Assembly: GCA_946615905.1 (NCBI GenBank)
Contig: CAMOIE010000004.1
Location: 62,001-126,000, forward strand
Direction of reading: 5' to 3'
DNA length: 64,000 bases
From: an uncultured Treponema sp.
Lineage (GTDB): Bacteria; Spirochaetota; Spirochaetia; Treponematales; Treponemataceae
Part shown: piece after piece, positions 1-64,000 of the stretch
Position numbering within the stretch: position 1 is the stretch's first letter
Layout of the letters: every line of letters begins with the position of its first letter
The notes under the pieces: generated by a model
What the model saw: the letters and a program-made list of their open reading frames with translations, nothing else
Databases searched by the model: none
What the model was told of the DNA's origin: nothing
Translations under genes and position numbers: made by a program

Positions 1-813
1 GTCCTTCGTGGCGGCAATGAATTCCACCTGGAGCCGATTATGGGAACTTACTACATCACTTTCAACACGGAAAAGGCTCCTTTCAACAACGCAAAAGTCC
101 GTGAGGCACTTTCTCTTGCAATCGACCGCAAATACGTTGCCAACACAATCATGCAGGGAACTTACTCACCGGCAAAGAACTTTGTAGGCCCTGGAATTTC
201 TGATGCGACCTCAGGCTCTTCTTTTGAGGAAGTCACAGGAAATACCTACGGAAACCACTTTGACACAGAAAACTACGAGGCTGACCTTGCCAAAGCGAAA
301 AAACTTCTTGCAGAAGCCGGATATCCTGACGGAAAAGGCTTCCCGCCGTTCGACTATCTGATTAACGATACAGGCTACCACAAGGCTGTCGCAGAATACC
401 TTCAGTCTGCATGGGCACAGCTCGGACTTAACGTCACTGTGAATATTCAGGAATGGAAGACTCTTACAGCTGACCGCCGCTCAGGAAACTTTGATGTTGC
501 CCGCAACGGTTGGGTTTATGACTGGGATGATCCTTCAAACATGATTAACCTGCTTGAGACAGGCAACGGCAACAACGATGGAAAGTATTCTTCAAAGGAA
601 TTTGACAGCTTGGTAAATAAAGCCCGCAACTCTGTGAATGTTGCAGACCACTACAAGTATCTGCACGAAGCAGAGCATGTTCTTTTGCAGGATGCGGCTA
701 TGGCACCAATCGCCTACTACAATGACTTCTGGATGCAAAAGCCGAACCTGAAAGGCGTATGGCACTCACCATACGGCTACTGGTACTTGATGAACGCTTA
801 TTTTGCAGAATAG
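1..813 (+). CDS. Oligopeptide ABC transporter substrate-binding protein, C-terminal part
   Basis: The frame is open from base 1, so the N-terminus and signal sequence lie outside the window; about 270 residues remain. They match the C-terminal lobe of the extracytoplasmic solute-binding family 5 (OppA/DppA type). Visible are the segment on substrate-induced residues (VREALSLAIDRKYVANT), the lobe hinge region rich in Gly and Pro, and the family-typical ending in which a Tyr/Trp-rich stretch (HSPYGYWYLMNAYFAE) closes the protein. Such proteins capture peptides in the periplasm and deliver them to an Opp permease. No permease or ATPase gene follows: the gene is closed by its own terminator and is therefore the last of its transcription unit. 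Peptide specificity cannot be read from this fragment. Confidence 0.88.
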   Translation, partial: VLRGGNEFHLEPIMGTYYITFNTEKAPFNNAKVREALSLAIDRKYVANTIMQGTYSPAKNFVGPGISDATSGSSFEEVTGNTYGNHFDTENYEADLAKAKKLLAEAGYPDGKGFPPFDYLINDTGYHKAVAEYLQSAWAQLGLNVTVNIQEWKTLTADRRSGNFDVARNGWVYDWDDPSNMINLLETGNGNNDGKYSSKEFDSLVNKARNSVNVADHYKYLHEAEHVLLQDAAMAPIAYYNDFWMQKPNLKGVWHSPYGYWYLMNAYFAE

Positions 814-817
814 TTAA

Positions 818-848
818 AAAACTCCGGGTTTTGCCCGGAGTTTTTTTT
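818..848 (+). terminator. Intrinsic terminator of the peptide-binding protein gene
   Basis: A 10-bp stem, AAACTCCGGG with CCCGGAGTTT, has a short TTTTG loop and is followed by a run of T. It begins five bases after the stop codon. Confidence 0.9.
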
Positions 849-852
849 ATGA

Positions 853-1196
853 CCGCGGCACAAAGCACATCTAAATACCGTTGCTACACCGCCTTCGCAG
901 CACAGCTGCTGGGTTCTGCGGTCCTGCGGGGCAGGGCCGAGACTCGCTCAAATTGCTCCCACGGTCGCAATTTGCCGGCTTCGGCAAAGCCTGCACCGTC
1001 GCTCCCTATCTGACCGGGTTTGCTTTAAAATCAACAACCCCGGGGCAAGCCCACGGGGTATGTTGGTTCGTAATAGGAATTGCAGTCAGGTTCAATACCC
1101 TTTTTACGCCCCAAGGGGCGGGGTATTAAACCCTCCGCACGAATAAAAAAGCCCGGATAATCCGCGGCACAAAATACATCTAAATACCGTTGCTAC
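853..1196. repeat. Extragenic repeat region with a 35-bp direct repeat
   Basis: No gene is visible between the peptide-binding gene and the tRNAs. The stretch holds two near-identical 35-bp copies (853-887 and 1162-1196, differing at about two positions, sharing CATCTAAATACCGTTGCTAC). Between them lie a GC-rich block of small inverted repeats (about 890-1010) and a hairpin built from GGTTCAATACCC and GGGTATTAAACC (1090-1134). The block at 890-1010 ends with GTCGCTCCCTATCTG and resembles other extragenic elements in this window. Confidence 0.6.
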
Positions 1197-1246
1197 CTTC
1201 CGGTTCTCGCGGGGTTTTCTAGCGTACTTTTGCGCGGCATCCGGGC
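1145..1246 (-). terminator. Long-loop terminator of the tRNA cluster
   Basis: Read on the minus strand, GCCCGGAT plus GCCGCG pairs with CGCGG plus ATCCGGGC, followed by TTTTTT. The arms are separated by about 70 bases that include one copy of the 35-bp repeat. It looks like an ordinary terminator whose loop was enlarged by insertion of the repeat. Confidence 0.55.
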
Positions 1247-1253
1247 AAAAAGC

Positions 1254-1338
1254 GGAAAGAGGGGGATTCGAACCCCCGGTACCTTTTGGGTACACACGCT
1301 TTCCAAGCGTGCACCTTAAACCACTCGGACATCTTTCC
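1254..1338 (-). tRNA. tRNA-Ser (GGA)
   Basis: The minus strand folds as a class II tRNA. The acceptor stem is GGAAAGA with TCTTTCC. The anticodon stem CACGC/GCGTG encloses the loop TTGGAAA, giving anticodon GGA. A long variable arm (ACCCAAAAGGT) follows, then a T-loop with GTTCGAATC. It reads UCC and UCU codons. CCA is not encoded. Confidence 0.95.
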
Positions 1339-1346
1339 AAAACTAT

Positions 1347-1378
1347 CAAAAAAAAGACTGCTGATTAGAGCAGTCTTT
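1347..1378 (-). terminator. Terminator between tRNA-Arg and tRNA-Ser(GGA)
   Basis: On the minus strand AAAGACTGCT pairs perfectly with AGCAGTCTTT around a six-base loop and runs into T7. It would stop most transcripts after tRNA-Arg, so tRNA-Ser(GGA) may depend on read-through. No clear promoter fits in the space left. Confidence 0.75.
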
Positions 1379-1383
1379 CAATC

Positions 1384-1458
1384 TGAGACTGACACGGTTC
1401 GAACGTGCGACCTCCACCTCCGCAGGGTGGCGCTCTAATCCAACTGAGCTACAATCTC
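1384..1458 (-). tRNA. tRNA-Arg (GCG anticodon)
   Basis: The acceptor stem is GAGATTG with CAGTCTC, including one G-U pair. The D-arm is GCTC/GAGC. The anticodon stem CCACC/GGTGG encloses the loop CTGCGGA, which gives anticodon GCG for CGC and CGU codons. The T-arm is GCACG, TTCGAAC, CGTGT, and the discriminator is A. Most bacteria read this box with an ACG tRNA whose A34 is deaminated to inosine by TadA, so G34 here is notable. Confidence 0.9.
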
Positions 1459-1489
1459 ATTCAAATAGAAGCATTCTGGGCTTCATTCA

Positions 1490-1574
1490 CGGAAGCGACA
1501 GGAGTCGAACCTGCCGGGCCCTAATGGAACCCACGGATTAGCAATCCGGCGTATTACCGCTCTACCACGCTTCC
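1490..1574 (-). tRNA. tRNA-Ser (GCT)
   Basis: The acceptor stem is GGAAGCG with CGCTTCC and the discriminator is G. The anticodon loop TTGCTAA gives anticodon GCT for AGC/AGU codons. A long variable arm and a T-loop containing GTTCGACTC make it class II. Confidence 0.95.
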
Positions 1575-1583
1575 AAGGTTCTG

Positions 1584-1670
1584 CGGAGCGAGAGGGATTC
1601 GAACCCCCGATACCTATAAGGGTATAACGGTTTTCAAGACCGCCTCCTTCAACCGCTCGGACATCGCTCC
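1584..1670 (-). tRNA. tRNA-Ser (TGA)
   Basis: The acceptor stem is GGAGCGA with TCGCTCC and the discriminator is G. The anticodon loop CTTGAAA gives TGA for UCN codons. The extended variable arm (ATACCCTTATAGGTAT) is self-complementary as expected for serine tRNAs. It is the promoter-proximal tRNA of the cluster. Confidence 0.95.
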
Positions 1671-1686
1671 AAATAATGTAATAAGG

Positions 1687-1715
1687 AATATATATTATTC
1701 TCCAATTTATGTCAA
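1687..1715 (-). promoter_or_regulatory. Sigma-70-type promoter of the tRNA cluster
   Basis: On the minus strand TTGACA (1710-1715) and TATATT (1687-1692) are separated by 17 bp. The likely start lies about 10 bp before tRNA-Ser(TGA). Confidence 0.8.
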
Positions 1716-1780
1716 GTGGTAGAACTTTATATTTCAAAATTTATTGGACTTTTTATATCAAGTCGAATATTATTAAACTT

Positions 1781-2419
1781 ATGAATCGAAACAAGTTTTT
1801 TATGGGCATTCTAATCGCCACAATAGGCCTGCTGATGGTTCTTTCGCCGGACTCCTTTATTAAATTCGCAGTAATAATTTTAGGAATCTCCGCAATCATC
1901 GATGGAATTTTTATTTTAGTTACAACCAAAAACCTCATAGTTGACCCCCATTTCAACCTGATGATGGCAATCAGAGGATGGATGAGCATTGCAGTCGGCA
2001 CCCTTGCCGTAGTCCTGCCCCTTGCATTTGCCGCTGTCCTTTGGATGATAATGTCCTACACGCTGGGCGTTTATTTAATCATCTCCGCAGGCTTGCAGAT
2101 TTACGGAATCACCCAGTTGCACCGCAACGGAATCATGGTTCACCGGTCTGTAATCGAAGTTTTGGTTTCTATTGTCCTTGCAGCCCTGCTCTTGCTGATT
2201 CCGTCAGAAAAAGCAGGACACTTGATTGTCTATTCAGCGGGAGCGGTTCTGATTCTTTCCGGGCTGATTCTGTCAATCTTCCAGTGGGTGAAGCGTCCGA
2301 TTACTGTCATTCCTGAAAATGTGCGTACAATTGATGATGAGGATTCAGACAAGGCAGCTGATACAGACCAAGCCGACAATGCCGACACGGCAGAAAATTC
2401 TGACAAAACGGAAAAGTAA
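1781..2419 (+). CDS. HdeD/DUF308-type small membrane protein
   Basis: A 212-residue membrane protein starting MNRNKFFMGILIATIGLLM. It contains about six hydrophobic helices arranged as three hairpin pairs, the pattern of the HdeD (DUF308) family, followed by a roughly 40-residue acidic, Asp/Ala-rich cytoplasmic tail (DKAADTDQADNADTAENSDK). HdeD is linked to acid resistance in enterics; no function is established for this form. An ATG 72 bases upstream is in frame, but it lies within the divergent tRNA promoter, so 1781 is preferred although its ribosome-binding site is weak. The following gene starts 3 bp after the stop, so the two are probably co-transcribed. Confidence 0.7.
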   Translation: MNRNKFFMGILIATIGLLMVLSPDSFIKFAVIILGISAIIDGIFILVTTKNLIVDPHFNLMMAIRGWMSIAVGTLAVVLPLAFAAVLWMIMSYTLGVYLIISAGLQIYGITQLHRNGIMVHRSVIEVLVSIVLAALLLLIPSEKAGHLIVYSAGAVLILSGLILSIFQWVKRPITVIPENVRTIDDEDSDKAADTDQADNADTAENSDKTEK

Positions 2420-2422
2420 ATT

Positions 2423-3115
2423 ATGGTAGAAATAAAAAATATTGAGGTCTTTGGACTTGACCGGGCTTTGAACGCAAAGGGAAATTCTTTTTCCGTCGGA
2501 GATATCGACACCCGCGCTCCTTTTGACAAAAGCGACTCAAACCGCCAGTGGAAAATCGCGAAAACTCTTGGCTCCAACAAAGAGCCGCACCAGTCTCACG
2601 ATGCGTTTTTAAAAGGGATTTTGGTCGCATTTGACATAAAATACGAGCAGGCCTTTACCCCTGAACTGCAACGCTACCACTTTTTTGAGATTGTAATGAG
2701 CCAGTCAACCATGCATTCGCTCAAAAAATTCATGGAGAACGGCCTTGACCCATATTCAAAATATGTGACCCAGGAATCAAAAGACCAGGTTCGCCGCCTT
2801 TACGAGATTTACGACAAAAACACGGCCGACTACAAAAATCTTGAGAATTCCGGCGCGGAAGAGAGCATTTTAAAAGCAAAAAGACGCGAAGTCTACGAGT
2901 CATTTATGACTTTGCGCCACAATATTCCTGGCGGTTTTGAGATGTGGGAGACAATCACGACAAATTACCTGCAACTCAAGACAATCTGCATCCAGAGGAC
3001 AAACCACAGGCAGAGAGAGGATTGGAACGCATTTATCCGGGCATGTCTGGCTATGCCCCAGTTCTCGGAGCTTACAGGTTTGACTGAGGATTCACTGGGA
3101 CTGACTGACATTTAA
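2423..3115 (+). CDS. Hypothetical protein, phage-associated type, possibly ThyX-fold
   Basis: A 230-residue soluble protein with no signal peptide. The C-terminal half has the most recognisable pattern: LRHNIPGGFEMWETITTNYL, then LQLKTICIQRTNHRQREDW, then a short helix. Proteins with this NYLQLKTI...QR.NH..EW pattern occur in phages and prophages, and the layout vaguely recalls flavin-dependent thymidylate synthase (ThyX). However, the ThyX RHR...S signature is not present and I do not assign that activity. The N-terminal half carries a probable binding segment (HDAFLKGILVAFDIKYEQAF). It follows the membrane protein by 3 bp. No other phage genes lie nearby, so it may be a domesticated remnant. 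Confidence 0.6.
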   Translation: MVEIKNIEVFGLDRALNAKGNSFSVGDIDTRAPFDKSDSNRQWKIAKTLGSNKEPHQSHDAFLKGILVAFDIKYEQAFTPELQRYHFFEIVMSQSTMHSLKKFMENGLDPYSKYVTQESKDQVRRLYEIYDKNTADYKNLENSGAEESILKAKRREVYESFMTLRHNIPGGFEMWETITTNYLQLKTICIQRTNHRQREDWNAFIRACLAMPQFSELTGLTEDSLGLTDI

Positions 3116-3162
3116 ACGCGTTAGCGGCTGTAAGAGCTGCATAGCAGATGTGGCAAAAAAAC

Positions 3163-3187
3163 GGTGGTTGAGCTTGTCGAAACCAGC
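3163..3187 (+). repeat. GGTTGAG...GAAACC-type repeat fragment
   Basis: This matches the repeat family containing GGTTGAGCTTGTCGAAACC, which is found scattered between genes in many bacterial genomes. A related form (GGTTTCGATACGC...ACTCAACC) lies at 47862-47892. The rest of the 3116-3278 gap shows no gene. Confidence 0.45.
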
Positions 3188-3278
3188 TTTTTTTGCCGCA
3201 TTGGAGTGCGGCCAGCACGGAACTCTGAAAGACGCGGCCAGCCGCAGGCTGGCAACGCCCAGAATAGTAAAATTAAAA

Positions 3279-5300
3279 TTACTTTGCGGCTGCGGCTCTT
3301 TTTACAGATTCGGCGAAAAGTTTGTTTTGGTCTTCGCGGAGAGGCGCGCTGAATGCGGGACCGCCGTCCGTTGAATTGACGCGGTAAATTTTCGCCGGGT
3401 CGCTCGTATAGGCAGGGCTGCTGGGATTATTAATCCACCAGTTGAGAACAGAAATCATGAGCAGGGCGTATTTCACAAGGTTAGCATTCGTTGCGGCTGT
3501 CTCTTCCTCACTTTTTTTGGCTCCAAGCAAAACATCCATTCTTTTTGAGACGACATTCGGCAAGTCAAACTCGTATTTTTTCCATGGATTTGCGATTCCA
3601 AAAACGGTTCCGTGAGTTTTTTTAGCCTGGTCTATGCTGCGGGATATATCAGTGAAAACCCGGCACAAAAAGTCGGTGCGCAGGCAAAGAGGCTTATACT
3701 GGCTGTCGTTCTGGGGTTTTTCCAAAAGCAACTGGGTGAACTCGAAATTCGGCAGAAAGTTGAATTTTGTCTGCCAAAGCATTGTCGTTAAAAGCCGCTT
3801 GCCAAAAAGGGTCGTCTTGAAGTCTGACTGTGAATACTGCTGGTTCATAAAGTCAACCAGCTGGTCGCAGTAATGACGCTCAAAAAGAACCTCGCGGTAA
3901 GCTGACCATTCGTTGAGGGCGGCGGTAAGGGAATCCTTTGGTGAACTTGTGTCTCCGTCATCTTCCACCGTGAAAATAACGTTGCGAAGTCCGTGGAAAA
4001 TATCTTCGATAATCCTCAAAAGTGTAATCGTGACCTGCATGGGATTGTCCGGGGCAAGCATGTTGTAGCCGTCGCGGAACTGGTAGAGGGGCTGGAAATA
4101 GGGGAACATGTCCGGGTGGGTGTCCAATTTGTCAAAACCAGCTCCGGGGAAAAGCTGACAAAGGAGTTTGATTCCTGCATCGACAATCGGAGTTTTTTTG
4201 CCACGGATATTCTCTTCCTTTTTCTTGGCTTCGGCTTCCTTCTCCTTTTTTACCTCTTCCTCATGTTTTTTTTGCTTTTCCTCTTTTTTCATCGGCAAAA
4301 TCAGGTCAAATTTTGTAATTCCCAAGAATTTGAGGATGCTACCGGTCTGAGCCGTAAAGAAATCTGGGAAGACTTCAAATTTCGGGGAGCAGAGGCGCAT
4401 CAAAATCGGGTACATTCCCTTGATAATCTGGCCGTAAACGTAAAGCCATTCGGTGATTCCCTGCTTTGAGAGAATCGTAATCTTCTGCTGGTCGAATTTT
4501 GGAAATTTTGAAAGGTCAGAATAAATTTCCTTAAAATAGCGGGGAATTGAAGTTTCACCCAAATAATAAATTTTGAGCAAATCTTTATAGAGGGCTTTTA
4601 CAAGCGGCGACATCATCGCAACCGTGACCGAATCAGGATTCTCCTCAAGCTGCAAGGCCATAACCTTTAGGTCTCGCATAGACCATGCGCCGACTGTCCG
4701 CAAAAAGCGGAAGCGGTCTTCCGGGTCGCCAACAATTTTTGCCTTGTATGAATCTGGGCAAAGCTGAATCAGAGACTTTACGGTCGTAATAAAATTCTGC
4801 AAGTGGTCGATATGGGTTTTTAGCGTAAATTCAATGAATCCACGGCGAATCATTTCATTCTTATTGCCCATAAAAATGCGGAGAAAATTGAAGACTCCGT
4901 AATTGGACTTAATTTTGTAGTCTTCGCTCATCATCAGGCGGTCCATAGCCTGCTTTTCTTTTGGAGGAATCGCTGGCAGTCCGTCCGCAGTGGTAAAGGA
5001 TTTTTTTCCGCCGATTTTTTCTGAAGATTTTTCAGAGTCATTGCTTATGGCCGCACCTGCGTTTGAAATGTCAGCCGTCGTTTTGCCGGAAGGCCTGTGG
5101 GCATAATGACGTTCTTTTGGCGGGAAAGCGGAATAGTCAATCGGGGCGGATTTTTCCGTGAAAATCTGACCGCCCAAGATTTTTGTCATTTTGGCGGCTT
5201 CATCTTTGTCAATCGGACCGATGTTGCGGCGGGTTGCGTCAAGGGTGCCTGGCTCCCATTTTGCTTCGGGCCTTTTGTAGCCGCTGTATTCGTCACTCAT
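3279..5300 (-). CDS. Conserved treponemal protein of unknown function
   Basis: A 673-residue cytoplasmic protein starting MSDEYSGYKRPEAKWEPGTL. The start was chosen because AGAGG precedes this ATG; an upstream in-frame extension has no ribosome-binding site. There is no signal peptide or membrane helix. It has an extended, Lys/Ser-rich N-terminal tail of about 130 residues, a long helical body, and a strongly charged segment near residues 345-375 (KKEEKQKKHEEEVKKEKEAE) that should form a coiled coil or linker. I recognise no catalytic motif. It begins 17 bp after the DUF2804 gene and is presumably transcribed with it. Large proteins of this sort are common in Treponema without known roles. 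Confidence 0.7.
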   Translation of the reverse strand: MSDEYSGYKRPEAKWEPGTLDATRRNIGPIDKDEAAKMTKILGGQIFTEKSAPIDYSAFPPKERHYAHRPSGKTTADISNAGAAISNDSEKSSEKIGGKKSFTTADGLPAIPPKEKQAMDRLMMSEDYKIKSNYGVFNFLRIFMGNKNEMIRRGFIEFTLKTHIDHLQNFITTVKSLIQLCPDSYKAKIVGDPEDRFRFLRTVGAWSMRDLKVMALQLEENPDSVTVAMMSPLVKALYKDLLKIYYLGETSIPRYFKEIYSDLSKFPKFDQQKITILSKQGITEWLYVYGQIIKGMYPILMRLCSPKFEVFPDFFTAQTGSILKFLGITKFDLILPMKKEEKQKKHEEEVKKEKEAEAKKKEENIRGKKTPIVDAGIKLLCQLFPGAGFDKLDTHPDMFPYFQPLYQFRDGYNMLAPDNPMQVTITLLRIIEDIFHGLRNVIFTVEDDGDTSSPKDSLTAALNEWSAYREVLFERHYCDQLVDFMNQQYSQSDFKTTLFGKRLLTTMLWQTKFNFLPNFEFTQLLLEKPQNDSQYKPLCLRTDFLCRVFTDISRSIDQAKKTHGTVFGIANPWKKYEFDLPNVVSKRMDVLLGAKKSEEETAATNANLVKYALLMISVLNWWINNPSSPAYTSDPAKIYRVNSTDGGPAFSAPLREDQNKLFAESVKRAAAAK

Positions 5301-5317
5301 ATAAAAACCTCTTACAA

Positions 5318-6388
5318 TTACAATCGGAGCATTTGATTTCTTGCAAGACCGCAAAAATCCTGCAAATCTATATCCTTTCCGTCTTTTGTTTTTACTGTTC
5401 CTTCAAAAGTTCCGAAAACCGAATGTTCCTGCGTGTGAATGATAAAAAGTGTCATATCGCGGAAGTTGTCGGAAGTCGGCTTGAAAGTCAGGTCGACCAT
5501 GTTTTCCGTATCCTGGATAATCCAGTTCTTCGCATAGCCAAATGGATGCGTAATCTTCACTGGAGGAAGAGGAGTCGGCTGACCATCGACAATCAGAATA
5601 TTTTCGTTGTATTTTTCGCCTTCTGTCGCATCGTTTTCCAACCCAGCAAGAAAAATCGCAACATCGTGGCCGTCAACCTGCCCGGAAGAGGTGAGACCTT
5701 CTGTAATCGTGTAAAAATTGTAGTAAGCCCGGTTGACGCGGAAAGTCGCATAGCCGTCAGCGTCGTTCATATTGGAAGCTTCTGATGTTTTGCTTTTTCC
5801 GATGGAGATGGAGCCGTGGATTTTAAAATTCGCCATGTAAGAAGCTGTACACCGTTGTTTTGTCGGGGCCGGCATTACGGAAGTGATTTCACAAAGTGAA
5901 GTGTCTGAATATTTGGCGACAAAGGCGGCGTTAATCTGAGGACGCACAGAGTCTCCCTTGAGATTGAAAATCATGGAAAATTTATCGTGCTTGTGGTCCC
6001 AGCTTGCGCGGATGTAGCGACTTTTTCTGAACGAAGCGCAGAATCCGGCCTCAACGTTGTGGGGAATAAAACGTCGGCGGGGCCCCATTATCGAGCGGTA
6101 AGAATATTTGCGTCCATTCTCCTTGCTCCAAAGGGTGACTTCCGCATAACCGAAAATTTTTCCGTCAAAAAAATCAACGACACCAAAATACCGGCCGAGG
6201 GAAAACACAAAGGCCAGAGTGCTTTTTATGCGTAAATTAGAAATAAATCTCGGAAGCGGTATTCCGCCGAACGGAGTAGCCAGACCGCGAATGTCCAGTT
6301 TTTTGGGACAGCCCTTGAAAGTTCCAAACTGCGGTTTTCTGTTTTGAATTAAACGTTCAGGCGGAGGCAACATTTCTCGTGAATACAA
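5318..6388 (-). CDS. DUF2804 family protein
   Basis: The 356-residue product matches the DUF2804 family in length and layout. It opens with the Pro-rich segment LPPPERLIQNRKPQFGTFKG, continues with alternating beta strands (LRIKSTLAFVFSLGRYFGVV), and ends with the segment around PVKITHPFGYAKNWIIQDTE that precedes the closing beta strands. The family is built like a lipocalin-type beta sandwich and has no established biochemical role. The likely start is TTG with GAGG six bases upstream; the next ATG (6373) lacks a ribosome-binding site. A good promoter lies 45-75 bp upstream. The treponemal hypothetical gene follows in the same unit. Confidence 0.8.
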   Translation of the reverse strand: MYSREMLPPPERLIQNRKPQFGTFKGCPKKLDIRGLATPFGGIPLPRFISNLRIKSTLAFVFSLGRYFGVVDFFDGKIFGYAEVTLWSKENGRKYSYRSIMGPRRRFIPHNVEAGFCASFRKSRYIRASWDHKHDKFSMIFNLKGDSVRPQINAAFVAKYSDTSLCEITSVMPAPTKQRCTASYMANFKIHGSISIGKSKTSEASNMNDADGYATFRVNRAYYNFYTITEGLTSSGQVDGHDVAIFLAGLENDATEGEKYNENILIVDGQPTPLPPVKITHPFGYAKNWIIQDTENMVDLTFKPTSDNFRDMTLFIIHTQEHSVFGTFEGTVKTKDGKDIDLQDFCGLARNQMLRL

Positions 6389-6432
6389 ATGAACCTCGCG
6401 GACTCTTTTAGTTTGTGTTTATAGAGAAATAA

Positions 6433-6462
6433 ATTATACCGCAAAAATAGAGCTGTTGGCAA
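6433..6462 (-). promoter_or_regulatory. Promoter of the DUF2804 operon
   Basis: On the minus strand TTGCCA (6457-6462) is followed by an 18-bp spacer and TATAAT (6433-6438). Confidence 0.7.
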
Positions 6463-6493
6463 ATTCTTTGACTACGCGAAATAAAGAATTATA

Positions 6494-6545
6494 AAAAGAA
6501 AAAGGCCGCCCGCAGCTTTCAAATTGAATCGCCACAAGCGGTCTT
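6494..6545 (-). terminator. Probable terminator after the ammonium transporter gene
   Basis: On the minus strand AAGACCGC and GCGGCCTT pair with one mismatch around a long loop that itself contains further pairing (TTGTGGC/GCTGCGG). It is followed by TTTTTCTTTTT. The bases between it and the stop codon (6549-6574) are a copy of the widespread repeat containing TTCTGAGCGAAGCGAAGAAT. Confidence 0.6.
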
Positions 6546-6574
6546 CTCGTCATTCTGAGCGAAGCGAAGAATCT

Positions 6575-8341
6575 TTACTTGTCCTGCAAGGCGTCGAATC
6601 CTGTCTCGCCGGTGCGGACTTTGACAACGTTGTCCACCGGATAGACGAAGATTTTTCCGTCGCCGATGTGGCCGGTGTAAAGTGCCTTTCGTGCGGCCTC
6701 TATCACCTTCTCAACCGGAACTTTCGCCACGACGATTTCCACTTTGATTTTCGGCAGCAGCGACATGTCAACCGGAACGCCACGGTAGTATTCGCTGGCT
6801 CCCTTTTGGACACCGCAGCCCATCACGTTGATTACGGTCATTCCTGTGATTCCGACGGCGTTCATTGCCGCTTTAAGGGCCTCGAATTTGCTCTGCCGTG
6901 TGACAATCACAACCTTGCGGGCTTCCGCCACCGTGCTTGAGGCGGAAACTGGAGCCATAACCTGAACACCGTCATCGCTGATCGTAAATCCCGCCTCCGT
7001 GGCCTCGGCTACTTCCTCTGTAGAATACGGGGTCATGAATCCAGAGTAGCCGGAGGCAAGTCCGTGCTCCAGCTTGTCCAGACCGATGATTTCTTCCTTC
7101 GGTGAGACGCGGAGTCCGAAAATCTTTTTAATCACGCAAAAGGTAATCAAAATCGCGACTACGGTGAACAGAATGATTGCGAGCGCGCCGGCAATCTGGA
7201 TTCCCAGCTGCTTGAGTCCGCCGCCGTAGAAAAGACCTGCCCCTGCAATCTGGTTTGCCCCGAAAGAGCTTCCGTCACCGAGCCCGCGGGCGAATGCCGG
7301 GGCTGTTGGAGTTGCGAAGAGTCCGACAGCGATTGTTCCCCAGATTCCGTTCATCATGTGGACAGCGACCGCGCCGACAGGGTCGTCAACATGAACAACA
7401 TGGTCGCAGAACCAGACTCCGAAGACTACGAGGAATCCGGCCACAAGACCTATTATTGCAGCCCCGAGACAGTCAGTGACATCACAGGGAGCCGTTATTG
7501 CGACAAGACCTGCCAACGCGGCGTTCAAGCACATTGAGACATCCGGCTTTCCGTACTTGACCCATGTGAAAATCATACATGCCACAGTGGCGACGGCGGG
7601 CGCGACAGTTGTCGTCAAAAAGATTGAGCCCATCTCAGGCAGGGAGACCGCAGCCGCGCCGTTAAAACCGTACCAGCCCATCCAGAGAATGAAGACTCCC
7701 AAGGCTCCGAGCGGGAGGTTGTGGCCTGGAAAAGCGTGGACAGCCGTAATCTTTCCCGATGAATCCTTGTCGAATTTTCCGATGCGGGGTCCGACCATAA
7801 ATGCTCCGATCAGGGCGCAGATTCCTCCGACCATGTGGATGCAGGCAGAACCTGCAAAGTCGTGGAAGCCCAGGGCGGAAAGCCAGCCGCCGCCCCAAGT
7901 CCAGTGGGCTTCAATCGGGTAAATGATTGCGGAAATCACAGCGGAATAAACGCAGTAGCTCAAGAATTTAGTCCGCTCCGCCATAGCACCGGAGACGATT
8001 GTCGCGGTCGTGGCGCAGAAGACCAAGTTGAACACAAATCCAGAAAAGTCAAAGTTTGCGAAGTCCGTGAAAACCTGCCAGTTTGGCTTTCCGATGATTC
8101 CGAAAAGGGCGTTCTCGCCGAGCAAAAGTCCGAAGCCGATTAAAAAGAACATCACCGTTCCGATGCAAAAGTCCATCAGGTTTTTCATGATGATGTTGCC
8201 GGTGTTTTTCGCGCGTGTAAAGCCGGTCTCCACCATGGCGAATCCCGCCTGCATCCAGAATACCAGCACTGCGCCGATTAAAAACCAGACGCCCCACAAG
8301 TCAGAAGAAACAGACTCAATGGCCTGTAAAGTCTCGTTCAT
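6575..8341 (-). CDS. amtB: Ammonium transporter fused to a PII (GlnB/GlnK) domain
   Basis: A 588-residue fusion. The first ~430 residues form the AmtB channel of 11 membrane helices (GVWFLIGAVLVFWMQAGFAM; AHWTWGGGWLSALGFHDFAG; GHNLPLGALGVFILWMGWYG), which conducts ammonium across the inner membrane. The last ~110 residues are a complete PII signal domain: the strand RKVVIVTRQSKFEALKAAMN, the T-loop KGASEYYRGVPVDMSLLPK with Tyr residues where enteric PII is uridylylated, the B-loop GHIGDGKIFV and the C-loop RTGE. PII normally plugs the channel according to ATP/ADP and 2-oxoglutarate, so here the regulator is tethered to it. GGAGG precedes this ATG with good spacing. It lies downstream of type III glutamine synthetase. 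Confidence 0.95.
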   Translation of the reverse strand: MNETLQAIESVSSDLWGVWFLIGAVLVFWMQAGFAMVETGFTRAKNTGNIIMKNLMDFCIGTVMFFLIGFGLLLGENALFGIIGKPNWQVFTDFANFDFSGFVFNLVFCATTATIVSGAMAERTKFLSYCVYSAVISAIIYPIEAHWTWGGGWLSALGFHDFAGSACIHMVGGICALIGAFMVGPRIGKFDKDSSGKITAVHAFPGHNLPLGALGVFILWMGWYGFNGAAAVSLPEMGSIFLTTTVAPAVATVACMIFTWVKYGKPDVSMCLNAALAGLVAITAPCDVTDCLGAAIIGLVAGFLVVFGVWFCDHVVHVDDPVGAVAVHMMNGIWGTIAVGLFATPTAPAFARGLGDGSSFGANQIAGAGLFYGGGLKQLGIQIAGALAIILFTVVAILITFCVIKKIFGLRVSPKEEIIGLDKLEHGLASGYSGFMTPYSTEEVAEATEAGFTISDDGVQVMAPVSASSTVAEARKVVIVTRQSKFEALKAAMNAVGITGMTVINVMGCGVQKGASEYYRGVPVDMSLLPKIKVEIVVAKVPVEKVIEAARKALYTGHIGDGKIFVYPVDNVVKVRTGETGFDALQDK

Positions 8342-8402
8342 AAATGCCTCCAATTTTTTTATATTACCGCCTTGGTCTAGCACAGGCGGATTTTGAAAAA
8401 TG

Positions 8403-8449
8403 AAAAAATGCCCCGCCCACCGGATTCTGGAATCCCGCATGAACGGGGC
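8403..8449 (-). terminator. Terminator between glnN and the ammonium transporter gene
   Basis: On the minus strand GCCCCG and CGGGGC enclose a second stem GGATT/AATCC, and the structure runs into TTTTTTC. It separates glutamine synthetase from the transporter gene, which then needs read-through or its own promoter. A small stem CCGCCT/AGGCGG sits between the terminator and the transporter start. Confidence 0.75.
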
Positions 8450-8483
8450 CAGGGGTCACGTCAACAGCTCCAGCCTAAAAAAC

Positions 8484-10583
8484 TTACTTTATAAAAAGCA
8501 AGTCCTCGTAGCTGGGATAGGGTTTGAATTCCTCGCCCAAAAGCTCCTCAATCTGGTCTGCGGCAGAGCGGACCGCATCCATCGCCGGGAGAACCTTTCC
8601 AGCGTATGCCTGGGCAACCGCCATAAAGTCACCGGCAGATTTCGCAGACTCATGCTCTTTTTTAAGCGCGCTGGCGGCGGAGCAGAGTTCACCGGTCAGT
8701 CTGTCGAGTTGCTCAAGAATAGCGGTCTGAGCAGCGGCTTTTGCGCCGGGAACCTGGCTCTTCAAATGCATCGCGGTCTTGCTTACAGAGTCAGTGTACT
8801 TGAAGGCGGCGGGAAGGATATCCTTGTTCACCATCTCAAGCATTGTCTGGACTTCGATGTTCAAAATCTGGGCGTATTTTTCAAGCTTTATGTCAAAGTG
8901 GTGCCTCAGCTCGTCTTCCGAATAGACGCCGAGCTTTGTGTACAATTCCACGTTTTTCTTGTCCAGATAGTGTGACATAGCGTCCGGGGTCGTCTTGAGG
9001 TTCAAAAGCCCACGTTTCTCCGCCTCCTTTACCCAGCTCGCGTCATATCCGTTGCCGTTGAAGATAATCCTCCAGTGGGCCGTGATTTCCCTCTTGATCA
9101 GGGCTGTCAAAGCAGACTCAAAGTCATCCGCCTTCTCAAGCTCGTCCGCGAATTCTTTCAGCGAGTATGCCACAATCGCGTCCAAGGCTGTGTTGGGGCC
9201 TGCAATGCTCAGTGAGGAGCCGACAGAGCGGAACTCAAATTTGTTTCCGGTGAAGGCGAAAGGAGAAGTCCTGTTGCGGTCGGTGGAGTCCTTTGGAATC
9301 GGTGGAAGAACGTCAACGCCGATTGTCATCTTTGTCTTTGTGTGGCCGACCATAGCCTTTCCGTCCTTGATAGACTCAAGCACATCGTACAGCTCGTCAC
9401 CCACATACATTGAGATGATTGCGGGCGGCGCCTCGTTCGCACCGAGACGGTGGTCATTCCCGGCGGAAGCGACGGAAATACGCAGCAAGTCCTGGTTCTC
9501 GTCAACTGCCTTAATCACCGCCGTCAAAAAGAGCAGGAACTGAGAGTTTTTCTCCGGCGTGTCGCCAGGCTCCAAAAGGTTTTCTCCAAGATTCGTGGAC
9601 ATCGACCAGTTGTTGTGCTTTCCGCTTCCGTTGAGACCCGCAAAAGGCTTTTCATGCAAAAGGCAGACAAGGCCGTGGCGGCGGGCGACTTTTTTCATCA
9701 CCTCCATGGTCAACTGGTTCTGGTCAACAGAAAGGTTCGTGGTCGTGAAAATCGGAGCCATCTCGTGCTGGGCGGGGGCGACCTCGTTATGCTCGGTCTT
9801 TGCGAAAATCCCATACTTCCACAAAGTCTCGTTCAAGTCTTCCATGTACTCGACGATTTTCGGGTTAAGGGCGGCAAAATACTGGTCATCCATCTCCTGA
9901 CCTTTTGACGGCTTTGCGCCGAAAAGCGTGCGGCCTGTCATGCGGAGGTCCTTGCGCTCATTCCAAAGCTTCTCGCTGACAATAAAATACTCCTGCTCCG
10001 GGCCGACAGTCGTGGCGACGTGGCTTGCGGCAGAGTTTCCGAAAAGCCTCAGAATCCTCAAGGCCTGTGTGTTCAGTGCCTCCATGGAGCGCAAAAGTGG
10101 AGTTTTTTTGTCCAGGGCCTCTCCAGTGTAAGAGCAAAAAGCCGTGGGAATGCAGAGTGTATGTTCCTTCACAAACGGATATGAAGTCGGGTCCCAGACG
10201 GTGTAGCCCCTGGCCTCAAAAGTCGCGCGGCTTCCACCTGACGGAAAAGAAGATGCGTCCGGCTCTCCCTTGACAAGCTCCTTTCCGCTGAAAGACATAA
10301 TCACAGTCCCGTCAGACTGCGGAGTGATAAAAGAGTCGTGCTTTTCCGCCGTAATTCCGGTCAGAGGCTGGAACCAGTGGCAGAAGTGGGTCGCTCCCTT
10401 TGAAATCGCCCATTCCTTCATCGCGTGTGCAACCTGGTTCGCAACCTCAATGTCGAGCGGACTGCCGTCATCGATAGTCTTTTTGAGAGCCTTGTAAGTC
10501 TCTTTCGGAAGGTTTTCCTTCATGACCTTCTGGTTGAAAACCATGCTTCCGAAAAGCTCCGGTACGTTCAACGTGGAATCCAT
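8484..10583 (-). CDS. glnN: Glutamine synthetase type III
   Basis: A 699-residue enzyme of the GSIII class, which joins ammonia to glutamate using ATP; the length is typical and far above that of GSI. The protein starts [20 protein letters not shown], the usual GSIII opening. Visible active-site blocks are [38 protein letters not shown] and [20 protein letters not shown]. The start was set by GGAGGAAATT immediately before this ATG; three upstream in-frame ATGs lack such a site. The C-terminal ~170 residues are helical and Ala/Glu-rich, as in the family. Expression is probably controlled through the two leader hairpins at 10812-10929. Confidence 0.95.
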
Positions 10584-10618
10584 AATTTCCTCCAAATTCA
10601 TAATTTTAATTTTTATCA

Positions 10619-10806
10619 TGCCGCCCCGCCTCACGGCGGCCGCTGTATAGGGAGCGACGGCTGCAAGCCGTCAAAACTCGTGAGACGAGTTTTGAGCGAG
10701 TCTCCGAGCAGCTGTGCTGCGAAGGCAACCTTCGCTTACGCTCATCGTCCTCGGTTTCGCCAAGCTCAACCTGCGGTCGACTTACGCCCCTCCTAGCGCT
10801 GGCGGT
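10619..10806. repeat. Extragenic repeat block within the glnN leader
   Basis: No gene is visible. The block is full of short inverted repeats: GACGGCTGCAAGCCGTC, then AAAACTCGT paired with ACGAGTTTT, then GAAGGC/ACCTTC. It ends with CCCCTCCTAGCGC, resembling the CAATCCCTAGCGC end of the repeat elements at 54905, 56199 and 61006. Read in the opposite direction it begins GCGCTAGGAGGGG. Confidence 0.55.
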
Positions 10807-10811
10807 TTAAA

Positions 10812-10860
10812 ACAAAAAACGCGCCCCGGCCGGCTGTCGACAATACCGGTCAGGACGCGT
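10812..10860 (-). terminator. Second leader hairpin (terminator-like) upstream of glnN
   Basis: On the minus strand ACGCGTCCTGACCGG pairs with CCGGCCGGGGCGCGT over about 14 of 15 positions, counting G-U pairs, around a loop containing the palindrome TGTCGACA. It is followed by TTTTTTG. It lies about 230 bases upstream of the glnN start, in the same direction. Confidence 0.7.
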
Positions 10861-10871
10861 CTTTGCGTAAA

Positions 10872-10929
10872 CAAAAAAAGAGGTCTGCCAAAAAACGCGG
10901 GATTCCCGTGTCATTTGGCAGACCTCTTT
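10872..10929 (-). terminator. First leader hairpin: gltB terminator and/or glnN attenuator
   Basis: A perfect 16-bp stem (AAAGAGGTCTGCCAAA with its complement) has an inner stem ACACGGG/CCCGCGT and a following T7 on the minus strand. It lies 67 bp after the gltB stop, so it can end the gltB transcript. It also begins only about 5 bases after the predicted start point of the glnN promoter at 10941-10970. Confidence 0.85.
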
Positions 10930-10940
10930 GTCTTGAAAAT

Positions 10941-10970
10941 AATTTAGCGGATTTCACAAAAAAATGTCAA
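10941..10970 (-). promoter_or_regulatory. Probable glnN promoter
   Basis: On the minus strand TTGACA (10965-10970), an 18-bp spacer and TAAATT (10941-10946) lie between the gltB stop codon and the first leader hairpin. Transcription would start near 10934. Confidence 0.6.
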
Positions 10971-10995
10971 GCCCCGCCAACATTAAAAACTCAGA

Positions 10996-13900
10996 TTATT
11001 CACTCGTGAACTTTTTAAATGCCTCCATCTTGGCTTCCTCGGCGGTCAGCCCCCGCATTTCAGCGTCCGCAATCAGGGCAAGCATTTTGGTGTAGTCCCT
11101 CGGAAGAATTTTTTTGAAGCATGAGGAATAGTAGTCCCAGTCAGAGAGTATCTTTTTACCAAGAGAAGAGCCGGTCTCTGCCACGTGCCGTTCTGTAAGA
11201 CCTTTTATAAGCTGCAAATCATGCGGGTCAGAAACCTGAACCATGTCCACAAGCTCCTCGTTTAGGTTCTTGTAGACTTCGTGCCTTGGGTCAAGGATAT
11301 AGGCGATTCCACCGGACATTCCCGCCGCAAGATTTCTTCCGACAGAGCCTAAAATCAGCGCGAGGCCTCCTGTCATGTACTCAAGGGCATGGTCGCCGAC
11401 TCCCTCAACAACAGCGGTTGCCCCGGAATTTCTGACGCAGAAACGCTCGCCAGCAATGCCGTTGATGAAGGCTTCCCCGCTTGTGGCACCAAATAAAGCT
11501 ACGTTACCGCAGATGACGTTCTCCTCCGCCTTGTATCCGGCTTTTTTCGGGACTTTCACGACGATTTTCCCGCCGCTAAGACCTTTTCCAAGCCCGTCGT
11601 TGGCATCACCCTCAAGACGCAGAGTAAGACCTTTGGGAATAAAGGCTCCGAAAGACTGTCCTCCGCCACCCTCGCAGTTCACTGTCACCGAGTCGTCCTT
11701 AAGGCTGGAGCCGAAATTTTTCTGTATTTCAGAACCTAGAATCGTTCCAACTGTACGGTCTGTCGAAGAAACTTTTATGCTGGCAGAGAGTTTTTTCTTG
11801 CCGTCAAAATCCTTGAACTTTGGCAAAAGTATTTTCTCGTCCACGGTGGCGGAAAGTTTAAAGTCGTAGACGGCATTTTTGTCAAATCTACAGGATTCGG
11901 AGTCCGCCGGGACTGCCGCCAGAATTTTTGACATGTCCAGCAAGGCAGACCGGTCAAAAGCCTGCTCGTCTTTCAGGGCAAGGCACTCAGTATGACCACA
12001 CATCTCGTCCACAGTCTTAAAGCCCAAGTCCGCCATTATTTCCCGCAGCTCTTCCGCCACAAAACGCATGAAATTCTCAACGTATTCAGGCTTGCCCGGA
12101 AATTTTTTGCGCAGATTTTCATTCTGGGTCGCCACTCCGAACGGACATGTGTCAAGGTTACAGACCCTCAGCATCGCGCAGCCCATCGTAATCAGAGGAG
12201 CCGTGGCAAAACCGAATTCCTCCGCCCCCAAAAGACATGCTATCGCGACATCGCGTCCGCTCATCAGCTTTCCGTCAGCCTCGATTTTGACCCGCGAACG
12301 CAATCCGTTTTGAATCAAAGTCTGCTGGCTTTCAGCAAGCCCCAGCTCCCAGGGAAGCCCCGCATGGTGGATTGAAGTCAGCGGAGCCGCACCTGTTCCG
12401 CCGTCGTGACCGGAAATCAAAATCGTCTGCGCACCGGCCTTGGCCACACCCGCCGCGATTGTTCCCACCCCGGCCTCGCTGACCAGTTTCACGGAAATTT
12501 CCGCGTCCCTGTTGGCGTTTTTAAGGTCGTAGATGAGCTGGGCTAAGTCCTCAATCGAATAAATGTCGTGATGGGGAGCCGGGCTTATCAAGGAAACTCC
12601 GGGAGTTGCGTAGCGGGTACGGGCAATCCATGGGTAAACTTTTTTACCGGGAAGGTGGCCGCCCTCGCCGGGTTTTGCCCCCTGCGCCATTTTGATTTGG
12701 ATTTCCTTCGCAGAAAGAAGGTATTCCTCGGTGACTCCAAATCGGCCGGAAGCGACCTGCTTAATCGCGGAATTTTTCTCCGTGCCTAGCCGGTCTGGCC
12801 GCTCCCCACCCTCGCCGGAATTAGATTTTCCGTGAAGACGGTTCATAGCTATGGCCATGCACTCGTGAGCCTCCTGGCTTATGGAGCCGTATGACATCGC
12901 TCCGGTCTTGAATCTTTTTACGATTCGGTCCACGCCCTCAACCTGCTCAATCGGAAGGGGCTTTTTTCCGCCGGATTTGAATTTCAAAAGTGCGCGCAAA
13001 GTGTGCGGATGGTCGGTGCTGTCAACCATTGCCGTGTACTCCTTGAAACGCTTGTAGTCGCCGTTCCGCGTGGCCTCCTGCAATGCGCGGATTGTGTCAG
13101 GACAAATCAGGTGGTCTTCCGTATTCTCGCCTTTTTTGTAGCGGTGGACTCCCTCAATCTCAAGGTCGCTGTTCGAGTCAGGATTCTCAAAGGCCTTGTC
13201 GTGGTGGAAATTCACATCTTCCTCGATTTCTTTCAGTCCTATTCCGCCCACGCGAGAGACAGTGTTTGTAAAGTAAATGTCAATCAAATCCTTGTCGATT
13301 CCGACCGCCTCAAAAATCTGGGCAGACTGGTAAGACTGCAACGTTGAGATTCCCATCTTTGCCGCGATTTTTACGATTCCGTCGCAGAGAGCCTTGTTGT
13401 AGTCGTCTATGGCGGTGTGGTAGTCCTTGTCCAGAATTTTTTTGTCAATCAGCTCCGCAATCGCCTCATGGGCAAGATAAGGGTTGACCGCCCTTGCCCC
13501 GTAGGAAAGAATCATCGCCGCCTGATGTGTGTTCCTGATTTCCGCCGACTCCAGTATGATTGAAACCGCCGTCCTCCGCTTTGTGCGGATCAAATACTGC
13601 TCCACGCCAGAGACCGCAAGAAGTGACGGAATAGCCGCATGGATTTGGTCAACGCCCCTGTCGCTCAAAATGATGATGTTTTTTCCCTCGTGATACTGAC
13701 GGTCAATAGAGATAAAAAGATTGTCCATGGCCTCCTTGAGGGAAGTGTATTTGTAGTACAAAAGGGAGACTGTCCCCGTCCGCAGACCGTCCTGGTCCAA
13801 GGCCTTGATTTTCATCAGGTCAACTCCGGTCAGAATCGGATTGTTGATTTGCAGAACCCGGCAGTTCTCTGCCCTGGCCTCCAGGAGATTGCCGTCCCGA

Positions 13901-15522
13901 CCCACGTAAACCGTTGTGTCCGTGACGATTTTTTCCCGCAGCGAGTCAATCGGCGGATTCGTAACTTGGGCAAAGAGCTGCTTGAAATAGGAAAAAAGCG
14001 GCCTGTGCAGTTTGCTCATGATTGCCAGCGGAACATCGCAGCCCATGGCTCCGGTCGGCTCCAAGCCGTTTTTGGCCATCGGGAGAATCATCTCATTGAT
14101 GTCCTCCATGTTCCAGCCGAAAGCCTTGTAGATTCTCTTCCGCTCATCCGGGCTGTAAACCGGAATCTTTTTGTTGGGAATCTTCAAGTCGGCAAGTTTT
14201 TTCAAATTCAGGTCAAGCCACTCGCCGTAAGGCTTTTCACCCACAAAGTGTGCCTTTACGTCTGCGTCCGAGACGACTTTTTTTTGGACAGTATCGACAA
14301 GGAGAATTTTGCCCGGCATCAGGCGGGATTTTTTCTCAATATTTTCCTCCGGGATTTCCAGAACTCCGACTTCACTGGAAAGAATCAGCATACCGTCCTT
14401 AGTGATGTAGTAGCGCGAGGGGCGGAGTCCGTTTCTGTCCAAAGTCGCCCCCAAAACGTCCCCGTCCGAAAAAAGGATTGCGGCTGGTCCGTCCCAGGCT
14501 TCCATCATGGTCGCCCAGTAGTGATAAAAATCCTTCTTTTCCTGACTCATGGTCGTGTCGTTTTTCCAAGGCTCCGGTATGCAAATCATCACGGCAAGGG
14601 CAAGCGGAAGCCCGTTCATCAAAAGGAATTCCAGCGTGTTGTCCAGCATCGCCGAGTCAGAACCTGTCGCGTCGATTGCAGGAAGGATTTCCTTCATGCT
14701 CTCTCCGTCAAAATTCAGCGATTTTAGGGTTTCCTCGCGGGCAAGCATTCTGTCAGCGTTGCCACGGATTGTGTTTATTTCGCCGTTATGGGCAATCAGC
14801 CTGTTGGGGTGTGCCCTCTGCCAGGAAGGAGTCGTGTTCGTGGAAAATCTAGAATGCACGATGGCCAAAGCTGAAATATATTTCGGTGACTGCAAATCTT
14901 CGTAGAAATTCCTGAGCTGGTCCACCAAAAACATGCCCTTGTAGACGATTGTCCTGCTGCTCAGCGAGGCGACGTATGTCCCCCGGCCGGAAGCCTGCAT
15001 GTGCTCAAATTCGCGGCGGAGTACGTAGAGCTTTCGGTCAAATTCAAGTCCCTTCTCGCACTGGGCGGGCTTTTCAATAAAGCACTGCTCGATTTTAGGC
15101 ATACAGTCCAGGGCTTTTTTCCCGAGAATTTCCGCCTTAACAGGAACCTCACGCCAGCCCAAGATATTGAGGCTTTCCTTTTTTGCAAGAATCTCAAAAG
15201 TCTTCCTCGCCTGCCTGCGTTTTTTCTCGTCCTGGGGAAAAAAGAACATGCCGATTCCGTATTCCCGCTCACCGCCGACTTTGATTCCGATTTTCCCGCA
15301 TTCCTCAGAGAAAAATTCGTGGGAAATTTGCAGGAGTATGCCAACCCCGTCACCCGTTTCCCCGGAAGCGTCCTTTCCTGCCCTATGCTCCAGCTTTTCG
15401 ACAATCGAAAGAGCGTTGTCCACGATTTTCCGGCTCTTGTGTCCGTCAATATTCGCCACAGCCCCGATTCCGCAAGAGTCATGCTCAAAGGAAGGCTGGT
15501 ATAAAGTCTGATTTCCGTTCAT
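10996..15522 (-). CDS. gltB: Glutamate synthase, large (alpha) subunit
   Basis: A 1508-residue enzyme, the usual GltB size. It makes two glutamates from glutamine and 2-oxoglutarate. Domains in order are the class II glutamine amidotransferase domain with its nucleophile Cys at residue 17 (FEHDSCGIGAVANI, implying a short propeptide), the central domain, the FMN-binding TIM barrel (SVKLVSEAGVGTIAAGVAKA), the Cys cluster for the 3Fe-4S centre (CAMLRVCNLDTCPFG), and the C-terminal beta-helix GxGxG domain (SGGIAYILDP nearby). GGGGG precedes the ATG. No small subunit gene (gltD) lies beside it, so its NADPH-oxidising partner must be elsewhere, or electrons come from another donor. Confidence 0.95.
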   Translation of the reverse strand: MNGNQTLYQPSFEHDSCGIGAVANIDGHKSRKIVDNALSIVEKLEHRAGKDASGETGDGVGILLQISHEFFSEECGKIGIKVGGEREYGIGMFFFPQDEKKRRQARKTFEILAKKESLNILGWREVPVKAEILGKKALDCMPKIEQCFIEKPAQCEKGLEFDRKLYVLRREFEHMQASGRGTYVASLSSRTIVYKGMFLVDQLRNFYEDLQSPKYISALAIVHSRFSTNTTPSWQRAHPNRLIAHNGEINTIRGNADRMLAREETLKSLNFDGESMKEILPAIDATGSDSAMLDNTLEFLLMNGLPLALAVMICIPEPWKNDTTMSQEKKDFYHYWATMMEAWDGPAAILFSDGDVLGATLDRNGLRPSRYYITKDGMLILSSEVGVLEIPEENIEKKSRLMPGKILLVDTVQKKVVSDADVKAHFVGEKPYGEWLDLNLKKLADLKIPNKKIPVYSPDERKRIYKAFGWNMEDINEMILPMAKNGLEPTGAMGCDVPLAIMSKLHRPLFSYFKQLFAQVTNPPIDSLREKIVTDTTVYVGRDGNLLEARAENCRVLQINNPILTGVDLMKIKALDQDGLRTGTVSLLYYKYTSLKEAMDNLFISIDRQYHEGKNIIILSDRGVDQIHAAIPSLLAVSGVEQYLIRTKRRTAVSIILESAEIRNTHQAAMILSYGARAVNPYLAHEAIAELIDKKILDKDYHTAIDDYNKALCDGIVKIAAKMGISTLQSYQSAQIFEAVGIDKDLIDIYFTNTVSRVGGIGLKEIEEDVNFHHDKAFENPDSNSDLEIEGVHRYKKGENTEDHLICPDTIRALQEATRNGDYKRFKEYTAMVDSTDHPHTLRALLKFKSGGKKPLPIEQVEGVDRIVKRFKTGAMSYGSISQEAHECMAIAMNRLHGKSNSGEGGERPDRLGTEKNSAIKQVASGRFGVTEEYLLSAKEIQIKMAQGAKPGEGGHLPGKKVYPWIARTRYATPGVSLISPAPHHDIYSIEDLAQLIYDLKNANRDAEISVKLVSEAGVGTIAAGVAKAGAQTILISGHDGGTGAAPLTSIHHAGLPWELGLAESQQTLIQNGLRSRVKIEADGKLMSGRDVAIACLLGAEEFGFATAPLITMGCAMLRVCNLDTCPFGVATQNENLRKKFPGKPEYVENFMRFVAEELREIMADLGFKTVDEMCGHTECLALKDEQAFDRSALLDMSKILAAVPADSESCRFDKNAVYDFKLSATVDEKILLPKFKDFDGKKKLSASIKVSSTDRTVGTILGSEIQKNFGSSLKDDSVTVNCEGGGGQSFGAFIPKGLTLRLEGDANDGLGKGLSGGKIVVKVPKKAGYKAEENVICGNVALFGATSGEAFINGIAGERFCVRNSGATAVVEGVGDHALEYMTGGLALILGSVGRNLAAGMSGGIAYILDPRHEVYKNLNEELVDMVQVSDPHDLQLIKGLTERHVAETGSSLGKKILSDWDYYSSCFKKILPRDYTKMLALIADAEMRGLTAEEAKMEAFKKFTSE

Positions 15523-15572
15523 TTTTACCCCCAAGTCCGGAATTTTCGCTTTCGCCGTAAAACCGAGGGCAT

Positions 15573-15610
15573 AAAAAAAGACGCCACCGGCAGTTACCAG
15601 CGACGTCTTT
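15573..15610 (-). terminator. Terminator-like hairpin in the gltB leader
   Basis: On the minus strand AAAGACGTCGCTGG and CCGGTGGCGTCTTT form a 14-bp stem (all paired, counting G-U) with a six-base loop, followed by T7. It lies between the gltB promoter and the gltB start, about 9 bases after the predicted transcription start, so it should stop transcription unless relieved. Confidence 0.8.
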
Positions 15611-15625
15611 GTCGTTCGTTTATTC

Positions 15626-15654
15626 TGTATAAAACTTTTTAAAAATAATGTCAA
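15626..15654 (-). promoter_or_regulatory. gltB promoter
   Basis: On the minus strand TTGACA (15649-15654), a 17-bp spacer and TATACA (15626-15631); the start should be near 15619. Confidence 0.75.
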
Positions 15655-15799
15655 GTTTAAGTAAAGATGAAACCATGTCAACCGCATTATAATAGTAGCA
15701 GACAAATTGCAAGTCGCTCAATTAATTCAATTTTGACGGAAGCGGGAGCCACGGAACGGCCGCATGCCCAATGCCCATGCGCCCAAAAGAAAAAAAATC

Positions 15800-15829
15800 T
15801 TGCCGATTTGTCATATTCATTAGTATTTT
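15800..15829 (+). promoter_or_regulatory. Possible htpG promoter
   Basis: TTGCCG (15800-15805), an 18-bp spacer and TATTTT (15824-15829) lie 34 bp before the htpG start. Both boxes are only moderate matches. No inverted repeat of the CIRCE type is visible. Confidence 0.4.
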
Positions 15830-15862
15830 AAAGGAAAATTCCACTAAAAATTCGAGGCTAAA

Positions 15863-17842
15863 ATGGCTAAATATCAGTTTCAGACGGAAGTAAACCAGCT
15901 TCTTAAACTCATCATCCATTCAATGTATTCAAACAAGGACATTTTCCTCCGCGAGATTGTCTCAAACGCAAGCGATGCCCTGGACAAGCTCAAATATCTG
16001 ACTGTTTCGGACGATGCCTTCAAAGACATTAAAATCGACCCGAAAATCGACATCACTTTTGACGACGCGAAAAAAATCTTGACCGTTCAGGATTCTGGAA
16101 TCGGAATGTCAGACGAGGATTTGACCAACAACTTGGGAACAATCGCCCGGTCAGGAACAAAGGCCTTTATCGAGCGTGTGGCCGCTGACAAAAACGCAGG
16201 CGAGTCAAACTTAATCGGTCAGTTCGGAGTCGGATTCTATTCAGCTTTCATGGCCGCAAAGGAAATCAACGTCTACACCCGCAAGGCCGGCGACAAATCC
16301 GGTAAAATCTGGAAGTGGACAAGCGACGGCACAAATTCATATTCAATCGAGGAAGTCAAGGCTGACTCTGACGAAGCAAAAAAATACGGCTTTGACAAGG
16401 CTGAGACGACCGGTTCTGCAATCGAAATGGTCTTGAACGACGACAGCAAAGACTACGCCTCAAGATGGAAGATTGAGGAGCTGATTAAGCGTTACTCTGA
16501 CCACATCGCCTTCCCGATTTTCCTCCATTACACTCAGAACAAATACGACGACAAGGGAAATACCACTGGAAGCGAAAATAAAATCGACCAGGTGAACTCA
16601 GCCTCCGCCCTTTGGAAGCGGTCAAAGTCAGAGCTTAAAAAAGAGGACTACAACGAATTCTACAAGTCAATCAGCCATGACGCGACTGACCCCCTCCACT
16701 ACGTACACACACACGCCGAGGGAACCCAGGAATACACGACACTTTTCTACGTTCCGCAGATGGCTCCCTTTGACATGTACCAGGCTGACTACAAGTCCGG
16801 CGTAAAACTTTACGTAAAGCGCGTTTTCATCACTGACGATGACCGCGAGCTTTTGCCGGCTTACTTGCGCTTTGTGCGCGGAATCATCGACTCAGAGGAT
16901 TTGCCGCTCAATGTTAGCCGCGAGATTTTGCAGCAGAACCGCATTTTGGAAACAATCAAGTCCGCTTCTGTCAAAAAGCTCTTGGGTGAATTCCGCAAGA
17001 TGGGCGAGGCGGCAGATAAAGCACGCAAGACTGAAGAAGGAAAGCGCACTGACGATGAAAAGGCCGCTATTGAAAAATGGAACAAATTCGTAAGCCAGTT
17101 CAACCGGCCGATGAAAGAGGGACTTTATTCAGACTACGCGAACCGCGACGAGATTTCTGAGATTGTCCGCTTCAAGTCAACTGCGGAAGAAGGAACAGGC
17201 GATGACAAGTGGACTTCATTTGCCGACTATGTTCAGAGAATGAAGGCTGACCAGAAGGCGATTTACTATATCACCGGAACGGATGAGAAGAACCTGCGCG
17301 CAAGTCCGCTTTTGGAGGCATACAAAAAGAAGGGCTTTGAAGTCCTGATTATGGCGGACGACATCGATGACATCGTAATTCCGTCACTCGGAAAGTACAA
17401 GGAATTCGACCTCAAGGCCGTCAACCGCGCCGGAAGCGATGAGGAGCTTGGAGTTGACAAGGACGAGGCCAAAAAGAAGGAAGAGGCCTTTAAGCCCGTT
17501 CAGGAAAAAATCAAAAAGGCTTTGGGAGACCGCGTAAAGGATGTTGTTCTTTCAAAGAGACTTTCTGATTCTCCTTCTTGCATCGTTGTTGACGAGAATG
17601 ACCCCGGACTCCAGATGGAGCGCATGATGAAGGCTATGGGCCAGACAGGAATGGAAGTCAAACCGATTCTTGAGGTGAACGGCGACCACGAGCTTGTCAA
17701 AAAGCTTGACGGCCCTGTCGCAGATGACTACATCGCGAACGTGGCGGAAGTCTTGCTTGACCAGGCCTTGCTCGTAAGCGGCGCGGAGCTTACAAATCCA
17801 AATGAATTCGTAAAGGCAATTAACTCGCTGTTGGTAAAATAG
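15863..17842 (+). CDS. htpG: Chaperone HtpG (Hsp90)
   Basis: A 659-residue cytoplasmic ATP-dependent chaperone. The N-terminal GHKL ATPase domain is intact: FLREIVSNASDALDKLKYL binds the ATP Mg ion, DSGIGMSDEDL is the second ATP motif and GQFGVGFYSAF is the third. The middle domain contains the catalytic Arg segment (LPLNVSREILQQNRIL), and the C-terminal dimerisation domain ends at NSLLVK. Some charged insertions in the middle domain make it slightly longer than the E. coli protein (624 residues). A GAGG site precedes the ATG. It stands alone between divergent gltB and the convergent J-domain gene. Confidence 0.97.
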   Translation: MAKYQFQTEVNQLLKLIIHSMYSNKDIFLREIVSNASDALDKLKYLTVSDDAFKDIKIDPKIDITFDDAKKILTVQDSGIGMSDEDLTNNLGTIARSGTKAFIERVAADKNAGESNLIGQFGVGFYSAFMAAKEINVYTRKAGDKSGKIWKWTSDGTNSYSIEEVKADSDEAKKYGFDKAETTGSAIEMVLNDDSKDYASRWKIEELIKRYSDHIAFPIFLHYTQNKYDDKGNTTGSENKIDQVNSASALWKRSKSELKKEDYNEFYKSISHDATDPLHYVHTHAEGTQEYTTLFYVPQMAPFDMYQADYKSGVKLYVKRVFITDDDRELLPAYLRFVRGIIDSEDLPLNVSREILQQNRILETIKSASVKKLLGEFRKMGEAADKARKTEEGKRTDDEKAAIEKWNKFVSQFNRPMKEGLYSDYANRDEISEIVRFKSTAEEGTGDDKWTSFADYVQRMKADQKAIYYITGTDEKNLRASPLLEAYKKKGFEVLIMADDIDDIVIPSLGKYKEFDLKAVNRAGSDEELGVDKDEAKKKEEAFKPVQEKIKKALGDRVKDVVLSKRLSDSPSCIVVDENDPGLQMERMMKAMGQTGMEVKPILEVNGDHELVKKLDGPVADDYIANVAEVLLDQALLVSGAELTNPNEFVKAINSLLVK

Positions 17843-17877
17843 CGACATGGATGTTGCGTCTTGCAAAAGCAGGTATA

Positions 17878-17936
17878 TTCGCGAGTTTGCATTGCAAACT
17901 CGTAGATTTAGAGCAAGAGGAAGTTGCTCTAAATCG
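17878..17936. repeat. Two adjacent extragenic palindromes
   Basis: GCGAGTTTGCA/TTGCAAACTCGT and GATTTAGAGCAA/TTGCTCTAAATC form two neighbouring hairpins between the convergent htpG and J-domain genes. Both may act as terminators or processing sites. The first is the same palindrome family seen at about 50028-50050 and 10672-10694. Confidence 0.6.
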
Positions 17937-18641
17937 TTATGAATGCTCTTCTGACGAAATAATTTCTTCGTAGGCCTTTTGGATTTTTTCAAATTCCACC
18001 CTGGCTTTAATTTTTTCTTCTTCAGAGGAGAGAGAATTAATCGCATCAGGGTGGAATTTTTTTGCATATTCGCGGTGAACTTTTTTAACTTCATCAAGCC
18101 CAGCTTTTCGTGAAAGCCCTAGAGTTTTATAGGCCTGATTTAAATCCGCAGATTTCAACGTATAACCCAGTAATTGCTGTAAATATGCAGACGGACGGAT
18201 TCCCTGTTTTTCTTCCTTCCAACCAAATTCGCACATGTAAAGATATTTTAAAATCAGCGGCAGGGGGATTTCAAAAGGATTTTCATTCATGCATGAAAGC
18301 CAGCGTGAAGCAAGACCTTCGATCAGCAAGTCAATATTGACCGAAAGCGGATCTCCGGCTTGCAGACAAAATTCATCCCAATCCGCAGAAAAATTTTTTC
18401 CAAAAATAATTTGAGCTTCCTTTGCCGCCGCGTCAGCATTTTTAAAACACGAGACCCCAATTGCGCATAAATCTTTTGCTCCTGGAAAGGGTTCCACCTG
18501 TTCAGCTTGAACCGCTTGCTCCGACTCTTCCGGCAGGCCTGATTTTTTTTGGCATAAACCATTTTTTCCCGCCAAAGTGGCAATTTTTTTTATTTTTGAG
18601 CAAATGAAATCTTTAGCCTTGGCAAATTTTTTCTTCATCAA
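17937..18641 (-). CDS. J-domain co-chaperone with C-terminal J domain
   Basis: A 234-residue protein whose last ~65 residues are a J domain: AYKTLGLSRKAGLDEVKKVH, then REYAKKFHPDAINS with the essential HPD tripeptide, then a final helix. This domain stimulates DnaK ATPase. The ~160-residue N-terminal part has a Lys-rich start (MMKKKFAKAKDFICSKIKKI) and a helical region of unknown type (IDLLIEGLASRWLSCMNENP), so the order resembles DjlA-like proteins rather than DnaJ; no Gly/Phe or zinc region is present. The gene lies 4 bp after the TPR membrane-protein gene and is the last member of that operon. The client is probably the membrane complex encoded upstream, which is inference. Confidence 0.8.
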   Translation of the reverse strand: MMKKKFAKAKDFICSKIKKIATLAGKNGLCQKKSGLPEESEQAVQAEQVEPFPGAKDLCAIGVSCFKNADAAAKEAQIIFGKNFSADWDEFCLQAGDPLSVNIDLLIEGLASRWLSCMNENPFEIPLPLILKYLYMCEFGWKEEKQGIRPSAYLQQLLGYTLKSADLNQAYKTLGLSRKAGLDEVKKVHREYAKKFHPDAINSLSSEEEKIKARVEFEKIQKAYEEIISSEEHS

Positions 18642-18645
18642 TTAA

Positions 18646-20463
18646 TTAATCGGAAGTTCTCGCCAGAAACAATACAGAAACGATAATCAGCAGAAAAACG
18701 CTCAATATCAACGAAATTATCAAAGCATACCTGCCAGCCAATGCAACAAGCGCATAATTGACAAATTCAACAGCGGCAATCACACATTCCAAAAGCAAGT
18801 ACATGATTCCGGTACAAATCGGAACGACTAAAATCCAAATAAATTTGAAAAGCTGATTTTCTTCCAACCGGTAATTCCACCCGAGAGAAGCAAACAAAAC
18901 AAGCAGAATTAAAAGAACCATCGGATTTATAAAGCGGCGAACAAGGGCAGCCCCGAAAATCTCTGGAGAATATCCATAGCTTTTTGCTCTGGGGAAAATT
19001 CTGATTAAAGAGAGCAAATTCATATCACTTGCCCCACGTGAGGAGTCACAAATCATGTTGAATTCATCAAGCGAAATTGACAACTGAAAGGCATTCAACT
19101 CTTTCCGGTCTTCCGCTGCCAGCGACGGATCAAAATAATACTTGGGGAAAATTTGCCGCTCGCTCAAATTACGGTCAACGCTGTGCAAAATCACAAAGGG
19201 AACGCGTTTATATTCAACCTTGCCAGGCTTTTTATTTTTAGTTTCCTTTTCAATATCTTTTCCGGTCATCTTTGCGTATGGCACTCGGACAGAAGAAAGC
19301 AACATTCCTTCCTCATTGTAGGAAAACATATTGAAATCGCGCAAATACTGAATCATCCGGCCGGAATTTTTAAGAACTGTAATTCCGTTAATATAAATTA
19401 CATCGCTTCTTCCGTCAGGCCGCTCAATCCTAAAATAAACATCCTTGTAATTTTCAAAACGCTCAAGGTTTTCTGTTTCATCAATAAAGAAACATTCATC
19501 TTCCATGCGGGCTTTCGCAACTTCCATAAATCGTTCAATATCAGGGTCTTTTGTGGGCTCTGCAGAAGTTTGGTAGATGTCCAAAAAGTCATAATAAGCC
19601 CCGATTGAATCCCCGTCCATCAATTTTTGATAGGCCAAAACCTTTTTACCGAATATAATCTGCTCTTCCGTACGTTTGTACCCTTCTGGGACCACAAGCT
19701 TGTTCCATGCATCCGCGGCAAGCAGGCGGGCTTCTTTTATATTAATGTCGAGGTCGCTTCCACCGGCAACAGCTAGTTGAGCATAATAGTGGGCCTCGAA
19801 CCATTTTTCCCGGCCCATTGCTGACCGAGCCTTGTCTAAAAGACTGGTCACTGTTTCATTTGCCATTTCTTTTTTGGCTACATATTCAGAATATGAAATG
19901 GAGGAATTTGCCTTCTTAGGTTTTGCAGGTTTTATTTGCCGGATTGAACTCGTAGCCCGATCAAGAAGTTTGTCCGCCCTCTCGTTTGACGGATCCAACT
20001 TGAGGGCACCCAGGGCATAAGTGTAGGCCAAAGCTGCATTTCCCTTTTTGTCAGCCTCATTGCCCAACTGGAGATATTCATAAACCAATCTTGGCGCTTC
20101 CACCAAAAGTTCAAGTTTTGACGAAGAAAGGGGCCTTAAAATTTCATTTCCAGCAGTCATCAGGGCGACAAGAAGGATTGAGGAAATAATCACGCTTTTA
20201 AAATGCTTGTACATTGTTGATGAAAAGCGCATGACCGCCCTTCCAGAAGAGTGTCCAAAATGAATAGAACAAGAAACCAAAAAAGCGGAACAGCAAATCG
20301 CATTAAAAAATATAAAGAACCACTTGCAGGCACGATGAAAAATAAATGAGAATGTATCGCCCGGAATTAAAACCGGCAACTTGCCGACAAAAAAAGATAG
20401 GGCGAAGCAAATCAAAAATGCAAGAGTTATGTAAGAAAGGGTTATTGCGAATATTTTTTTCAT
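18646..20463 (-). CDS. Membrane protein with TPR-like insert, possible LptF/G-type layout
   Basis: A 605-residue membrane protein. There are three N-terminal hydrophobic helices (ITLSYITLAFLICFALSFF first). A helical TPR-like region follows, with NEADKKGNAALAYTYALGAL and KLDPSNERADKLLDRAT near residues 130-180. Next comes a beta-rich part that includes DVIYINGITVLKNSGRMIQY, and finally three C-terminal helices (MVLLILLVLFASLGWNYRL). Three helices, a beta domain, then three helices is the plan of the LptF/LptG lipopolysaccharide permeases, but sequence identity is not evident and treponemes generally lack LPS. The gene overlaps its upstream neighbour by four bases (ATGA), which implies coupled translation. 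Function is unknown. Confidence 0.65.
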   Translation of the reverse strand: MKKIFAITLSYITLAFLICFALSFFVGKLPVLIPGDTFSFIFHRACKWFFIFFNAICCSAFLVSCSIHFGHSSGRAVMRFSSTMYKHFKSVIISSILLVALMTAGNEILRPLSSSKLELLVEAPRLVYEYLQLGNEADKKGNAALAYTYALGALKLDPSNERADKLLDRATSSIRQIKPAKPKKANSSISYSEYVAKKEMANETVTSLLDKARSAMGREKWFEAHYYAQLAVAGGSDLDINIKEARLLAADAWNKLVVPEGYKRTEEQIIFGKKVLAYQKLMDGDSIGAYYDFLDIYQTSAEPTKDPDIERFMEVAKARMEDECFFIDETENLERFENYKDVYFRIERPDGRSDVIYINGITVLKNSGRMIQYLRDFNMFSYNEEGMLLSSVRVPYAKMTGKDIEKETKNKKPGKVEYKRVPFVILHSVDRNLSERQIFPKYYFDPSLAAEDRKELNAFQLSISLDEFNMICDSSRGASDMNLLSLIRIFPRAKSYGYSPEIFGAALVRRFINPMVLLILLVLFASLGWNYRLEENQLFKFIWILVVPICTGIMYLLLECVIAAVEFVNYALVALAGRYALIISLILSVFLLIIVSVLFLARTSD

Positions 20464-21470
20464 AAATCTTCCTCGTCAAAACCTTCAGCAGGAAGACTCG
20501 TATATTCCTCAGATTCTGTATTGGCCGTCAACCGGAAGGACGTCAGACCAATCAGCGAGCAAACTATGCAAACTAAAATATTTATGACCAAAATTGTCAC
20601 ATCCGTGTAAACAAAGCCGATTTCAGAAAAAAATCTTACGACAAACAAATTCAATTTTGACTTTGAGAAAAAGGGCAAATAATAAAAAGCATAGTTAATG
20701 GCAGAAATCAAGCAAGAAGAAAGAACTACTATCAATGCATTCAAAAGTCTCCATGTAGAACAAAAACGAAGACCGCAGATTCCAATGAAAGCAAGTCCGG
20801 CCGATGCAAAGAGCAAATAATAAATATAGCCCATGTCAAAAAGTGTTTTGGCCCTACGATATAAGCCGTCATAGACCTCCAATGGGGCTTTTAAAACTAC
20901 CGGCATTTTGATTCCATCTTCTATCAGCGGGTCGGCAAAGTCAGAGTCCGAGAATGCATGGATACCAGATTTTTTTAAAACAGTGACCCGCCCCTGTTCT
21001 CCGTTGATTCCCTCAAGGTTGATATAAAGTCCATCAGCAGTTAGGTCAGGCAAAATCCGTGAGTAATAATAAATTCCACGATACTCCCGCCTAAAAAATT
21101 CAGGAGAAAGCATTTTTGCAAGGTTCTTGTCTTCTCTCATGTCTTCATGGACGGAAAAACATTTCAAGCTCAGGGGAATCAAAAAAAGCCAGGTAAAAAG
21201 TCCGAAAATCAAAAAAGCGATTGTTTTTACAAAGTTACCAGAAGAATGGCGGATTTCGTACAAAATCATCAGGACGCAGGCAAGCATCCCCATCAGTGGC
21301 ATGAGTAGGAAAATTCCGCGCAGAAAAAAATCCGCAGAAAAAAAAGGCAGACTCGCGCCTACAACCAAGCGGGTTAAATTCATGCAAAGCATATATAAAA
21401 AGGCTCCGCCTAAAGTTCCGACAAGGACAACAGAAACATAGACCAAGGCCATTGAAATAAAATGTTTCAT
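20460..21470 (-). CDS. Membrane protein, partner of the TPR-containing membrane protein
   Basis: A 336-residue protein starting MKHFISMALVYVSVVLVGTL. A TTG start 36 bases upstream is possible. Hydrophobic helices sit at the N-terminus (three: LVYVSVVLVGTLGGAFLYML; FLLMPLMGMLACVLMILYEI; IAFLIFGLFTWLFLIPLSL). A ~130-residue extracytoplasmic beta-rich domain (GLYINLEGINGEQGRVTVLK) follows, then three C-terminal helices and an acidic tail. The layout mirrors the co-translated downstream protein, suggesting that the two form a heterodimeric membrane complex. The LptF/G-like fold is a suggestion from topology only. Together with the J-domain gene this makes a three-gene unit read on the minus strand. 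Confidence 0.65.
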   Translation of the reverse strand: MKHFISMALVYVSVVLVGTLGGAFLYMLCMNLTRLVVGASLPFFSADFFLRGIFLLMPLMGMLACVLMILYEIRHSSGNFVKTIAFLIFGLFTWLFLIPLSLKCFSVHEDMREDKNLAKMLSPEFFRREYRGIYYYSRILPDLTADGLYINLEGINGEQGRVTVLKKSGIHAFSDSDFADPLIEDGIKMPVVLKAPLEVYDGLYRRAKTLFDMGYIYYLLFASAGLAFIGICGLRFCSTWRLLNALIVVLSSCLISAINYAFYYLPFFSKSKLNLFVVRFFSEIGFVYTDVTILVINILVCIVCSLIGLTSFRLTANTESEEYTSLPAEGFDEEDL

Positions 21471-21531
21471 CTTTAAAAGAATACCACGTAAATGCCCTAA
21501 AAACAAGTTTAAGGTTGCATATAGAAAGTTT

Positions 21532-22440
21532 TTATTTTATTGCGCCGGGAACAATCAGCTCTGCATTGCGGGCTGCACACCAAGTGCCTTTTTCCAAAGC
21601 CTTGACAACCGACCGAGTTTTTACGTATTCATACAAAAATCCGGCGGAAAATGAGTCACCGCAGGCAGTCGTATTTACAGGAGTGACTTTTTCAGGCTCT
21701 TGTGTGAAAATCCGGCCGCATTGGGCTGCAATAGTTTTTTTAGCTCCCCGCGTGACAACGACAATATTCTTATACTTAGTACTGACTTGGGCAATTTTTT
21801 TTGCGAGTTCCTCTTCGTCAGCATCTTCCTGAAATTCAAAAGTCTGGCAGAATTCGCTTTCGTTTATTTTGATGATGTCAGGATTGCAAAGGTCTAGAGT
21901 TCTCAAAAGTTCTTTTCCACGGAAATCACACAAAACAGTTTTGTGCAAGTTCGCAGCCCTTTCGCAAACTCTTGCCATTAAGTCGGAAGAAAAATATTTT
22001 GGCGTTGAACCGGCGGCAAGGAGGGCATCCGTTTTTTTGAGAATTTTAAATGACTTTTTCAGTATTTTGCGCTCTGCCTTTTTATAAAGTTCACTTTCGT
22101 AGGAAGCAGTTTCGTCTGCAACAATTTCTGTAGTCTGATGATTTTTCATGTCGGCACAAGTCCAGCAGACACGTGTAAGCCCCGGAATTTTCACGCTTTT
22201 TACAAACAAGTCATCACGGGCGGCAAGACGCTTAAAATGGCCCTTGTTCAATTTCCCGACAGGACAAATTACCGTAGAACATTCAATTTGCAGCTGATTT
22301 AAGACTCGGGCAGAATTCAAGCCCTTTCCAGATGCGGACTCAATATAAGAAGCCGAACGGTTCACGCTGCCTGTTGAAAAAGACTCAAAAGTCAAGGTCC
22401 TCTGAATTGCAGGACTCAAACACAAACAAAGAACATCCAT
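21532..22440 (-). CDS. PfkB-family sugar kinase, 1-phosphofructokinase-like
   Basis: A 302-residue ribokinase-fold enzyme. The N-terminal PfkB signature is ESASGKGLNSARVLNQL and the C-terminal signature is NTTACGDSFSAGFLYEYV, where Asp of GDS is the catalytic base. The opening LCLCLSPAIQRTLTFESF and overall length fit the 1-phosphofructokinase/tagatose-6-phosphate kinase branch. The anion-hole GAGD is replaced by ACGD, an accepted variant. No PTS fructose genes lie alongside, so the substrate is not settled. AGGTGAGG precedes the ATG. It is divergent from uppP, and its stop lies about 60 bp before the membrane-protein operon, which could be read from the same transcript. Confidence 0.8.
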   Translation of the reverse strand: MDVLCLCLSPAIQRTLTFESFSTGSVNRSASYIESASGKGLNSARVLNQLQIECSTVICPVGKLNKGHFKRLAARDDLFVKSVKIPGLTRVCWTCADMKNHQTTEIVADETASYESELYKKAERKILKKSFKILKKTDALLAAGSTPKYFSSDLMARVCERAANLHKTVLCDFRGKELLRTLDLCNPDIIKINESEFCQTFEFQEDADEEELAKKIAQVSTKYKNIVVVTRGAKKTIAAQCGRIFTQEPEKVTPVNTTACGDSFSAGFLYEYVKTRSVVKALEKGTWCAARNAELIVPGAIK

Positions 22441-22507
22441 AATTGCCTCACCTAAGTTTACGGTAGCAAAAAAAAGGTTAAATTGCTATAGTTTGTCCGA
22501 GGTGAAT

Positions 22508-23386
22508 ATGACAGTTTTTCAGGGAATTTTATTGGGACTTTTACAGGGAATCGCGGAATTTCTGCCGATTTCTTCAAGCGGGCACTTAGCTGTAGCCCAG
22601 CATCTGTTCGGCTTGGCGGATGTTCCCCTTCTTTTTGACGTTTTCCTTCACCTGGCGACCCTTTGCTCAGTCTGCCTTTATTTCAGAAAAGTTTTAGGCC
22701 GTCTAATCGCTATTTTCTTCCGCTGGATTTTCAGGCGGCCTACCCCGCAGAATTTGCCTGTAACCGGTAAAATTGCGACTTTGGCTCCGAACGAACACGC
22801 AGGACGCAATACAATCGTCATGCTCATTATCTCTACGGTCATAACTGGATTAATCGGAATTTTTACAAAAGATTTTGTCGAAGGTCTTTCTATTAAATAT
22901 ATTTGCGCGGGATTTTTGTTCACCGCAGCCCTTTTAATTTCTTCCGGGATTTATTCCAAAGTTCGGGAAGTCCAGCTGGCAGCACAAACAGGCGTTTCCG
23001 GCAGCCGCAATCAGACCGGAATCAACTTTTGGCAGGCGATAGCAATCGGTTTTGCCCAGGGAATCGGAACTTTGCCAGGAGTCAGCAGGTCTGGTTCTAC
23101 GATTTCCGGCGCGCTTTTTTGCGGAGTAGACAATGCGACCGCCGGTGACTATTCATTCATCGTCTCAATCCCGGCGATTTTAGGAGCCTTTTTGCTTGAG
23201 CTGAAAGATTTGGGACAAGTCTCCGCGTCAATCGGGGCAGCCCCTGTAATCGCAGGTTGTGCGGCCGCCTTTATGTCCGGCTACATAGCCCTCACATTCC
23301 TGATGAAAATAATCCGCCGCGGCCGCCTCGAATGGTTCGCCGCCTATTTGATTCCCCTCGGAATCTGCGGATTGATTTTCTTTTAG
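22508..23386 (+). CDS. uppP: Undecaprenyl-diphosphatase
   Basis: A 292-residue integral membrane enzyme that dephosphorylates undecaprenyl diphosphate to recycle the lipid carrier of peptidoglycan precursors; the family is linked to bacitracin resistance (BacA). The two signature motifs are present: GIAEFLPISSSGHL near residue 15 and GTLPGVSRSGSTISGALFCG near residue 190. About eight hydrophobic helices can be counted. The start at 22508 is set by AGGTG five bases upstream; the open frame extends 15 bases further but begins with TTG. It converges with pepF, whose stop codon lies only 1 bp beyond. Confidence 0.95.
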   Translation: MTVFQGILLGLLQGIAEFLPISSSGHLAVAQHLFGLADVPLLFDVFLHLATLCSVCLYFRKVLGRLIAIFFRWIFRRPTPQNLPVTGKIATLAPNEHAGRNTIVMLIISTVITGLIGIFTKDFVEGLSIKYICAGFLFTAALLISSGIYSKVREVQLAAQTGVSGSRNQTGINFWQAIAIGFAQGIGTLPGVSRSGSTISGALFCGVDNATAGDYSFIVSIPAILGAFLLELKDLGQVSASIGAAPVIAGCAAAFMSGYIALTFLMKIIRRGRLEWFAAYLIPLGICGLIFF

Positions 23387-23387
23387 T

Positions 23388-25226
23388 CTATTTCACCAGT
23401 TTTTCAAAGTCTGAGATTTCTTTTGTGTAGAGCTTTATGCCCTGCCGCCAGAAATCCGGGCTACTTATGTCAAAACCGGCTTTTTTGCACAAATCTTCGC
23501 AGGACATCTGGCCGGTTTGGCTGAGAAGTTCCGCATAAGTTTTTGCAAATGACGGTCCCTCCTTTTGCGCCCTTTCATACAGGCCTGCGGCAAAAAGCTG
23601 ACCAAAGGCATAGGGGAAATTGTAAAAATCAAGACCGGTTGAATAATAGTGGGATTTTACCGCCCACATGTATTCGTGGCGTTCAGAATTCAAGCCAGCC
23701 CCGTAAGATTTTTCCTGGGCTTCCCGCATGAGGCGGTTGAAGTCTTCAGCAGAAAGCTCCCCCTTTGCCCGTTTCTCAAAGACCGACCTCTCAAAATAGA
23801 AGCGGCAGAGGATATCAACCAAAACCTGAGCCGAGTCCTGCAAATCCAGTTCAAGGATTTTTAATTTTTCATCTCCGCTGGTCTTGGCGATTGCGTCCTG
23901 TTTGACAATTGTCTCTGCAAAGGTCGAGGCGGTTTCCGCAAGGGTCATCGGGTATGAGAAAAATGCAGTTCTCTTTCCCTTGAGACATGAAAAATGATAA
24001 GCATGACCGACTTCATGGGCCAAAGTTATTATGTCAGAAAATTCGCCGGTAAAATTTGAAAGGATACGGCTCTGGTGTCCCAAGGCAAAATCTTCGTCAT
24101 AGGCACCGCCGACTTTTCCAGGACGGATTTTTGCGTCAATCCAGCCGGAGTCAAATGCATGGCGGGCAAAATCACCCATTTCTTTTGAGAAGGAATCATA
24201 GCGTTCGATTACGTAATTTTTCGCCTCCTCAAAAGTCCATTTTTTGCCGCCTGACTGTCCAACAGGGGCAAATAAATCATAAAATGCAAGACCTTTTTCT
24301 TTTCCAGCATTCTGGCTGACAGTCATTTTATTTTTTGCAAGATAGGCGGCCTTGGCCTGAAAGTATTTTCTCCACTCAGGAAGACTTTCTTCAATCGCCG
24401 TGATTAGGGCATCCAAAGTTTTTTTGCTCATTCGGCTTGAAAAAAGGGCGCGGTCAATTGCCTGTGACCAAGAACGTCTTTTGTTCAGTGTGACGGTTTC
24501 TCCCTTTAAATTGTTGAGCGAAGCTGCAAAGGCAATTTCGTTGGATTTTAAAAGTTTTATCTCCGTCTGCCAGGCTTCCTTGCGTTCTGCCGGGTCAGAA
24601 GAATATGCCAAATTGCGGATTTCATTGAATGTGCGGCCTTTTTCATCCTTCAAGTTGGAAATAATCTGCTCGTGCAAACGGTCCCAAGCATCTCCTCCGG
24701 TACGCTGCAAGTCGGAAGCAAGATTTTCTTCTGCGGCTGACATCTGATGTTTTTTCGCCTCGATTTCCTCGTTCAAAATGAAACGGAAATCCTCATATTC
24801 CGGGAAGCGCTTATAAAAATCCTCCAGCTGCCCTTGGTGGGAAACCAAAATCGACCGGAAGTCCAGATCGATTTTTTGCATTTTTAAGCCCAGCTGCTCC
24901 ACCGTGGAAATATTGTTCAGGGCGGACGTATTTGTCGTGTCGGTTGAGTAGACAACATAGGCATAAGCGTTCAAGGTTGAGGCCAGAGCCGAAACCTGAT
25001 CATCTGCCTGCAAATAAGCCGAGAGCCAGGCCGGAAAATCATAATTTTCGTGGGAATTAAGCATAAAGTGCTTTGCCGTTTCAACAAGGCCTGAAAGATT
25101 TTCCATTCCTGCTGAATATTCGGCGAGGGCCTTTTTATATTCTTTTGAGTCGATTGACGGAAAAATTGAATCCAAATTCCATGTGGGAATAGATTCTGAA
25201 TTTATTGAAGATGTTTTTGTGTCCAT
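23388..25226 (-). CDS. pepF: Oligoendopeptidase F (M3B metallopeptidase)
   Basis: A 612-residue cytoplasmic zinc peptidase of the M3B family that cleaves short peptides. The zinc site is TLAHEVGHAYHFSC (HExxH), with the third ligand Glu in the helix around LAETASTFAETIV downstream, as usual for M3. Other family segments are WNLDSIFPSIDSKEYKKAL at the N-terminus and YPMTLAETAS. The ATG at 25226 begins MDTKTSSINSESIPTWNLDS; the open frame reaches 156 bases further upstream but that part is GC-rich intergenic DNA. The ribosome-binding site is weak. No peptide-transport gene is adjacent. Confidence 0.92.
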   Translation of the reverse strand: MDTKTSSINSESIPTWNLDSIFPSIDSKEYKKALAEYSAGMENLSGLVETAKHFMLNSHENYDFPAWLSAYLQADDQVSALASTLNAYAYVVYSTDTTNTSALNNISTVEQLGLKMQKIDLDFRSILVSHQGQLEDFYKRFPEYEDFRFILNEEIEAKKHQMSAAEENLASDLQRTGGDAWDRLHEQIISNLKDEKGRTFNEIRNLAYSSDPAERKEAWQTEIKLLKSNEIAFAASLNNLKGETVTLNKRRSWSQAIDRALFSSRMSKKTLDALITAIEESLPEWRKYFQAKAAYLAKNKMTVSQNAGKEKGLAFYDLFAPVGQSGGKKWTFEEAKNYVIERYDSFSKEMGDFARHAFDSGWIDAKIRPGKVGGAYDEDFALGHQSRILSNFTGEFSDIITLAHEVGHAYHFSCLKGKRTAFFSYPMTLAETASTFAETIVKQDAIAKTSGDEKLKILELDLQDSAQVLVDILCRFYFERSVFEKRAKGELSAEDFNRLMREAQEKSYGAGLNSERHEYMWAVKSHYYSTGLDFYNFPYAFGQLFAAGLYERAQKEGPSFAKTYAELLSQTGQMSCEDLCKKAGFDISSPDFWRQGIKLYTKEISDFEKLVK

Positions 25227-25516
25227 AATTGAAATATAATTAGAAAAACGCAATAAGGCAAATTTTCTCGAAAAAAATTGCGCAAGTGCTTGAAGGGTTG
25301 CGGAGCAAGTGCGCGGCCTTAGGCAAGCACCGAGGGCACCGAAGCCCGGAAAGGACGTGGAGCAGAAAAATTTTGCGCCCATTTGATTTTCTGCTCAATT
25401 TTTTATATATTTATCCCGTTCTACAGATGTTACGTTTGCGATGAATGAGCGTTCTGCCACATCACCAAGTATATCAATCAAAACACAATTTATTTTTCTC
25501 TTTTGGAGGCTTGTCT

Positions 25517-26584
25517 ATGAACAAGTTCGTCAAACGTTATTTGATTGACGCCCTGGGCGGAATGGCACACGGTCTTTTCGCATCTCTTTTGGTCGGCACG
25601 ATTATCAAGACCCTCGGCCAGGTTTTGCTTCACCTTGGAACAAATCCGGCTTTCAAATTTCTTGTGGACGCTGGAAGCTTTGCCTGTGATGCCCATGTTG
25701 TCGGAGCCGCAATGGCAATCGCAATCGGTTACGCCCTCGGCTGCTCAGGCCTCGTACTTTTTTCACTCGCGGCGGTCGGTTCTGCGGCGAACACACTCGG
25801 CGGGGCGGGCGGTCCCCTTTCAGTTCTGGTGATTGCGATTTTGGCCGCTGAAGCCGGAAATCTGGTCTCCAAAAAAACTAAGGTCGACATTCTCGTCACC
25901 CCGATTGTCACGATTTTGGCTGGAAGCTTGCTTGCGGTTCTGACTGCAAAATGGATTGGACTTGCCGCCTCCTCAATCGGAAACCTGATTATGTGGGCAA
26001 CGAATTTGCATCCTTTCGTCATGGGAATCTTCGTTTCCGTAGTCGTTGGAATTGTCCTTACTTTACCGATTTCTTCCGCCGCCATTTGCGCGGCTTTCGG
26101 ACTTGTCGGACTTGCAGGAGGAGCCGCCGTTGCAGGCTGTTCAGCAAACATGGTGGGCTTTGCAGTTCTGTCATTCCGCGAGAACAAGTGGGGCGGACTT
26201 TTGAGCCAGGGATTGGGAACTTCAATGCTACAAATGCCAAACATCGTCAAAAATCCGAAAATTTGGCTGCCAGTGATTTTGACATCCGCGATTACTGGCC
26301 CCATTTCAACATGCCTCTTCAAAATGCAGATGAACGGGGCTGCGGTCTCCTCTGGAATGGGAACCTGTGGCTTGGTCGGGCAAATCGGCGTGATTACAGG
26401 CTGGTTCAGCCCCAGCGAGGCGGCAGCAAAATTGGGCGCCGTCGCGATTTCCCCCTCAGCATTTGACTGGCTGGGGCTGATTTTAATTTCCTTCATTCTC
26501 CCCGGCATTTTGTCCTGGGCCTTCGGATTATTCTTCCGAAAAATAGGTTGGATAAAAGAAGGTGATTTGACCTTGGAAGATTAG
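25517..26584 (+). CDS. PTS EIIC-like membrane protein (PTS_EIIC_2 type)
   Basis: A 355-residue membrane protein starting MNKFVKRYLIDALGGMAHGL. It has about nine or ten hydrophobic helices and the Gly-rich loops of the PTS_EIIC_2 family (VGIVLTLPISSAAICAAFGL; AGGAAVAGCSANMVGF). These proteins resemble the membrane permease of sugar phosphotransferase systems but lack EIIA/EIIB domains and usually stand alone, as here. Substrate and energy coupling are unknown. GGAGG lies seven bases before this ATG, which excludes the 24-residue upstream extension. Confidence 0.75.
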   Translation: MNKFVKRYLIDALGGMAHGLFASLLVGTIIKTLGQVLLHLGTNPAFKFLVDAGSFACDAHVVGAAMAIAIGYALGCSGLVLFSLAAVGSAANTLGGAGGPLSVLVIAILAAEAGNLVSKKTKVDILVTPIVTILAGSLLAVLTAKWIGLAASSIGNLIMWATNLHPFVMGIFVSVVVGIVLTLPISSAAICAAFGLVGLAGGAAVAGCSANMVGFAVLSFRENKWGGLLSQGLGTSMLQMPNIVKNPKIWLPVILTSAITGPISTCLFKMQMNGAAVSSGMGTCGLVGQIGVITGWFSPSEAAAKLGAVAISPSAFDWLGLILISFILPGILSWAFGLFFRKIGWIKEGDLTLED

Positions 26585-26818
26585 GCTGGTTATCCGGGCG
26601 GCGGACGTCACTTCCGCCACTCGGTCACCCTCGGCCTCTTCCCTCACTCGCTTTAGCTCGCTCAGTCCAGTGGCTGCTCCGCATGGCTACACTGACTGCC
26701 GCGTTTTCCATTTTTTCCGCACTTGTGATATAATTCCCAGTAAAGGGGCTTCGGAAATGCCGCAAATTATTAAACTTGGCAGGAATACTTCAATCAAATC
26801 TCGTTCTACTGCTAAGTT

Positions 26819-27196
26819 TTATTCTTCTCCCATAGCAGAAAGCGTGATTCTGTCATAAGCTCCGTTTTTCTTGTCTTCTGGATGCGGCTCCAAACCAATG
26901 ATTGTAATGTCATTTTTGTTTGGCCCATAAACCCAGTAAATTCGTCTTGCCTTGCTTGTTTTATTTTCAAGATAGGACTGCCAAACTTTCATGCCATAGC
27001 GTTTTGAAAGGGCTTCAATGTCGTGAGTTTCAAGTCCGTTGTAGAATGGGTCGGCAGAAATCTTTGCCATTGTTTTTCCCCACTTGCTATACAGGTCGGC
27101 TTCCGTTTTTGTAAGAGTTCCTTCTTTGCTTTTCTTTTTTAGCTCATCCCACTTTTCTTTCATTTCGGGGATGCCCAAGTGGATTTTAAAACTCAT
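26819..27196 (-). CDS. RelE/ParE-superfamily toxin
   Basis: A 125-residue basic protein. The C-terminal part has the RelE-like pattern: SKRYGMKVWQSYLENKTSKA, then RRIYWVYGPNKNDITIIGLE, then PHPEDKKNGAYDRITLS. RelE toxins are ribosome-dependent mRNA interferases. The N-terminal 60 residues are helical. The start ATG shares a base with the antitoxin stop (TAATG), so translation is coupled and the antitoxin is made first. Catalytic residues are poorly conserved across the family, so activity is inferred from context as much as from sequence. Confidence 0.7.
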   Translation of the reverse strand: MSFKIHLGIPEMKEKWDELKKKSKEGTLTKTEADLYSKWGKTMAKISADPFYNGLETHDIEALSKRYGMKVWQSYLENKTSKARRIYWVYGPNKNDITIIGLEPHPEDKKNGAYDRITLSAMGEE

Positions 27197-27444
27197 TACG
27201 CTTCCAAAAAATCCGAAAGGTCGATTTCCTCTGAAACTTTTCCAGCCTTGAAGTTTTCGACTGCCTTATCCATCGCTTCAAGTGACTTTGCGGAAATCTG
27301 CAATGGTGAAACAAGTTCCTGTGGTTCAAGCGTGATAAAACCGTTGTCATATTCACGGACTTTGTAATAATTATATTTTGCACCACGCAAGGTCAGGCGT
27401 TTTTTTGAGTCAATATGAGTTGTATAGTTTTTTGCCGCAATCAT
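27196..27444 (-). CDS. AbrB/SpoVT-like antitoxin
   Basis: An 82-residue protein starting MIAAKNYTTHIDSKKRLTLR. The N-terminal half reads as a swapped-hairpin DNA-binding domain (KRLTLRGAKYNYYKV, then GFITLEPQELVSP). The C-terminal half is acidic (GKVSEEIDLSDFLEA) and probably wraps the toxin. The start is set by GGAGGCTATT before the ATG; the track-length extension of ten residues lies over the operator. It is encoded first in a two-gene unit with the RelE-like toxin. An inverted repeat just upstream is the likely autoregulatory site. Confidence 0.75.
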   Translation of the reverse strand: MIAAKNYTTHIDSKKRLTLRGAKYNYYKVREYDNGFITLEPQELVSPLQISAKSLEAMDKAVENFKAGKVSEEIDLSDFLEA

Positions 27445-27459
27445 AATAGCCTCCAAAAT

Positions 27460-27508
27460 AGTGGGTATTCCCACTTAGTATTTTATACTACAAACACCGT
27501 GAAATCAA
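27460..27508 (-). promoter_or_regulatory. Promoter and operator of the toxin-antitoxin pair
   Basis: On the minus strand TTGATT (27503-27508), a 17-bp spacer and TAAAAT (27480-27485). A perfect inverted repeat AGTGGG-TATT-CCCACT (27460-27475) covers the predicted start point, placing the antitoxin-toxin complex where it would block transcription. Confidence 0.7.
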
Positions 27509-27584
27509 TAATTATCTTCTTCAACAATCTCCATTTTTTCGATTTTCCAAATTCCATCCAAAAAAAAGATTTTTACGAAATTTC

Positions 27585-27637
27585 TTTACAAATCAAAAAA
27601 AGCAAAGTAAAATCCAAAATGTAACCGGTTACATTTT
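27585..27637 (+). promoter_or_regulatory. Esterase promoter with LacI-family operator
   Basis: TTTACA (27585-27590), a 17-bp spacer and TAAAAT (27608-27613) are followed directly by a perfect 22-bp palindrome (27616-27637) with core TGTAACCGGTTACA. The central CG and symmetric arms are typical of LacI/GalR-family operators. Its position over the start point implies repression. No LacI-type regulator gene is present in the window. Confidence 0.8.
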
Positions 27638-27669
27638 ATTACCGGCTTCACTTTTTTGGGGGTATATCC

Positions 27670-29016
27670 ATGAAAATCTTAAAGTTTTTGGCCGCAACAA
27701 TAGCGATGTCTGGTCTAATCGCATTTACTGCCTGTCAATCAAACTCAGTCGCAGAAAAAAAATCATCAAAATCGGGTGTGACAGTTCACCCGGACGCAAA
27801 TTCTCCGACAGGCTACTCAGCCGACTTTTTGTACGACACATCCTTAGTCGATTTTGCCGCTCTCGGTCTTAAAGACATTTCAAAAGTCACTTTGTATTCA
27901 GACTGCATGAAACTTTATTCTTATGAAGAGCAAACACCCGGAACGATTAACGGCAAAAAAGGCCATCTCCCGGAAGAATATGCGGAAGGCCTTTATCCAG
28001 CAGGCGGCTCCGGTGACACCCGCCTTGACGTAGAACTCAAAAGCTATGGCAACGGAATCTTCTCATGCAGCATTCCACTTTCAAGCGGCGCCTTCGTCTA
28101 CAACTACACCCTCACCGATTCCACAGGAAAATCTGTAAGCCGCTTAGATGACCCGGCAAATCCTGCCGCTAGGAACAGCGTAACAAAAATCCGCGACCTT
28201 TCTTCAATGGTTTACGTTCCATACGACAAGTCAAAGAGCAACAAGGACAAGTGGGCAGACCGGTCAGTAGAAAATCCCAAAAAAGACGGCAAAAAAGGAA
28301 CTTACATCACGACCGGCTACACTGGCAAAAACGGAAAAACTCACGGGCTTGCAATCTATCTTCCGGCGGGATATGACGAAAAACGCGCTGAACCCTACAA
28401 TGTTCTCTACATTTCCCACGGCACTGGCGGAGACCTCTATGGCGAGGAAATGCGGTGGCTGAACGAGGGGGCAGTCCGAAACATCAACGACAACCTCGGA
28501 ATTGACTATGTTGTAGTATGCATGAACAATCAGGAATTCGCCGTGAGCGGAGCCGGACAGCCAGACTGGGATTTCAACCTAATAGCTGACGACCAAATCA
28601 ACTACATAATGCCTTTCGTAGAAAAAAACTACAACGTCTCAAAAGAAGCCGCTGGCCGCGCTTATGCGGGACTTTCCATGGGAGGAGCCACGACTTCAAA
28701 TTTCTTGATGTATCATGGAGACCTTTTCAGCCACTTTGGAATCTGGAGCTACGCGAACACTGACGCAGCTTCATATTGCAAGGTAAAGGGCCTTGTTGAC
28801 GCGAACAATCAAAAAGCCGTTTCCGCACTCAAAAATCCGAAAATCATGATTGCATACGGTTCATGGGATTTCGGAATGGATTCCTGCAAGCAGTTTGCAA
28901 AAATCCTTTCCACAATCGGTGTTGAATACAAGGAGCTTGAAGTTCCCGCAGCCCATGACTGGGAGAACTGGCAGCTTGTATACGCTTGGGCCGCAAAGAA
29001 TTTCTTCTGGAAATAA
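27670..29016 (+). CDS. Secreted esterase lipoprotein (feruloyl esterase-like)
   Basis: A 448-residue exported lipoprotein: the signal peptide ends in a lipobox (SGLIAFTAC), so Cys is lipidated. Residues ~40-190 form an E-set/Ig-like beta domain of the kind found before esterases (DFLYDTSLVDFAALGLKDIS). The rest is an alpha/beta hydrolase of the esterase D/feruloyl esterase group with nucleophile Ser in YAGLSMGGATTS, an oxyanion-hole segment SHGTGG, and the final His in PAAHDWENW. Such enzymes release ferulate or acetyl groups from xylan, fitting a plant-fibre-associated treponeme. GGGGGT precedes the ATG. Control by a LacI-type repressor is indicated by the palindrome upstream. Confidence 0.85.
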   Translation: MKILKFLAATIAMSGLIAFTACQSNSVAEKKSSKSGVTVHPDANSPTGYSADFLYDTSLVDFAALGLKDISKVTLYSDCMKLYSYEEQTPGTINGKKGHLPEEYAEGLYPAGGSGDTRLDVELKSYGNGIFSCSIPLSSGAFVYNYTLTDSTGKSVSRLDDPANPAARNSVTKIRDLSSMVYVPYDKSKSNKDKWADRSVENPKKDGKKGTYITTGYTGKNGKTHGLAIYLPAGYDEKRAEPYNVLYISHGTGGDLYGEEMRWLNEGAVRNINDNLGIDYVVVCMNNQEFAVSGAGQPDWDFNLIADDQINYIMPFVEKNYNVSKEAAGRAYAGLSMGGATTSNFLMYHGDLFSHFGIWSYANTDAASYCKVKGLVDANNQKAVSALKNPKIMIAYGSWDFGMDSCKQFAKILSTIGVEYKELEVPAAHDWENWQLVYAWAAKNFFWK

Positions 29017-29076
29017 AATAGCTGGACGGTCGGAGGGCGCATCCCGCCATGCGGAAGCCACCATGCATCCGCATGG

Positions 29077-29737
29077 CTACTCGACCAAATCCCAACTTTT
29101 TTGAGTGAGTGCGCAAAGCCTTTCAAAATCGATTTGGTCAGAAAGAACCACCGTGATCCAGTGCTTTTTGTTCATGTGGTAGGCAGGGAAAATCGTACGC
29201 TTGTCGATGAGGGACTCAATCTCTTCGGGCGGGGCCTTTAAGTTTACCACATTGACCCGTTCATCGCTCTTGAGTCCGAGCCTCTTGAACGGAATCGTCA
29301 TAATGAGCGCAAACCATTTTTCATTCGGGCAGCGGAAAACTTCGTAGTCCGAAACATCGAAAGATTCGTCCTTCCACGGAAAATCACCATGAACAGCAAA
29401 ATGTCCGCAAAGGAAATCCTCGTACTTTTTTTCTGATGTCGTTTCCTGTAAAGCAGGCGGCACGGATTTCTCCGATAAGCGAGCGAATTTCCTCGCGGAG
29501 AGAAGTGACAAAAGCACCGTGCGCGCGAGCAACATCCAAAAGAGCGTAGTTTTCGCCGGTCTCGCCGTCAAAAGCCACCGCCTCGATGTGCCTGCCGTCA
29601 ATCGTGATTTTTGCGGTAAAGCCACTTTCAGAAAGCGGGCGAGAAAGGGTGAATGTGCCGTTTTCTTCAGGAAAACCGAACGCACGGAGAGAAGAATAAT
29701 CTGGTTTTGATATGGCAAGAATGTGGTCAAAGTTCAT
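29077..29737 (-). pseudogene. MmcQ/YjbR-family protein, split by a frameshift in an A7 run
   Basis: The N-terminal part (from 29737, MNFDHILAISKPDYSSLRAF) reads in one frame up to NDIRKK; the remainder (YEDFLCGHFAVHGDFPWKDE to SQIDFERLC-type ending) continues in another. Joined, they give a roughly 220-residue MmcQ/YjbR protein (CyaY-like fold, putative DNA binding) of normal composition, with the typical MNKKHWITV segment near the end. The break falls in a run of seven A (minus strand, 29426-29432). Six A would restore IRKKYEDF. This may be a true mutation, a sequencing error, or a site of transcriptional slippage. Confidence 0.8.
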
Positions 29738-29845
29738 ATTTCGTAAAAAACCTTGGAAAGATTATATCACAGAAGGAGAAAAGCAACGAGCAAGAATCTT
29801 CCATGAAGCTTTCGTATTTCGCAGACGGAAACTTATTCTACCCGC

Positions 29846-31282
29846 TCAAATTTGCTGACGGTCAAAGCCTTTTTGTCCAAGGTTCCGGTCGCCAAAATTA
29901 CAAGAAAGCAGGGCAAGCGCCACCGTGAACCTCGCCCCACCCGCGTTTTCCGCGAGAATCGTTCCGCCCATTTTTTCGGTCGCTTCCTTTGCGATTGAAA
30001 GCCCGATTCCGAATTTTCCGCCCGCGCCTTTGTAGAATCGCTCGAAAATGTGCGGCAGGTCGGCGGGCGTGATTCCATTTCCGTCGTCAAGGACGGATAT
30101 TTTCACCGAGTCGTTTTCTTTTTCCACGCTGATTTTGATTTTTTCCTTTGCGTAGCGGACGGCGTTTGAAAGAAGGTTGTCCATCAGCTTTGAAAAAAGC
30201 TCCTCGTCGGCCAGAATCGAAAGATTTTCTGGAATCGGGGGAAAATCAATTTCGATGCCTTTTTCCTGCGCAATCGGGAAAACGCGGTCGATTGAGTCGG
30301 AAATTAAGTCAAAAAGAAAAAGCTCTGTCAGGCGTGGGACCGGCGCGCTTTCGATTCGGGAAATCGTGAGGAGGTCTGAGACGAGAGCTGAAAGGCGGGA
30401 AGTTTCTTCGATAATCGTGCGGGCGGCCGTTTTGTCCGAGTCAAAAAGCCCCTCTTCGATTCCCTGTGCGTAGCCTCCGATTGACATAAGCGGGGTGCGA
30501 AGCTCGTGGGAAACATTCTGGAAGAAAATCTTCTGTGTGTCCTCGGATTTTTTGAGGCGGACGCACATCTTGTTCATCGAATTGCGCAGCTCGTCGAGTT
30601 CCAAAAGCGAAAACTCTCCGTCGATTTCTTTAAAATCCCCGCTTCCGATTCGCTCGGACTCGACGCAAAGCCGATTCAAGGGGCTGGTGACTTTTTTTGA
30701 AGAAAAATAAAGCAGGAAAATCAGCGGAAGAATCAAAAAAAGCGAGACCAAAAAGACGATTTTGTTCGCCTCGGAGACCCACACCGCGATTTTTTCCGTC
30801 GGGCAGATTGCGGCAAGGCAGGAGATTTGCGCGGACTGCCCGAGCGAAAGTTTTTTGGCGAAGACAAGGTATTTTTTCCCGCTACCTGATTTCCATTCAG
30901 AAGGCTCTTGGAGAAAGTCGTTTCTCAAAATAAAGCCGTACAGTTCTGCTGAAATCGAATCAAGCTCCTCCCGTCCGTCCCCAGCCTGTTCTATCGCACG
31001 GGGAAAAATCAGTTTTCCTTCGGCTGAAAAAATCAAAAGCTCGCCGTTTCCGCCGTGCTTGCGATTCGCTTTTCCGACTTCGTACAAGAAATTTCTCACA
31101 TTCCCGCCATTTTTTGCAAGCGGAAGGACACTGCCGGAGAGCGCGACCAAATCCTTCGCCGCCTTTTTGTACGCATATTCCTTCGCCACAAAATTGAAAA
31201 TCACGGCATACAAAAACGGCAGGAGCAAGATGAACGGAAAAATCAGAGTGAAAAATTTGGTGAAAAGACGGTGGTGTTTCAA
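29846..31282 (-). CDS. Sensor histidine kinase
   Basis: A 478-residue membrane sensor. There is an N-terminal helix (FFTLIFPFILLLPFLYAVIF) and a ~140-residue extracytoplasmic domain, then a second helix (KIVFLVSLFLILPLIFLLYF) and a HAMP linker. The dimerisation/phosphoacceptor helix has the H-box FFQNVSHELRTPLMSIGGY and is followed by the ATPase with N-box DNLLSNAVRYA, G1 DDGNGI and G2 GIGLSIAKE. The start codon is TTG with AGGAGG seven bases upstream. No response regulator is adjacent. The OmpR-type regulator at 45791-46519 has the same orientation and similar GC-rich codon use and is the likely partner, now 14.5 kb away. The terminal 20 residues are less conserved. Confidence 0.92.
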   Translation of the reverse strand: MKHHRLFTKFFTLIFPFILLLPFLYAVIFNFVAKEYAYKKAAKDLVALSGSVLPLAKNGGNVRNFLYEVGKANRKHGGNGELLIFSAEGKLIFPRAIEQAGDGREELDSISAELYGFILRNDFLQEPSEWKSGSGKKYLVFAKKLSLGQSAQISCLAAICPTEKIAVWVSEANKIVFLVSLFLILPLIFLLYFSSKKVTSPLNRLCVESERIGSGDFKEIDGEFSLLELDELRNSMNKMCVRLKKSEDTQKIFFQNVSHELRTPLMSIGGYAQGIEEGLFDSDKTAARTIIEETSRLSALVSDLLTISRIESAPVPRLTELFLFDLISDSIDRVFPIAQEKGIEIDFPPIPENLSILADEELFSKLMDNLLSNAVRYAKEKIKISVEKENDSVKISVLDDGNGITPADLPHIFERFYKGAGGKFGIGLSIAKEATEKMGGTILAENAGGARFTVALALLSCNFGDRNLGQKGFDRQQI

Positions 31283-31395
31283 TGGTGACCTCCTGGGGGC
31301 GGGACTCTAGGCAGAATCATTATATTATATTCCAAAGAATGTCTATGAGTTTAGACATGAGCAAACTCTAGATTTTTTAACGTTATGTACTTTGC

Positions 31396-32916
31396 CTATT
31401 TTACCACCCAATGACCAGTTCGGCTGTTGCCTTCAAATTCTACCTTGTCTTTAAGCTCTGCAAGCCGTCGTTTTACAGTTGAAACTGAAACTCCAAAAAT
31501 AGAAGCAAGAGTTTCTTTTGTAATCTGTGGATTTTTCAAAAGTACTTTCAAAATGTCGGTGTCGCTTAGGGACTCACGGGGTTCATTTTCGAGGTTCACG
31601 GGGTTCATTTGGGGGTCAGAAGACTCAATTCGGGGTTCACGGGGTTCATTTTCTGTATCAACGGGGTTCATTTTGGATTCAGTTTGAACCCCGTCCAAGT
31701 CAACTTCGAGAGTCATAGTTATGCGCTCTGGTTCAAAAGATTCCAAATACTTCGGTTCTTTGCCAGTATCGTTTTTTACAGTTCCAACAATACCAGGAAT
31801 TCCACTGCCTGCACGTTCGCCAATATCAATAAAGGCAAACAATTTTAGCATGATTGCATTGCGTGGGTCAGATGTTCCACCATTCAAAGCGTCAGAAAGA
31901 GGGATTCTGAATGTTCCTGGGTTCGCAAATTCAAGGCGGTCACGATACTTTTTTACGACAATGCCCTGCCGACCGTAATAATCCGCATGAACAAGAGCAT
32001 TTACTAAAGCCTCTCGCACCGCCTTGTGCATTGACGTGTCATCAACGCGAGTAATTCCATCTAACTTGAATGGTCTTTTCAAGCCTTCCTGCAAGCGATT
32101 TATGATTCGGAAAAAGAAATCGTAGACATTACCACTCCAGTCACCAGACGAAGAAACAATTCTATCTGTCCAGCGGATATTATTGTCATCGAAGTGCTCT
32201 TGATAGTCCAAAAAGTATTGTGGAAATTCACGGACAATCTTGTATTCCCAACCAAACAGCAGAAGGCCTGCGCCTGTCGGATGGAACTTGCCGTTTTCAT
32301 CATAATCAGCAGCACCGATTTTGCAAAGAAAATCATCATCTTCCAAATCATTCCAAATGTGATTGCTGTGTACTACAGAAAAATATTTGCGGTAGGACTT
32401 CACAGTTTCAGGGCAAAAAGCATCACTACCCATTTCTGAAATAAGTCGCATATCTTGACTTTCATTGCCTGCATCACGCACTATGGCTTTAACTTCTTCG
32501 TTTGAAAGACAGAAATCACCATCGCCATTTCGCCTGTAAGTTCCGCCAAACATATTTCCGTTGATAAAAACTGGGCGAATTGTACGTCTTGCACGAGGAA
32601 CTTCAATGATTACAACTTCCTTATCTTCATAATCCAACTTGTAGACATTCTTTTCTTTTAGAATGTTGGCACTTGTCTTGTTGCGATTGTTCAGATTATT
32701 CCAAATGTCACGCTTCAACTTTTCAGCATCGCTAACACCGCTGATTATAAGTGTGTGGTCAGCCTTTTCTTTTGCACCAAGAATAATTACACCGCCTTCT
32801 GTGTTGGCAAAAGATGAATATGTTTCCCACAAACTAGACGGAAGTTTTTCTGCTGCCGTTTTTGCTTCGAGTTGATTGTTTTCGATAAGGTTAGTGATGT
32901 TGATTAGGTCTAGCAT
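31396..32916 (-). CDS. AlbA_2/Schlafen-type ATP-binding regulator
   Basis: A 506-residue protein. The N-terminal AlbA_2 domain (NQLEAKTAAEKLPSSLWETY; SFANTEGGVIILGAKEKADH) binds nucleic acid. The middle carries a HATPase_c_4/RecG-C-like region (MHKAVREALVNALVHADYYG; GDWSGNVYDFFF). After a repetitive linker with recurring NPV..ENEPRE units (encoded by CGGGGTTCATTT-type repeats at 31575-31690), a C-terminal winged helix ends TGHWVVK. Such proteins are often transcription regulators and are frequent in defence islands. AGGAGG precedes the ATG. It is the last gene of the AT-rich insert beside the histidine kinase; its relation to the Druantia-like operon is unproven. Confidence 0.8.
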   Translation of the reverse strand: MLDLINITNLIENNQLEAKTAAEKLPSSLWETYSSFANTEGGVIILGAKEKADHTLIISGVSDAEKLKRDIWNNLNNRNKTSANILKEKNVYKLDYEDKEVVIIEVPRARRTIRPVFINGNMFGGTYRRNGDGDFCLSNEEVKAIVRDAGNESQDMRLISEMGSDAFCPETVKSYRKYFSVVHSNHIWNDLEDDDFLCKIGAADYDENGKFHPTGAGLLLFGWEYKIVREFPQYFLDYQEHFDDNNIRWTDRIVSSSGDWSGNVYDFFFRIINRLQEGLKRPFKLDGITRVDDTSMHKAVREALVNALVHADYYGRQGIVVKKYRDRLEFANPGTFRIPLSDALNGGTSDPRNAIMLKLFAFIDIGERAGSGIPGIVGTVKNDTGKEPKYLESFEPERITMTLEVDLDGVQTESKMNPVDTENEPREPRIESSDPQMNPVNLENEPRESLSDTDILKVLLKNPQITKETLASIFGVSVSTVKRRLAELKDKVEFEGNSRTGHWVVK

Positions 32917-33017
32917 TGTTTTGAAGCCTCCTTTGTCTTTATTTTATCCTGTGTCGCTTCCAAAAATCTATCGAAGTCGCTCTTATAGGTTTTTCCAGCC
33001 ACCGCAGTTGTTTCCAT
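32910..33017 (-). CDS. Possible small protein, 35 residues
   Basis: An open frame from ATG 33017 encodes METTAVAGKTYKSDFDRFLE followed by a Lys-rich end. It fills most of the 116-bp gap between the two AlbA-type genes, and its stop overlaps the next start (ATGCTAG). This suggests coupled translation, and the composition looks coding. There is no clear ribosome-binding site. It could instead be the remnant of a longer gene. Confidence 0.35.
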   Translation of the reverse strand: METTAVAGKTYKSDFDRFLEATQDKIKTKEASKQC

Positions 33018-33032
33018 ACTATCAGAAAGTAT

Positions 33033-34433
33033 TTAGCCGATTACTTCCCAATGACCGCCATTGTCTGGGCCGATTCTTACGATTTGATTTTTCTCTTTCA
33101 ATTGTTTTATTTGCCACTCAATTCCTTTTTGTGTTATTCCAAGCATCTCAACAAGTTCAGAGGTTGTTATGTATTTATTTTCTCGAATCAATTGTAATAT
33201 TTTCTCCCTAGTTTTCTCCCTAGTTTTCTCCCTAGTTTTCTCCCTAGTTACTTCCGCACTTGTAAATTTTTCAGTTAAAGTGCCTACGTTTTCTTTAGAA
33301 TCCACAGGCATGGCAACATTCTTTTCTGCTGTATTTGCCGCAAATTCAATTGTCACATCATCGCCGAACACCTTAAATATTGGATTCGGATTGCCGTTCT
33401 CTTTGCAGGCATTGCACATTTTTTCAATTCCACGCCCCCATGATTCGATGAACCCTGCTTTGAAAAATGTCGATGCAATCAACGGATTGTATTTCACGGA
33501 TTTGTGGGCAGTCATAAATGTGTCAGCCGTCCAATCAAACGGAAGGGCTGCATCGTTCGAAATGATGATTTTATCAGCATATATGCGGATTTGAGTCGGA
33601 TTCATGCAATTATAGGCTCTGTGGACAATCGCATTATAGACGGCTTCACGAATCGCCCCGTAAGCAAACGGAAAGGTTTCCACTCGTGTAACACCTTCAT
33701 AGGATATAAATGCCTTCAAATATTTTGTGAAAATCAGTTCAACCGTTTTTTGTGCCTGTTCCAAAAGAGAACCTTTAACTTCGTCCTGATATAAAATTTC
33801 CGCCCCTTCAAAATAGCCGATTTTTATATACGAGCCGATAACCCTCTTTTCAGTATCCTTTGCGAAAAGAAGAAATCCCGCCTTTGTGAGTTTTCCATCA
33901 TCTGTGAACAAATTCAGTTTTTCAAGAAGGTCTTTATTCGGAATGTTCACATCTTCCGAATTCATGCGCCCAGACTGAACGGTCTTATCCCTAAAAATCT
34001 CAAACGACACTTCCGAAAGAAAACTCATATCGGCATTCGGAACTTCCGATGCATCCCAAGACAGACCTGTCTTTTTGAGAAGGAACTGCGTAAGAGCATT
34101 TCCTTTCAGCTGCTGCTTTGTACTTCCGCTTCGATAATGATACTCGCCTTTGTAACTGATTGGAAAAGAACTAGGTTCAACAGTGATTTTTATGACATCA
34201 ATCGGCTTGTATTCCGGAGCAAAATCCACATCGCAAATTATACCCAGCGTGTCACGGATTTTATTGGGAATGTCTTCCATCAGTTTTTTAGAATCATCCA
34301 CACCACAAGGTTTTCCTTTGTCGTCAATGCCGATATATAGCATTCCGCCCTGTGCATTCGCGAAACCACATATCCATTTGAGATATTCATCTCGCCATGA
34401 TTCTTTGTATTCGATGTTTTGGGATTCGGACAT
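33033..34433 (-). CDS. AlbA_2/RecG-like ATP-binding regulator
   Basis: A 466-residue protein. The AlbA_2 domain is at the N-terminus (NIEYKESWRDEYLKWICGFA; NAQGGMLYIGIDDKGKP). A HATPase_c_4 region (FPFAYGAIREAVYNAIVHRA) is followed by ESWGRGIEKMCNACKENG, a signature of this family. The linker consists of four TREK units (REKTREKTREKTREK), and the end is a winged helix with final GPDNGGHWEVIG. It starts 38 bp after the DUF1998 helicase gene with GGAGAAAC before the ATG, so it may be read with the defence operon and control it. DNA binding is inferred from family. Confidence 0.82.
   Translation of the reverse strand: MSESQNIEYKESWRDEYLKWICGFANAQGGMLYIGIDDKGKPCGVDDSKKLMEDIPNKIRDTLGIICDVDFAPEYKPIDVIKITVEPSSFPISYKGEYHYRSGSTKQQLKGNALTQFLLKKTGLSWDASEVPNADMSFLSEVSFEIFRDKTVQSGRMNSEDVNIPNKDLLEKLNLFTDDGKLTKAGFLLFAKDTEKRVIGSYIKIGYFEGAEILYQDEVKGSLLEQAQKTVELIFTKYLKAFISYEGVTRVETFPFAYGAIREAVYNAIVHRAYNCMNPTQIRIYADKIIISNDAALPFDWTADTFMTAHKSVKYNPLIASTFFKAGFIESWGRGIEKMCNACKENGNPNPIFKVFGDDVTIEFAANTAEKNVAMPVDSKENVGTLTEKFTSAEVTREKTREKTREKTREKILQLIRENKYITTSELVEMLGITQKGIEWQIKQLKEKNQIVRIGPDNGGHWEVIG
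33200..33247. repeat. Four tandem 12-bp repeats coding for a TREK linker
   Basis: Four exact copies of TTTTCTCCCTAG. The unit is a multiple of three, so copy-number change would lengthen or shorten the linker without breaking the frame. Confidence 0.95.
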
Positions 34434-34471
34434 ATTAAGTTTCTCCGTTCAAGTTATAAAAATAAAAAAAA

Positions 34472-37400
34472 TTATTTCAAATTCTGTAAGAATCTAGTTA
34501 CAAAAACTTTCTCCATATTTTCTGGGAATCCATTCTTTTTTAACAATGATTCAACATAAACCTTACTCCATAGAGGATGGGTCAGTATTCGCCTACTGCC
34601 ATTTATTTCAATTGTTATCAATTCTTCCGTATATTCAGGATTGTAAGACTTTACTCTATCATCGACCAATTTTTTCCAATAGGATTTCTGATAAGACGGA
34701 ATAAAGTCAGAATCCGAAGAAATAGCTGCTAAGTCTAATCCAATGCGCCAATTCAATATGCTGTGATTCTGCTGATTGTAATAATCTCTCAGACAATCAT
34801 AGCAAGAAGAGTCACAGTTTTCAGAATGCTTTTCATCTGCTAGCTGTTTATATAAATATCCACCTTGTAGCAAAGGCTCGATGAAAATCTTTCGTTTTTC
34901 TTCGTCTGATACAGTTCCTAGGTGATTCGTATAGCCAGCACCATTTTCCAAATTTTCAATCAGATAAACAGCGGGTCTTATTCCGTTTTCTTCACCACGT
35001 ATAAAATAATTTATTGAAAGTTCTGCCGTTTCTATATCGAGATAAGATGCGACAACTTTTCTTATTAAAGTTCCCCATGATAAAAAAGCACCTTTTATTT
35101 CATTTATTTGCACTGCATCAAGATTGTTGAAATCTGGAACAATGCAAATATTACGATTTTGCTTTTCTACAGCTGCTTCTACGACACCTGTAACTTTTGT
35201 AGATATTAAAGCGACTTCTCTTGTTATGTCTGGATTCAATTCAAAATATTTTGGAGTATCTTCAGGGGAATACCAACCAGAATATTTCTTTGATTTTTGC
35301 AAAGAAAACAATTTGCCAGAATTTGTATTTAATGTATTGACAATTCCTTCATGCGGATATTTGTTATTTCCGATTAGAAGATTGGAATTATTTACTCGAT
35401 TCAATGCAACTTTTGTTTTTTCACTGTCAATTGAAGTCTCACTTGTTTCCGCATTCCAATCAAAGCGACCATTAAAATCTTTTGGAGCACTGGAAAAATC
35501 AGTCCTAAATCCTGTAGGTGTTGCTACATCTGTAAATTCATTAAGAACTGTTTTGCATATAGGGCAAGAAGTCGTATCTTTGTTTTTATCAACGAATGTC
35601 GTATAGCCACAAACCTTACAGTTAAGGACTTTATTTTCTAAGAAAGTTTCAAGCCCATCATTTTCTTTTGGTTGGGCAGAGCCTTTTTGTGGTTCGTAAC
35701 CAATAAACCCTATTGAAGTTAGGACTTTTTTATCCTTTACAATTTGCGCTCCTGGTGTAAATGTCTGTAAAGCCATGTCGATAGGACGGTCGGTAACATC
35801 TTCAGGAGGAAACTTGCGAACAGGACTTTCGTATAAATAGCGAACCTGTGTAGGGAAACCGAACATCGGAAGTAGTCCTGTCGCCGCAAGTCGCTCACTT
35901 AAATCTGTTTGAATAAATTCTTTCTGAGCGAGTTTTTCATCTATAACGGAAATCAATTCTTCTGTAATAAATGTAAATAGTTCAGCACAGGTTTCGTCAT
36001 CTATTTTTTCAACATTTCTAAGATATTGAATGATAGATTTTATTTGTGGATGGTTATTATTAATCCAATTAGCAATATCCTCTTTATAATCAGTCCAATC
36101 AACAACCGTGCCAAATTCACCGTGTACAGAAGCATTGTTTTGGGGTAATTCAACAGTCATAAATGCCTTGCGGAGAACTTCTTTTATCACAAAGCGTTTT
36201 AAAATCTCTACACTTCGCAAATCTATATATGGAGCAGAAGGAATTCCAGCAACCATTCTTTCAGGTTGATTGTAGTGCAACTGGTCATGGCTGTTTACTT
36301 TTGCGACTGTCAAAGCAAGAGAAAGAGCTGAGCCGCGTCTACCGGCACGACCAACTCTTTGTTGATAATTGAATCTCTGTGGAGGGACATTGCCCATCAT
36401 CACGGCAGTCAACGAGCCAATATCAACACCTGCTTCCATCGTAGTTGTTACGCTAAGCATATCAATTTCATCTGTAAGTTTGTTTTCTTTTTCATTCATT
36501 AAGCCCATAAAATAACGCTGTCGAATTTGAGCTTCTGACTTATTTGTTTGACCTGTAAGTTCCTCACAATGCAGTCGCGAAAGTTCCTGTAGGTTGCTTG
36601 ATTGAACATAATAATTCTCTTGCATTGATTTAGTAAGTATTATGTGGTCTTGCTCTGTTATTGGCTTGCAACAAAATGTGCAAACTCTTTGGTTACTGTG
36701 TAAGTCGATTGTTCCACATTTTGAACAGCGTATGATTTTATCACCGAGCTTTGCTTTTACAAATTCTAGATTCTGTCCAGTAAGTCTCAAATCATCACTT
36801 TTTTGTAGAATTGATGAATTCACAAGAGCATCTACTGTTCCCCATAGTTTTGGTGATTTATTTCTATCTCCTCGCATCTGCTCCATATTTACAACAGAGT
36901 TATATTTTCTCAACCGCAATGAAAGACCGTCAACGGGTATTTCATCTTTATTATATATTCTCCAGCTTTCACCTAAAATCCGCACAAAAGAATCTGCTAC
37001 GGTTTGATCAATTTGAGTAGAAAGCTTGGAAACTTTAAAATATCCCAAGGCAAGATTCTCAAAAGTTCTTCGATTGGAACCAAACACAGTATTCAATATT
37101 TCAACAGTGCATTTTGAACGAATTTTATTGGCAAAATCTTCTTTTGCCTCTGTGTTAGTTTCAAATTTGAATGAAGTCCAATCTACACATTTTGTCCACG
37201 AAACCTCTTGATTACCGTCAGAGAATTTTTGGCATGAGGGATATGGACCTGCTGGATTGATACCAGTTTTTAGAAGAAGTTTGATAACAGAATCTGTAAT
37301 TTGCTCAAGATTCACATTGCCAGAATTAAAATAGTCATCAAGGATAGATTTTTCTTTTTGAGATATATCCCCGTCTAATTCATTTCGTATTAGCTGCTTA

Positions 37401-39655
37401 ATATTTTTGAGAAAATTATCCTGATCTATTTTCTCCTTGATTTCTTGTCTAAAATCTTTGTACCTTATCTCTTCCGCTCTCATTTGTTTAAGATATGATT
37501 TTACATCCGAATGAGAGTCCAAAGATTGCAAAACAGCATTGCGCAAGTTGTCTCGATAGTGGTCAAGTTCAATACCCGCTGAAAGTTTTGCGGCAGCTTG
37601 CCGACTATCTGAAAAGAGAACAAGCTTTGCCTGCTGGGAATCTTTTCTAAGAATACTCATCAGACTGTCTGCAAAAAGCTGATTTACCTTTTGAACACCA
37701 GTACCGTGTCGATACAATGCAGTAAAGGAATTATCATCTGTCTGCTTTATCTTAAATCCACAGTGCGGACAGGTTGAGGGAAATTCGAGGTCATCGTTAG
37801 ACCATTTATAATACAAGTAACCACCATTTATGCCGATAAGAATTTTTCCTGTCTCTGTTTCATATTTGCATTCACCCCAATTCTTTTCATCAAAAATTTT
37901 CTCCCCAGATTCTTTTTTATATAGAATTGTTCTACGCTTGCTTAAATCCATCAAGGGCTTAGTATTGTTGAGAATTTTATCTTCCTCATAGCCAGAAAGG
38001 AATATTTCACCGCATTGGCGGCAAATTATTGCTTCAAGGATTTTGCCGCCACAGGCGCATCGATTTTTAGGAGTCGAATATAATTTTCCGAATTTCCTTA
38101 TATGTGAATTAAAATTTTGAATTTGATTGCAGGCTGAAGAAGAGCAAATCCAGATATTGTCAACATTGCGGGCAAAATAATGCGCTCGCATTGGCTGTCT
38201 AAAACTTCCATCATCATTTTTTGTAAGATTCACAAGAAATAAAGCAACTTCGGTCAAAACAAGCCTGTCATTTTCAGACGGAAAAAGATTATCTGCTATA
38301 AATGAAACTGTTTTTGCATTGGCATTATTTTCAGAATCAAAGATTATAGTTTTTAATTTTTCAATAACCTGTGTTTTCTTTACAAAATCAGATATAGAAG
38401 AGAATCCTCTTGATGATAAAATATCAGAAAATTTTGCTTCGGATGTTTTTGAAATGGGAGAAATACTTGCAAGTTCTCTAAAAATAGAAATCGGAAGTTC
38501 AATTTCTTCTTGCTCTATTTCTTCTTTCGAGTCAGAAATTATAGAAAATCGTTCAATTGGGCAGTTGAAAAAATCAGAGACAAACTCCTTGTTTTCTTTT
38601 GAATCAGGCAAAGAGGCGCTGGATGCCAAGAAACGAATCTGCGGAGAATCACTTTTTAGTCCAAGTCGCTCAAATAAAACCTTCAAAATATATGAGACCT
38701 CTGTTCCAGCAGTCCCGCGATATGTATGAAGCTCGTCAACTACCAGCGTAAATATGTGACTTTTGTCCTCTTCAAGCCATTTGCGAGTTTTTTCAAATAT
38801 AGAACTCTCCGTTTTTCTCATCGTCATTATATTCAGCATGCTGTAGTTTGTAATGAGTATGTCTGGCGGATTTTCTTGCATGTCGCAACGCAATATCATT
38901 TCCGCAGAATCAGGTTCTGTGCATGGAATTGAATATTGAAGCTGCTCTAATTCTGGTGGAGTGGGATTTCCTTTTAATTGTCTTTGCAGTTCACCCCATG
39001 CATCTTGATATTGGCGCAAATCTGAGTTTCTAGATTTTTTATTTTTGCCATCTGTTCTACCAGTATAGCGTCCAAATGTGATGCGATTTCCTTTGCAATT
39101 TTTATTAAGCCATTCTCTTACATCTTTATTATCAAGAGATTTTCTCAAACGCACCATTTGGTCTTCTGCCAAAGCATTTAGCGGATATAAAATAAGTGCC
39201 CTCATCGCTTTTGGGCGTAAATCTGGCGTTTGCCAGGTTTTAGCTTCTGAAACCAAACTTGAAATAAGAGGAATCATAAAACATTCGGTCTTTCCTGAAC
39301 CAGTTCCTGTTGTCGCTACGATATTTTTTTTTAGGATAAGACTGTCTTCAACCGCTTTTATCTGGTGCTTATATAATCTTCGTTTACTGCCATCATCATT
39401 TTTTAACAGTCCTAAATCTAAAAAATCCGAAATAGCTGTATCTATATGATTTCTATAACATAGATTTTCAAGAGTTTCGCAGCCATCATATTTTTTGACA
39501 AACTCAATTATAGGACTTTGCATTATTACTCCGTCCTGAGAATAAAGAGCACGACGTTCATTTTTATAATCATCATTTGGAAGCGGAATTCCAGAATCCA
39601 AATAGTTTAAGTAGTTATTCTTGAGTTTTCTTCCAATTTCAACAGGGTTCTCCAT
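34472..39655 (-). CDS. Druantia-like DruE: giant DEAD-box helicase with DUF1998
   Basis: A 1727-residue SF2 helicase. Walker A is VATTGTGSGKTECFMIPLIS, Walker B is VVDELHTYRGTAGTE, motif III is LASSASLPD and motif VI is QRVGRAGRRGSALSLALTV. Several Cys pairs would bind zinc (CACGGK..CRQCGE; CPHCGF; CSKCGT..CTFCCK; CKVCGY..CPIC). The C-terminal DUF1998/MZB module has CDSSCYDCLRDYYNQQNHSI. Size and order match DruE of Druantia anti-phage systems, where it is the only recognisable enzyme. It follows three unassigned genes with a 10-bp gap. The AT-rich composition supports acquisition. Other DUF1998 helicases (DISARM DrmA, Dpd) are shorter or have different neighbours. Confidence 0.8.
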   Translation of the reverse strand: MENPVEIGRKLKNNYLNYLDSGIPLPNDDYKNERRALYSQDGVIMQSPIIEFVKKYDGCETLENLCYRNHIDTAISDFLDLGLLKNDDGSKRRLYKHQIKAVEDSLILKKNIVATTGTGSGKTECFMIPLISSLVSEAKTWQTPDLRPKAMRALILYPLNALAEDQMVRLRKSLDNKDVREWLNKNCKGNRITFGRYTGRTDGKNKKSRNSDLRQYQDAWGELQRQLKGNPTPPELEQLQYSIPCTEPDSAEMILRCDMQENPPDILITNYSMLNIMTMRKTESSIFEKTRKWLEEDKSHIFTLVVDELHTYRGTAGTEVSYILKVLFERLGLKSDSPQIRFLASSASLPDSKENKEFVSDFFNCPIERFSIISDSKEEIEQEEIELPISIFRELASISPISKTSEAKFSDILSSRGFSSISDFVKKTQVIEKLKTIIFDSENNANAKTVSFIADNLFPSENDRLVLTEVALFLVNLTKNDDGSFRQPMRAHYFARNVDNIWICSSSACNQIQNFNSHIRKFGKLYSTPKNRCACGGKILEAIICRQCGEIFLSGYEEDKILNNTKPLMDLSKRRTILYKKESGEKIFDEKNWGECKYETETGKILIGINGGYLYYKWSNDDLEFPSTCPHCGFKIKQTDDNSFTALYRHGTGVQKVNQLFADSLMSILRKDSQQAKLVLFSDSRQAAAKLSAGIELDHYRDNLRNAVLQSLDSHSDVKSYLKQMRAEEIRYKDFRQEIKEKIDQDNFLKNIKQLIRNELDGDISQKEKSILDDYFNSGNVNLEQITDSVIKLLLKTGINPAGPYPSCQKFSDGNQEVSWTKCVDWTSFKFETNTEAKEDFANKIRSKCTVEILNTVFGSNRRTFENLALGYFKVSKLSTQIDQTVADSFVRILGESWRIYNKDEIPVDGLSLRLRKYNSVVNMEQMRGDRNKSPKLWGTVDALVNSSILQKSDDLRLTGQNLEFVKAKLGDKIIRCSKCGTIDLHSNQRVCTFCCKPITEQDHIILTKSMQENYYVQSSNLQELSRLHCEELTGQTNKSEAQIRQRYFMGLMNEKENKLTDEIDMLSVTTTMEAGVDIGSLTAVMMGNVPPQRFNYQQRVGRAGRRGSALSLALTVAKVNSHDQLHYNQPERMVAGIPSAPYIDLRSVEILKRFVIKEVLRKAFMTVELPQNNASVHGEFGTVVDWTDYKEDIANWINNNHPQIKSIIQYLRNVEKIDDETCAELFTFITEELISVIDEKLAQKEFIQTDLSERLAATGLLPMFGFPTQVRYLYESPVRKFPPEDVTDRPIDMALQTFTPGAQIVKDKKVLTSIGFIGYEPQKGSAQPKENDGLETFLENKVLNCKVCGYTTFVDKNKDTTSCPICKTVLNEFTDVATPTGFRTDFSSAPKDFNGRFDWNAETSETSIDSEKTKVALNRVNNSNLLIGNNKYPHEGIVNTLNTNSGKLFSLQKSKKYSGWYSPEDTPKYFELNPDITREVALISTKVTGVVEAAVEKQNRNICIVPDFNNLDAVQINEIKGAFLSWGTLIRKVVASYLDIETAELSINYFIRGEENGIRPAVYLIENLENGAGYTNHLGTVSDEEKRKIFIEPLLQGGYLYKQLADEKHSENCDSSCYDCLRDYYNQQNHSILNWRIGLDLAAISSDSDFIPSYQKSYWKKLVDDRVKSYNPEYTEELITIEINGSRRILTHPLWSKVYVESLLKKNGFPENMEKVFVTRFLQNLK

Positions 39656-39665
39656 TTCTGCACCT

Positions 39666-40589
39666 CTATATATACTTTATAGACTTTTTGGCGAAAATCC
39701 GCTCAATTTCTTTGACGGCTTCAATGCTTATATTCTTGAAAGGAACATCAGGGGTGGGAAGACAAAATTGCGTCTTTGCTATTTGCTCTGGGCTGAACAA
39801 TAAAAGAGCGCGGGTAAATAAAATCGGCAGTTCTGAATAATAATAGCACTTAAGTTCTTTCTTTCCTTTACTGTATTCAAATAAAGGTTTAGAAAAAGAA
39901 GTATTTGTAATACGAACATACAAGCGAGCTAAGTTCAATGCGTCTGGATTCTCATCATAATCAGGAATTTTGTGGACATCATTCTTCTCATCCAATAAAA
40001 ATGGCGAATACCAGACAACATCATCAGTTTTGTAAATTCCTGTTTGAGATACAGCATCCATGCACTTTTTATAAGAATAGTCATAAAGATTCATATAGAA
40101 ATTGAAATTCTTTAATTCTATGTCAGCTAATTGAAAATATGCTATCTGAACTCGTATTGATGGATAAGATTTTAGAAAACCATACGCATCAAAAACTTTA
40201 CAAGTTTCTCCATTTGGATTGTCGTTAAAATCTGGCTCATTCAATGAATATTTTGAAAACCAGGGATATTTTTTTGTGAGGTGAAGTGCCTCTTCACAAT
40301 TGATTTTTAAATTCTCATTCATGCAATACCGCAAGACATTATTTTTTTCTTGCTTGCAAACTTCGATTGTTCCATTGCGCAAAAGGGGAACAAATATTTT
40401 ATATTCAGGATAATTGCCAAAGAACTTTTTCTTGTCATCAGAAAGAGACTCTACAATATTGATGCATGCTTTATGAATTCTTGACCATGAAGCACACCCT
40501 TGCTCATAAAGCCAAGGACAGAGTTTTTTTTGAGAACTTCTTATTGTTTCTATTTCTTCAAGAGAAATTGTATAGATATCAGTACTCAA
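39666..40589 (-). CDS. Druantia-like operon protein, 307 residues, unknown
   Basis: No family is recognised. The protein is soluble and rich in Tyr, Phe and Lys, with conserved-looking segments KLCPWLYEQGCASWSRIHKA near the N-terminus and YYYSELPILFTRALLLFSPE near the C-terminus. Its position just before the DruE-like gene and its size (DruD of type I systems is about 340 residues) suggest a DruD-like role; this is positional inference. Its first 11 bases overlap the end of the upstream gene, so the two are translationally coupled. Confidence 0.6.
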   Translation of the reverse strand: MSTDIYTISLEEIETIRSSQKKLCPWLYEQGCASWSRIHKACINIVESLSDDKKKFFGNYPEYKIFVPLLRNGTIEVCKQEKNNVLRYCMNENLKINCEEALHLTKKYPWFSKYSLNEPDFNDNPNGETCKVFDAYGFLKSYPSIRVQIAYFQLADIELKNFNFYMNLYDYSYKKCMDAVSQTGIYKTDDVVWYSPFLLDEKNDVHKIPDYDENPDALNLARLYVRITNTSFSKPLFEYSKGKKELKCYYYSELPILFTRALLLFSPEQIAKTQFCLPTPDVPFKNISIEAVKEIERIFAKKSIKYI

Positions 40590-42537
40590 AATATGCCCTC
40601 AATTCATTTGTGTCTGCCAATCGCGGTCTATCTGATTTCAATTCAGAACTTTTAAAGTAGCACGGATTTTCTGTCACTGGGTCAATATCAAAATCAACTG
40701 GCAATGTTGCAATATCATCAATATTTGAAGGATTTCCTAGCGTTCCCCAATTCTTGAAATATGCAGGATTTAATTTCAAACCTAGGGAATTCTCCCCTGA
40801 TGAAGGAAGCAAAGTTGCAAAAATTGTAAGATTACTAGGAAACGGAATCGCATACCCTTGCAGGACTGGCTCGCAACCATTTATAAGATTCAGTAAAGGT
40901 CTTAACCCGCACTCTGGCTGTGTAATATTCAGACCATCAAGAATAAGGATGTAATTCTTTTCAGGATTTTTATCTGCTTCTTTAAAAGGAACAAGAAGAC
41001 CATGATTGCAAAAATCTTCATAATGAAGCCAATCATGTTCTACATGAATTGTATAGACCTCCGCATTTCTCACGGCTTTTGCAAAAAGAAATCCCCATGC
41101 TACGCAAGGTACAAAACAAGCCTTAAAATTTAAGTAATGTCTTGCGCTTGTTACAAGTGCTAAAGGAGAATCTTCCAAAACTCCTAAATTTCGCAATAAA
41201 ACACTTTTTGCAGATTCCTCTGTTTTCTCTTGTAATTCAGTAAAACAAACACCTTCATCGGGGAAATATGCTGGAATTATTTTATTTGTTGCATCCTCGT
41301 CTTTTTCAATTTTACTGGTATGATTTACCTGTGCTGTATTCAATGATGGAAGAGCAACGGACAGAGTTGCAAGCACGGTGTCATAGTTATTGTTCAAAAT
41401 ATCGAGTTGCTTTTGTTTTTCTGCAAGTTCTTTTTCAAGATTCGCCGTTTCTTTCTTAATGCGTTCATTAACTGCATCCGATTTTTCTTTGTACTCAGCT
41501 TTTAGGGAATTAATTTTCTTTTGCAATTCATCTTGTTGTTTTTTCTGATTTTCAAGAATAGACTTATTATTCAGAATTTCATCCGATGCATTTTCAAGGA
41601 GTTCTTTGTTTATACGTTCTTCTACTTCTTTTTCAATTATATCAATGTTATCAACAAATTGACTGAAATATCCCTTATGTGTACAAACCAATTCTACTAA
41701 GTTTTGAATATCAAGTTCAATAGCATCTGCTTTTGACTTTATTCTTTCCAAGCGAGTTAAATCCAAGTCATCTTCTTGGCTTTGTGCTTCAGGAAAACTG
41801 CAGATACTAGATATCGCTTGCTTGTTTACACCGATCGAATTACTAAACTTTTTTGAGAACCAATCCGCAAGTTGCTGGTCAGTCATAAAATCTATCATTG
41901 ATTTTCGTTCAAGTGTATTGCCTTTTAAATTTATCAAGGCGTACCTTTTGTTTTTATTGAATACCATATTTTCAGAAGGAATAAAAAAATGTTGAACTTC
42001 TTTGCCATAGTTTGATTCAATAGTATCTGTTGCCGCCGTGTATTTGAATATGCCGATTGCATCATTTGTATTTTCATCATAGAGCAAAAAATTCGTATTT
42101 ATCTTTTCAAAAAGATTTTCTTTGTCTAGTGTGTTATTCAATTCTGCTGGTGAGATATACTTATTTGCTATTATTTTTGGGACTTTTCCATTGTAGGGAA
42201 CCATTTGAATTAAATTGACACCTTTGGGTCTGAAATCATAATCAATAATGAAATCTGTCTGGTTAAATACGCGAGTCTCCTTTTCCAGACCTTTTTTTAT
42301 TGCAAACTCTACAAATTGCATAGCATTAAACGGAGAGTTAAATTCCGCATAATAGCCAGGGGCAAAAACAAATCCTTCTGGTGGACAAAATTGTTTAGCA
42401 TCACTTGCAGAAAGTTTTTCATAACTGCCATTTTCTTCATTCCGTTTAGCAACGATTTTTATTAGAGCATTGTCACCCTTGTTAACATCACTTGCTTTTA
42501 TTCTGTCGGATACAAAACCTAAAAATCTTTCACTCAT
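40579..42537 (-). CDS. Druantia-like operon protein with coiled coil and degenerate AAA-like domain
   Basis: A 652-residue protein. After an N-terminal beta-rich part there is a coiled coil at about residues 290-400 (KKQQDELQKKINSLKAEYKE). The C-terminal ~220 residues resemble the AAA+ core of McrB-like GTPases: NYILILDGLNITQPECGLRP sits where Walker B (DEIN) would be, and NLTIFATLLPSSGE looks like sensor 1. The acidic Glu is replaced (DGLN) and no GxxxxGK loop precedes it, so nucleotide hydrolysis is unlikely. Position and length are like DruC (about 630 residues). It overlaps its upstream neighbour by four bases. Confidence 0.6.
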   Translation of the reverse strand: MSERFLGFVSDRIKASDVNKGDNALIKIVAKRNEENGSYEKLSASDAKQFCPPEGFVFAPGYYAEFNSPFNAMQFVEFAIKKGLEKETRVFNQTDFIIDYDFRPKGVNLIQMVPYNGKVPKIIANKYISPAELNNTLDKENLFEKINTNFLLYDENTNDAIGIFKYTAATDTIESNYGKEVQHFFIPSENMVFNKNKRYALINLKGNTLERKSMIDFMTDQQLADWFSKKFSNSIGVNKQAISSICSFPEAQSQEDDLDLTRLERIKSKADAIELDIQNLVELVCTHKGYFSQFVDNIDIIEKEVEERINKELLENASDEILNNKSILENQKKQQDELQKKINSLKAEYKEKSDAVNERIKKETANLEKELAEKQKQLDILNNNYDTVLATLSVALPSLNTAQVNHTSKIEKDEDATNKIIPAYFPDEGVCFTELQEKTEESAKSVLLRNLGVLEDSPLALVTSARHYLNFKACFVPCVAWGFLFAKAVRNAEVYTIHVEHDWLHYEDFCNHGLLVPFKEADKNPEKNYILILDGLNITQPECGLRPLLNLINGCEPVLQGYAIPFPSNLTIFATLLPSSGENSLGLKLNPAYFKNWGTLGNPSNIDDIATLPVDFDIDPVTENPCYFKSSELKSDRPRLADTNELRAYFEY

Positions 42538-44075
42538 TTTGTCAGCCTCATTATATTTTTATTTAAGAATCTATTTTCAAACCGATTGATTTGTTTAATA
42601 AAATTGCGTCCTGAAGACTTTACACCTAAATCATCCACTCCATTTTGAATTGGTGTAAAATCAAAATTTGTACAAAATCCGTTGATAATATTTGAGGAAT
42701 CTTCTTCTGTCTGTGCAGGTGAAACAGAGTATGGCTGAAATGACCATCCAGAAATATCATAGTTTGCAGACTTTACTCTTTCAGGTCTGTCTATTTTGAA
42801 TTTTACAGGAATATAATCTGGAAGTTTCAATGTGTAAGTTCCATCATTGCTTTTAAGCAAATTTTTAATTTCCTCAAGATAGATTCTATTTCCATTTATC
42901 TCTACTTCTACAGCATTTATAAATGCCTTCGATTGTTCTTCTGAAAATTCAATAACAGGGAGAGCAAAATCGTAATAATGTCCTTTTCTGTTTTTCAGAC
43001 CACCTAAAAATTTGATTGGTGCTTTTACTTCTTGAATTTTTAAATTGAGTAATGAACAAAGTTCTTTAGTTGTTTTGCAAATATATGCATATAAATTTAC
43101 ACCATCGCTTGGTTGATGAATTTTTCTTATAGTGAATTTATCAATTGGCAATTCTTTTTCTGTTAATAAAACTATTTCACAGCCCAGGTCAATCGGTTCA
43201 TTGCAAAGCTCATACAATCCGCTTTCATCATATTCTTTAAAATACAATAAATTTGAATTTGAGTATAAAAACGACTCTATCAACTTTTTATCGACTATAT
43301 TTTCGCCTGTTGCTTTATCATAAATATATATTTCATTTTCATTGATTTCTAATACGACATTGAATTTTTCTCGTATTGATTTAGAAGAATGAGAACTCTT
43401 CGTTCTTGTAATTATTTCATTATATGAGCGACCATCCCAAATGCAGTAAAAATTCCAAACTGTTCTGCGATAGGACTCTTTGACGAAACGAGAAAAAAAC
43501 ATCTCGCAAAACACTTTATATGAAATTTGAAGTTGATTAGGTAACAATCCTCTCCGAATAAAAGTATCTGCATATCTTAAGAGTTGTGTATTCGGAATTT
43601 CATGTGCTTTCACAGGATATTGAACATACTTTCCAGTACCGGAATGGTCTTCCGGTATTTCAAGATTCCTTTTATATGAAGCAAACAATTTTTTTACTGC
43701 AGTCCACAATTCAATTTGATTGCCTTTGAAATATGAATTCATTATTTCCGCAGGATATTCACAGTTTTTGTATTGCGGATAATTATCTCTTATTTTTTGA
43801 TAATACCCATCTGTACCAGAAGCGGTAACAGACTCAACATCTCCCGCAATTTTTACTTGGAAAGCTGCAATTGCCAATGCTTCTTTAGGATTCCTGAAAT
43901 ACAGTTCTTGGTGTTGCAGTCTGTTTATAAGTTCATTTTCATCAATATTTGCTGTTTCTGCACAAGAAGAAAATGTATAGTCATCAATGGAAAGTTTGAA
44001 TTCCATATTTTCTGCATAATTCGAGAGAAAATAGCCTAATACAGACTGTCCAAATTCTTCAATAGTCATGCTCAT
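42534..44075 (-). CDS. Druantia-like operon protein, 513 residues, unknown
   Basis: This is the first gene of the defence operon. No domain is recognised. The N-terminal 150 residues are helical (TIEEFGQSVLGYFLSNYAEN), and the remainder alternates short beta strands with Tyr-rich segments. Length and place resemble DruB (about 546 residues). No DUF4338 (DruA) gene precedes it within the insert. A second in-frame ATG lies two codons downstream. The AT content is among the highest in the window. Confidence 0.6.
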   Translation of the reverse strand: MSMTIEEFGQSVLGYFLSNYAENMEFKLSIDDYTFSSCAETANIDENELINRLQHQELYFRNPKEALAIAAFQVKIAGDVESVTASGTDGYYQKIRDNYPQYKNCEYPAEIMNSYFKGNQIELWTAVKKLFASYKRNLEIPEDHSGTGKYVQYPVKAHEIPNTQLLRYADTFIRRGLLPNQLQISYKVFCEMFFSRFVKESYRRTVWNFYCIWDGRSYNEIITRTKSSHSSKSIREKFNVVLEINENEIYIYDKATGENIVDKKLIESFLYSNSNLLYFKEYDESGLYELCNEPIDLGCEIVLLTEKELPIDKFTIRKIHQPSDGVNLYAYICKTTKELCSLLNLKIQEVKAPIKFLGGLKNRKGHYYDFALPVIEFSEEQSKAFINAVEVEINGNRIYLEEIKNLLKSNDGTYTLKLPDYIPVKFKIDRPERVKSANYDISGWSFQPYSVSPAQTEEDSSNIINGFCTNFDFTPIQNGVDDLGVKSSGRNFIKQINRFENRFLNKNIMRLTK

Positions 44076-44141
44076 TATTTTTCTACCAATACATTATTTC
44101 GTATCAAAACTTTCTAATTCTTATATCAAGTATCTATGCAT

Positions 44142-44171
44142 ATTATATCATTCTTTTTTGCATTTGTGTAA
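44142..44171 (-). promoter_or_regulatory. Probable promoter of the defence operon
   Basis: On the minus strand TTACAC (44166-44171), an 18-bp spacer and a perfect TATAAT (44142-44147), leaving a leader of about 60 bases. The flanking DNA is very AT-rich, so other start points are possible. Confidence 0.5.
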
Positions 44172-44381
44172 AAAACATATCCCTTTACAAATCTTATTGC
44201 ACATATAAGAACAGTTGTTTAAGCGACATTAACCACATGAATTGCTTCACTCCAACATTGCAAATTTTATCTTTCCACCTTATACTCGATCTCAGAGGTA
44301 TGAAGCGTTTCGGACGTTTGGCATGGGGCTGAATTTTTTCAGCATCAGTGCGTCTGCCCAAACATAAAGGGGGTTTGCAAT

Positions 44382-44725
44382 ATGTCAAAAAGCAAAGAAT
44401 TTTGGTCACTTATGACCACTGTCCTCGCAATGCTCAAAGACGGCAAAACTGACGAAGCTATTGAATTGCTTCAAAGCAAGATTCCTGAAACTTCAAAAAA
44501 AAGGATTAGGCAAGCAAAAACTCGTATATGCTTTATTCCGAGTCTGACAGCCAAGAGGATGTAGAAATCTTCGAAAAAGCATTGGACGAATGCCTCAAAT
44601 ACGGGAAAATCATGGTTGTCTGCCCCTATTGCGGAACAAAACTATTCAAAGATTCTGTTACAAACAGTTTTAATATTCGTTGTCATACCGATGGCTGCTT
44701 TTCTTATGCGGTGCGGGGGTTATAA
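44382..44725 (+). pseudogene. Decayed zinc-ribbon protein gene
   Basis: A start with a strong GGGGG site encodes MSKSKEFWSLMTTVLAMLKD and continues to PETSKK. The sense then shifts twice: KQKLVYAL in a second frame, and SESDSQEDVEIFEKALDECL in a third. It ends with a zinc ribbon, CPYCGTKLF followed by Cys and Cys (IRCHTDGCFSYAVRGL). Shifts fall at a run of eight A (44495-44502) and near 44533. Joined, this would be a protein of about 110 residues. Two indels argue for a pseudogene over programmed shifting. Confidence 0.6.
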
Positions 44726-44729
44726 TAAA

Positions 44730-45377
44730 CTAAGCTTTTGCCGCTTCTATCGCCTCAATTATCCCTTCAGCATCACAACAATACAAATCTGCTCCGCTGA
44801 AAGGATTCATCTCTACGAGGAACAGTTTACTTTCGCTTTCGCACACATCAATTATATATGCCGCATCATACTCTTGTTTGATATCAGCAATGTTTTGTGC
44901 AAACTGCCATGCGTCCGAGTTTCCGACGACTGCCACGCCTTTTCTGCCGTCCGCTTTGTATTCGCATCCGGTGACGATTCTGTCTGCCACACAGACAAAG
45001 CGCCATTCTTTTTCGATAGCCTTGTATTCGCTTAGAACAATCGGAAGATTCATGTTGTAATGATAAAAGCCATAGTCAAAGTGTGCGGGAGTAAGATTTT
45101 GGACATCAAGAATCCGTCCGCTAAATTCTTTGAGAGGGCTGTTCGGGCGGGCAAAGATTTTTCCATGAGAATATGAAATCCGTTCCAAGATTTTAGGATT
45201 GTTAGTGACTTCCGCAATTGTCGTAAAAATTGGATTTTTATTCAGGAGAAAATCTTTATAATGCTCAAAAATGTATGAATACGAAAATCCGACTTCATCA
45301 CAGAACGCACCGGGACAAAAATCTAGCTCCCGCCGGATTCTGACGGCAAACGCATCGTTTTCAATCAACCATGTCAT
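44730..45377 (-). CDS. ATP-grasp domain protein (R2K-clade type)
   Basis: A 215-residue protein whose C-terminal half shows ATP-grasp features: YKAIEKEWRFVCVADRIVTG, then a helix, then FLVEMNPFSGADLYCC, where Glu and Asn bind magnesium. The short N-terminal part (FEHYKDFLLNKNPIFTTIAE) fits the compact R2K clade (DUF4343), which is common in phages and conflict-related loci and is thought to ligate peptides or modify proteins. The substrate is unknown. It follows a small acidic membrane-protein gene by 3 bp, so the two form a pair. It converges with the decayed zinc-ribbon gene. Confidence 0.7.
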   Translation of the reverse strand: MTWLIENDAFAVRIRRELDFCPGAFCDEVGFSYSYIFEHYKDFLLNKNPIFTTIAEVTNNPKILERISYSHGKIFARPNSPLKEFSGRILDVQNLTPAHFDYGFYHYNMNLPIVLSEYKAIEKEWRFVCVADRIVTGCEYKADGRKGVAVVGNSDAWQFAQNIADIKQEYDAAYIIDVCESESKLFLVEMNPFSGADLYCCDAEGIIEAIEAAKA

Positions 45378-45380
45378 ATT

Positions 45381-45674
45381 TTACCAGTTCTCCTCATCTT
45401 CCGCATCCCAATACCTTGCGTCATCCCCATCATCAAAATCATCCACATCGCTAGCGTCGATGTCGCCTTCCATCGCAAGAAGATAGGCTTCGCGGGCGGT
45501 TTCGTCTGCTATGTTGAGGTCGCCTGAGTCGTCTTCATAGGGTGTGGGAATTTCGCCGCCGTAGTAATCTCGCTTGATGTTTGGCGAAAAATGATGAAAG
45601 TGTTGACTTCCGCCAGAAGAAAAAATCACACCGATTATGACAGCGACAATTATAAGGAAAATACAGAAAATCAT
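45381..45674 (-). CDS. Small membrane protein with acidic tail
   Basis: A 97-residue protein with one N-terminal membrane helix (MIFCIFLIIVAVIIGVIFSS). The remainder is strongly acidic (SDVDDFDDGDDARYW, ending DAEDEENW), probably cytoplasmic and disordered. No family is recognised. GGGAG lies before the ATG. It is coupled to the ATP-grasp gene by a 3-bp gap, which makes its acidic tail a possible substrate of that enzyme; this is speculation from neighbourhood only. Confidence 0.6.
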   Translation of the reverse strand: MIFCIFLIIVAVIIGVIFSSGGSQHFHHFSPNIKRDYYGGEIPTPYEDDSGDLNIADETAREAYLLAMEGDIDASDVDDFDDGDDARYWDAEDEENW

Positions 45675-45790
45675 CTGACGAACACTCCCGCAATTTCTTT
45701 AGGAAAAATATAATATAGAAACAATCGTTTTTTCTACCTCTTTTCAACTCATTAGCCCATGTAAAAATGCCGGCGATTCAATCCCCGTTC

Positions 45791-46519
45791 TTATTCTCCG
45801 TTTGCCTTTTCACCAGCCACCACCTCCAGCCTAAACCCAAATCCCCACACGGTCTCTATCTTGAGATTCTCGTCTTTTTCGCGGAGTTTTTTGCGAAGGC
45901 GCTTAACGAGGTCGTCGGTCGCGCGGGTGTCGGATTCCCAGTCGATTTGCCAGACTTCGTGCAACAGCTCCTTGCGGCTCACGGCCTTTCCCGCGTTGCG
46001 CGCAAGATGGGAGAGAAAGCTGAATTCGGCGCTCGTCAAGTGAATTTCCTCGCCCTTGACGAGAGCGCGGGGAACCAGAGGAAAAATCGAAAGAGAGCCG
46101 ACTTTGATTTCTTTTTGAGACTCCGCTTTCTGTGCGTTTTGTTCAGTTTGTGCGGAAACTCGGCGCAAAAGAGCCTTGACGCGGGCGACAAGTTCGAGCG
46201 GCAGAAAGGGCTTTGCCATATAGTCGTCGCTCCCGAGCGTAAGCCCCGCAACGCGGTCGAGCGGGCTGTCCTTCGCCGAAACGATGATAATCGGCAGGTT
46301 CGGGGAAGTGGCGCGGAGCGCGGAACAGACAGAAAGCCCGTCAGTTCCTGGCATCATAATGTCGAGGACGACAAGGTCTGCTTTCTTTGCCTCGAACGCA
46401 CGAAGAAGCGCGTCGCCGTCCGAGAAAACTTCGACCTCATACCCTTCGCGCGAAAGAAAAGCCTTCATCAGCGCGCGGATGTTCTCTTCGTCGTCTGCAA
46501 TGTAGATTGTCTGTGGCAT
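45791..46519 (-). CDS. OmpR/PhoB-family response regulator
   Basis: A 242-residue two-component regulator. The receiver domain has the acidic pocket DDEEN, phosphoacceptor Asp in LVVLDIMMPGTDGLS, and Lys in GSDDYMAKPF. The C-terminal winged helix (HLTSAEFSFLSHLARNAGKA; TRATDDLVKRLRKKLREKDE) is of the Trans_reg_C type that binds tandem direct repeats of about 11 bp. The start is set by GAGG before ATG 46519; the longer frame is not supported. Two TGCCACA boxes lie upstream. Its probable partner kinase is at 29846-31282. I infer that it controls the redox genes at 47913 and 61144. Confidence 0.93.
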   Translation of the reverse strand: MPQTIYIADDEENIRALMKAFLSREGYEVEVFSDGDALLRAFEAKKADLVVLDIMMPGTDGLSVCSALRATSPNLPIIIVSAKDSPLDRVAGLTLGSDDYMAKPFLPLELVARVKALLRRVSAQTEQNAQKAESQKEIKVGSLSIFPLVPRALVKGEEIHLTSAEFSFLSHLARNAGKAVSRKELLHEVWQIDWESDTRATDDLVKRLRKKLREKDENLKIETVWGFGFRLEVVAGEKANGE

Positions 46520-46585
46520 TGTGAACCTCGCTTTAGGGATATTGTATGCGATTTGCGGGAATTTTTCATCTATGGAGATGGAGAC

Positions 46586-46603
46586 TGCCACAATTTTGCC
46601 ACA
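46586..46603. promoter_or_regulatory. Two TGCCACA boxes, 11 bp apart, upstream of the response regulator gene
   Basis: TGCCACA starts at 46586 and 46597. The pair lies about 67 bp upstream of the regulator start and about 55 bp before the Fic promoter. The 11-bp period is that of OmpR/PhoB-type binding. Relative to the regulator gene the boxes are in reverse orientation, so autoregulation is possible but not shown. Confidence 0.6.
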
Positions 46604-46633
46604 GAATTGTGCTTGATTTGCTATCCGCATTTT

Positions 46634-46662
46634 CCGACAAAAACATAAAAATGTGCTATAAT
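46634..46662 (+). promoter_or_regulatory. Promoter of the Fic gene
   Basis: CCGACA (46634-46639), a 17-bp spacer and TATAAT (46657-46662), 21 bp before the Fic start codon. Confidence 0.55.
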
Positions 46663-46683
46663 GAACATAGCTGAGATATAGTT

Positions 46684-47769
46684 ATGAGCAAGATAACCGA
46701 CCCTGACCAGCCCACCCCTTGGTACATGGGCTTTGAAGAGTACGAAAGAATAAGCGAGCCTCACAAAAAGGAAAAGTCATTTGCCTGGACAACGGCAATC
46801 GGTTTGCAGGCTGTGGACGGGCTGACTCCTTCAAAATATCTTTTGGAAACCGCCCGCCGCAACATTGAAGGCCAAATTTCCATTCAAGAAGCCAACAGAA
46901 TTATTGAAGAATACTACCAAAGTGAACAAGGTCGCGAAGCAGAAAAGAACGGACGCACGGAAGAGGCGGATAAAGTCAGTGCAAGAATCGCAGAGATTTT
47001 GAATGACGGAACATTTACTTTTAAGCCGACCACGTTGCAGAATATTCACGAGCGTCTGTTCAAAGGGATTTATACATTTGCAGGAAAGGTTCGCGATTAC
47101 AACATAACAAAAAAAGAATGGGTCTTGGACGGCGACACGGTTTATTATTCAGATTTCAGGGAAATAAAAGAGTCCTTGAAATATGATTTTGAAAACGAAG
47201 CCAGTTTTTCATACGCTGATTCTTCTGACGCAGACTTTGTAAATCATTTTGCAAAGTTTATAAGCGGCATCTGGCAAGTTCACGCTTTCGGAGAGGGCAA
47301 TACCAGAACAACCGCAGTTTTTGCAATCAAGTATCTTCGCTTTCTTGGCCGCGACAAAGTAAACAACGAACCTTTCGCCGAAAATTCCTGGTATTTTAGG
47401 AATGCCTTGGTGCGGGCAAATTACAATTCCTCTTCAAAGGGAATAAACGGCGAGCCGTCGTTTTTGATAAAATTCTTTCGCAACCTGCTGTTGAATGAAA
47501 AGAACGAGCTTAAAAACCGCTATATGCACATTTATTGGAAAGGCGGGCAAAATCCGACTGTAAATCCGACTGTAAATCCGACTGTAAACAAATTGGACTC
47601 ACAGATAATCGAAGAAATGAAAAAAAATCCAAGAATCACCTATTCTGAACTTGCAAAGATTACCGGCAAAAACCGAGACACAATCGCCGTTCACATAAAG
47701 AAGATGACCGAAGCGGGAATTGTAAAACGCATCGGCCCAGACAAGGGCGGTCACTGGGAAGTGCTGTAA
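46684..47769 (+). CDS. Fic family protein with C-terminal winged helix
   Basis: A 361-residue protein. The Fic core carries the active-site motif HAFGEGNTRTTAVFAIKYL; the common HPFxxGNGR is HAFGEGNTR here, with His retained for AMP (or other nucleotide) transfer. The flap segment is around WVLDGDTVYYSDFREI. An N-terminal helix (LLETARRNIEGQISIQEANR) resembles the second half of VbhA-type antitoxins, though the inhibitory (S/T)xxxE(G/N) motif is not exact. After a linker of three NPTV repeats comes a winged helix ending GPDKGGHWEVL, almost identical to the end of the AlbA protein at 33033. Target and regulation are unknown. Confidence 0.85.
   Translation: MSKITDPDQPTPWYMGFEEYERISEPHKKEKSFAWTTAIGLQAVDGLTPSKYLLETARRNIEGQISIQEANRIIEEYYQSEQGREAEKNGRTEEADKVSARIAEILNDGTFTFKPTTLQNIHERLFKGIYTFAGKVRDYNITKKEWVLDGDTVYYSDFREIKESLKYDFENEASFSYADSSDADFVNHFAKFISGIWQVHAFGEGNTRTTAVFAIKYLRFLGRDKVNNEPFAENSWYFRNALVRANYNSSSKGINGEPSFLIKFFRNLLLNEKNELKNRYMHIYWKGGQNPTVNPTVNPTVNKLDSQIIEEMKKNPRITYSELAKITGKNRDTIAVHIKKMTEAGIVKRIGPDKGGHWEVL
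47551..47586. repeat. Three tandem 12-bp repeats in the Fic linker
   Basis: Three exact copies of AATCCGACTGTA encode NPTV units between the Fic core and the winged helix. The frame is preserved whatever the copy number. Confidence 0.95.
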
Positions 47770-47791
47770 AGCCCCCCCATACACACCATCC

Positions 47792-47848
47792 TGCCACAAT
47801 TTTGCCACATTTCCTCGTTTGCTTTGCCACAGGGAACTGGTTTACGAT
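47792..47848 (+). promoter_or_regulatory. Promoter of the UGSC-like gene with TGCCACA boxes
   Basis: TGCCACA starts at 47792, 47803 and 47825 (spacing 11 and 22). The last box ends 11 bp before the -10 element TACGAT (47843-47848), and no proper -35 is present, as in promoters activated by PhoB-type regulators. About 50 bp, including the bases between boxes, are nearly identical to 60935-60991. A GGTTTCGATACGC...ACTCAACC repeat follows in the leader. Confidence 0.75.
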
Positions 47849-47912
47849 ACAGTCACGGTGGTTTCGATACGCTTTCGCTACTCAACCACCACCGATTTTT
47901 TGGAGGCTGAAT

Positions 47913-49856
47913 ATGAATCAGAAAAACTCAATTCTACATGCAATATTTTTCACTTTGACGCTGCTTTCCGCGCCGCTAGCTTTTTCAGCGACGATTCCCG
48001 CACAAAGTGCGCCCGACTGCGCCGAAGAAGTCTGCCCGATTCCGAGCGCGAACGAGTCGGGAGAGCAGGTGTTCGCGATTGTCTCTCCGGTGGGCTATCA
48101 CAATGTGGAGATGATTAAGCAGGCCCTGCGCCCGACCACTCTCAAAGGAAAGCGGATTGCTCTCGTGGGCGGAAGCTTCAACGCTGACATCACGCACGCC
48201 GAACTTAAAAAGTGCATCCTCGAAAAATATCCCGACGCCAAAATCTTTCTTTTTGAAGAACTCGGCGAAGTGGTCTTGGCTGGGCCTTTTTCGGTCGAAG
48301 GGCAGAGCGCGAAGGTAAAAAAGTTCCAGAAAGAACTGAAAGACAAGAAAATCGACCTTGTGATTGCGGGAAACTGTGGCTGCGGACTTTGCACGGTCAA
48401 GGAGTCAGGATCTTCGATTGCCGCCGAGTACATCGGAATCCCGTCCGTCACCGTGGGCGCGCCCTCGTTCATCGCACAAATCCATTCGACAGGCGTAAAC
48501 CGCGGCGTACCAGTCCTGCGAACGGCAGAATACCCAGGAGCGTTCTCGTCACATTCGCCCGAGGAACTGCGCAAAAACGCCCGCCAAATCGTGTGGCCGC
48601 AAGTCGAAAAAGCACTCACCACGCAAATCACCGACGCAGAAATCAAGCAATACGCGCTTTCCGGAAAACGCCCCTACGACGAGACCGTCTACATCGGCAC
48701 TTTCAGCGAAGTCCAGGAATTCTGTGCTGTGAACGAATGGACTGACGGACTTCCAGTCGTTCCGCCGACCGACGAACTTATTTCAGAATACCTCAAATTC
48801 ACGCCATTCAAGGCGGACTTCAAAATCGGAACGATTGCCCCCGCCTACCGCGAAACGCTCTGCTACACAGTCGCCGCAAACGCCGTGATGTCGGGCGTTC
48901 CAAAAGAATTCATGCCAATCTGCGTCGCAATCGCACAGGGCTTGGGAAACGGAGAATTCCGCCGCACCCTCGCAAGCACGCACGGCTGGACTCCATACGC
49001 ATGGCTCAACGGCCCGCTCGCCCGACAGCTCGGAATCGACTCCGCGCAGGGAATGATCAGCGAGGAAAAAAACAAGGCTCTCGGACGATTCATCGATTTG
49101 GCAATGCTGAACATCGGCGGCTACTATGTCAAGGAAAACCGCATGGGCTCGTTCGGCTATCTGACCCCGTGGACATTCGCCGAAGACGAGGAAGCCTGCA
49201 AAAGGGCGGGCTGGGACCCGTACCACGTCACGCAGGGCTACAAACTGAACTCGAACACAATCACCCTCGGCTCCGCGCTCGAATGGGGAAACAACGTCAC
49301 GCCTTCGACCGACGACCCCGAGATGATAATGGGACTTTTGGCGTGGGACATCACCGAAAAACAGCAGAACGGACTCGGAAACACACAGCCGCAAGTCTTC
49401 CGTACCGTCTTCATCACAGAACCAGTCGCTCTCGACCTCGCCAAAAAATACAAGTCCAAGGACGCGCTCGAAGACGCCCTCATCGAAAACGCCCGCCGCC
49501 CACTGTGGATGCGAACCTGCGCCTACTACTGGGCCAACACCGGCAGCCGCCAGGACCAAAAACGCTCGTTCAACTCCGAATACCACTACCTCCTGCAAAA
49601 AGAGGACGAAAAGGCCGAACTCACCCCCACGCCATTCTGGCTCAAAGGCATCGTCAAGGACGAAAAAATCATGACAATCGCCACGATGAACAAAGGCCAG
49701 ACCCCGCTCCTCGTCACCGGAGACTCCGCCCGCAACAAGTTCCAGGTAATGCCCGGCGGAGGCTACGCCACAGTGGAGATAAAACTCCCCAAAAACTGGA
49801 ACGAGTTGGTTGAGCCACTGGGGTATGGGAAGATTGAGGAGTTTTGGTTGAAGTAA
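47913..49856 (+). CDS. Exported UGSC-like redox protein
   Basis: A 647-residue protein with a clear signal peptide (SILHAIFFTLTLLSAPLAFSA). The first domain (~residues 45-245) holds a Cys-rich loop, DLVIAGNCGCGLCTVKESGS, matching the place of the Sec/Cys motif in UGSC-family (seleno)proteins; here it is Cys throughout. A second domain starts WTDGLPVVPPTDELISEYL, a segment typical of proteins related to that family, and extends to the C-terminus. Activity is unknown; thiol chemistry is likely. GGAGG lies before ATG 47913; an upstream frame extension covers the promoter. The promoter shares regulatory boxes with the CXXC/4Fe-4S operon. The UGSC assignment is from memory of motif and order. Confidence 0.65.
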   Translation: MNQKNSILHAIFFTLTLLSAPLAFSATIPAQSAPDCAEEVCPIPSANESGEQVFAIVSPVGYHNVEMIKQALRPTTLKGKRIALVGGSFNADITHAELKKCILEKYPDAKIFLFEELGEVVLAGPFSVEGQSAKVKKFQKELKDKKIDLVIAGNCGCGLCTVKESGSSIAAEYIGIPSVTVGAPSFIAQIHSTGVNRGVPVLRTAEYPGAFSSHSPEELRKNARQIVWPQVEKALTTQITDAEIKQYALSGKRPYDETVYIGTFSEVQEFCAVNEWTDGLPVVPPTDELISEYLKFTPFKADFKIGTIAPAYRETLCYTVAANAVMSGVPKEFMPICVAIAQGLGNGEFRRTLASTHGWTPYAWLNGPLARQLGIDSAQGMISEEKNKALGRFIDLAMLNIGGYYVKENRMGSFGYLTPWTFAEDEEACKRAGWDPYHVTQGYKLNSNTITLGSALEWGNNVTPSTDDPEMIMGLLAWDITEKQQNGLGNTQPQVFRTVFITEPVALDLAKKYKSKDALEDALIENARRPLWMRTCAYYWANTGSRQDQKRSFNSEYHYLLQKEDEKAELTPTPFWLKGIVKDEKIMTIATMNKGQTPLLVTGDSARNKFQVMPGGGYATVEIKLPKNWNELVEPLGYGKIEEFWLK

Positions 49857-50148
49857 GGGATTTTTAAATTGGGCGTTCGTCGCAAACCTACGGTTTGCTT
49901 CACGAGTTTTGCATTTGCCGCAGCGCTGGAAACTTCGTTGCGAGAACCGCGTCAATTTTCGCTATGCGAAAACCTGCAAAACTCGCGCCGTCGGGCGTTT
50001 GCGAGAAATGCAAGGCATTTCTCGTTACGAGTTTGCTTTGCAAACTCGCGGATTCCGCTGTCGCTTCAGCCTCCGCACTTCCTCGCTTCGCTCGGTCGCT
50101 TGCGGTGGCCGCCTTCGGCGTGGCTCCATGCCCTAACGCGTGGAAAAT
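49857..50148. repeat. Extragenic palindrome-rich region
   Basis: No gene is seen. Several hairpins follow one another: GCAAACCTACGGTTTGC; GAGAAATGC/GCATTTCTC; ACGAGTTTGC/GCAAACTCGC; and GCGAAG/CTTCGC types. The GCGAGTTTGC palindrome is shared with 17880-17903. Strong GC and palindrome content suggests a repeat family with terminator or processing roles. Confidence 0.6.
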
Positions 50149-50892
50149 TCAACGTTTCATCGTAAATCTACATCTTGGATAATTTGCGCAACCGTAGAAA
50201 TCACCGTATTTTCCTTTGCGCAATTTCAATTCTCCGTTGCATCTCGGACAGATTAAATTACTCTCTTTCATCTTTTTTTCATAAATCGTGTCATTGATGT
50301 TTTTTATATGTTCTTTTTTAATCTTTTTATCGTCTATATTACTCTGATTCAGAATCGCAACAATCTTATCGACTTCTTCAATTGTCAGACACGGTGAAAC
50401 AGAAAGCCTGCGTATCGTTGCATTTAGTTGATTTGCATAAATTACAGGAGCGGACGATTCTATTTCTTTTAAGGTTGCACTTCCTGCAAAAACGACAATC
50501 GGAAAATACGGTAAATTTGGAAAATCAGTCAACATTTCCTTGAGTGCATAGATGTGGGAAAAATTCTGTTTTATAGGATTTCGGAACTGATGTTTTTCTT
50601 TGTAAAGAACTTGCATCCAGTTTTCGGCATTTTCTTTTCCGAAAATCCAGCCCTTGTAGTTTTTCGTTTCGATTACAAAAATACCGTAAACAGAAACCAC
50701 AACATGGTCGATTTGCGATGTCTTTCCAGATTTGTTCAGCAGAATCACATCGTTGAGGATTTTGTAATTTGTGCTGTCTAAAAACGACAAATTGAGCGCA
50801 ACACGCTTTTCACCAATCGAACCTTTTATCTGCGGAGATTTTATTTTGAGGAAGATGAAGAGAATTGCAATGATGAGGAAGATATATATCAT
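50149..50892 (-). CDS. NERD-domain protein with C-terminal topoisomerase-type zinc finger
   Basis: A 247-residue protein. It begins with a single membrane helix (IYIFLIIAILFIFLKIKSP). The NERD nuclease-related domain follows (GSIGEKRVALNLSFL; KTSQIDHVVVSVYGIFVIET with the Asp/Glu pair of a PD-(D/E)xK-like core; then NYKGWIFG). The last ~35 residues form a topoisomerase I-like zinc finger (CPRCNGELKLRKGKYGDFYG, then CANYPRCRF). The function is probably nucleic-acid processing at the membrane. Its start immediately follows the stop of the secreted-protein gene upstream, so the two are a unit. Confidence 0.85.
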   Translation of the reverse strand: MIYIFLIIAILFIFLKIKSPQIKGSIGEKRVALNLSFLDSTNYKILNDVILLNKSGKTSQIDHVVVSVYGIFVIETKNYKGWIFGKENAENWMQVLYKEKHQFRNPIKQNFSHIYALKEMLTDFPNLPYFPIVVFAGSATLKEIESSAPVIYANQLNATIRRLSVSPCLTIEEVDKIVAILNQSNIDDKKIKKEHIKNINDTIYEKKMKESNLICPRCNGELKLRKGKYGDFYGCANYPRCRFTMKR

Positions 50893-51489
50893 CTAAAGGA
50901 CTTCATCTTCTTTGTTTTCAACATCGTCTGCATTTGAAAATTCGTAGTCAATTATGAGACAAAATGAATAACCGTATTGCTTAGCTGGAGAAACATAAAG
51001 ACTTACATATGAAACATCATCTTTCATTTTTGCACCTTTGATATTTTCAGCCCAGACTGCACTTAATTCCCTTGCACCTTCTCTTAACGAATAAGACCAC
51101 TCGTCGTCTCCTTGATACAAATTGCTTCTATCAATCAATTCATCTGTTAATTCTGGCTTGCCATATATCGCTTCAACTCTGTGTTCAAAACTGTAAAAGG
51201 CATTTTGAGCTTCTTTTCCATATTTATCAGTAGAAATTTCATCTGATATTCCCCTGATTCTGTATAATCCATGCTCATCATTTATCCATGCAAGATAATA
51301 TTTGAATGTAGGGTGTTTCTTTTCTGGCAAAATAATATATCGGTCGTCATTTTCTAAGCGTTCGGGACGATTACCGCTGCAAGCCGCAGTCACTTCGGAA
51401 TAAGTCATGCCCATTTTCAAACCAAAAGGGGAAGCAAAAATTGAGATTGGCAATAAAGCAACAATTATAATCAGAATCAGTTTCTTCAT
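50893..51489 (-). CDS. Secreted protein of the FGLKMGMT family
   Basis: A 198-residue exported protein with a signal peptide (KKLILIIIVALLPISIFA) cleaved before SPFGLKMGMTYSEV. A paralogue at 57140-57724 shares FGLKMGMT, the KHP..(K/S)YY segment, the (YR/YQ)IR.ISD segment, a KYG..(A/I)QNAF segment and an acidic end. The repeated FGLKMGM beginning is typical of small treponemal periplasmic proteins of unknown role. Each copy neighbours a nuclease-related gene (NERD protein here, helicase-nuclease there). Confidence 0.7.
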   Translation of the reverse strand: MKKLILIIIVALLPISIFASPFGLKMGMTYSEVTAACSGNRPERLENDDRYIILPEKKHPTFKYYLAWINDEHGLYRIRGISDEISTDKYGKEAQNAFYSFEHRVEAIYGKPELTDELIDRSNLYQGDDEWSYSLREGARELSAVWAENIKGAKMKDDVSYVSLYVSPAKQYGYSFCLIIDYEFSNADDVENKEDEVL

Positions 51490-51533
51490 ATAAAAACTCC
51501 TAAATTAGATTATAACACAGTTTTAACAAAACA

Positions 51534-52478
51534 TCATTGTCTTTGTTTCTTTTGTTTTATGACTGTGAATTTTTGCTTTGTCAAAAGCGTAAAAAATTCA
51601 GCAAGTTCTGAAAGCGAAACAACCATGTTTTTGCTGATATTAAGTTGCCACCAATAATCAGTTGTTATTGTAATATTTGGATTAATCAACCGAGTTTGAA
51701 ATAATCTCATTGAAAAATCCACGAATTGACGTTGATGACCAACACAATGAACACAATTTGCGTCAGACTTCTTATATCCAAAGGGGCAGAGTTCACATAC
51801 AGATTGCTGTATGGAATCTAGATAGGCATTTCTTCCGTGAAGTTTAATATTCATCGGACAGTCTCGAACAATTCCACCAATTACAGGCTTATTAATTCCG
51901 TTTTTATCGATAAACTGCTTTTTATCGGCTATGGCCTTTTCTGTAAAATCTTCATCATAAATTGGGCGTATATTTTTTATATCAAATATCGCTTTTCTCA
52001 CTTCATCTTTAGTTTCAAAAAGCAATGCTGATAAATTTATTTCAAATGTTGTCAGTTTATGACTTTGAATTTTTGCAAATTTCTTCTCATCGACTGCATG
52101 AGAGACAAAGATTTCAATCGCAATCGGCTTTCCTTCGTATTCAGCATACAAATCGGGAATTATATCACCCAGATTCTTTTCTGCTTCAACCGTATTAACT
52201 TGAACAAATTCTATTTTTCCCTCACGGAAAGCTGGAATCCGTTTTTCTTCCATCACAATTTGTTTTGCTAGCAAGTGAAGTGCTGTCTGACTGCATTTTA
52301 TGCTGTCATTTCCGCTTGCATGGGCAAAGTGATGAATTTTAATTGTGCCTTTATTTTTTGCTACCAACGCCCCTTTACATTCTGCGCAAACGCAACCGCA
52401 ATTCTTGCCATTTGGAACATCTTCAATATAAGCAGATTTACCGTCAAGGGTGAGGGCTTGTAAAATGTAATGATTCAT
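51534..52478 (-). CDS. CoiA-like competence/nuclease-family protein
   Basis: A 314-residue protein. The N-terminal zinc-binding part (CGCVCAECKGALVAKNK, then HHFAHASGND) and the following SQTALHLLAKQIVMEEKRIP plus IPDLYAEYEGKPIAIEIFVS match the CoiA-like nuclease core (PD-(D/E)xK). Two further Cys pairs (CELCPFGYKK; CVHCVGH) lie near residue 220. CoiA promotes recombination during DNA uptake in competent bacteria; related proteins appear in mobile regions. No competence operon is near. It precedes the FGLKMGMT/NERD pair on the same strand by 44 bp. Confidence 0.7.
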   Translation of the reverse strand: MNHYILQALTLDGKSAYIEDVPNGKNCGCVCAECKGALVAKNKGTIKIHHFAHASGNDSIKCSQTALHLLAKQIVMEEKRIPAFREGKIEFVQVNTVEAEKNLGDIIPDLYAEYEGKPIAIEIFVSHAVDEKKFAKIQSHKLTTFEINLSALLFETKDEVRKAIFDIKNIRPIYDEDFTEKAIADKKQFIDKNGINKPVIGGIVRDCPMNIKLHGRNAYLDSIQQSVCELCPFGYKKSDANCVHCVGHQRQFVDFSMRLFQTRLINPNITITTDYWWQLNISKNMVVSLSELAEFFTLLTKQKFTVIKQKKQRQ

Positions 52479-52490
52479 TATTTTACCTCC

Positions 52491-53123
52491 CTATCTATTT
52501 TTATTTGCAATCATAGACCATTCGCCATATTCCGTTCCGTCAAATGCACGAACCCAGAAAAATTGGTCAGTTTGTTGTCGTCGGTACGAATATTTTATAG
52601 GTGAAAAATTTCCTGCAGCAAGCGGACGGGCAGTTGATATGTCATTTGTCATACTGCTGTAAACGAGGTAACTTTGTGCATATTCGACAGCATCAAAAGA
52701 AAAAGTCACATCTGAGCCAAGCAGATTGGGCATTATAAAGGCGTACAAATTTTTAGGTGCAGGAAGCAATTTCTCTTTCGGTTCTCTTGATTCGATTTTT
52801 ACTGTCTCTTGCTTTGCGGATTTAATCTTATAGATAGATTTGTCAAGTTGACGATGGGCAAATTGCAATTCAGATTCATTTGCTGTAGACAAGTCGTTCC
52901 ATTTTGAAAATCCTGAAATTCTGGAAATGATGTGCTGTGCGTTCATCAATGTAAACGAAAAATCTTCTTTTTCGTCTGGCAAACCAAAATCCGAAAATAT
53001 TTGAACAATGTCAAAATATTGCGGCTTATAACTGTAGTGATTTTCCAATTCACCAAAAAAGCGAGTCTTGTAATCTTTTAAAAGATTTTTTGCCTGAAGT
53101 TTAAAATAGTCGATGTGTTCCAT
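52491..53123 (-). CDS. Hypothetical protein with glyoxalase-related N-terminal motif and Fn3-like end
   Basis: A 210-residue protein in two parts. The first ~85 residues (MEHIDYFKLQAKNLLKDYKT; MNAQHIISRISGFSKWNDL) match a small helical module found in the Glyoxalase_8-type and related proteins, where it usually precedes another domain. After a charged linker, the last ~90 residues look like a fibronectin type III beta sandwich (VTFSFDAVEYAQSYLVYSSM to GTEYGEWSMIA). Role is unknown. It starts upstream of the CoiA-like gene (12-bp gap) and is likely co-transcribed with it. Confidence 0.5.
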   Translation of the reverse strand: MEHIDYFKLQAKNLLKDYKTRFFGELENHYSYKPQYFDIVQIFSDFGLPDEKEDFSFTLMNAQHIISRISGFSKWNDLSTANESELQFAHRQLDKSIYKIKSAKQETVKIESREPKEKLLPAPKNLYAFIMPNLLGSDVTFSFDAVEYAQSYLVYSSMTNDISTARPLAAGNFSPIKYSYRRQQTDQFFWVRAFDGTEYGEWSMIANKNR

Positions 53124-53421
53124 AATTGATTTCTCCTTATGGTTCGTATCAGAGTATTTTGTCTAAATTTTGGCTCGTATCCCATGCGACAAAAACAATG
53201 ACACTAAGGATAATCAATATAGTTTGGTATGATAAAATCTTTGCACGAGCTGCAAGCGTTACCAAGACGCTGATTTGAATATAGGGGATTTAAGTTCGGC
53301 TGTCAAGACATGGCAATACAAGGCAGAACAAACACCCGCCTTATTTTTTGTCAATAAAGTATTACTTTAATGACTTTTCCACAAATCCATGCTATATTTC
53401 TAAATGCTAGGAGGTATCGCT

Positions 53422-53658
53422 ATGGCTAGACCAATCAGAGAAACGCCCATTTTGTTCGGTGAGGACGCGCGCCGTTTTGAAGAAAAGATGCGAAACGCAA
53501 AGCCGACTATAACTCGGGAAGAATATGACGAAATGTACAAAAGTTATAAGGCGGTTTTAGCGGCTCTTGAACGCGGAGAAGCAGAGCGCAAGGCTTGGTT
53601 GGCACAGAAACGGGCTGCAGCAGCGGGAAGATTTGCCCACGCAGTTGCTCTACTTTGA
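53422..53658 (+). CDS. Antitoxin-like small protein
   Basis: A 78-residue protein starting MARPIRETPILFGEDARRFE. This opening (MA.PI..TP.L.GEDA..F) is common in small proteins encoded just before GNAT or PIN-type toxins and regarded as antitoxins. The remainder is a charged helix (ITREEYDEMYKSYKAVLAAL). AGGAGG lies before this ATG; TATATT about 28 bp upstream may be its -10 box. A GNAT gene follows 110 bp downstream. Pairing with it is inference. Confidence 0.6.
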   Translation: MARPIRETPILFGEDARRFEEKMRNAKPTITREEYDEMYKSYKAVLAALERGEAERKAWLAQKRAAAAGRFAHAVALL

Positions 53659-53768
53659 TTTGATGAGCATCAATTTGTAAAATCCAATCTGCTTGTGCCA
53701 CAAGCCAAACGACAAATCTCTTTCACGAACCCGCATTTTGCTATATACTGCAATCATCGGAGAAGCCC

Positions 53769-54302
53769 ATGAACGAATTAACCGCAAAGCGTGTAAGCAT
53801 TTTTCACCGAAATTTAAAAAACGCCCACACCTTGTTTCTTGCGGCTTTTCCAAAAGTTGAGCGGATGCCATTTGCATTTCTTATGTTCATGTCTCTTCTA
53901 CCAGACATTCACTATCGTTCTTATTATGATGGCAAAACCTTTGTGGGAACGGCCTTCTATGTTGAGTTCAAACACATCGTATATTTGGTGTATCTTGCAG
54001 TGGACGATTCGTTGCGGAGCAAGGGCTACGGTAGCATGATACTGACTTTGATAAAAGAAGATTATCCAGACAGAGATATTGTGCTTATGATTGAACCGCC
54101 TGACGATGCAGCCCCGAATGCGGAGCAGCGGCAAAAACGCTACGATTTCTACACGCGAAACGGAATCCTTGATACAGGCATTATAGGTCATCGAAATGAG
54201 CTAACCATGCTCATAATGTCTACACAGGTTCCTTTCCAGGAAAAAGAACTGATTGATTTTTTTAAGCACTATCACATGATGCCAGAACTGATTCGTAAAT
54301 AG
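53769..54302 (+). CDS. GNAT-family N-acetyltransferase
   Basis: A 177-residue GNAT enzyme. Acetyl-CoA-binding motif A is in DDSLRSKGYGSMILTLIKED, preceded by strand VYLVYLAV and followed by strand IVLMIEPP. The C-terminal YDFYTRNGILDTGII is the usual last part of the fold. The substrate is unknown; given the antitoxin-like gene before it, it may be a toxin that acetylates a tRNA or protein, but this is inference. A possible -10 box (TATACT) lies about 25 bp before the ATG. Confidence 0.75.
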   Translation: MNELTAKRVSIFHRNLKNAHTLFLAAFPKVERMPFAFLMFMSLLPDIHYRSYYDGKTFVGTAFYVEFKHIVYLVYLAVDDSLRSKGYGSMILTLIKEDYPDRDIVLMIEPPDDAAPNAEQRQKRYDFYTRNGILDTGIIGHRNELTMLIMSTQVPFQEKELIDFFKHYHMMPELIRK

Positions 54303-54384
54303 GGCGTTATCATCAAATCCACATCCTGTAACCGCCACGAAACAAACTTTGTTCTATAAATGAACACCACCCACGGAGGAAAAA

Positions 54385-54906
54385 ATGAAAAAACTTACCG
54401 CAATTCTTGCGCTTCTTTGCGCGTTTTCGCTCACATTCGCCCAGAAAGCCGGCGAAAAAATCCAGATTGACACGAAGGACTTTGGCGGCGCCACCGTCAC
54501 GAGCGACCGCTTTTCTCAAAACACGCTCACGATGCTCAACATCTGGGGAACGTTCTGCCCGCCGTGCATCCGCGAGATGCCAGACCTTGCCAAACTGAAC
54601 GAGGCGAACAAAGCTAAAGGTATCGAAGTCATCGGCATCCCAATCGACATCGTTGACCGAAACGGAAACATTCTTCAAAAGCAGAAAGCCGACGGCGACG
54701 CGATTATCAAAACGACAGGAGCTGCCTATACGCACATCGTCCCAACGAAGGAAATGCTGGGCGGTCTTTTGCGGAACATTCAGGCGGTTCCCGCGACGAT
54801 TTTTGTTGACAAAAACGGAAAGCAGGTCGGCGAAATGTACCTTGGCGCAAGAAGCCAAAAGGACTGGCAGAAAATCATCGACGACTTGCTCAAAAAACAG
54901 AAGTAG
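54385..54906 (+). CDS. TlpA-like periplasmic thioredoxin
   Basis: A 173-residue exported protein. The signal peptide (KKLTAILALLCAFSLTFA) is followed by a thioredoxin-fold domain with active site LNIWGTFCPPCIREMPDLAK (CPPC) and the cis-Pro segment NIQAVPATIFVDKNGKQVG. TlpA/ResA proteins exchange thiols with partner proteins outside the cytoplasm. GGAGG precedes the ATG. It uses the GC-rich codons seen in the UGSC-like and 4Fe-4S genes and may serve the same pathway. A clear TGCCACA array is not present upstream, only a weak CGCCACG. The stop TAG is the first base group of the repeat element at 54905. Confidence 0.9.
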   Translation: MKKLTAILALLCAFSLTFAQKAGEKIQIDTKDFGGATVTSDRFSQNTLTMLNIWGTFCPPCIREMPDLAKLNEANKAKGIEVIGIPIDIVDRNGNILQKQKADGDAIIKTTGAAYTHIVPTKEMLGGLLRNIQAVPATIFVDKNGKQVGEMYLGARSQKDWQKIIDDLLKKQK

Positions 54907-55140
54907 GGCGCTCCCCGCCGTGCTGTTGCACGGCGGGTCGGGCTTTCCGCACTTCGCCGTCTTGCGCGGCTCATCCCTCACTTGCGTTCGGGACTGCCTT
55001 ACGGCAGGTGCTACAATCCCTAGCGCTTTTGATCTGTCGCCATGGATGGCGACAAAAAGCAAAGACAGAAATCGCGACTGCGAGTTCTGTCGGGGTGCCG
55101 GAGTCATGGACGACGACGACACCCCTGCAATCCCTAGCGC
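54905..55140. repeat. Extragenic repeat element, copy A
   Basis: The element begins AGGGCGCTCCCCGCC, contains GGCGGGTCGGGCTTT and ends CAATCCCTAGCGC; a second ~127-bp unit (55014-55140) again ends CAATCCCTAGCGC. That unit recurs at 56307-56430 with few changes, including the GTCGCCATGGATGGCGAC palindrome. No coding potential is evident. Confidence 0.75.
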
Positions 55141-55145
55141 AAAAG

Positions 55146-56123
55146 TCACTCAAACGAAAATTTCATCTTCCAGCTTTGGCGGATTTTATCGAGAAGGCTT
55201 ATTAAAGCCACGCTGTCTTCCGGGGTGAAAATCTTGCTTGAAAGTTCCTTGTTTTTTACACAGCGGGTCACTTCCTGGATTTCGTATTCGTAGCCGTTTA
55301 CTTCCGGCGGAAAATCAAGCGTCATGCTTTCGCCGTCGTTCGGCTTTATGGTCAAGGAAAAGGCTTTTTGAAAATCCGGAATGTAAATGCTTGCCTTCTC
55401 AAAGAATAGAGCCGCCTGCCTTTCAATTTGCAAGCCGATGCTTTGCGTTGAGTGGGCGCTTCTTTCGCCTGAAAACTCAAACTGAATCGCGCTGAAATCG
55501 TCTGTCCCGTACTCGTTGAAATGCACTTTTGAAGAAAAATCTTTTGGCAAGCCTTTCATTATCATGCAAAGAAATCCGAGGTTGTAGATTCCGATGTCTA
55601 AAAGTGCGCCGCCTGCAAGCTCTGACTTGAACTTGCGCTCCCGTCTTGCCCCGCTTGCAATAAATCCGTAGTCGCAGCGGGCATGAATCAGTTTTCCGTA
55701 TTTGTTTGATTCGATTATCTCAAGAAGTTTTTTGTACAGCGGCAAAAATCGAATCCAAAAGGCTTCCATAATAAAAAGACCTTTTTCTTTTGCCGTGTCA
55801 TAAAGGGTTTGGGCGTCCTTTGCATTTGTTGTAAAAGGCTTTTCGACAAGGACATTTTTCTTGCAGTCCAAGGCGAGCATGGCGTTCTCAAAGTGCAGGT
55901 TGTTTGGGGTGGCAATGTAGACCGCGTCAATTTCATCGTCTTCGCAGAGTTCCTTGTAAGAACCGTAGCTTTTTGGAATCTTGAATTCTTTGGCAAAACT
56001 TTCGGCAACTTCTTTTTTTCGCGACGCAACCCCAAGCAATTTTTCTTCGTTAGAGTTCATCGCATTGACCGTTTTTGCAAAAGTTTTGGCTATCGATCCC
56101 GTCGCAAGAATTCCCCAGTTCAT
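55146..56123 (-). CDS. Gfo/Idh/MocA-family oxidoreductase
   Basis: A 325-residue NAD(P)-dependent dehydrogenase. The Rossmann N-terminus is MNWGILATGSIAKTFAKTVN (GxGxxA type, here ATGSIA). The family motif VLVEKPFTTNAKDAQTLYD contains the EKP signature, and the C-terminal sheet domain includes SELAGGALLDIGIYNLGFLC. Members oxidise or reduce sugars such as inositol, glucose or dihydrodiols; the substrate here is not evident. GAGGTG precedes ATG 56123. It stands alone between two copies of the repeat element. Confidence 0.9.
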   Translation of the reverse strand: MNWGILATGSIAKTFAKTVNAMNSNEEKLLGVASRKKEVAESFAKEFKIPKSYGSYKELCEDDEIDAVYIATPNNLHFENAMLALDCKKNVLVEKPFTTNAKDAQTLYDTAKEKGLFIMEAFWIRFLPLYKKLLEIIESNKYGKLIHARCDYGFIASGARRERKFKSELAGGALLDIGIYNLGFLCMIMKGLPKDFSSKVHFNEYGTDDFSAIQFEFSGERSAHSTQSIGLQIERQAALFFEKASIYIPDFQKAFSLTIKPNDGESMTLDFPPEVNGYEYEIQEVTRCVKNKELSSKIFTPEDSVALISLLDKIRQSWKMKFSFE

Positions 56124-56198
56124 AAAGTCACCTCGTGTTCTAAATGTAGTATGACTTTGCACTCCGGTCAAGAAATTTCTCTTTTCTCCCGCAGAAAC

Positions 56199-56430
56199 AG
56201 GGCGCTCCCCGCCTACCGGCGGGTCGGGCTTTGCGCCGTTCCGCGCTAACCGCGCTCCATTCGTCGCAACCTTACGGTTGCTTCCGAACGCCTTGCGGCG
56301 CGGATCCAATCCCTAGCGCTTTTGATCTGTCGCCATGGATGGCGACAAAAAGCAAAGACAGAAATCGCGACCGCGAGTTCTGTCGGGTTGTCGGAGTCAT
56401 GGACGACGACAACCCTGCAATCCCTAGCGC
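56199..56430. repeat. Extragenic repeat element, copy B
   Basis: Same layout as copy A: AGGGCGCTCCCCGCC, GGCGGGTCGGGCTTT, CAATCCCTAGCGC near 56307-56320, then the ~125-bp unit ending CAATCCCTAGCGC-type at 56430. The two copies flank the oxidoreductase gene in direct orientation. Confidence 0.75.
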
Positions 56431-56442
56431 ATTATGGTCATC

Positions 56443-56769
56443 TCAGTCAACGAGCATTTCTTTGATAACTCGTTTGACTTCCTTAATTTCGTGTTGCTTT
56501 ATTGAGCCGAGATTTTTCACTAATCTTTCCTGGTCAACGGTTCTTATCTGATCCAAAACAATCCATCCCTGCTTTTCTTCGAATTTTACTTCGACTCTTG
56601 TAGGATATGAATGCGATTTTGTCGTCATCGGGGCAATCATTACAGTTGAAAGATTGTCGTTCATTTCATCTGGCGAAATAATCAGACAAGGTCGTGTCTT
56701 TTTGATTTCATGTCCGACAGTCGGGTCAAGATTAATCAAATGGACTTCGTATTGGCTTACCATTCCCAT
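56443..56769 (-). CDS. mazF: MazF-type toxin
   Basis: A 108-residue MazF/PemK endoribonuclease. Family features are the beta strand YEVHLINLDPTVGHEIKKTR with the catalytic Arg, PCLIISPDEMNDNL, VMIAPMTTKSHSYPTRVEV, and GWIVLDQIRTVDQERL. It cuts mRNA at short sequences when not bound by antitoxin. AGGAG lies seven bases before ATG 56769, inside the end of the antitoxin gene, and the two overlap by 13 bp. A second ATG lies two codons later. Confidence 0.92.
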   Translation of the reverse strand: MGMVSQYEVHLINLDPTVGHEIKKTRPCLIISPDEMNDNLSTVMIAPMTTKSHSYPTRVEVKFEEKQGWIVLDQIRTVDQERLVKNLGSIKQHEIKEVKRVIKEMLVD

Positions 56770-56996
56770 TCAAAAGCTCCTGACTCAGGAAGTTCATCAA
56801 GGACATCCTCTTTGTTGGCGTGCATTTGGGCAAACGCTTCTGCCCATCCTTTGCGAGGATTTTTTACAGGAGAGAGCATGATTCCGTTGTCAGTAACTTC
56901 CATTTCCATTTTGTCTGTTACATTGAACTTGTCGAGAATGAGTTTTGGAAGTCTGATACCCCTTGAATTTCCAATCGGAACGACTGAAACTAACAT
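56757..56996 (-). CDS. mazE: MazE-type antitoxin
   Basis: A 79-residue AbrB/MazE-fold antitoxin: MLVSVVPIGNSRGIRLPKLI, with NSRGIRLPK as the family DNA-binding signature, then DKMEMEVTDNGIMLSPV, and an acidic C-terminus (LDELPESGAFEWEW) that would cover the toxin. GGGGG precedes ATG 56996; the frame reaches further upstream over the promoter. It is first in the operon and probably represses it together with MazF. Confidence 0.88.
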   Translation of the reverse strand: MLVSVVPIGNSRGIRLPKLILDKFNVTDKMEMEVTDNGIMLSPVKNPRKGWAEAFAQMHANKEDVLDELPESGAFEWEW

Positions 56997-57018
56997 AACA
57001 CGCCCCCTGCAATTATTT

Positions 57019-57056
57019 TGTAATGTAATTATAATGTAATAACACTGTAAGGTCAA
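57019..57056 (-). promoter_or_regulatory. mazEF promoter with repeated operator half-sites
   Basis: On the minus strand TTGACC (57051-57056), a 17-bp spacer and TATAAT (57028-57033). The -10 box lies between two direct repeats of TTACATTA, a likely MazE binding arrangement. Confidence 0.75.
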
Positions 57057-57139
57057 CTTTCAGTCGAAAAAACGAAGCCACGCCAAAGAAATTATCACAA
57101 ATATGCAATTCCGTGATACTATGCGATAGGAGAATAATT

Positions 57140-57724
57140 ATGAAAAGATTCCTTGCTCTTTTGATTTTTGCACTTTTTCCACTTGCGATTTTTGCCGCAC
57201 CGTTTGGTCTCAAAATGGGCATGACGCTTGACCAAATTGCCGAGCAGTGCGAAGAAGAACCGTCTTATGTAAAAGATGATGTTTATTTGGTCAAACCTAT
57301 AAAAAAGCATCCTCTTTTCTCTTATTATGCTGTTTATGTGAACGAGAAAACGGGGCTTTATCAAATCCGAGCAATATCTGATTCAGTTACTTGCAACAAG
57401 TATGGAACGGAAATTCAAAATGCTTTTAATAGCGTAAAAGACAGAATTGCTAAAACATACGGCAGACCGAAAATCATAAATAAATTGGACTCAAATAGTA
57501 TATGGACAGAAGATTCTTATTGGTTCCAAGCTTTAAAAGATGGTGCAAGACAGCTTTCTGCCATTTGGGGTGAAAAGACAGAACTTGCAGATGGCTTGGT
57601 TTCAGTAGCTTTGGACTGCGTGGCTGATACTGATGCTTTTCATTATCAAGATGCTCATTTAGTTTTGTATTACTATTTCAATAACGCTGGCTCTGTGGAA
57701 GATGAGCAAGATTCTGTATTTTAA
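57140..57724 (+). CDS. Secreted protein of the FGLKMGMT family
   Basis: A 194-residue exported protein starting MKRFLALLIFALFPLAIFAA, then PFGLKMGMTLDQIAEQCEEE. It is a paralogue of 50893-51489 over its full length: KHPLFSYYAVYVNEKTGLYQ, IRAISDSVTCNKYGTEIQNA and a Tyr-rich, acidic end. AGGAG precedes this ATG; a nine-residue extension upstream has none. The helicase-nuclease gene starts 37 bp later on the same strand. Role is unknown. Confidence 0.7.
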   Translation: MKRFLALLIFALFPLAIFAAPFGLKMGMTLDQIAEQCEEEPSYVKDDVYLVKPIKKHPLFSYYAVYVNEKTGLYQIRAISDSVTCNKYGTEIQNAFNSVKDRIAKTYGRPKIINKLDSNSIWTEDSYWFQALKDGARQLSAIWGEKTELADGLVSVALDCVADTDAFHYQDAHLVLYYYFNNAGSVEDEQDSVF

Positions 57725-57761
57725 TTCTGAATACTAATACAATTTACATGAGATAAGCTGT

Positions 57762-60314
57762 ATGGACGACTTTATCGTTTTTCTGACAGACAGATACGGC
57801 AGAAAAGACAGAACGCACGAAATAAAAAGCATTCAGCAAAGTCAAAACCAAAAAGTTTTTCAAATCGAATTTCTCAACAATGCCGTCTACACTTACAAAA
57901 CAGAAAATGTGCAGATTGTCAAAAATTGCCTGAGTGATAAAAAATCGGCTGGAGTGTTTGACTATCTAATGCAAATGGCGCATTTCAGCGAAATGAGAAA
58001 TGACAACGGCGACAACCTGCTTGTTAAAAATTTGGAAAAAACGAAATTCATCAACGAAGATTCGGTACTCGCACGCTATTTAAATCCTAACACAAAACAC
58101 ACCGATAACAGCCCAAAAATATCTTCTCCGATTTTTCCATTCGGTTGCAACAACAGCCAGATAAAGGCGGTAAAAACTGCGCTCAACAATCCTGTAAGCA
58201 TAATACAAGGTCCTCCCGGAACTGGAAAGACGCAGACGATTTTGAACATAATCGCAAATCTTTTGATGAATGAAAAGACGGTGCTTGTCGTTTCAAACAA
58301 CAATTCCGCGACGGCAAATGTCTATGAAAAACTTGCTTCAGAAAAATATCAGATGGACTTTATATGCGCAACTTTGGGAAGAAAGGACAACATCGACAAA
58401 TTCATCGCGGAGCAAAAGCGATTTTATCCAGAAGGCTTAAAAACATGGCGCACCATACCGCCGACTTTTCAAGTGCTTCTTTCTGATGACATAGCAAAAC
58501 TGGAATCATATTTTTCTGCCAAAGAGCGCATTGCCCAAATAAAAGAAGAACTCAGTCACATAGATCTTGAGTCAAAATATTTTGCTGAAAGCAATGCGTC
58601 TGCTTTTTATGAGCGCTCAAGGCTTGAAAATCAAAAATCTTCTGTACTTTTGACTCTTTTGCAAAAAGTGCAATTCAAATACGCGGAAAAAGAGAAGTTC
58701 GGATTTTTCTTGAAGTGGAAACTGAATGCAAAATATAAATTGTGCGGATTCAAATTTTGGAAACTGGACGAAGAAAAACTTCTTGCGACATTAAAATTTC
58801 TCTATTATCAAATAAAACCGAATGAACTGCGGACAGAACTTGCTGAAAAAGAAAATGCCATTTTGGGATTCAACCCTGAAGAAGTTTATAAGAAGTGCTT
58901 GGATAACTTAAAATCTAAACTCGCGCATCGGTACTCAAATGCGGAAAGACCGCACTATGAGAGCGGCAAGGATTTCTATTACAGCATGAATTCCTTCACA
59001 AAAGAATATCCTGTGATAATGAGCACGACTTTTTCTTCAAGGGCGGCTCTCGGTGGAAGCAAAGATTTTCTGTTTGACTATGTGATTATGGACGAGGCAA
59101 GTCAAGTTGATGTCGTGACTGGCGCGATAGCCATGTCTTGCTGTAAAAACGCCGTGATTGTCGGAGACAAAATGCAGTTACCGAATGTAATTCCAGAACA
59201 GCAAAAGTTGATAATCCAAAAATATTTTGAAGCGGCACATATCGCAGACGGCTATAATTTTTTGAACAGTTTTTTGGCTTCGATTGAAAAAGTTTTGCCC
59301 AACACTCCGCAGACTCTTTTACGCGAGCATTATCGTTGTCATCCAAAGATAATTAATTTTTGCAATCAACAGTTTTACGGTGGAAAACTGTTGATAATGA
59401 CAGAGGACAAAGGCGAGGAAAATGTCTTACAGGCAGTTAAGACCGTCCCTGGAAATTTCTGCTCAGAGCATTACAATCAGCGTCAAATCGATGTCATAAA
59501 AAATGAAATTTTGCCACGCTATTCAGAAACGGAAATTAAAAATCTTGGAATCATCGCGCCCTACAACAATCAGACAAACGCCATAAAATCTCAGATACAG
59601 GGAATCGACAGCGACACCGTGCATAAATATCAAGGACGGGAAAAGGACAACATCATAATAACGACCGTTGACAATAAGATTTCTGATTTTGCCGATGATG
59701 CGAATCTTATGAATGTCGCCATTTCTCGCGCAAAGAAAAAACTCGCTGTAGTTCTAAACGGCAACGAAGAATATAACAGGAACTATGAGGCACTTTTAAA
59801 ATACATCGAGCATAACAATTTCTCTGTCAGCGAGAGCAAATTGAATTCCATATTTGATTTTCTCTACACAAAAGAAAGCGTGGAAAAATTCAACTATCTT
59901 AGATCGATAAAGAAGATTTCCAAATTTAACAGCGAAAACGCGATGAACGATTTGCTCGCAAAAATCACAAGTGAAGAAAAATACTCAAAATTTGGCTTTG
60001 TCTTTGAGCTTCCCTTACGCGATATTGTATCGAAGAATTTTGTCGGAACACTGCCACAAGAACTTTCAGACTATGCAAGCCGAAGCTGGAGCCATGTTGA
60101 TTTTACAATTTTCAACAAAGTTACAAAAGAAATCCTCTTTGGAATAGAAGTCGACGGATATACCTATCACAAAAGGGGAACGGTTCAGTCTGAGCGCGAC
60201 AAGAAAAAAGACAGAATTTTCAGCGAATATCTTAAAATCGAACTTTTGCGATTTGGAACAAAGGGGTCAGATGAAGAGGAGATAATCAAGACGAAGTTCG
60301 ATGAATTTCTTTAG
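57762..60314 (+). CDS. SF1 helicase fused to a C-terminal nuclease domain
   Basis: An 850-residue protein of the DNA2/Upf1-like helicase group. Walker A is IIQGPPGTGKTQTILNIIAN, Walker B is YVIMDEASQVDVVT, motif IV is LREHYRCHPKIINFCNQQFY, and motifs V/VI are VHKYQGREKDNIIITTVDN and LMNVAISRAKKKLAV. The last ~130 residues look like a PD-(D/E)xK nuclease of the DUF2726/REase_MTES_1575 type: SHVDFTIFNKVTKEILFGIE followed by VDGYTYHKRG. Helicase-nuclease fusions of this kind are often anti-phage or plasmid-control proteins. It ends at a strong terminator. Confidence 0.85.
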   Translation: MDDFIVFLTDRYGRKDRTHEIKSIQQSQNQKVFQIEFLNNAVYTYKTENVQIVKNCLSDKKSAGVFDYLMQMAHFSEMRNDNGDNLLVKNLEKTKFINEDSVLARYLNPNTKHTDNSPKISSPIFPFGCNNSQIKAVKTALNNPVSIIQGPPGTGKTQTILNIIANLLMNEKTVLVVSNNNSATANVYEKLASEKYQMDFICATLGRKDNIDKFIAEQKRFYPEGLKTWRTIPPTFQVLLSDDIAKLESYFSAKERIAQIKEELSHIDLESKYFAESNASAFYERSRLENQKSSVLLTLLQKVQFKYAEKEKFGFFLKWKLNAKYKLCGFKFWKLDEEKLLATLKFLYYQIKPNELRTELAEKENAILGFNPEEVYKKCLDNLKSKLAHRYSNAERPHYESGKDFYYSMNSFTKEYPVIMSTTFSSRAALGGSKDFLFDYVIMDEASQVDVVTGAIAMSCCKNAVIVGDKMQLPNVIPEQQKLIIQKYFEAAHIADGYNFLNSFLASIEKVLPNTPQTLLREHYRCHPKIINFCNQQFYGGKLLIMTEDKGEENVLQAVKTVPGNFCSEHYNQRQIDVIKNEILPRYSETEIKNLGIIAPYNNQTNAIKSQIQGIDSDTVHKYQGREKDNIIITTVDNKISDFADDANLMNVAISRAKKKLAVVLNGNEEYNRNYEALLKYIEHNNFSVSESKLNSIFDFLYTKESVEKFNYLRSIKKISKFNSENAMNDLLAKITSEEKYSKFGFVFELPLRDIVSKNFVGTLPQELSDYASRSWSHVDFTIFNKVTKEILFGIEVDGYTYHKRGTVQSERDKKKDRIFSEYLKIELLRFGTKGSDEEEIIKTKFDEFL

Positions 60315-60343
60315 TGTTTTTAAGCGTGCATGAAAATGCTCAC

Positions 60344-60457
60344 CAAAAATAAAACCACCCTCACAGGTGGTTTTTGAAAAATTTGGATGGGCGGCGTATC
60401 CATCATATCAGGTTCCCTTTCGGGAGCGCAGGGTGCCTTTCCTGCTCGTCAAATTTC
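60344..60457 (-). ncRNA. Candidate small structured RNA
   Basis: A strong minus-strand promoter (TTGACG 60487-60492, 17-bp spacer, TATATT 60464-60469) would start an RNA of about 115 nt that ends at the bidirectional terminator. The RNA can fold: AAAUUUG pairs with CAAAUUU to close it, with internal CCCGAAAGGG, CAGG/CCUG and GGAU/AUCC stems. It contains GAACCUGAU, which also occurs in thiamine riboswitches, but CUGAGA is missing and no gene follows, so it is not that class. SRP RNA was considered; the GGAA loop motif is missing. The RNA begins right after the PBECR-type toxin gene. Confidence 0.5.
60351..60375. terminator. Bidirectional terminator
   Basis: AAAACCACC pairs with GGTGGTTTT around a short loop. 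On the plus strand it is followed by TTTTT, and on the minus strand by TTTTATTTTT. It ends the helicase transcript in one direction and the small RNA candidate in the other. Confidence 0.9.
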
Positions 60458-60463
60458 ATCTTC

Positions 60464-60492
60464 AATATAACAGTGGATAGTCAATCCGTCAA
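60464..60492 (-). promoter_or_regulatory. Promoter of the candidate small RNA
   Basis: TTGACG and TATATT with a 17-bp spacer; the -35 box overlaps the stop codon of the PBECR-type gene. Confidence 0.65.
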
Positions 60493-60857
60493 GTCTCTGG
60501 CGAAATCTTTTTTAGTCGCCCGCTTTTACAATATGCGTCTATTTTTGACTTTTTTACATCATACATAGTTGCGACATAATACAAACTTTTGTCCGCATCA
60601 AGTTTTATGCTGACAAAAATATCGTCCTTAAAGCACTTTACCAACTCGATTGCACCGTCCGTAAAACCCGCGTAGTCTGGGGAAGTGATTATTTCGGGCA
60701 GAAAATCAAGATATTTTGCTGCGACGAAGTGCTTCCGTTTTAGCAAATGTGCCAAAAGCCCTTTTGAACGAAAAATCGCAAAATTAGGCAGATTGAGTCC
60801 GAGCAACTCGTTGATTTTTGAGTTGAAATCTGAGATTTTCAGAAGTTTGTCGCTCAT
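60489..60857 (-). CDS. PBECR3-type putative nuclease toxin
   Basis: A 122-residue protein. The C-terminal ~70 residues match the phage-associated Barnase/EndoU/ColE5-like (PBECR3) pattern: PEIITSPDYAGFTDGAIELV, then DIFVSIKLDADKSLYYVATM, then DVKKSKIDAYCKSGRLKKI. The N-terminal half is a basic helical region (FRSKGLLAHLLKRKHFVAAK). It is predicted to cut RNA; no protein antitoxin gene is adjacent. ATG 60857 is used; the preceding codon is TTG. The small-RNA promoter starts inside its stop codon. Confidence 0.7.
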   Translation of the reverse strand: MSDKLLKISDFNSKINELLGLNLPNFAIFRSKGLLAHLLKRKHFVAAKYLDFLPEIITSPDYAGFTDGAIELVKCFKDDIFVSIKLDADKSLYYVATMYDVKKSKIDAYCKSGRLKKISPET

Positions 60858-60934
60858 CAATAAAACTATAGCAGTAAAATAAATATCTGTCTGTAGTTTT
60901 CTGGCATGTGTAATTTTCCCCCCAAAAAAAACTC

Positions 60935-60991
60935 TGCCACAGTTTTGCCACAGCTTCTCGTTTGCTTTGCCACAGGGAACTGTTTTATAAT
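60935..60991 (+). promoter_or_regulatory. Promoter of the CXXC/4Fe-4S operon with TGCCACA boxes
   Basis: TGCCACA starts at 60935, 60946 and 60968 (spacing 11 and 22). The last ends 11 bp before TATAAT (60986-60991), and no -35 box is present. Box spacing, distance to -10, and most intervening bases are the same as at 47792-47848. Confidence 0.8.
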
Positions 60992-61005
60992 AGGTGCATA
61001 GATAT

Positions 61006-61124
61006 AGGGCGCTCCCCCGCCGGGAGTTCGGCTTCGCTCACCCACCGGCGGGTCGGGCTTTGCGGGGTTCCGCTATCGCTTCATTGCCTACGGCAACGCT
61101 TCGCGCCCCTACAATCCCTAGCGC
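61006..61124. repeat. Extragenic repeat element, copy C, in a leader
   Basis: AGGGCGCTCCCCCGCC, GGCGGGTCGGGCTTT and CAATCCCTAGCGC identify the same element as copies A and B. It lies between the regulated promoter and the CXXC-protein gene, so it becomes part of the mRNA leader. Confidence 0.7.
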
Positions 61125-61143
61125 ATAAAAAGCGGAGGCTTTC

Positions 61144-61311
61144 ATGCAAAACTCACCCGAAAAAAATCATCGCACTCTTTCTCGCTTTGTTCCCGCGCTC
61201 GTTCTTTTGTTCGGAATCACGCTCGTCGTTTTGGGCATCTTCCGCGGAGAAGTGGATGTCGTCTTGGGCAAGGCGACTCGAATCTGCCTTGAGTGCATAG
61301 GAATCGGCTGA
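61144..61311 (+). CDS. CD1871A-like CXXC small membrane protein
   Basis: A 55-residue protein, MQNSPEKNHRTLSRFVPALV and onward, with one membrane helix (FVPALVLLFGITLVVLGIF) and an ending GKATRICLECIGIG, the hallmark of the CD1871A family with its CLEC (CxxC) pair. GCGGAGG lies before the ATG. The stop overlaps the next gene region by one base (TGATATG), so it is translated with the 4Fe-4S membrane protein. It probably carries electrons or thiols with that partner, as inferred from the constant pairing of these families. Confidence 0.85.
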   Translation: MQNSPEKNHRTLSRFVPALVLLFGITLVVLGIFRGEVDVVLGKATRICLECIGIG

Positions 61312-61312
61312 T

Positions 61313-62161
61313 ATGGAAAAGACACAAACTCGAATGAAACGACACGGAAAAATCCGCCTTGTCACGCAAGCCTTAGTCGCGGCGTTCTCGAACGGCTATG
61401 TGAAGGGCTTTGCCGAAGGCCACATTTTTGAAGGAAGCACAAAATCGCTCTGCGTTCCGGGGATGAACTGCTATTCCTGTCCGGGTGCGCTTGCCTCTTG
61501 TCCAATCGGCTCTTTGCAGGCACTCTTGAACGCGCGGGATTTTAAAATCTCGCTCTATGTCGCAGGTCTCCTCGTCATTTTTGGAACGATCTTCGGCCGC
61601 TTCGTCTGCGGATTTTTGTGTCCATTCGGGCTTGTGCAGGATCTTCTTTATAAAATTCCGTTCGTGAAAAAAATCCGCCGCCTTCCGCTGGAGAACGTGT
61701 GGCGAAAAATGAGGTTCGTTTTCCTCGTCGTGTTCGTGATTCTGCTCCCCGCCTTTTACGCTGACTTTACGGGGCTTGGAGAACCCTGGTTCTGCAAGTT
61801 CGTCTGCCCGGTCGGCACGCTCGAAGGCGGAATCCCGCTCGTGCTTTTGAATGGGGCGATGCGCGGAGCTGCCGGCTTTTTGTTCCGCTGGAAACTCGCG
61901 ATTTTGGTTTTGACGCTTTTTTCTTCTATTATAATCTACCGTCCGTTTTGTCGCTACGTCTGCCCGCTCGGTGCGGTTTACGGAGTTTTCAACAAAATCT
62001 CGTTCTATCGATTCAAAATCGACAGCGAAAAATGCACCAAGTGCGGACTCTGCCAAAAGACCTGCAAGCTCGACATTCCCGTCTGGAAAAATCCCAACAG
62101 CGTGGACTGCATCCGCTGCGGAGACTGCAAGGCGGCCTGCCCGCACGGGGCGATAAGGTAG
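61313..62161 (+). CDS. NapH/YccM-like 4Fe-4S membrane protein
   Basis: A 282-residue membrane ferredoxin. The N-terminal Cys segment is CVPGMNCYSCPGALASCPIG. The membrane part holds CGFLCPFGLVQ and CKFVCPVGTLEGG and CRYVCPLGAVYG, the CxxxCP motifs of NapH-type proteins. The C-terminal ferredoxin domain has two 4Fe-4S motifs (CTKCGLCQKTCKLD; CIRCGDCKAACPHG). It likely passes electrons through the membrane to an extracytoplasmic acceptor such as the TlpA-like or UGSC-like protein. It is read with the CXXC gene from a promoter with TGCCACA boxes. Confidence 0.92.
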   Translation: MEKTQTRMKRHGKIRLVTQALVAAFSNGYVKGFAEGHIFEGSTKSLCVPGMNCYSCPGALASCPIGSLQALLNARDFKISLYVAGLLVIFGTIFGRFVCGFLCPFGLVQDLLYKIPFVKKIRRLPLENVWRKMRFVFLVVFVILLPAFYADFTGLGEPWFCKFVCPVGTLEGGIPLVLLNGAMRGAAGFLFRWKLAILVLTLFSSIIIYRPFCRYVCPLGAVYGVFNKISFYRFKIDSEKCTKCGLCQKTCKLDIPVWKNPNSVDCIRCGDCKAACPHGAIR

Positions 62162-62256
62162 AAGTCGGGTTCAAAATTTTCTGTTGTTTAATTCCATGAT
62201 TTTGAATATACTTAAATTACTTTAATCTCACTTCATTTTTTTTACGGAGTTGACTT

Positions 62257-63129
62257 ATGGAAAAACTTAGAATTTTACTTGCAAAAGGAAGAATTTACGA
62301 ATCAGTTTACAAACTTTTGAACGATGTAGGAATTACAATTTCCCTGCCCGACCGAACATACTTTCCGACAACAAACCAAAAGGATCTGGCCTTTCAGGTC
62401 GTAAAACCTCAGATTACTTCTGCCCTTTTGGCAAAAGACAAGGCCGACATAGGTTTCTCTGGCAAGGACTGGGTTTTTGAAAACGGAGTTCAGGACAAAG
62501 TTGAAGAAATCATGGACTTGGGTTTTGATCCGGTAAGAATAATCGCGGCCGTTCCAAATTCAGTTGACTACGAAAAACTGATTAAAGGCCCGGTGACAAT
62601 CGCAACTGAATATCAAAATCTCAGCAAGAAGTGGGTTGATGACAAAAAACTCGATGGAACGATTTTCCGCACATGGGGAACTTCCGAAGGATTCGTTCAG
62701 GACAATGAAGAAGCCCTGGCCCAAATCCTGATTGACAATACTTCAACAGGCTCATCTTTGAGAGCTAACAATCTTAAAATCGTGGACACAATCATGGAAT
62801 CTTCCACGAGAATGTACGCCTCAAAAGAAGCCCTAAAAGATCCGGCGAAAAAGCAGAAAATCATGGAGCTGAAAATGCTTTTCCAGGCGGTCCTTTCTGC
62901 CAGAGGCAAAGTCATGCTGGAAATGAATGTTTCAAAAGACAAATTTGACCAGCTTGTAAAAGGACTCCCCTCAATGAGAAGCCCGACTGTCAGCCCGCTT
63001 TTCGGAGACTCTGGCTATGCGGTAAAAATCGCAGTTGCAAAGAGCGAGGTCCCGACACTTTTGCCCAAACTCCAGCAGCTCGGCGCAACCGACATTTTGG
63101 AATATGAACTTAGAAAAGTTCTTCCGTAA
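62257..63129 (+). CDS. hisG: ATP phosphoribosyltransferase
   Basis: A 290-residue long-form HisG, the first enzyme of histidine synthesis, which joins ATP and PRPP. Catalytic core segments are LRILLAKGRIYESVYKLLND, DIGFSGKDWVFENG and LIDNTSTGSSLRANNLKIVD (PRPP loop). The last ~75 residues are the HisG_C regulatory domain (VMLEMNVSKDKFDQLVKGLP; SPTVSPLF) that binds histidine for feedback. Since the long form is autonomous, no HisZ is needed. GGAG precedes the ATG. hisB follows 14 bp later. Confidence 0.96.
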   Translation: MEKLRILLAKGRIYESVYKLLNDVGITISLPDRTYFPTTNQKDLAFQVVKPQITSALLAKDKADIGFSGKDWVFENGVQDKVEEIMDLGFDPVRIIAAVPNSVDYEKLIKGPVTIATEYQNLSKKWVDDKKLDGTIFRTWGTSEGFVQDNEEALAQILIDNTSTGSSLRANNLKIVDTIMESSTRMYASKEALKDPAKKQKIMELKMLFQAVLSARGKVMLEMNVSKDKFDQLVKGLPSMRSPTVSPLFGDSGYAVKIAVAKSEVPTLLPKLQQLGATDILEYELRKVLP

Positions 63130-63143
63130 ACATGGAGAAAAAA

Positions 63144-63764
63144 ATGGCACGCACAGCAACTATTGAACGCAAAACAGGTGAAACACAAATTTCGCTCACT
63201 CTGAATCTCGATGGCAATGGAAAATGTGATGTTAAAAATCCAATCGGTTTTTTTGACCACATGCTTCGTTCATTTTGTAAGCACGGACTCTTTGACTTGA
63301 CCGGTGAAATCAAGGGAGACTTGAACGTTGACCAGCACCACACAATCGAAGACACAGGAATCGTACTGGGAATGTGTTTTGCAAAAGCCCTCGGCGACTG
63401 TGCAGGCATTTTCCGGGCAGGTTCTTTTTTATACCCGATGGACGAGGCTCTTTTGCGTGCCGCTGTTGATTTTGGTGGAAGACCATTTTTAGTCTGTGAT
63501 GCAAAGCTAGCTGGAATTCCACTAGTTTCTATAGGAAATGACGGAAAAGAATCATCTTTCCAAACTGATTGTTTTGAAGATTTTTGGAACGGCTTTGTTC
63601 AAGCGGCCAAATGCAACTTGCATTTAGACACAATCCGCGGCCGCAGCGACCACCACAAAATGGAGGGCTTATTCAAGGCGGCCGCCAGAGCGATTCGCTC
63701 AGCAGTAGAAATCGACCCCCGCCGTCAGGGACAAATCCCCAGCACAAAGGGCCTTATTGTTTAA
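63144..63764 (+). CDS. hisB: Imidazoleglycerol-phosphate dehydratase
   Basis: A 206-residue enzyme of histidine synthesis (HisB, monofunctional form) that removes water from imidazoleglycerol phosphate. Metal-binding motifs are FFDHMLRSFCKHGLFDL, DQHHTIEDTGIVLG and the later repeat RGRSDHHKMEGLFKAAARAI. The start MARTATIERKTGETQISLTL is set by GGAG eight bases upstream; an ATG 12 bases earlier lacks a site. It is in an operon with hisG. Confidence 0.96.
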   Translation: MARTATIERKTGETQISLTLNLDGNGKCDVKNPIGFFDHMLRSFCKHGLFDLTGEIKGDLNVDQHHTIEDTGIVLGMCFAKALGDCAGIFRAGSFLYPMDEALLRAAVDFGGRPFLVCDAKLAGIPLVSIGNDGKESSFQTDCFEDFWNGFVQAAKCNLHLDTIRGRSDHHKMEGLFKAAARAIRSAVEIDPRRQGQIPSTKGLIV

Positions 63765-63766
63765 AA

Positions 63767-64000
63767 TGCGGTAGGGATTGCAGGGTTGATGTCGCCATCC
63801 TTGGCTCCATCAACCCGACACAAATCGCCTTGCGATTTCTGTCTCAGCTTTTCGCCGCCATCCTTGGCGGCTGTCTAATGCGGTAGGGATAGTAGGGGCC
63901 GCAAAGCGGAACGCCGCAAGGCGGTCGGAGCCGATAGGCGTAGCCCCGAATAGCTCGGCGACGAGAGGGAGCGGTGCGACCGAACGGCGACCGCCCAAGT
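63767..64000. repeat. Extragenic repeat element, reverse orientation
   Basis: Two starts of the form GCGGTAGGGAT(TGCAGGG/AGTAGGGG) lie at 63769 and 63880. Between them are palindromes (CGCCATCC.TGGC; AATCGC/GCGATT). It corresponds to the complement of the CAATCCCTAGCGC end of copies A-C. It runs to the window edge. No gene is seen. Confidence 0.6.

Follow-up and report, generated by a model that had tools for sequence, protein, structure and literature searches.

The window, a stretch of 64,000 nucleotides from an uncultured Treponema sp. (contig CAMOIE010000004.1, positions 62,001 to 126,000), contains on its minus strand a block of four open reading frames that runs from position 44075 to position 34472 and encodes proteins of 513, 652, 307 and 1727 aa. 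The coordinates and sizes given for these tightly packed genes in a preliminary description of the DNA were recovered exactly: orfA (42534..44075), orfB (40579..42537), orfC (39666..40589, with a TTG start) and orfE (34472..39655) are joined by few-base overlaps or a spacing of ~10 bp. A putative operon promoter at 44142..44170 on the same strand (TACACA-17-TATAAT, with TG ahead of the second hexamer; 10/12 matches in a consensus scan) is weak evidence, because comparable sites in the region are barely commoner than in shuffles (55 versus 43.9, only a slight excess).

The last gene had been read as a DUF1998 helicase with zinc motifs, and this reading holds. orfE is a YprA-family SF2 helicase with the Pfam domains PF00270, PF00271 and PF09369 (DExH helicase, DUF1998/MZB), intact TGTGSGKTE, DELH and QRVGRAGR motifs and seven CxxC pairs, and thus supplies the DruE helicase (YprA/DUF1998) that belongs to Druantia of any type; its PADLOC scores are 1322 bits for DruE4, 1321 for DruE2 and 681 for DruE1. 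Solved structures related to DruE, found by PDB sequence search, are 9wae (type not resolved) and 9tu7. A PADLOC run, which had been proposed as a check, recognised DruE alone at the locus, and orfA, orfB and orfC, searched singly against PADLOC, Pfam and NCBIfam, gave coiled-coil noise at most. PADLOC-DB sees only DruE here because the other three proteins are too diverged, and their identities therefore rest on family profiles.

The operon has a GC content of 34.6%, against 45.9% in the rest of the window, and a GC3 of 23-30%. It lies within a probable acquired segment (31396..45674, exact ends approximate) between a response-regulator gene (45791-46630, minus strand) and a histidine-kinase gene (29846-31282, minus strand), homologues of which are adjacent in related genomes, e.g. 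at G021:C3 141465-142517 and 142900-143586. Among 148 related genomes, orfC was found in its own genome only and was absent from the 147 others. The low GC content, the patchy distribution and the adjacency of the flank homologues suggest that the operon is an acquired island, although insertion is short of proof because the flanking homologues are only 34-40% identical.

Several other features were observed in the window. A Fic/DOC-domain protein (46684-47769, plus strand) has a C-terminal winged helix, HTH_24, like both AlbA proteins encoded at 31396-34433. The gene at 51534-52478 (minus strand) has a CoiA-like N-terminus that scores just under the Pfam cut-off, and by eye a similar cysteine/histidine motif opens E. 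coli DruB. A NERD nuclease-domain protein with a topoisomerase zinc ribbon is encoded at 50149-50892 (minus strand), an SF1 helicase of 850 aa with AAA_11/AAA_12 domains at 57762-60314 (plus strand) and a skipping-rope RNA (RF02924; 61 bits, over the gathering score) at 60378-60457 (minus strand), while two small overlapping genes of 125 and 92 aa at 26819-27474 (minus strand), with no Pfam match, could be a toxin-antitoxin pair.

Profile and structure analysis of orfA, orfB and orfC

In iterated profile searches from the window proteins, the 513-aa and 307-aa families took in the DruF and DruL of type II and type IV systems, whereas the 652-aa family hardly extended beyond its own clade. For the comparisons by hhalign, profiles were built separately from loci inside and outside this clade. 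The orfA family profile matched DruF of type II/IV at 100% (E 5e-43, 448 columns) over nearly its full length, against 1% for the reversed-profile control; with the proteobacterial type II DruF subset alone the match was 74% and covered the N-terminal 180 residues only. Family members in L060 and L122 match PADLOC DruF4 at about 1e-19. The orfA model (AF2, pTM 0.75) predicts a helical N-terminal half (1-235) and a beta-rich C-terminal half (240-465), and G359, P373 and G466 are invariant in the family. A structure search with orfA gave no convincing fold match, an Ig-like fold for residues ~350-431 (Z about 5) being too weak for use. The profile evidence indicates that orfA is a diverged DruF, the component that type II systems also carry.

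The orfC family, which has no known domain, matched DruL at 99.1% (E 6e-19, 277 columns; reversed-profile control 0.2%), the third gene of L122, a member of this family, matches PADLOC DruL4 at 4e-19, and the C-terminus of the large type II DruF itself matches DruL at 94%. By these profiles orfC is a diverged DruL. The components of type IV, DruE, DruF and DruL, are all found at the locus, though the PADLOC models miss orfA and orfC.

The orfB family profile matched DruG (proteobacterial type II plus L139) at 99.0% over 491 columns, residues 4-535 aligning to 5-568, which is nearly the whole length. Without L139 the match was 98% in the AAA+ region, and with two DruG sequences the alignment spanned residues 42-540; reversed-profile controls overall gave 0.2 to 6.5%, except for the single-sequence L139 control at 28%. 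The AF2 model of orfB, whose pTM of 0.43 allows it to be read only domain by domain, has a beta-rich N-terminus (1-216), a coiled coil at about 288-383 (a ~95-residue helix) and a C-terminal AAA+ domain (434-608) of McrB-like fold. This domain aligns over 148 residues with E. coli McrB (Z 10.4), and dynein and NorQ reach similar scores. The Walker A motif is absent from every family member, and all members displayed have another residue in place of the Walker B glutamate (DG, DI, NI and others). We conclude from profiles and models that orfB is a diverged DruG, the type II component, with a predicted dead AAA+ domain like that of McrB/CnuB. An inactivated McrB-like AAA+ domain with a coiled coil is also what a Type IV CoCoNuT carries.

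No conserved catalytic set was seen in the family alignments of orfA, orfB and orfC, and no nuclease was identified within the four-gene operon. When PDB sequences were searched, the family profiles of DruF and DruL had no matches and that of DruG had chance coiled-coil matches only. Plasmids searched by tblastn with orfA and orfB yielded no relatives, nor did viral contigs scanned with orfB.

Relatives, gene order and partner genes

The DruE alignment, searched against one genome per species (84,980 species), identified 80 loci, and a viral scan added 27. Relatives of orfE occur in an Epulonipiscium-like bin (50%, tblastn), a Treponema bin (44%) and many Bacteroidota (mostly 38-42%), and in these loci the genes upstream of DruE encode proteins of ~520, 600 and 290 aa. 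A tree of 116 sequences, DruE and outgroups, places the window and the 27 further loci that carry orfB beside DruE on one branch (support 100) in the type II/IV half, and type I DruE accompanied by DruA form a separate clade; the deeper branching order is uncertain because the tree was made by FastTree with an approximate model. L075, whose contig stops within the upstream gene, joins the window's branch and brings the clade to 29 loci. DruE in the clade is shorter, at ~1725 aa against a median of 1863 aa, and it is without the RecA1 insertion after residue 144 that an indel comparison finds in most type II/IV DruE.

Counting the window, 26 loci are sufficiently complete for the gene order to be read, and every one of them has DruF-DruG-DruL-DruE (hereafter F-G-L-E); because this order is repeated in so many loci it is far beyond chance. 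The hosts are mostly Bacteroidota and spirochaetes (Bacteroidota, Treponema, Epulonipiscium and others besides the window). The junctions are mostly small overlaps or gaps, with larger L-E distances in L060, L073, L078 and L088. At L075 1-2697 (plus strand), in a Treponema of the same clade, the gene before DruE encodes at least 899 aa with a DruL-like part, possibly a fusion.

The preliminary description was also right that no DUF4338 protein, DruA, is present. PF14236 had no match in the window's genome, a result that is weak alone since control genomes were blank as well, and a DruA profile that does detect DruA in type I loci found none in 28 clade loci. DruA is a type I component, and its absence is therefore expected in the type II/IV branch that holds orfE. 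A second partner is missing too: a DruM-like cytosine methyltransferase occurs in the flanks of 31/70 other type II/IV-like loci but of 0/29 clade loci within the flanks covered, where some contigs end early (Fisher p 2e-6, which overstates independence because the loci are related to each other). No recurrent fifth gene stands beside the operon, the largest neighbour group being found at 5/29 loci. The unusual features here are the joint presence of DruG and a separate DruL and the lack of a DruM-type methyltransferase. Judged from these sequences, F-G-L-E is a real methyltransferase-free sub-lineage that joins types II and IV.

Relation to known Druantia types and possible mechanism

The sizes and order of the genes are strikingly like those of type I (DruABCDE) in E. 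coli (L165), where DruB, DruC, DruD and DruE have 548, 627, 347 and 1836 aa against 513, 652, 307 and 1727 aa here, and a coiled coil and degenerate AAA+ domain are common to orfB and DruC. The locus might on this ground be a type I Druantia, DruB-DruC-DruD-DruE, left after loss of DruA, and orfB does match DruC at 65% with a two-sequence DruC profile and at 97% with a profile that also includes bridging proteins of L103, L104 and L122. That match, however, runs mainly through the degenerate AAA+ region, with the N-terminus outside the match to E. coli DruC; orfA and orfC are not detectably DruB and DruD (0.0% and 0.2% with shallow profiles of two and five sequences, so that distant kinship is possible); and orfE falls outside the type I clade, with 1322 bits for DruE4 against 681 for DruE1. 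We regard a reduced type I system as very improbable. The preliminary assignment of the three smaller proteins to DruB, DruC and DruD thus fails for DruB and DruD, and touches DruC mainly through the shared AAA+ region.

An ordinary type IV system (DruF-DruL-DruE) into which an unrelated gene has come by chance between DruF and DruL would agree with orfE being nearest to DruE4 by score and with the 46 loci that have DruF and DruL but no DruG, 26 of them also without DruM. Against this, every complete locus of the clade has orfB at this position, the protein is a homologue of DruG, which is an established part of Druantia systems, and DruC-like proteins are found in four further loci with DruF, DruL and DruE, which leaves a chance passenger improbable. 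The AlbA/Schlafen-domain regulators (31396-34433) had been suggested to take part, and they are codirectional with the operon and directly downstream of DruE, as would suit needed parts of the system; but homologues lie near only 3/28 clade loci (L064, L079 and a 94-aa fragment in L091), their GC3 of 37-40% is unlike that of the operon, and no fifth gene recurs. We saw no sign of their involvement and give it hardly any credence. In light of these comparisons, we consider it highly probable that the locus is an entire anti-phage operon of the Druantia family, which belongs to the type II/IV branch and consists of DruF, DruG, DruL and DruE, with neither DruM nor DruA.

In comparison with type II (DruM-DruF-DruG-DruE; proteobacterial L054, L168, L169 and L170), the locus shares homologues of DruF, DruG and DruE but is without DruM, and the DruL-like sequence, which in type II is the C-terminal part of the large DruF, is here a separate gene between DruG and DruE; type II DruE is also longer, at about 1960-1990 aa against about 1725 aa in the window's clade. 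Type IV as PADLOC defines it comprises DruF, DruL and DruE without DruG (PMC8565338). Its DruF and DruL are likewise separate genes, arranged as in the window, and its DruE falls in the branch that holds orfE, whereas the window has DruG, as orfB, between DruF and DruL, and a DruM-like methyltransferase is nearby in 20/46 of the type IV-like F-L-E loci but in none of the window's clade. The term Type IV CoCoNuT covers Druantia types I and II in the main text of Bell et al. 2025 (PMC12458937), and the locus resembles it in its YprA-family helicase and its homologue of the inactivated, McrB-like CnuB with a coiled coil. A widespread branch with F-G-L-E and no DruM was found neither in PMC8565338 nor in the main text of PMC12458937, though it may be listed in supplementary tables. 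The parts are known, and the combination is new relative to PMC8565338 and to that main text. "New subtype" was a fair description of the locus, whose three smaller proteins match the type II/IV parts DruF, DruG and DruL.

Family membership points to anti-phage defence by F-G-L-E. DruF and DruL, one fused protein in type II, would form an adaptor or sensor unit, DruG, McrB/CnuB-like but dead as an ATPase, would serve as the scaffold and dock the complex through its coiled coil, and DruE would be the ATP-driven effector that loads on phage DNA and remodels it. The sensor and scaffold roles are guesses because DruF, DruG and DruL are without known biochemical function. PMC12458937 describes an inactivated Vsr nuclease domain for the DruE of types I and II, its C-terminal nuclease being predicted inactive, and operons that carry an inactivated CnuB homologue; DruE is therefore favoured as a DNA-remodelling effector driven by ATP, and the C-terminus of orfE would, from this statement and our reading of its sequence, be inactive as well. 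The target of DruE would probably be replication intermediates, as reported for Druantia III, in which DruE works on ssDNA-containing intermediates and ATP-dependent activity is required (PMC13192584). With no methyltransferase in the operon, self would be told from non-self by recognition of a phage product or of DNA in an aberrant state, and not by protective methylation. We favour such methylation-independent discrimination, the one point of the mechanism with direct, if negative, sequence support, as no methyltransferase lies in the neighbourhood; complex formation, the trigger and the DNA target are presumed. A more far-reaching scheme, which we consider rather unlikely, is that F-G-L-E is the ancestral methylation-free form of the II/IV lineage, from which type IV lost DruG and type II fused DruF with DruL and recruited DruM, and that its core distinguishes phage from self with no need of DNA modification, by means of a helicase complex that contains no nuclease and is assembled on a dead McrB-like scaffold.

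The locus shows the components of types II and IV to be one modular family, and F-G-L-E, as its compact methyltransferase-free version, is a direct test bed for self/non-self discrimination and for the need for DruG. Annotation tools would report a lone DruE in such genomes because current models do not reach the strongly diverged DruF, DruG and DruL of this branch, a gap that family alignments as built here would mend. Other long YprA-like proteins in the window's phylum are mostly followed by genes of ~950 aa or more, a layout unlike F-G-L-E and ARMADA-like, a label given by layout only. A second arrangement, DruF, a DruC-like protein, DruL and DruE, is present in L101, L103, L104 and L122 (Poribacteria, Gastranaerophilales) and bridges types I and IV. 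At L136 15971-19744 (minus strand), DruG-like and DruL-like genes run antiparallel to a type IV-like DruE locus, which resembles two Druantia operons placed end to end.

Follow-up and report, generated by a model that had tools for sequence, protein, structure and literature searches.

A TGCCRCA repeat as the predicted operator of an OmpR/PhoB-family response regulator near UGSC and iron-sulfur protein genes in an uncultured Treponema

Phased copies of the heptamer TGCCACA are found upstream of genes for a response regulator, a UGSC-family protein and a small CXXC protein in a 64,000-nucleotide stretch of DNA from an uncultured Treponema species (the window, which is the whole stretch that was analyzed). 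This arrangement raises the question of whether the regulator controls these genes through a shared operator. The arrays and the genes near them are:

46586..46603, plus strand: double TGCCACA box (boxes at 46586 and 46597, 0 mismatches), upstream of and antisense to the regulator gene
47792..47848, plus strand: triple array (boxes at 47792, 47803 and 47825, then 11 bp, then TACGAT at 47843-47848), a predicted regulator-dependent promoter of the UGSC gene
60935..60991, plus strand: triple array (boxes at 60935, 60946 and 60968, then 11 bp, then TATAAT at 60986-60991), a predicted regulator-dependent promoter
45791..46519, minus strand: OmpR/PhoB-family response regulator, receiver and winged helix (stop codon included; coding 45794-46519, ATG at 46519)
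46684..47769, plus strand: Fic-domain gene (Pfam Fic) between the regulator and UGSC genes, a PDC-S72 defence candidate (PADLOC, E 1e-124)
47913..49856, plus strand: UGSC-family protein, Cys form (CGLC), with an N-terminal signal-like helix
54385..54906, plus strand: TlpA-type thiol-disulfide oxidoreductase (Redoxin/AhpC-TSA)
61144..61311, plus strand: CD1871A-family small protein with CXXC (NCBIfam NF040920, 61.1 bits, above the cut-off of 32)
61313..62161, plus strand: NapH-like membrane 4Fe-4S polyferredoxin (Pfam Fer4_5 and Fer4)

The original prediction gave the array positions, the box spacing and the 11 bp before the -10 element correctly, and all boxes are exact and on the plus strand. 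In both triple arrays the boxes start at relative positions 0, 11 and 33, and the -10-like hexamer begins 51 bp on from the start of the first box, with 11 bp between it and the third box. The two boxes predicted upstream of the regulator gene are also present, 66 bp from its start, but they point away from the gene, and the matching offset holds ACAAAA, with no -10-like hexamer. This double box is a probable autoregulatory site of the regulator, as judged from its sequence and position.

With up to two mismatches, TGCCACA-N4-TGCCACA occurs three times in the window versus 0.27 expected, a count reached in 0 of 100 shuffles. Exact copies number three in the whole 2.96-Mb genome, all inside the window, and a reversed control pattern has none. 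Nine further single TGCCACA words lie in the window outside the arrays, as might be expected if the motif clustered by chance and had no regulatory meaning. However, the shuffles, the uniqueness of the arrays in the genome, the -10 at offset 51 and the conserved regulator-box linkage described below all argue against chance, which is hard to hold given this conservation and is extremely improbable.

The box is assigned to this regulator clade because boxes stand upstream of its clostridial homologues. Among 17 loci whose regulators are at least 50% identical to that of the window, 12 carry TGCCRCA-N4-TGCCRCA with at most one mismatch within 200 bp upstream, and 15 do so with at most two mismatches, all antisense as in the window. 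At L227 and L229, the two exceptions, perfect TGCCRCA arrays lie past the 200-bp limit. For regulators less than 50% identical, an array with at most one mismatch is found at only 1 of 101 loci (1/14, 0/13 and 0/74 in the lower bands). TGCCACA itself, with at most two mismatches, is found at 13 of the 17 loci; 25 permuted motifs are found at 0.12 loci on average and at 3 at most. In these counts, L235 was dropped (it is the L104 locus), and L193 was left out as the same regulator locus as L107 on another contig. The L192 paralogue has an exact TGCCACA double box, and its genome contains no other. No box was found for the L105 regulator, which is 49.6% identical.

A -10-like hexamer at offset 51 is shared by 10 of the 19 arrays, eight of them among the 16 clostridial ones and two among the three in the window; the mean per offset is 0.5, and the next best offsets reach 3. 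The regulator-side arrays of L230, L233 and L234 are without it. Nine clostridial arrays match the third box at offset 33 in 1 to 6 of its 7 positions, the best being L226 (6) and L225 (5). The pairing of regulator and box is thus supported across phyla by sequence comparison, and TGCCRCA-N4-TGCCRCA is a predicted operator.

The regulator matches Pfam Response_reg and Trans_reg_C above their cut-offs, and at 1e-55 a search of 196 genomes of the genus gives no match besides itself. In a phylogenetic tree it belongs to a 15-row clade (100/100) that, apart from the window regulator and one actinomycetotal row, consists of Bacillota; its sister is a regulator of C. transplantifaecale (100/95). Its helix region DTRATDDLVKRLRKK resembles the helix of the box-bearing clostridial regulators. 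A similar DDxxKRLRKK helix is present in L110, L112, L114 and L236, yet no box was found there. The two-component system is of the Bacillota type; it probably reached this lineage along with its operator, a transfer whose occurrence and direction we infer. The G+C content of the regulator, kinase, UGSC, TlpA and CXXC-polyferredoxin genes is 0.49-0.55, and that of the Fic gene is 0.43.

OmpR/PhoB-type regulators take the place of a -35 element, and the Pho box lies at the -35 position, about 11 bp before the -10. The window regulator belongs to the same family as E. coli PhoB, and its predicted sites are likewise 11-bp direct repeats. Unlike the PhoB system, it has the box TGCCRCA, the array spacing 0/11/33 and other targets, and it scores under the cut-off of the PhoB equivalog model (175 versus 296.2 bits). 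A PhoB site is described as two 11-bp direct repeats in an excerpt of PMC3978041. In excerpts of PMC5715377 and PMC2736386, the word TGCCACA is part of primers.

The probable partner kinase is not encoded next to the regulator gene. The kinase adjoining the regulator of C. transplantifaecale, which is the closest named homologue, served as the query. Two further features of the window are involved:

29846..31282, minus strand: sensor histidine kinase (HisKA and HATPase_c), the probable partner of the regulator
31396..44075, minus strand: stretch between kinase and regulator, with two AlbA_2/Schlafen-type ORFs, a DruE-like helicase and further ORFs

The kinase at 29846-31282 is the best match in the genome (44%, E 5e-97; next 2e-19) and is 42% identical to the query over 401 columns. 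It is on the strand of the regulator gene, 14.5 kb away, and its sequence makes it the probable partner. The intervening stretch, which has a G+C content of 0.36 versus 0.49-0.55 in the module genes, is probably an insert; it matches PADLOC DruE (E 0, 1322 bits) and twice Pfam SLFN_AlbA_2. For the periplasmic part of the kinase, a model from a 7-row alignment shows a small alpha/beta domain, and a fold search with the kinase gave ordinary kinase cores.

Exact double boxes are present in 7 of 196 genomes of the genus, this one and six others. They sit within long ORFs in G009 and G075, in a tandem repeat in G019, and between the kinase gene and creD of a CreBCD-like locus in G047. G122 and G017 also have exact double boxes. 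The stretches fetched around the exact double boxes of these six genomes contain no UGSC match. Like the window, the G047 locus combines a two-component system and an exact TGCCACA double box, there adjoining the kinase gene, but its regulator is in another clade and its target is creD. Other OmpR-type regulators may therefore use the same word, and the boxes in the window could be bound by a different OmpR-type regulator encoded in this genome, perhaps one like CreB, the nearby regulator controlling something else. Another regulator clade of the genus (L091-L094), with TGTCACA-N4-TGACACA about 60 bp upstream and antisense, is also in keeping with this idea. However, all three exact copies in the genome cluster in 15 kb around the regulator at 45794-46519, whose own clade carries the box beside its gene, and we regard binding by another regulator as unlikely.

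The two triple arrays are identical at 50 of 57 positions, spacers included, and their flanks are unrelated (28 of 100 positions identical upstream and 12 of 60 downstream). They therefore resemble a single promoter present twice, and as near-copies they are not independent evidence. Among 200 genomes of the genus, this one alone has an exact triple array, and two others have matches with two mismatches. The original prediction had allowed that the pattern might be random or a recent duplication without conservation in relatives; the second possibility is half borne out, in that the arrays look like copies with no exact counterpart in the genus, but conservation exists outside the genus, around the regulator. 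The arrays might also be recombination copies made as the genes moved apart, one or more of the three being no longer functional. The near-identity of the triple arrays, the separation of the target genes in the window and the lack of a -10 at offset 51 in the regulator-side array suit this explanation. Yet each triple array has all three boxes intact and its -10 at an identical offset despite unrelated flanks, and each is directly upstream of a module gene, so that this explanation is quite unlikely.

We consider it likely that the arrays are operators of the regulator at 45794-46519, in a two-component system of Bacillota type. The kinase at 29846-31282 would phosphorylate the regulator, which then probably binds TGCCRCA half-sites phased at 11 bp. 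With the proximal half-site at the -35 position, the regulator could direct RNA polymerase to the -10 at offset 51 and so switch on the UGSC gene and the pair of CXXC and polyferredoxin genes; the site at 46586 would serve autoregulation. The targets may together make up an electron chain in the envelope, running from the membrane polyferredoxin through the CXXC protein and TlpA to the UGSC protein, if these are exported and act as their families suggest. The CD1871A-family protein is probably membrane-bound; in four papers from our literature search, CD1871A is not mentioned. NapH/MauN is the best NCBIfam match of the polyferredoxin, below its cut-off. The sequence upstream of the TlpA gene has no exact double box.

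Sequence comparison supports the prediction of an OmpR-type regulator together with boxes phased at 11 bp that stand where a -35 element would, ahead of exported thiol and iron-sulfur genes. The label "redox regulon" is not supported: a domain search of the kinase gave only HisKA and HATPase domains, with no redox-sensing family, and clostridial arrays adjoin other genes. Some of these encode small or repetitive proteins that look exported; others, divergent from the regulator gene at six loci (L228, L230, L232, L233, L234 and L241), encode an M20-like amidohydrolase. CpxAR-CpxP and BaeSR-Spy are envelope stress systems; perhaps analogous to them are the regulator-kinase pairs that, in some of the clostridial relatives, adjoin genes for small, helical proteins of exported appearance. 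The window targets differ in being UGSC and iron-sulfur proteins, and none of the five small clostridial proteins examined reaches the cut-off of a Pfam family.

The UGSC protein matches Pfam UGSC (PF24696, 54.9 bits, cut-off 25) and falls below the cut-off of NCBIfam NF041046 (38.9 versus 125 bits). C36, C41, C101, C157, C160, C337 and C429 are invariant across 18 sequences (this protein and 17 orthologues), and the CGLC cysteines of the U/CxxC motif do not vary in these 18; the alignment leaves out L072, L076 (its twin L052 has N) and partial genes. A predicted structure (mean pLDDT 56) has one fold match below 0.001, with TMq below 0.2 throughout the list, and is too weak to judge the fold. 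The protein may resemble GrdB/PrdB. Excerpts of PMC2398784 describe UGSC-family selenoproteins, suggest a Trx-like fold and report fusion to a domain of unknown kind; the window protein shares the Pfam UGSC domain, but has Cys instead of Sec and a long C-terminal part.

The predicted pairing of TGCCRCA-N4-TGCCRCA with a previously uncharacterized regulator clade of Clostridia and this genome would bear on many systems. It also provides a handle on the UGSC gene set, in that conditions switching the regulator on would tell the purpose of the set. The UGSC, TlpA, CXXC and polyferredoxin genes occur all in order in 12 of 26 UGSC stretches fetched from the genus, a count that does not bear out a contiguous operon in most relatives, and are apart in the window; TlpA adjoins UGSC in many relatives, but not here. 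In four relatives a regulator-kinase pair unrelated to the window regulator lies beside UGSC, with other 11-bp arrays. No TGCCACA arrays were seen upstream of UGSC in 23 other regions, where other 11-bp repeats appeared. Tentatively, one envelope thiol/iron-sulfur gene set may have changed regulators within the genus: an unrelated OmpR-type system with TTATAGA boxes is beside the set in some species, TTTMATS arrays without a neighbouring regulator are found in others, and in the present genome a Bacillota-type system would have brought its TGCCRCA operator along. In every case a phased 11-bp array lies at nearly the same -10 distance (offset 49-51). This would be a natural case of one gene set with different regulators and nearly the same promoter geometry.

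Additional near-matches in this genome were not counted as regulon members. They comprise 14 further double boxes with two mismatches (reversed control 5), none with a -10-like hexamer at offsets 49-52 and with a best third box of 3/7, and one GC-rich site added by TGCCRCA with one mismatch. Genome-wide two-mismatch counts versus the reversed control were 32 versus 32 in G273 (no excess), 29 versus 9 in G274, 37 versus 7 in G275 and 3 versus 0 in G276. A blind periodicity test of 24 UGSC regions, this one included, gave a modest result, with p <0.05 in 7 (L028, which is the window, L031, L038, L039, L041, L053 and L054) and not in 17; L050 in this set is a gene fragment only. Nine arrays of relatives were chosen by eye for comparison, and five of them are among the seven periodicity-positive regions.

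The TGCCACA boxes lie where the original prediction placed them. Two boxes 11 bp apart (a double box) begin at 46586, antisense relative to the response regulator (RR) gene, and among the target genes of the window only UGSC and the CXXC-polyferredoxin pair have an upstream array (at 47792-47848 and 60935-60991, respectively). Both of these triple arrays read TGCCACA-N4-TGCCACA-N15-TGCCACA-N11, followed by TACGAT (47843) or TATAAT (60986). Since they are identical at 50 of 57 positions within unrelated flanks, one was probably copied from the other. The scan proposed for this genome and its genus placed all three exact double boxes of the genome (2.96 Mb, 47 contigs) inside the window, and a reversed control pattern has no exact copy in the same genome. 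The expected recurrence in relatives was not borne out for the exact triple array, which is restricted to this genome among 200 genus genomes, with 2-mismatch matches in two others.

The predicted system is an OmpR/PhoB-type regulon, and its presumed regulator is:

45794-46519, minus strand: response regulator, receiver domain plus OmpR-type winged helix

The RR reaches the cut-off of none of the 25 NCBIfam models listed. At 1e-55 it has no match besides itself in 196 genus genomes, and at 1e-42 it has matches in 12 other genus genomes at 36-41% identity (at most 14 candidates scored per genome in each search). Its own genome alone passes 1e-50 among 245 family genomes from 20 genera (at most 11 candidates per genome). 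Because the candidates scored were limited in number, a homologue may have been missed. The top matches in GTDB contigs (best 80 of 587 relatives) are from Bacillota, the first being C. transplantifaecale at 60% identity. In a tree of 56 RRs, the window RR pairs with the C. transplantifaecale RR (support 100/95), and, apart from the window and a single Coriobacteriales row, the surrounding 15-row clade (100/100) is entirely from Bacillota.

The box accompanies this clade. In C. transplantifaecale, Lacrimispora, Clostridium sp. 12(A) and a Romboutsia MAG, the RR start is preceded by an antisense double box at a distance of 57-72 bp; the window double box is likewise antisense, at 66 bp. The family of that Lacrimispora yielded 19 RR loci in 16 of 299 genomes at 1e-60 (at most nine candidates scored per genome). 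We searched for TGCCRCA-N4-TGCCRCA within 200 bp of 118 RR loci banded by identity to the window RR; these loci are mutually related, so that the counts are not independent. Among RRs at least 50% identical, the motif is present in 12/17 at up to one mismatch and 15/17 at up to two, and the two misses (L227 and L229) carry perfect arrays beyond the 200-bp limit. At up to one mismatch, the lower bands contain 1/14 (44-50%), 0/13 (40-44%) and 0/74 (<40%). A second mismatch adds 2/13 in the 40-44% band and 8/74 below 40%, and nine of these ten loci are genus RRs (L091-L099). TGCCACA itself, at two mismatches, is found in 13/17 of the top band versus 0.12 on average, and at most 3, for 25 permuted motifs. 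The comparison pairs a regulator clade with its predicted operator, and transfer of the two together between phyla is likely; both are new.

In one RR clade of the genus, L091-L094 have TGTCACA-N4-TGACACA, antisense, 59-61 bp upstream of their own genes, the same layout with a different word; L095-L099 score alike, with L097 at 31 bp. In another genome of the genus (G047, locus L088, 8258-8275), creD (Pfam CreD, E 5e-98) and the gene for a CreC-like kinase flank an exact TGCCACA double box, suggesting that a similar operator serves a CreB-like regulator.

Promoter geometry was compared in 19 arrays, three from the window and 16 clostridial, using the second array, at the kinase end, for L228, L232 and L241. 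A -10-like hexamer lies exactly 51 bp from the start of the first box in 10 of the 19 (window 2/3, clostridial 8/16), against a mean of 0.5 per offset and 3 at the next best offsets; L227 provides an additional array with this spacing. The third box, at offset 33, is perfect in the window, and among nine clostridial arrays is good only in L226 (6/7) and L225 (5/7). Second TGCCRCA arrays in five clostridial loci (L228, L229, L232, L234, L241) sit within the final codons of the kinase ORF, or just past it, and point into the next gene. This gene encodes a small exported-looking helical protein.

UGSC matches occur in 24/196 genus genomes, including this one, some as contig-end fragments or broken genes. 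Among 26 UGSC stretches fetched from relatives, 12 have the order UGSC, TlpA, CXXC protein (CD1871A family), polyferredoxin (L058, L059, L061-L064, L067-L069, L072, L081, L082; the UGSC gene of L081 and L082 is broken or partial). One further stretch (L066) has the target genes with polyferredoxin as a fragment, another (L079) has two of the four, and UGSC stands alone in 12, at a contig end in four of these. In the window, the target genes are dispersed rather than clustered. How often they cluster has no bearing on the link between RR and box.

Relatives appear to control these genes otherwise. In five (G028, G112, G155, G059, G093), an RR-kinase pair of another clade, separate in the tree of RRs, lies opposite in direction to UGSC, at 1.2 kb in G028 and 190-335 bp in the rest. 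Triple 11-bp repeats precede UGSC as TTATAGA in those four short-gap genomes and as TTTMATS in five other regions from four genomes, for which the fetched stretches contain no RR match. Counted from the first box, a -10-like hexamer lies at offset 49 in 8/9 of these arrays and one base further in the ninth; the nine were chosen by eye, and a blind periodicity test was weaker. On our reading of these sequences, different OmpR-type regulators would serve one gene set, and the predicted use of the window RR on genes controlled otherwise in relatives is new.

The best match in this genome to the partner kinase of the C. transplantifaecale RR is at 29846-31282, in the window and, like the RR, on the minus strand. 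They are separated by a low-GC stretch that carries the gene for a DruE-like helicase along with two AlbA_2 genes, and we infer that RR and kinase were formerly adjacent, as in the clostridial homologues, and later parted by a defence island. GC content is 0.49-0.55 in the module genes, 0.44 in the window, 0.36 in the DruE stretch and 0.43 in the Fic gene; the pattern fits a single original module with later inserts. The defence-type genes (31396-44075) comprise the helicase (PADLOC E 0) and two AlbA_2/Schlafen-type ORFs.

The prediction of a redox regulon holds in part: the regulatory reading of the arrays is well supported by sequence comparison, and "redox" fits the targets, not yet the signal. 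Electrons could move outward from the NapH-like membrane polyferredoxin through the CXXC membrane peptide and exported TlpA to the UGSC protein, whose seven cysteines are invariant across 18 sequences. The structure predicted for the UGSC protein of the window is not good enough to judge its fold, and the literature on UGSC proteins yielded no established function. In two sources, UGSC proteins are counted among redox-type selenoproteins, with a Trx-like fold likely (PMC2398784), and the functions of such proteins are called largely uncharacterised (PMC13188914, a 2026 review).

Beside the clostridial arrays, judged by eye on the N-terminus, are genes for exported-looking proteins: small helical ones (L192, L242, L227/L252 and the post-kinase genes of L245-L249), Ala/Lys-rich (L104, L106), Gly/Asn-rich (L103), hydrolase-like (L226) and repeat-containing (L243). 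Five of the small proteins gave no Pfam match above cut-off (0/5). The RR-divergent gene in L228, L230, L232, L233, L234 and L241 is, by reading its sequence, an M20-like amidohydrolase. The clostridial layout, an RR-kinase pair with exported-looking neighbours, resembles that of envelope-stress systems such as Cpx and Bae and points to a signal from the envelope, rather than to redox itself.

Two further features adjoin the CXXC promoter or lie near it:

60378-60457, minus strand: skipping-rope RNA (RF02924), 61.1 bits, gathering score 36.7
60492-60860, minus strand: PBECR3-family nuclease-like ORF, adjoining the CXXC promoter

A GC-rich element is present in the leader downstream of this promoter (61005-61135) and again at 56212-56244 and 63878-63908, and similar stretches occur in six UGSC loci from relatives.
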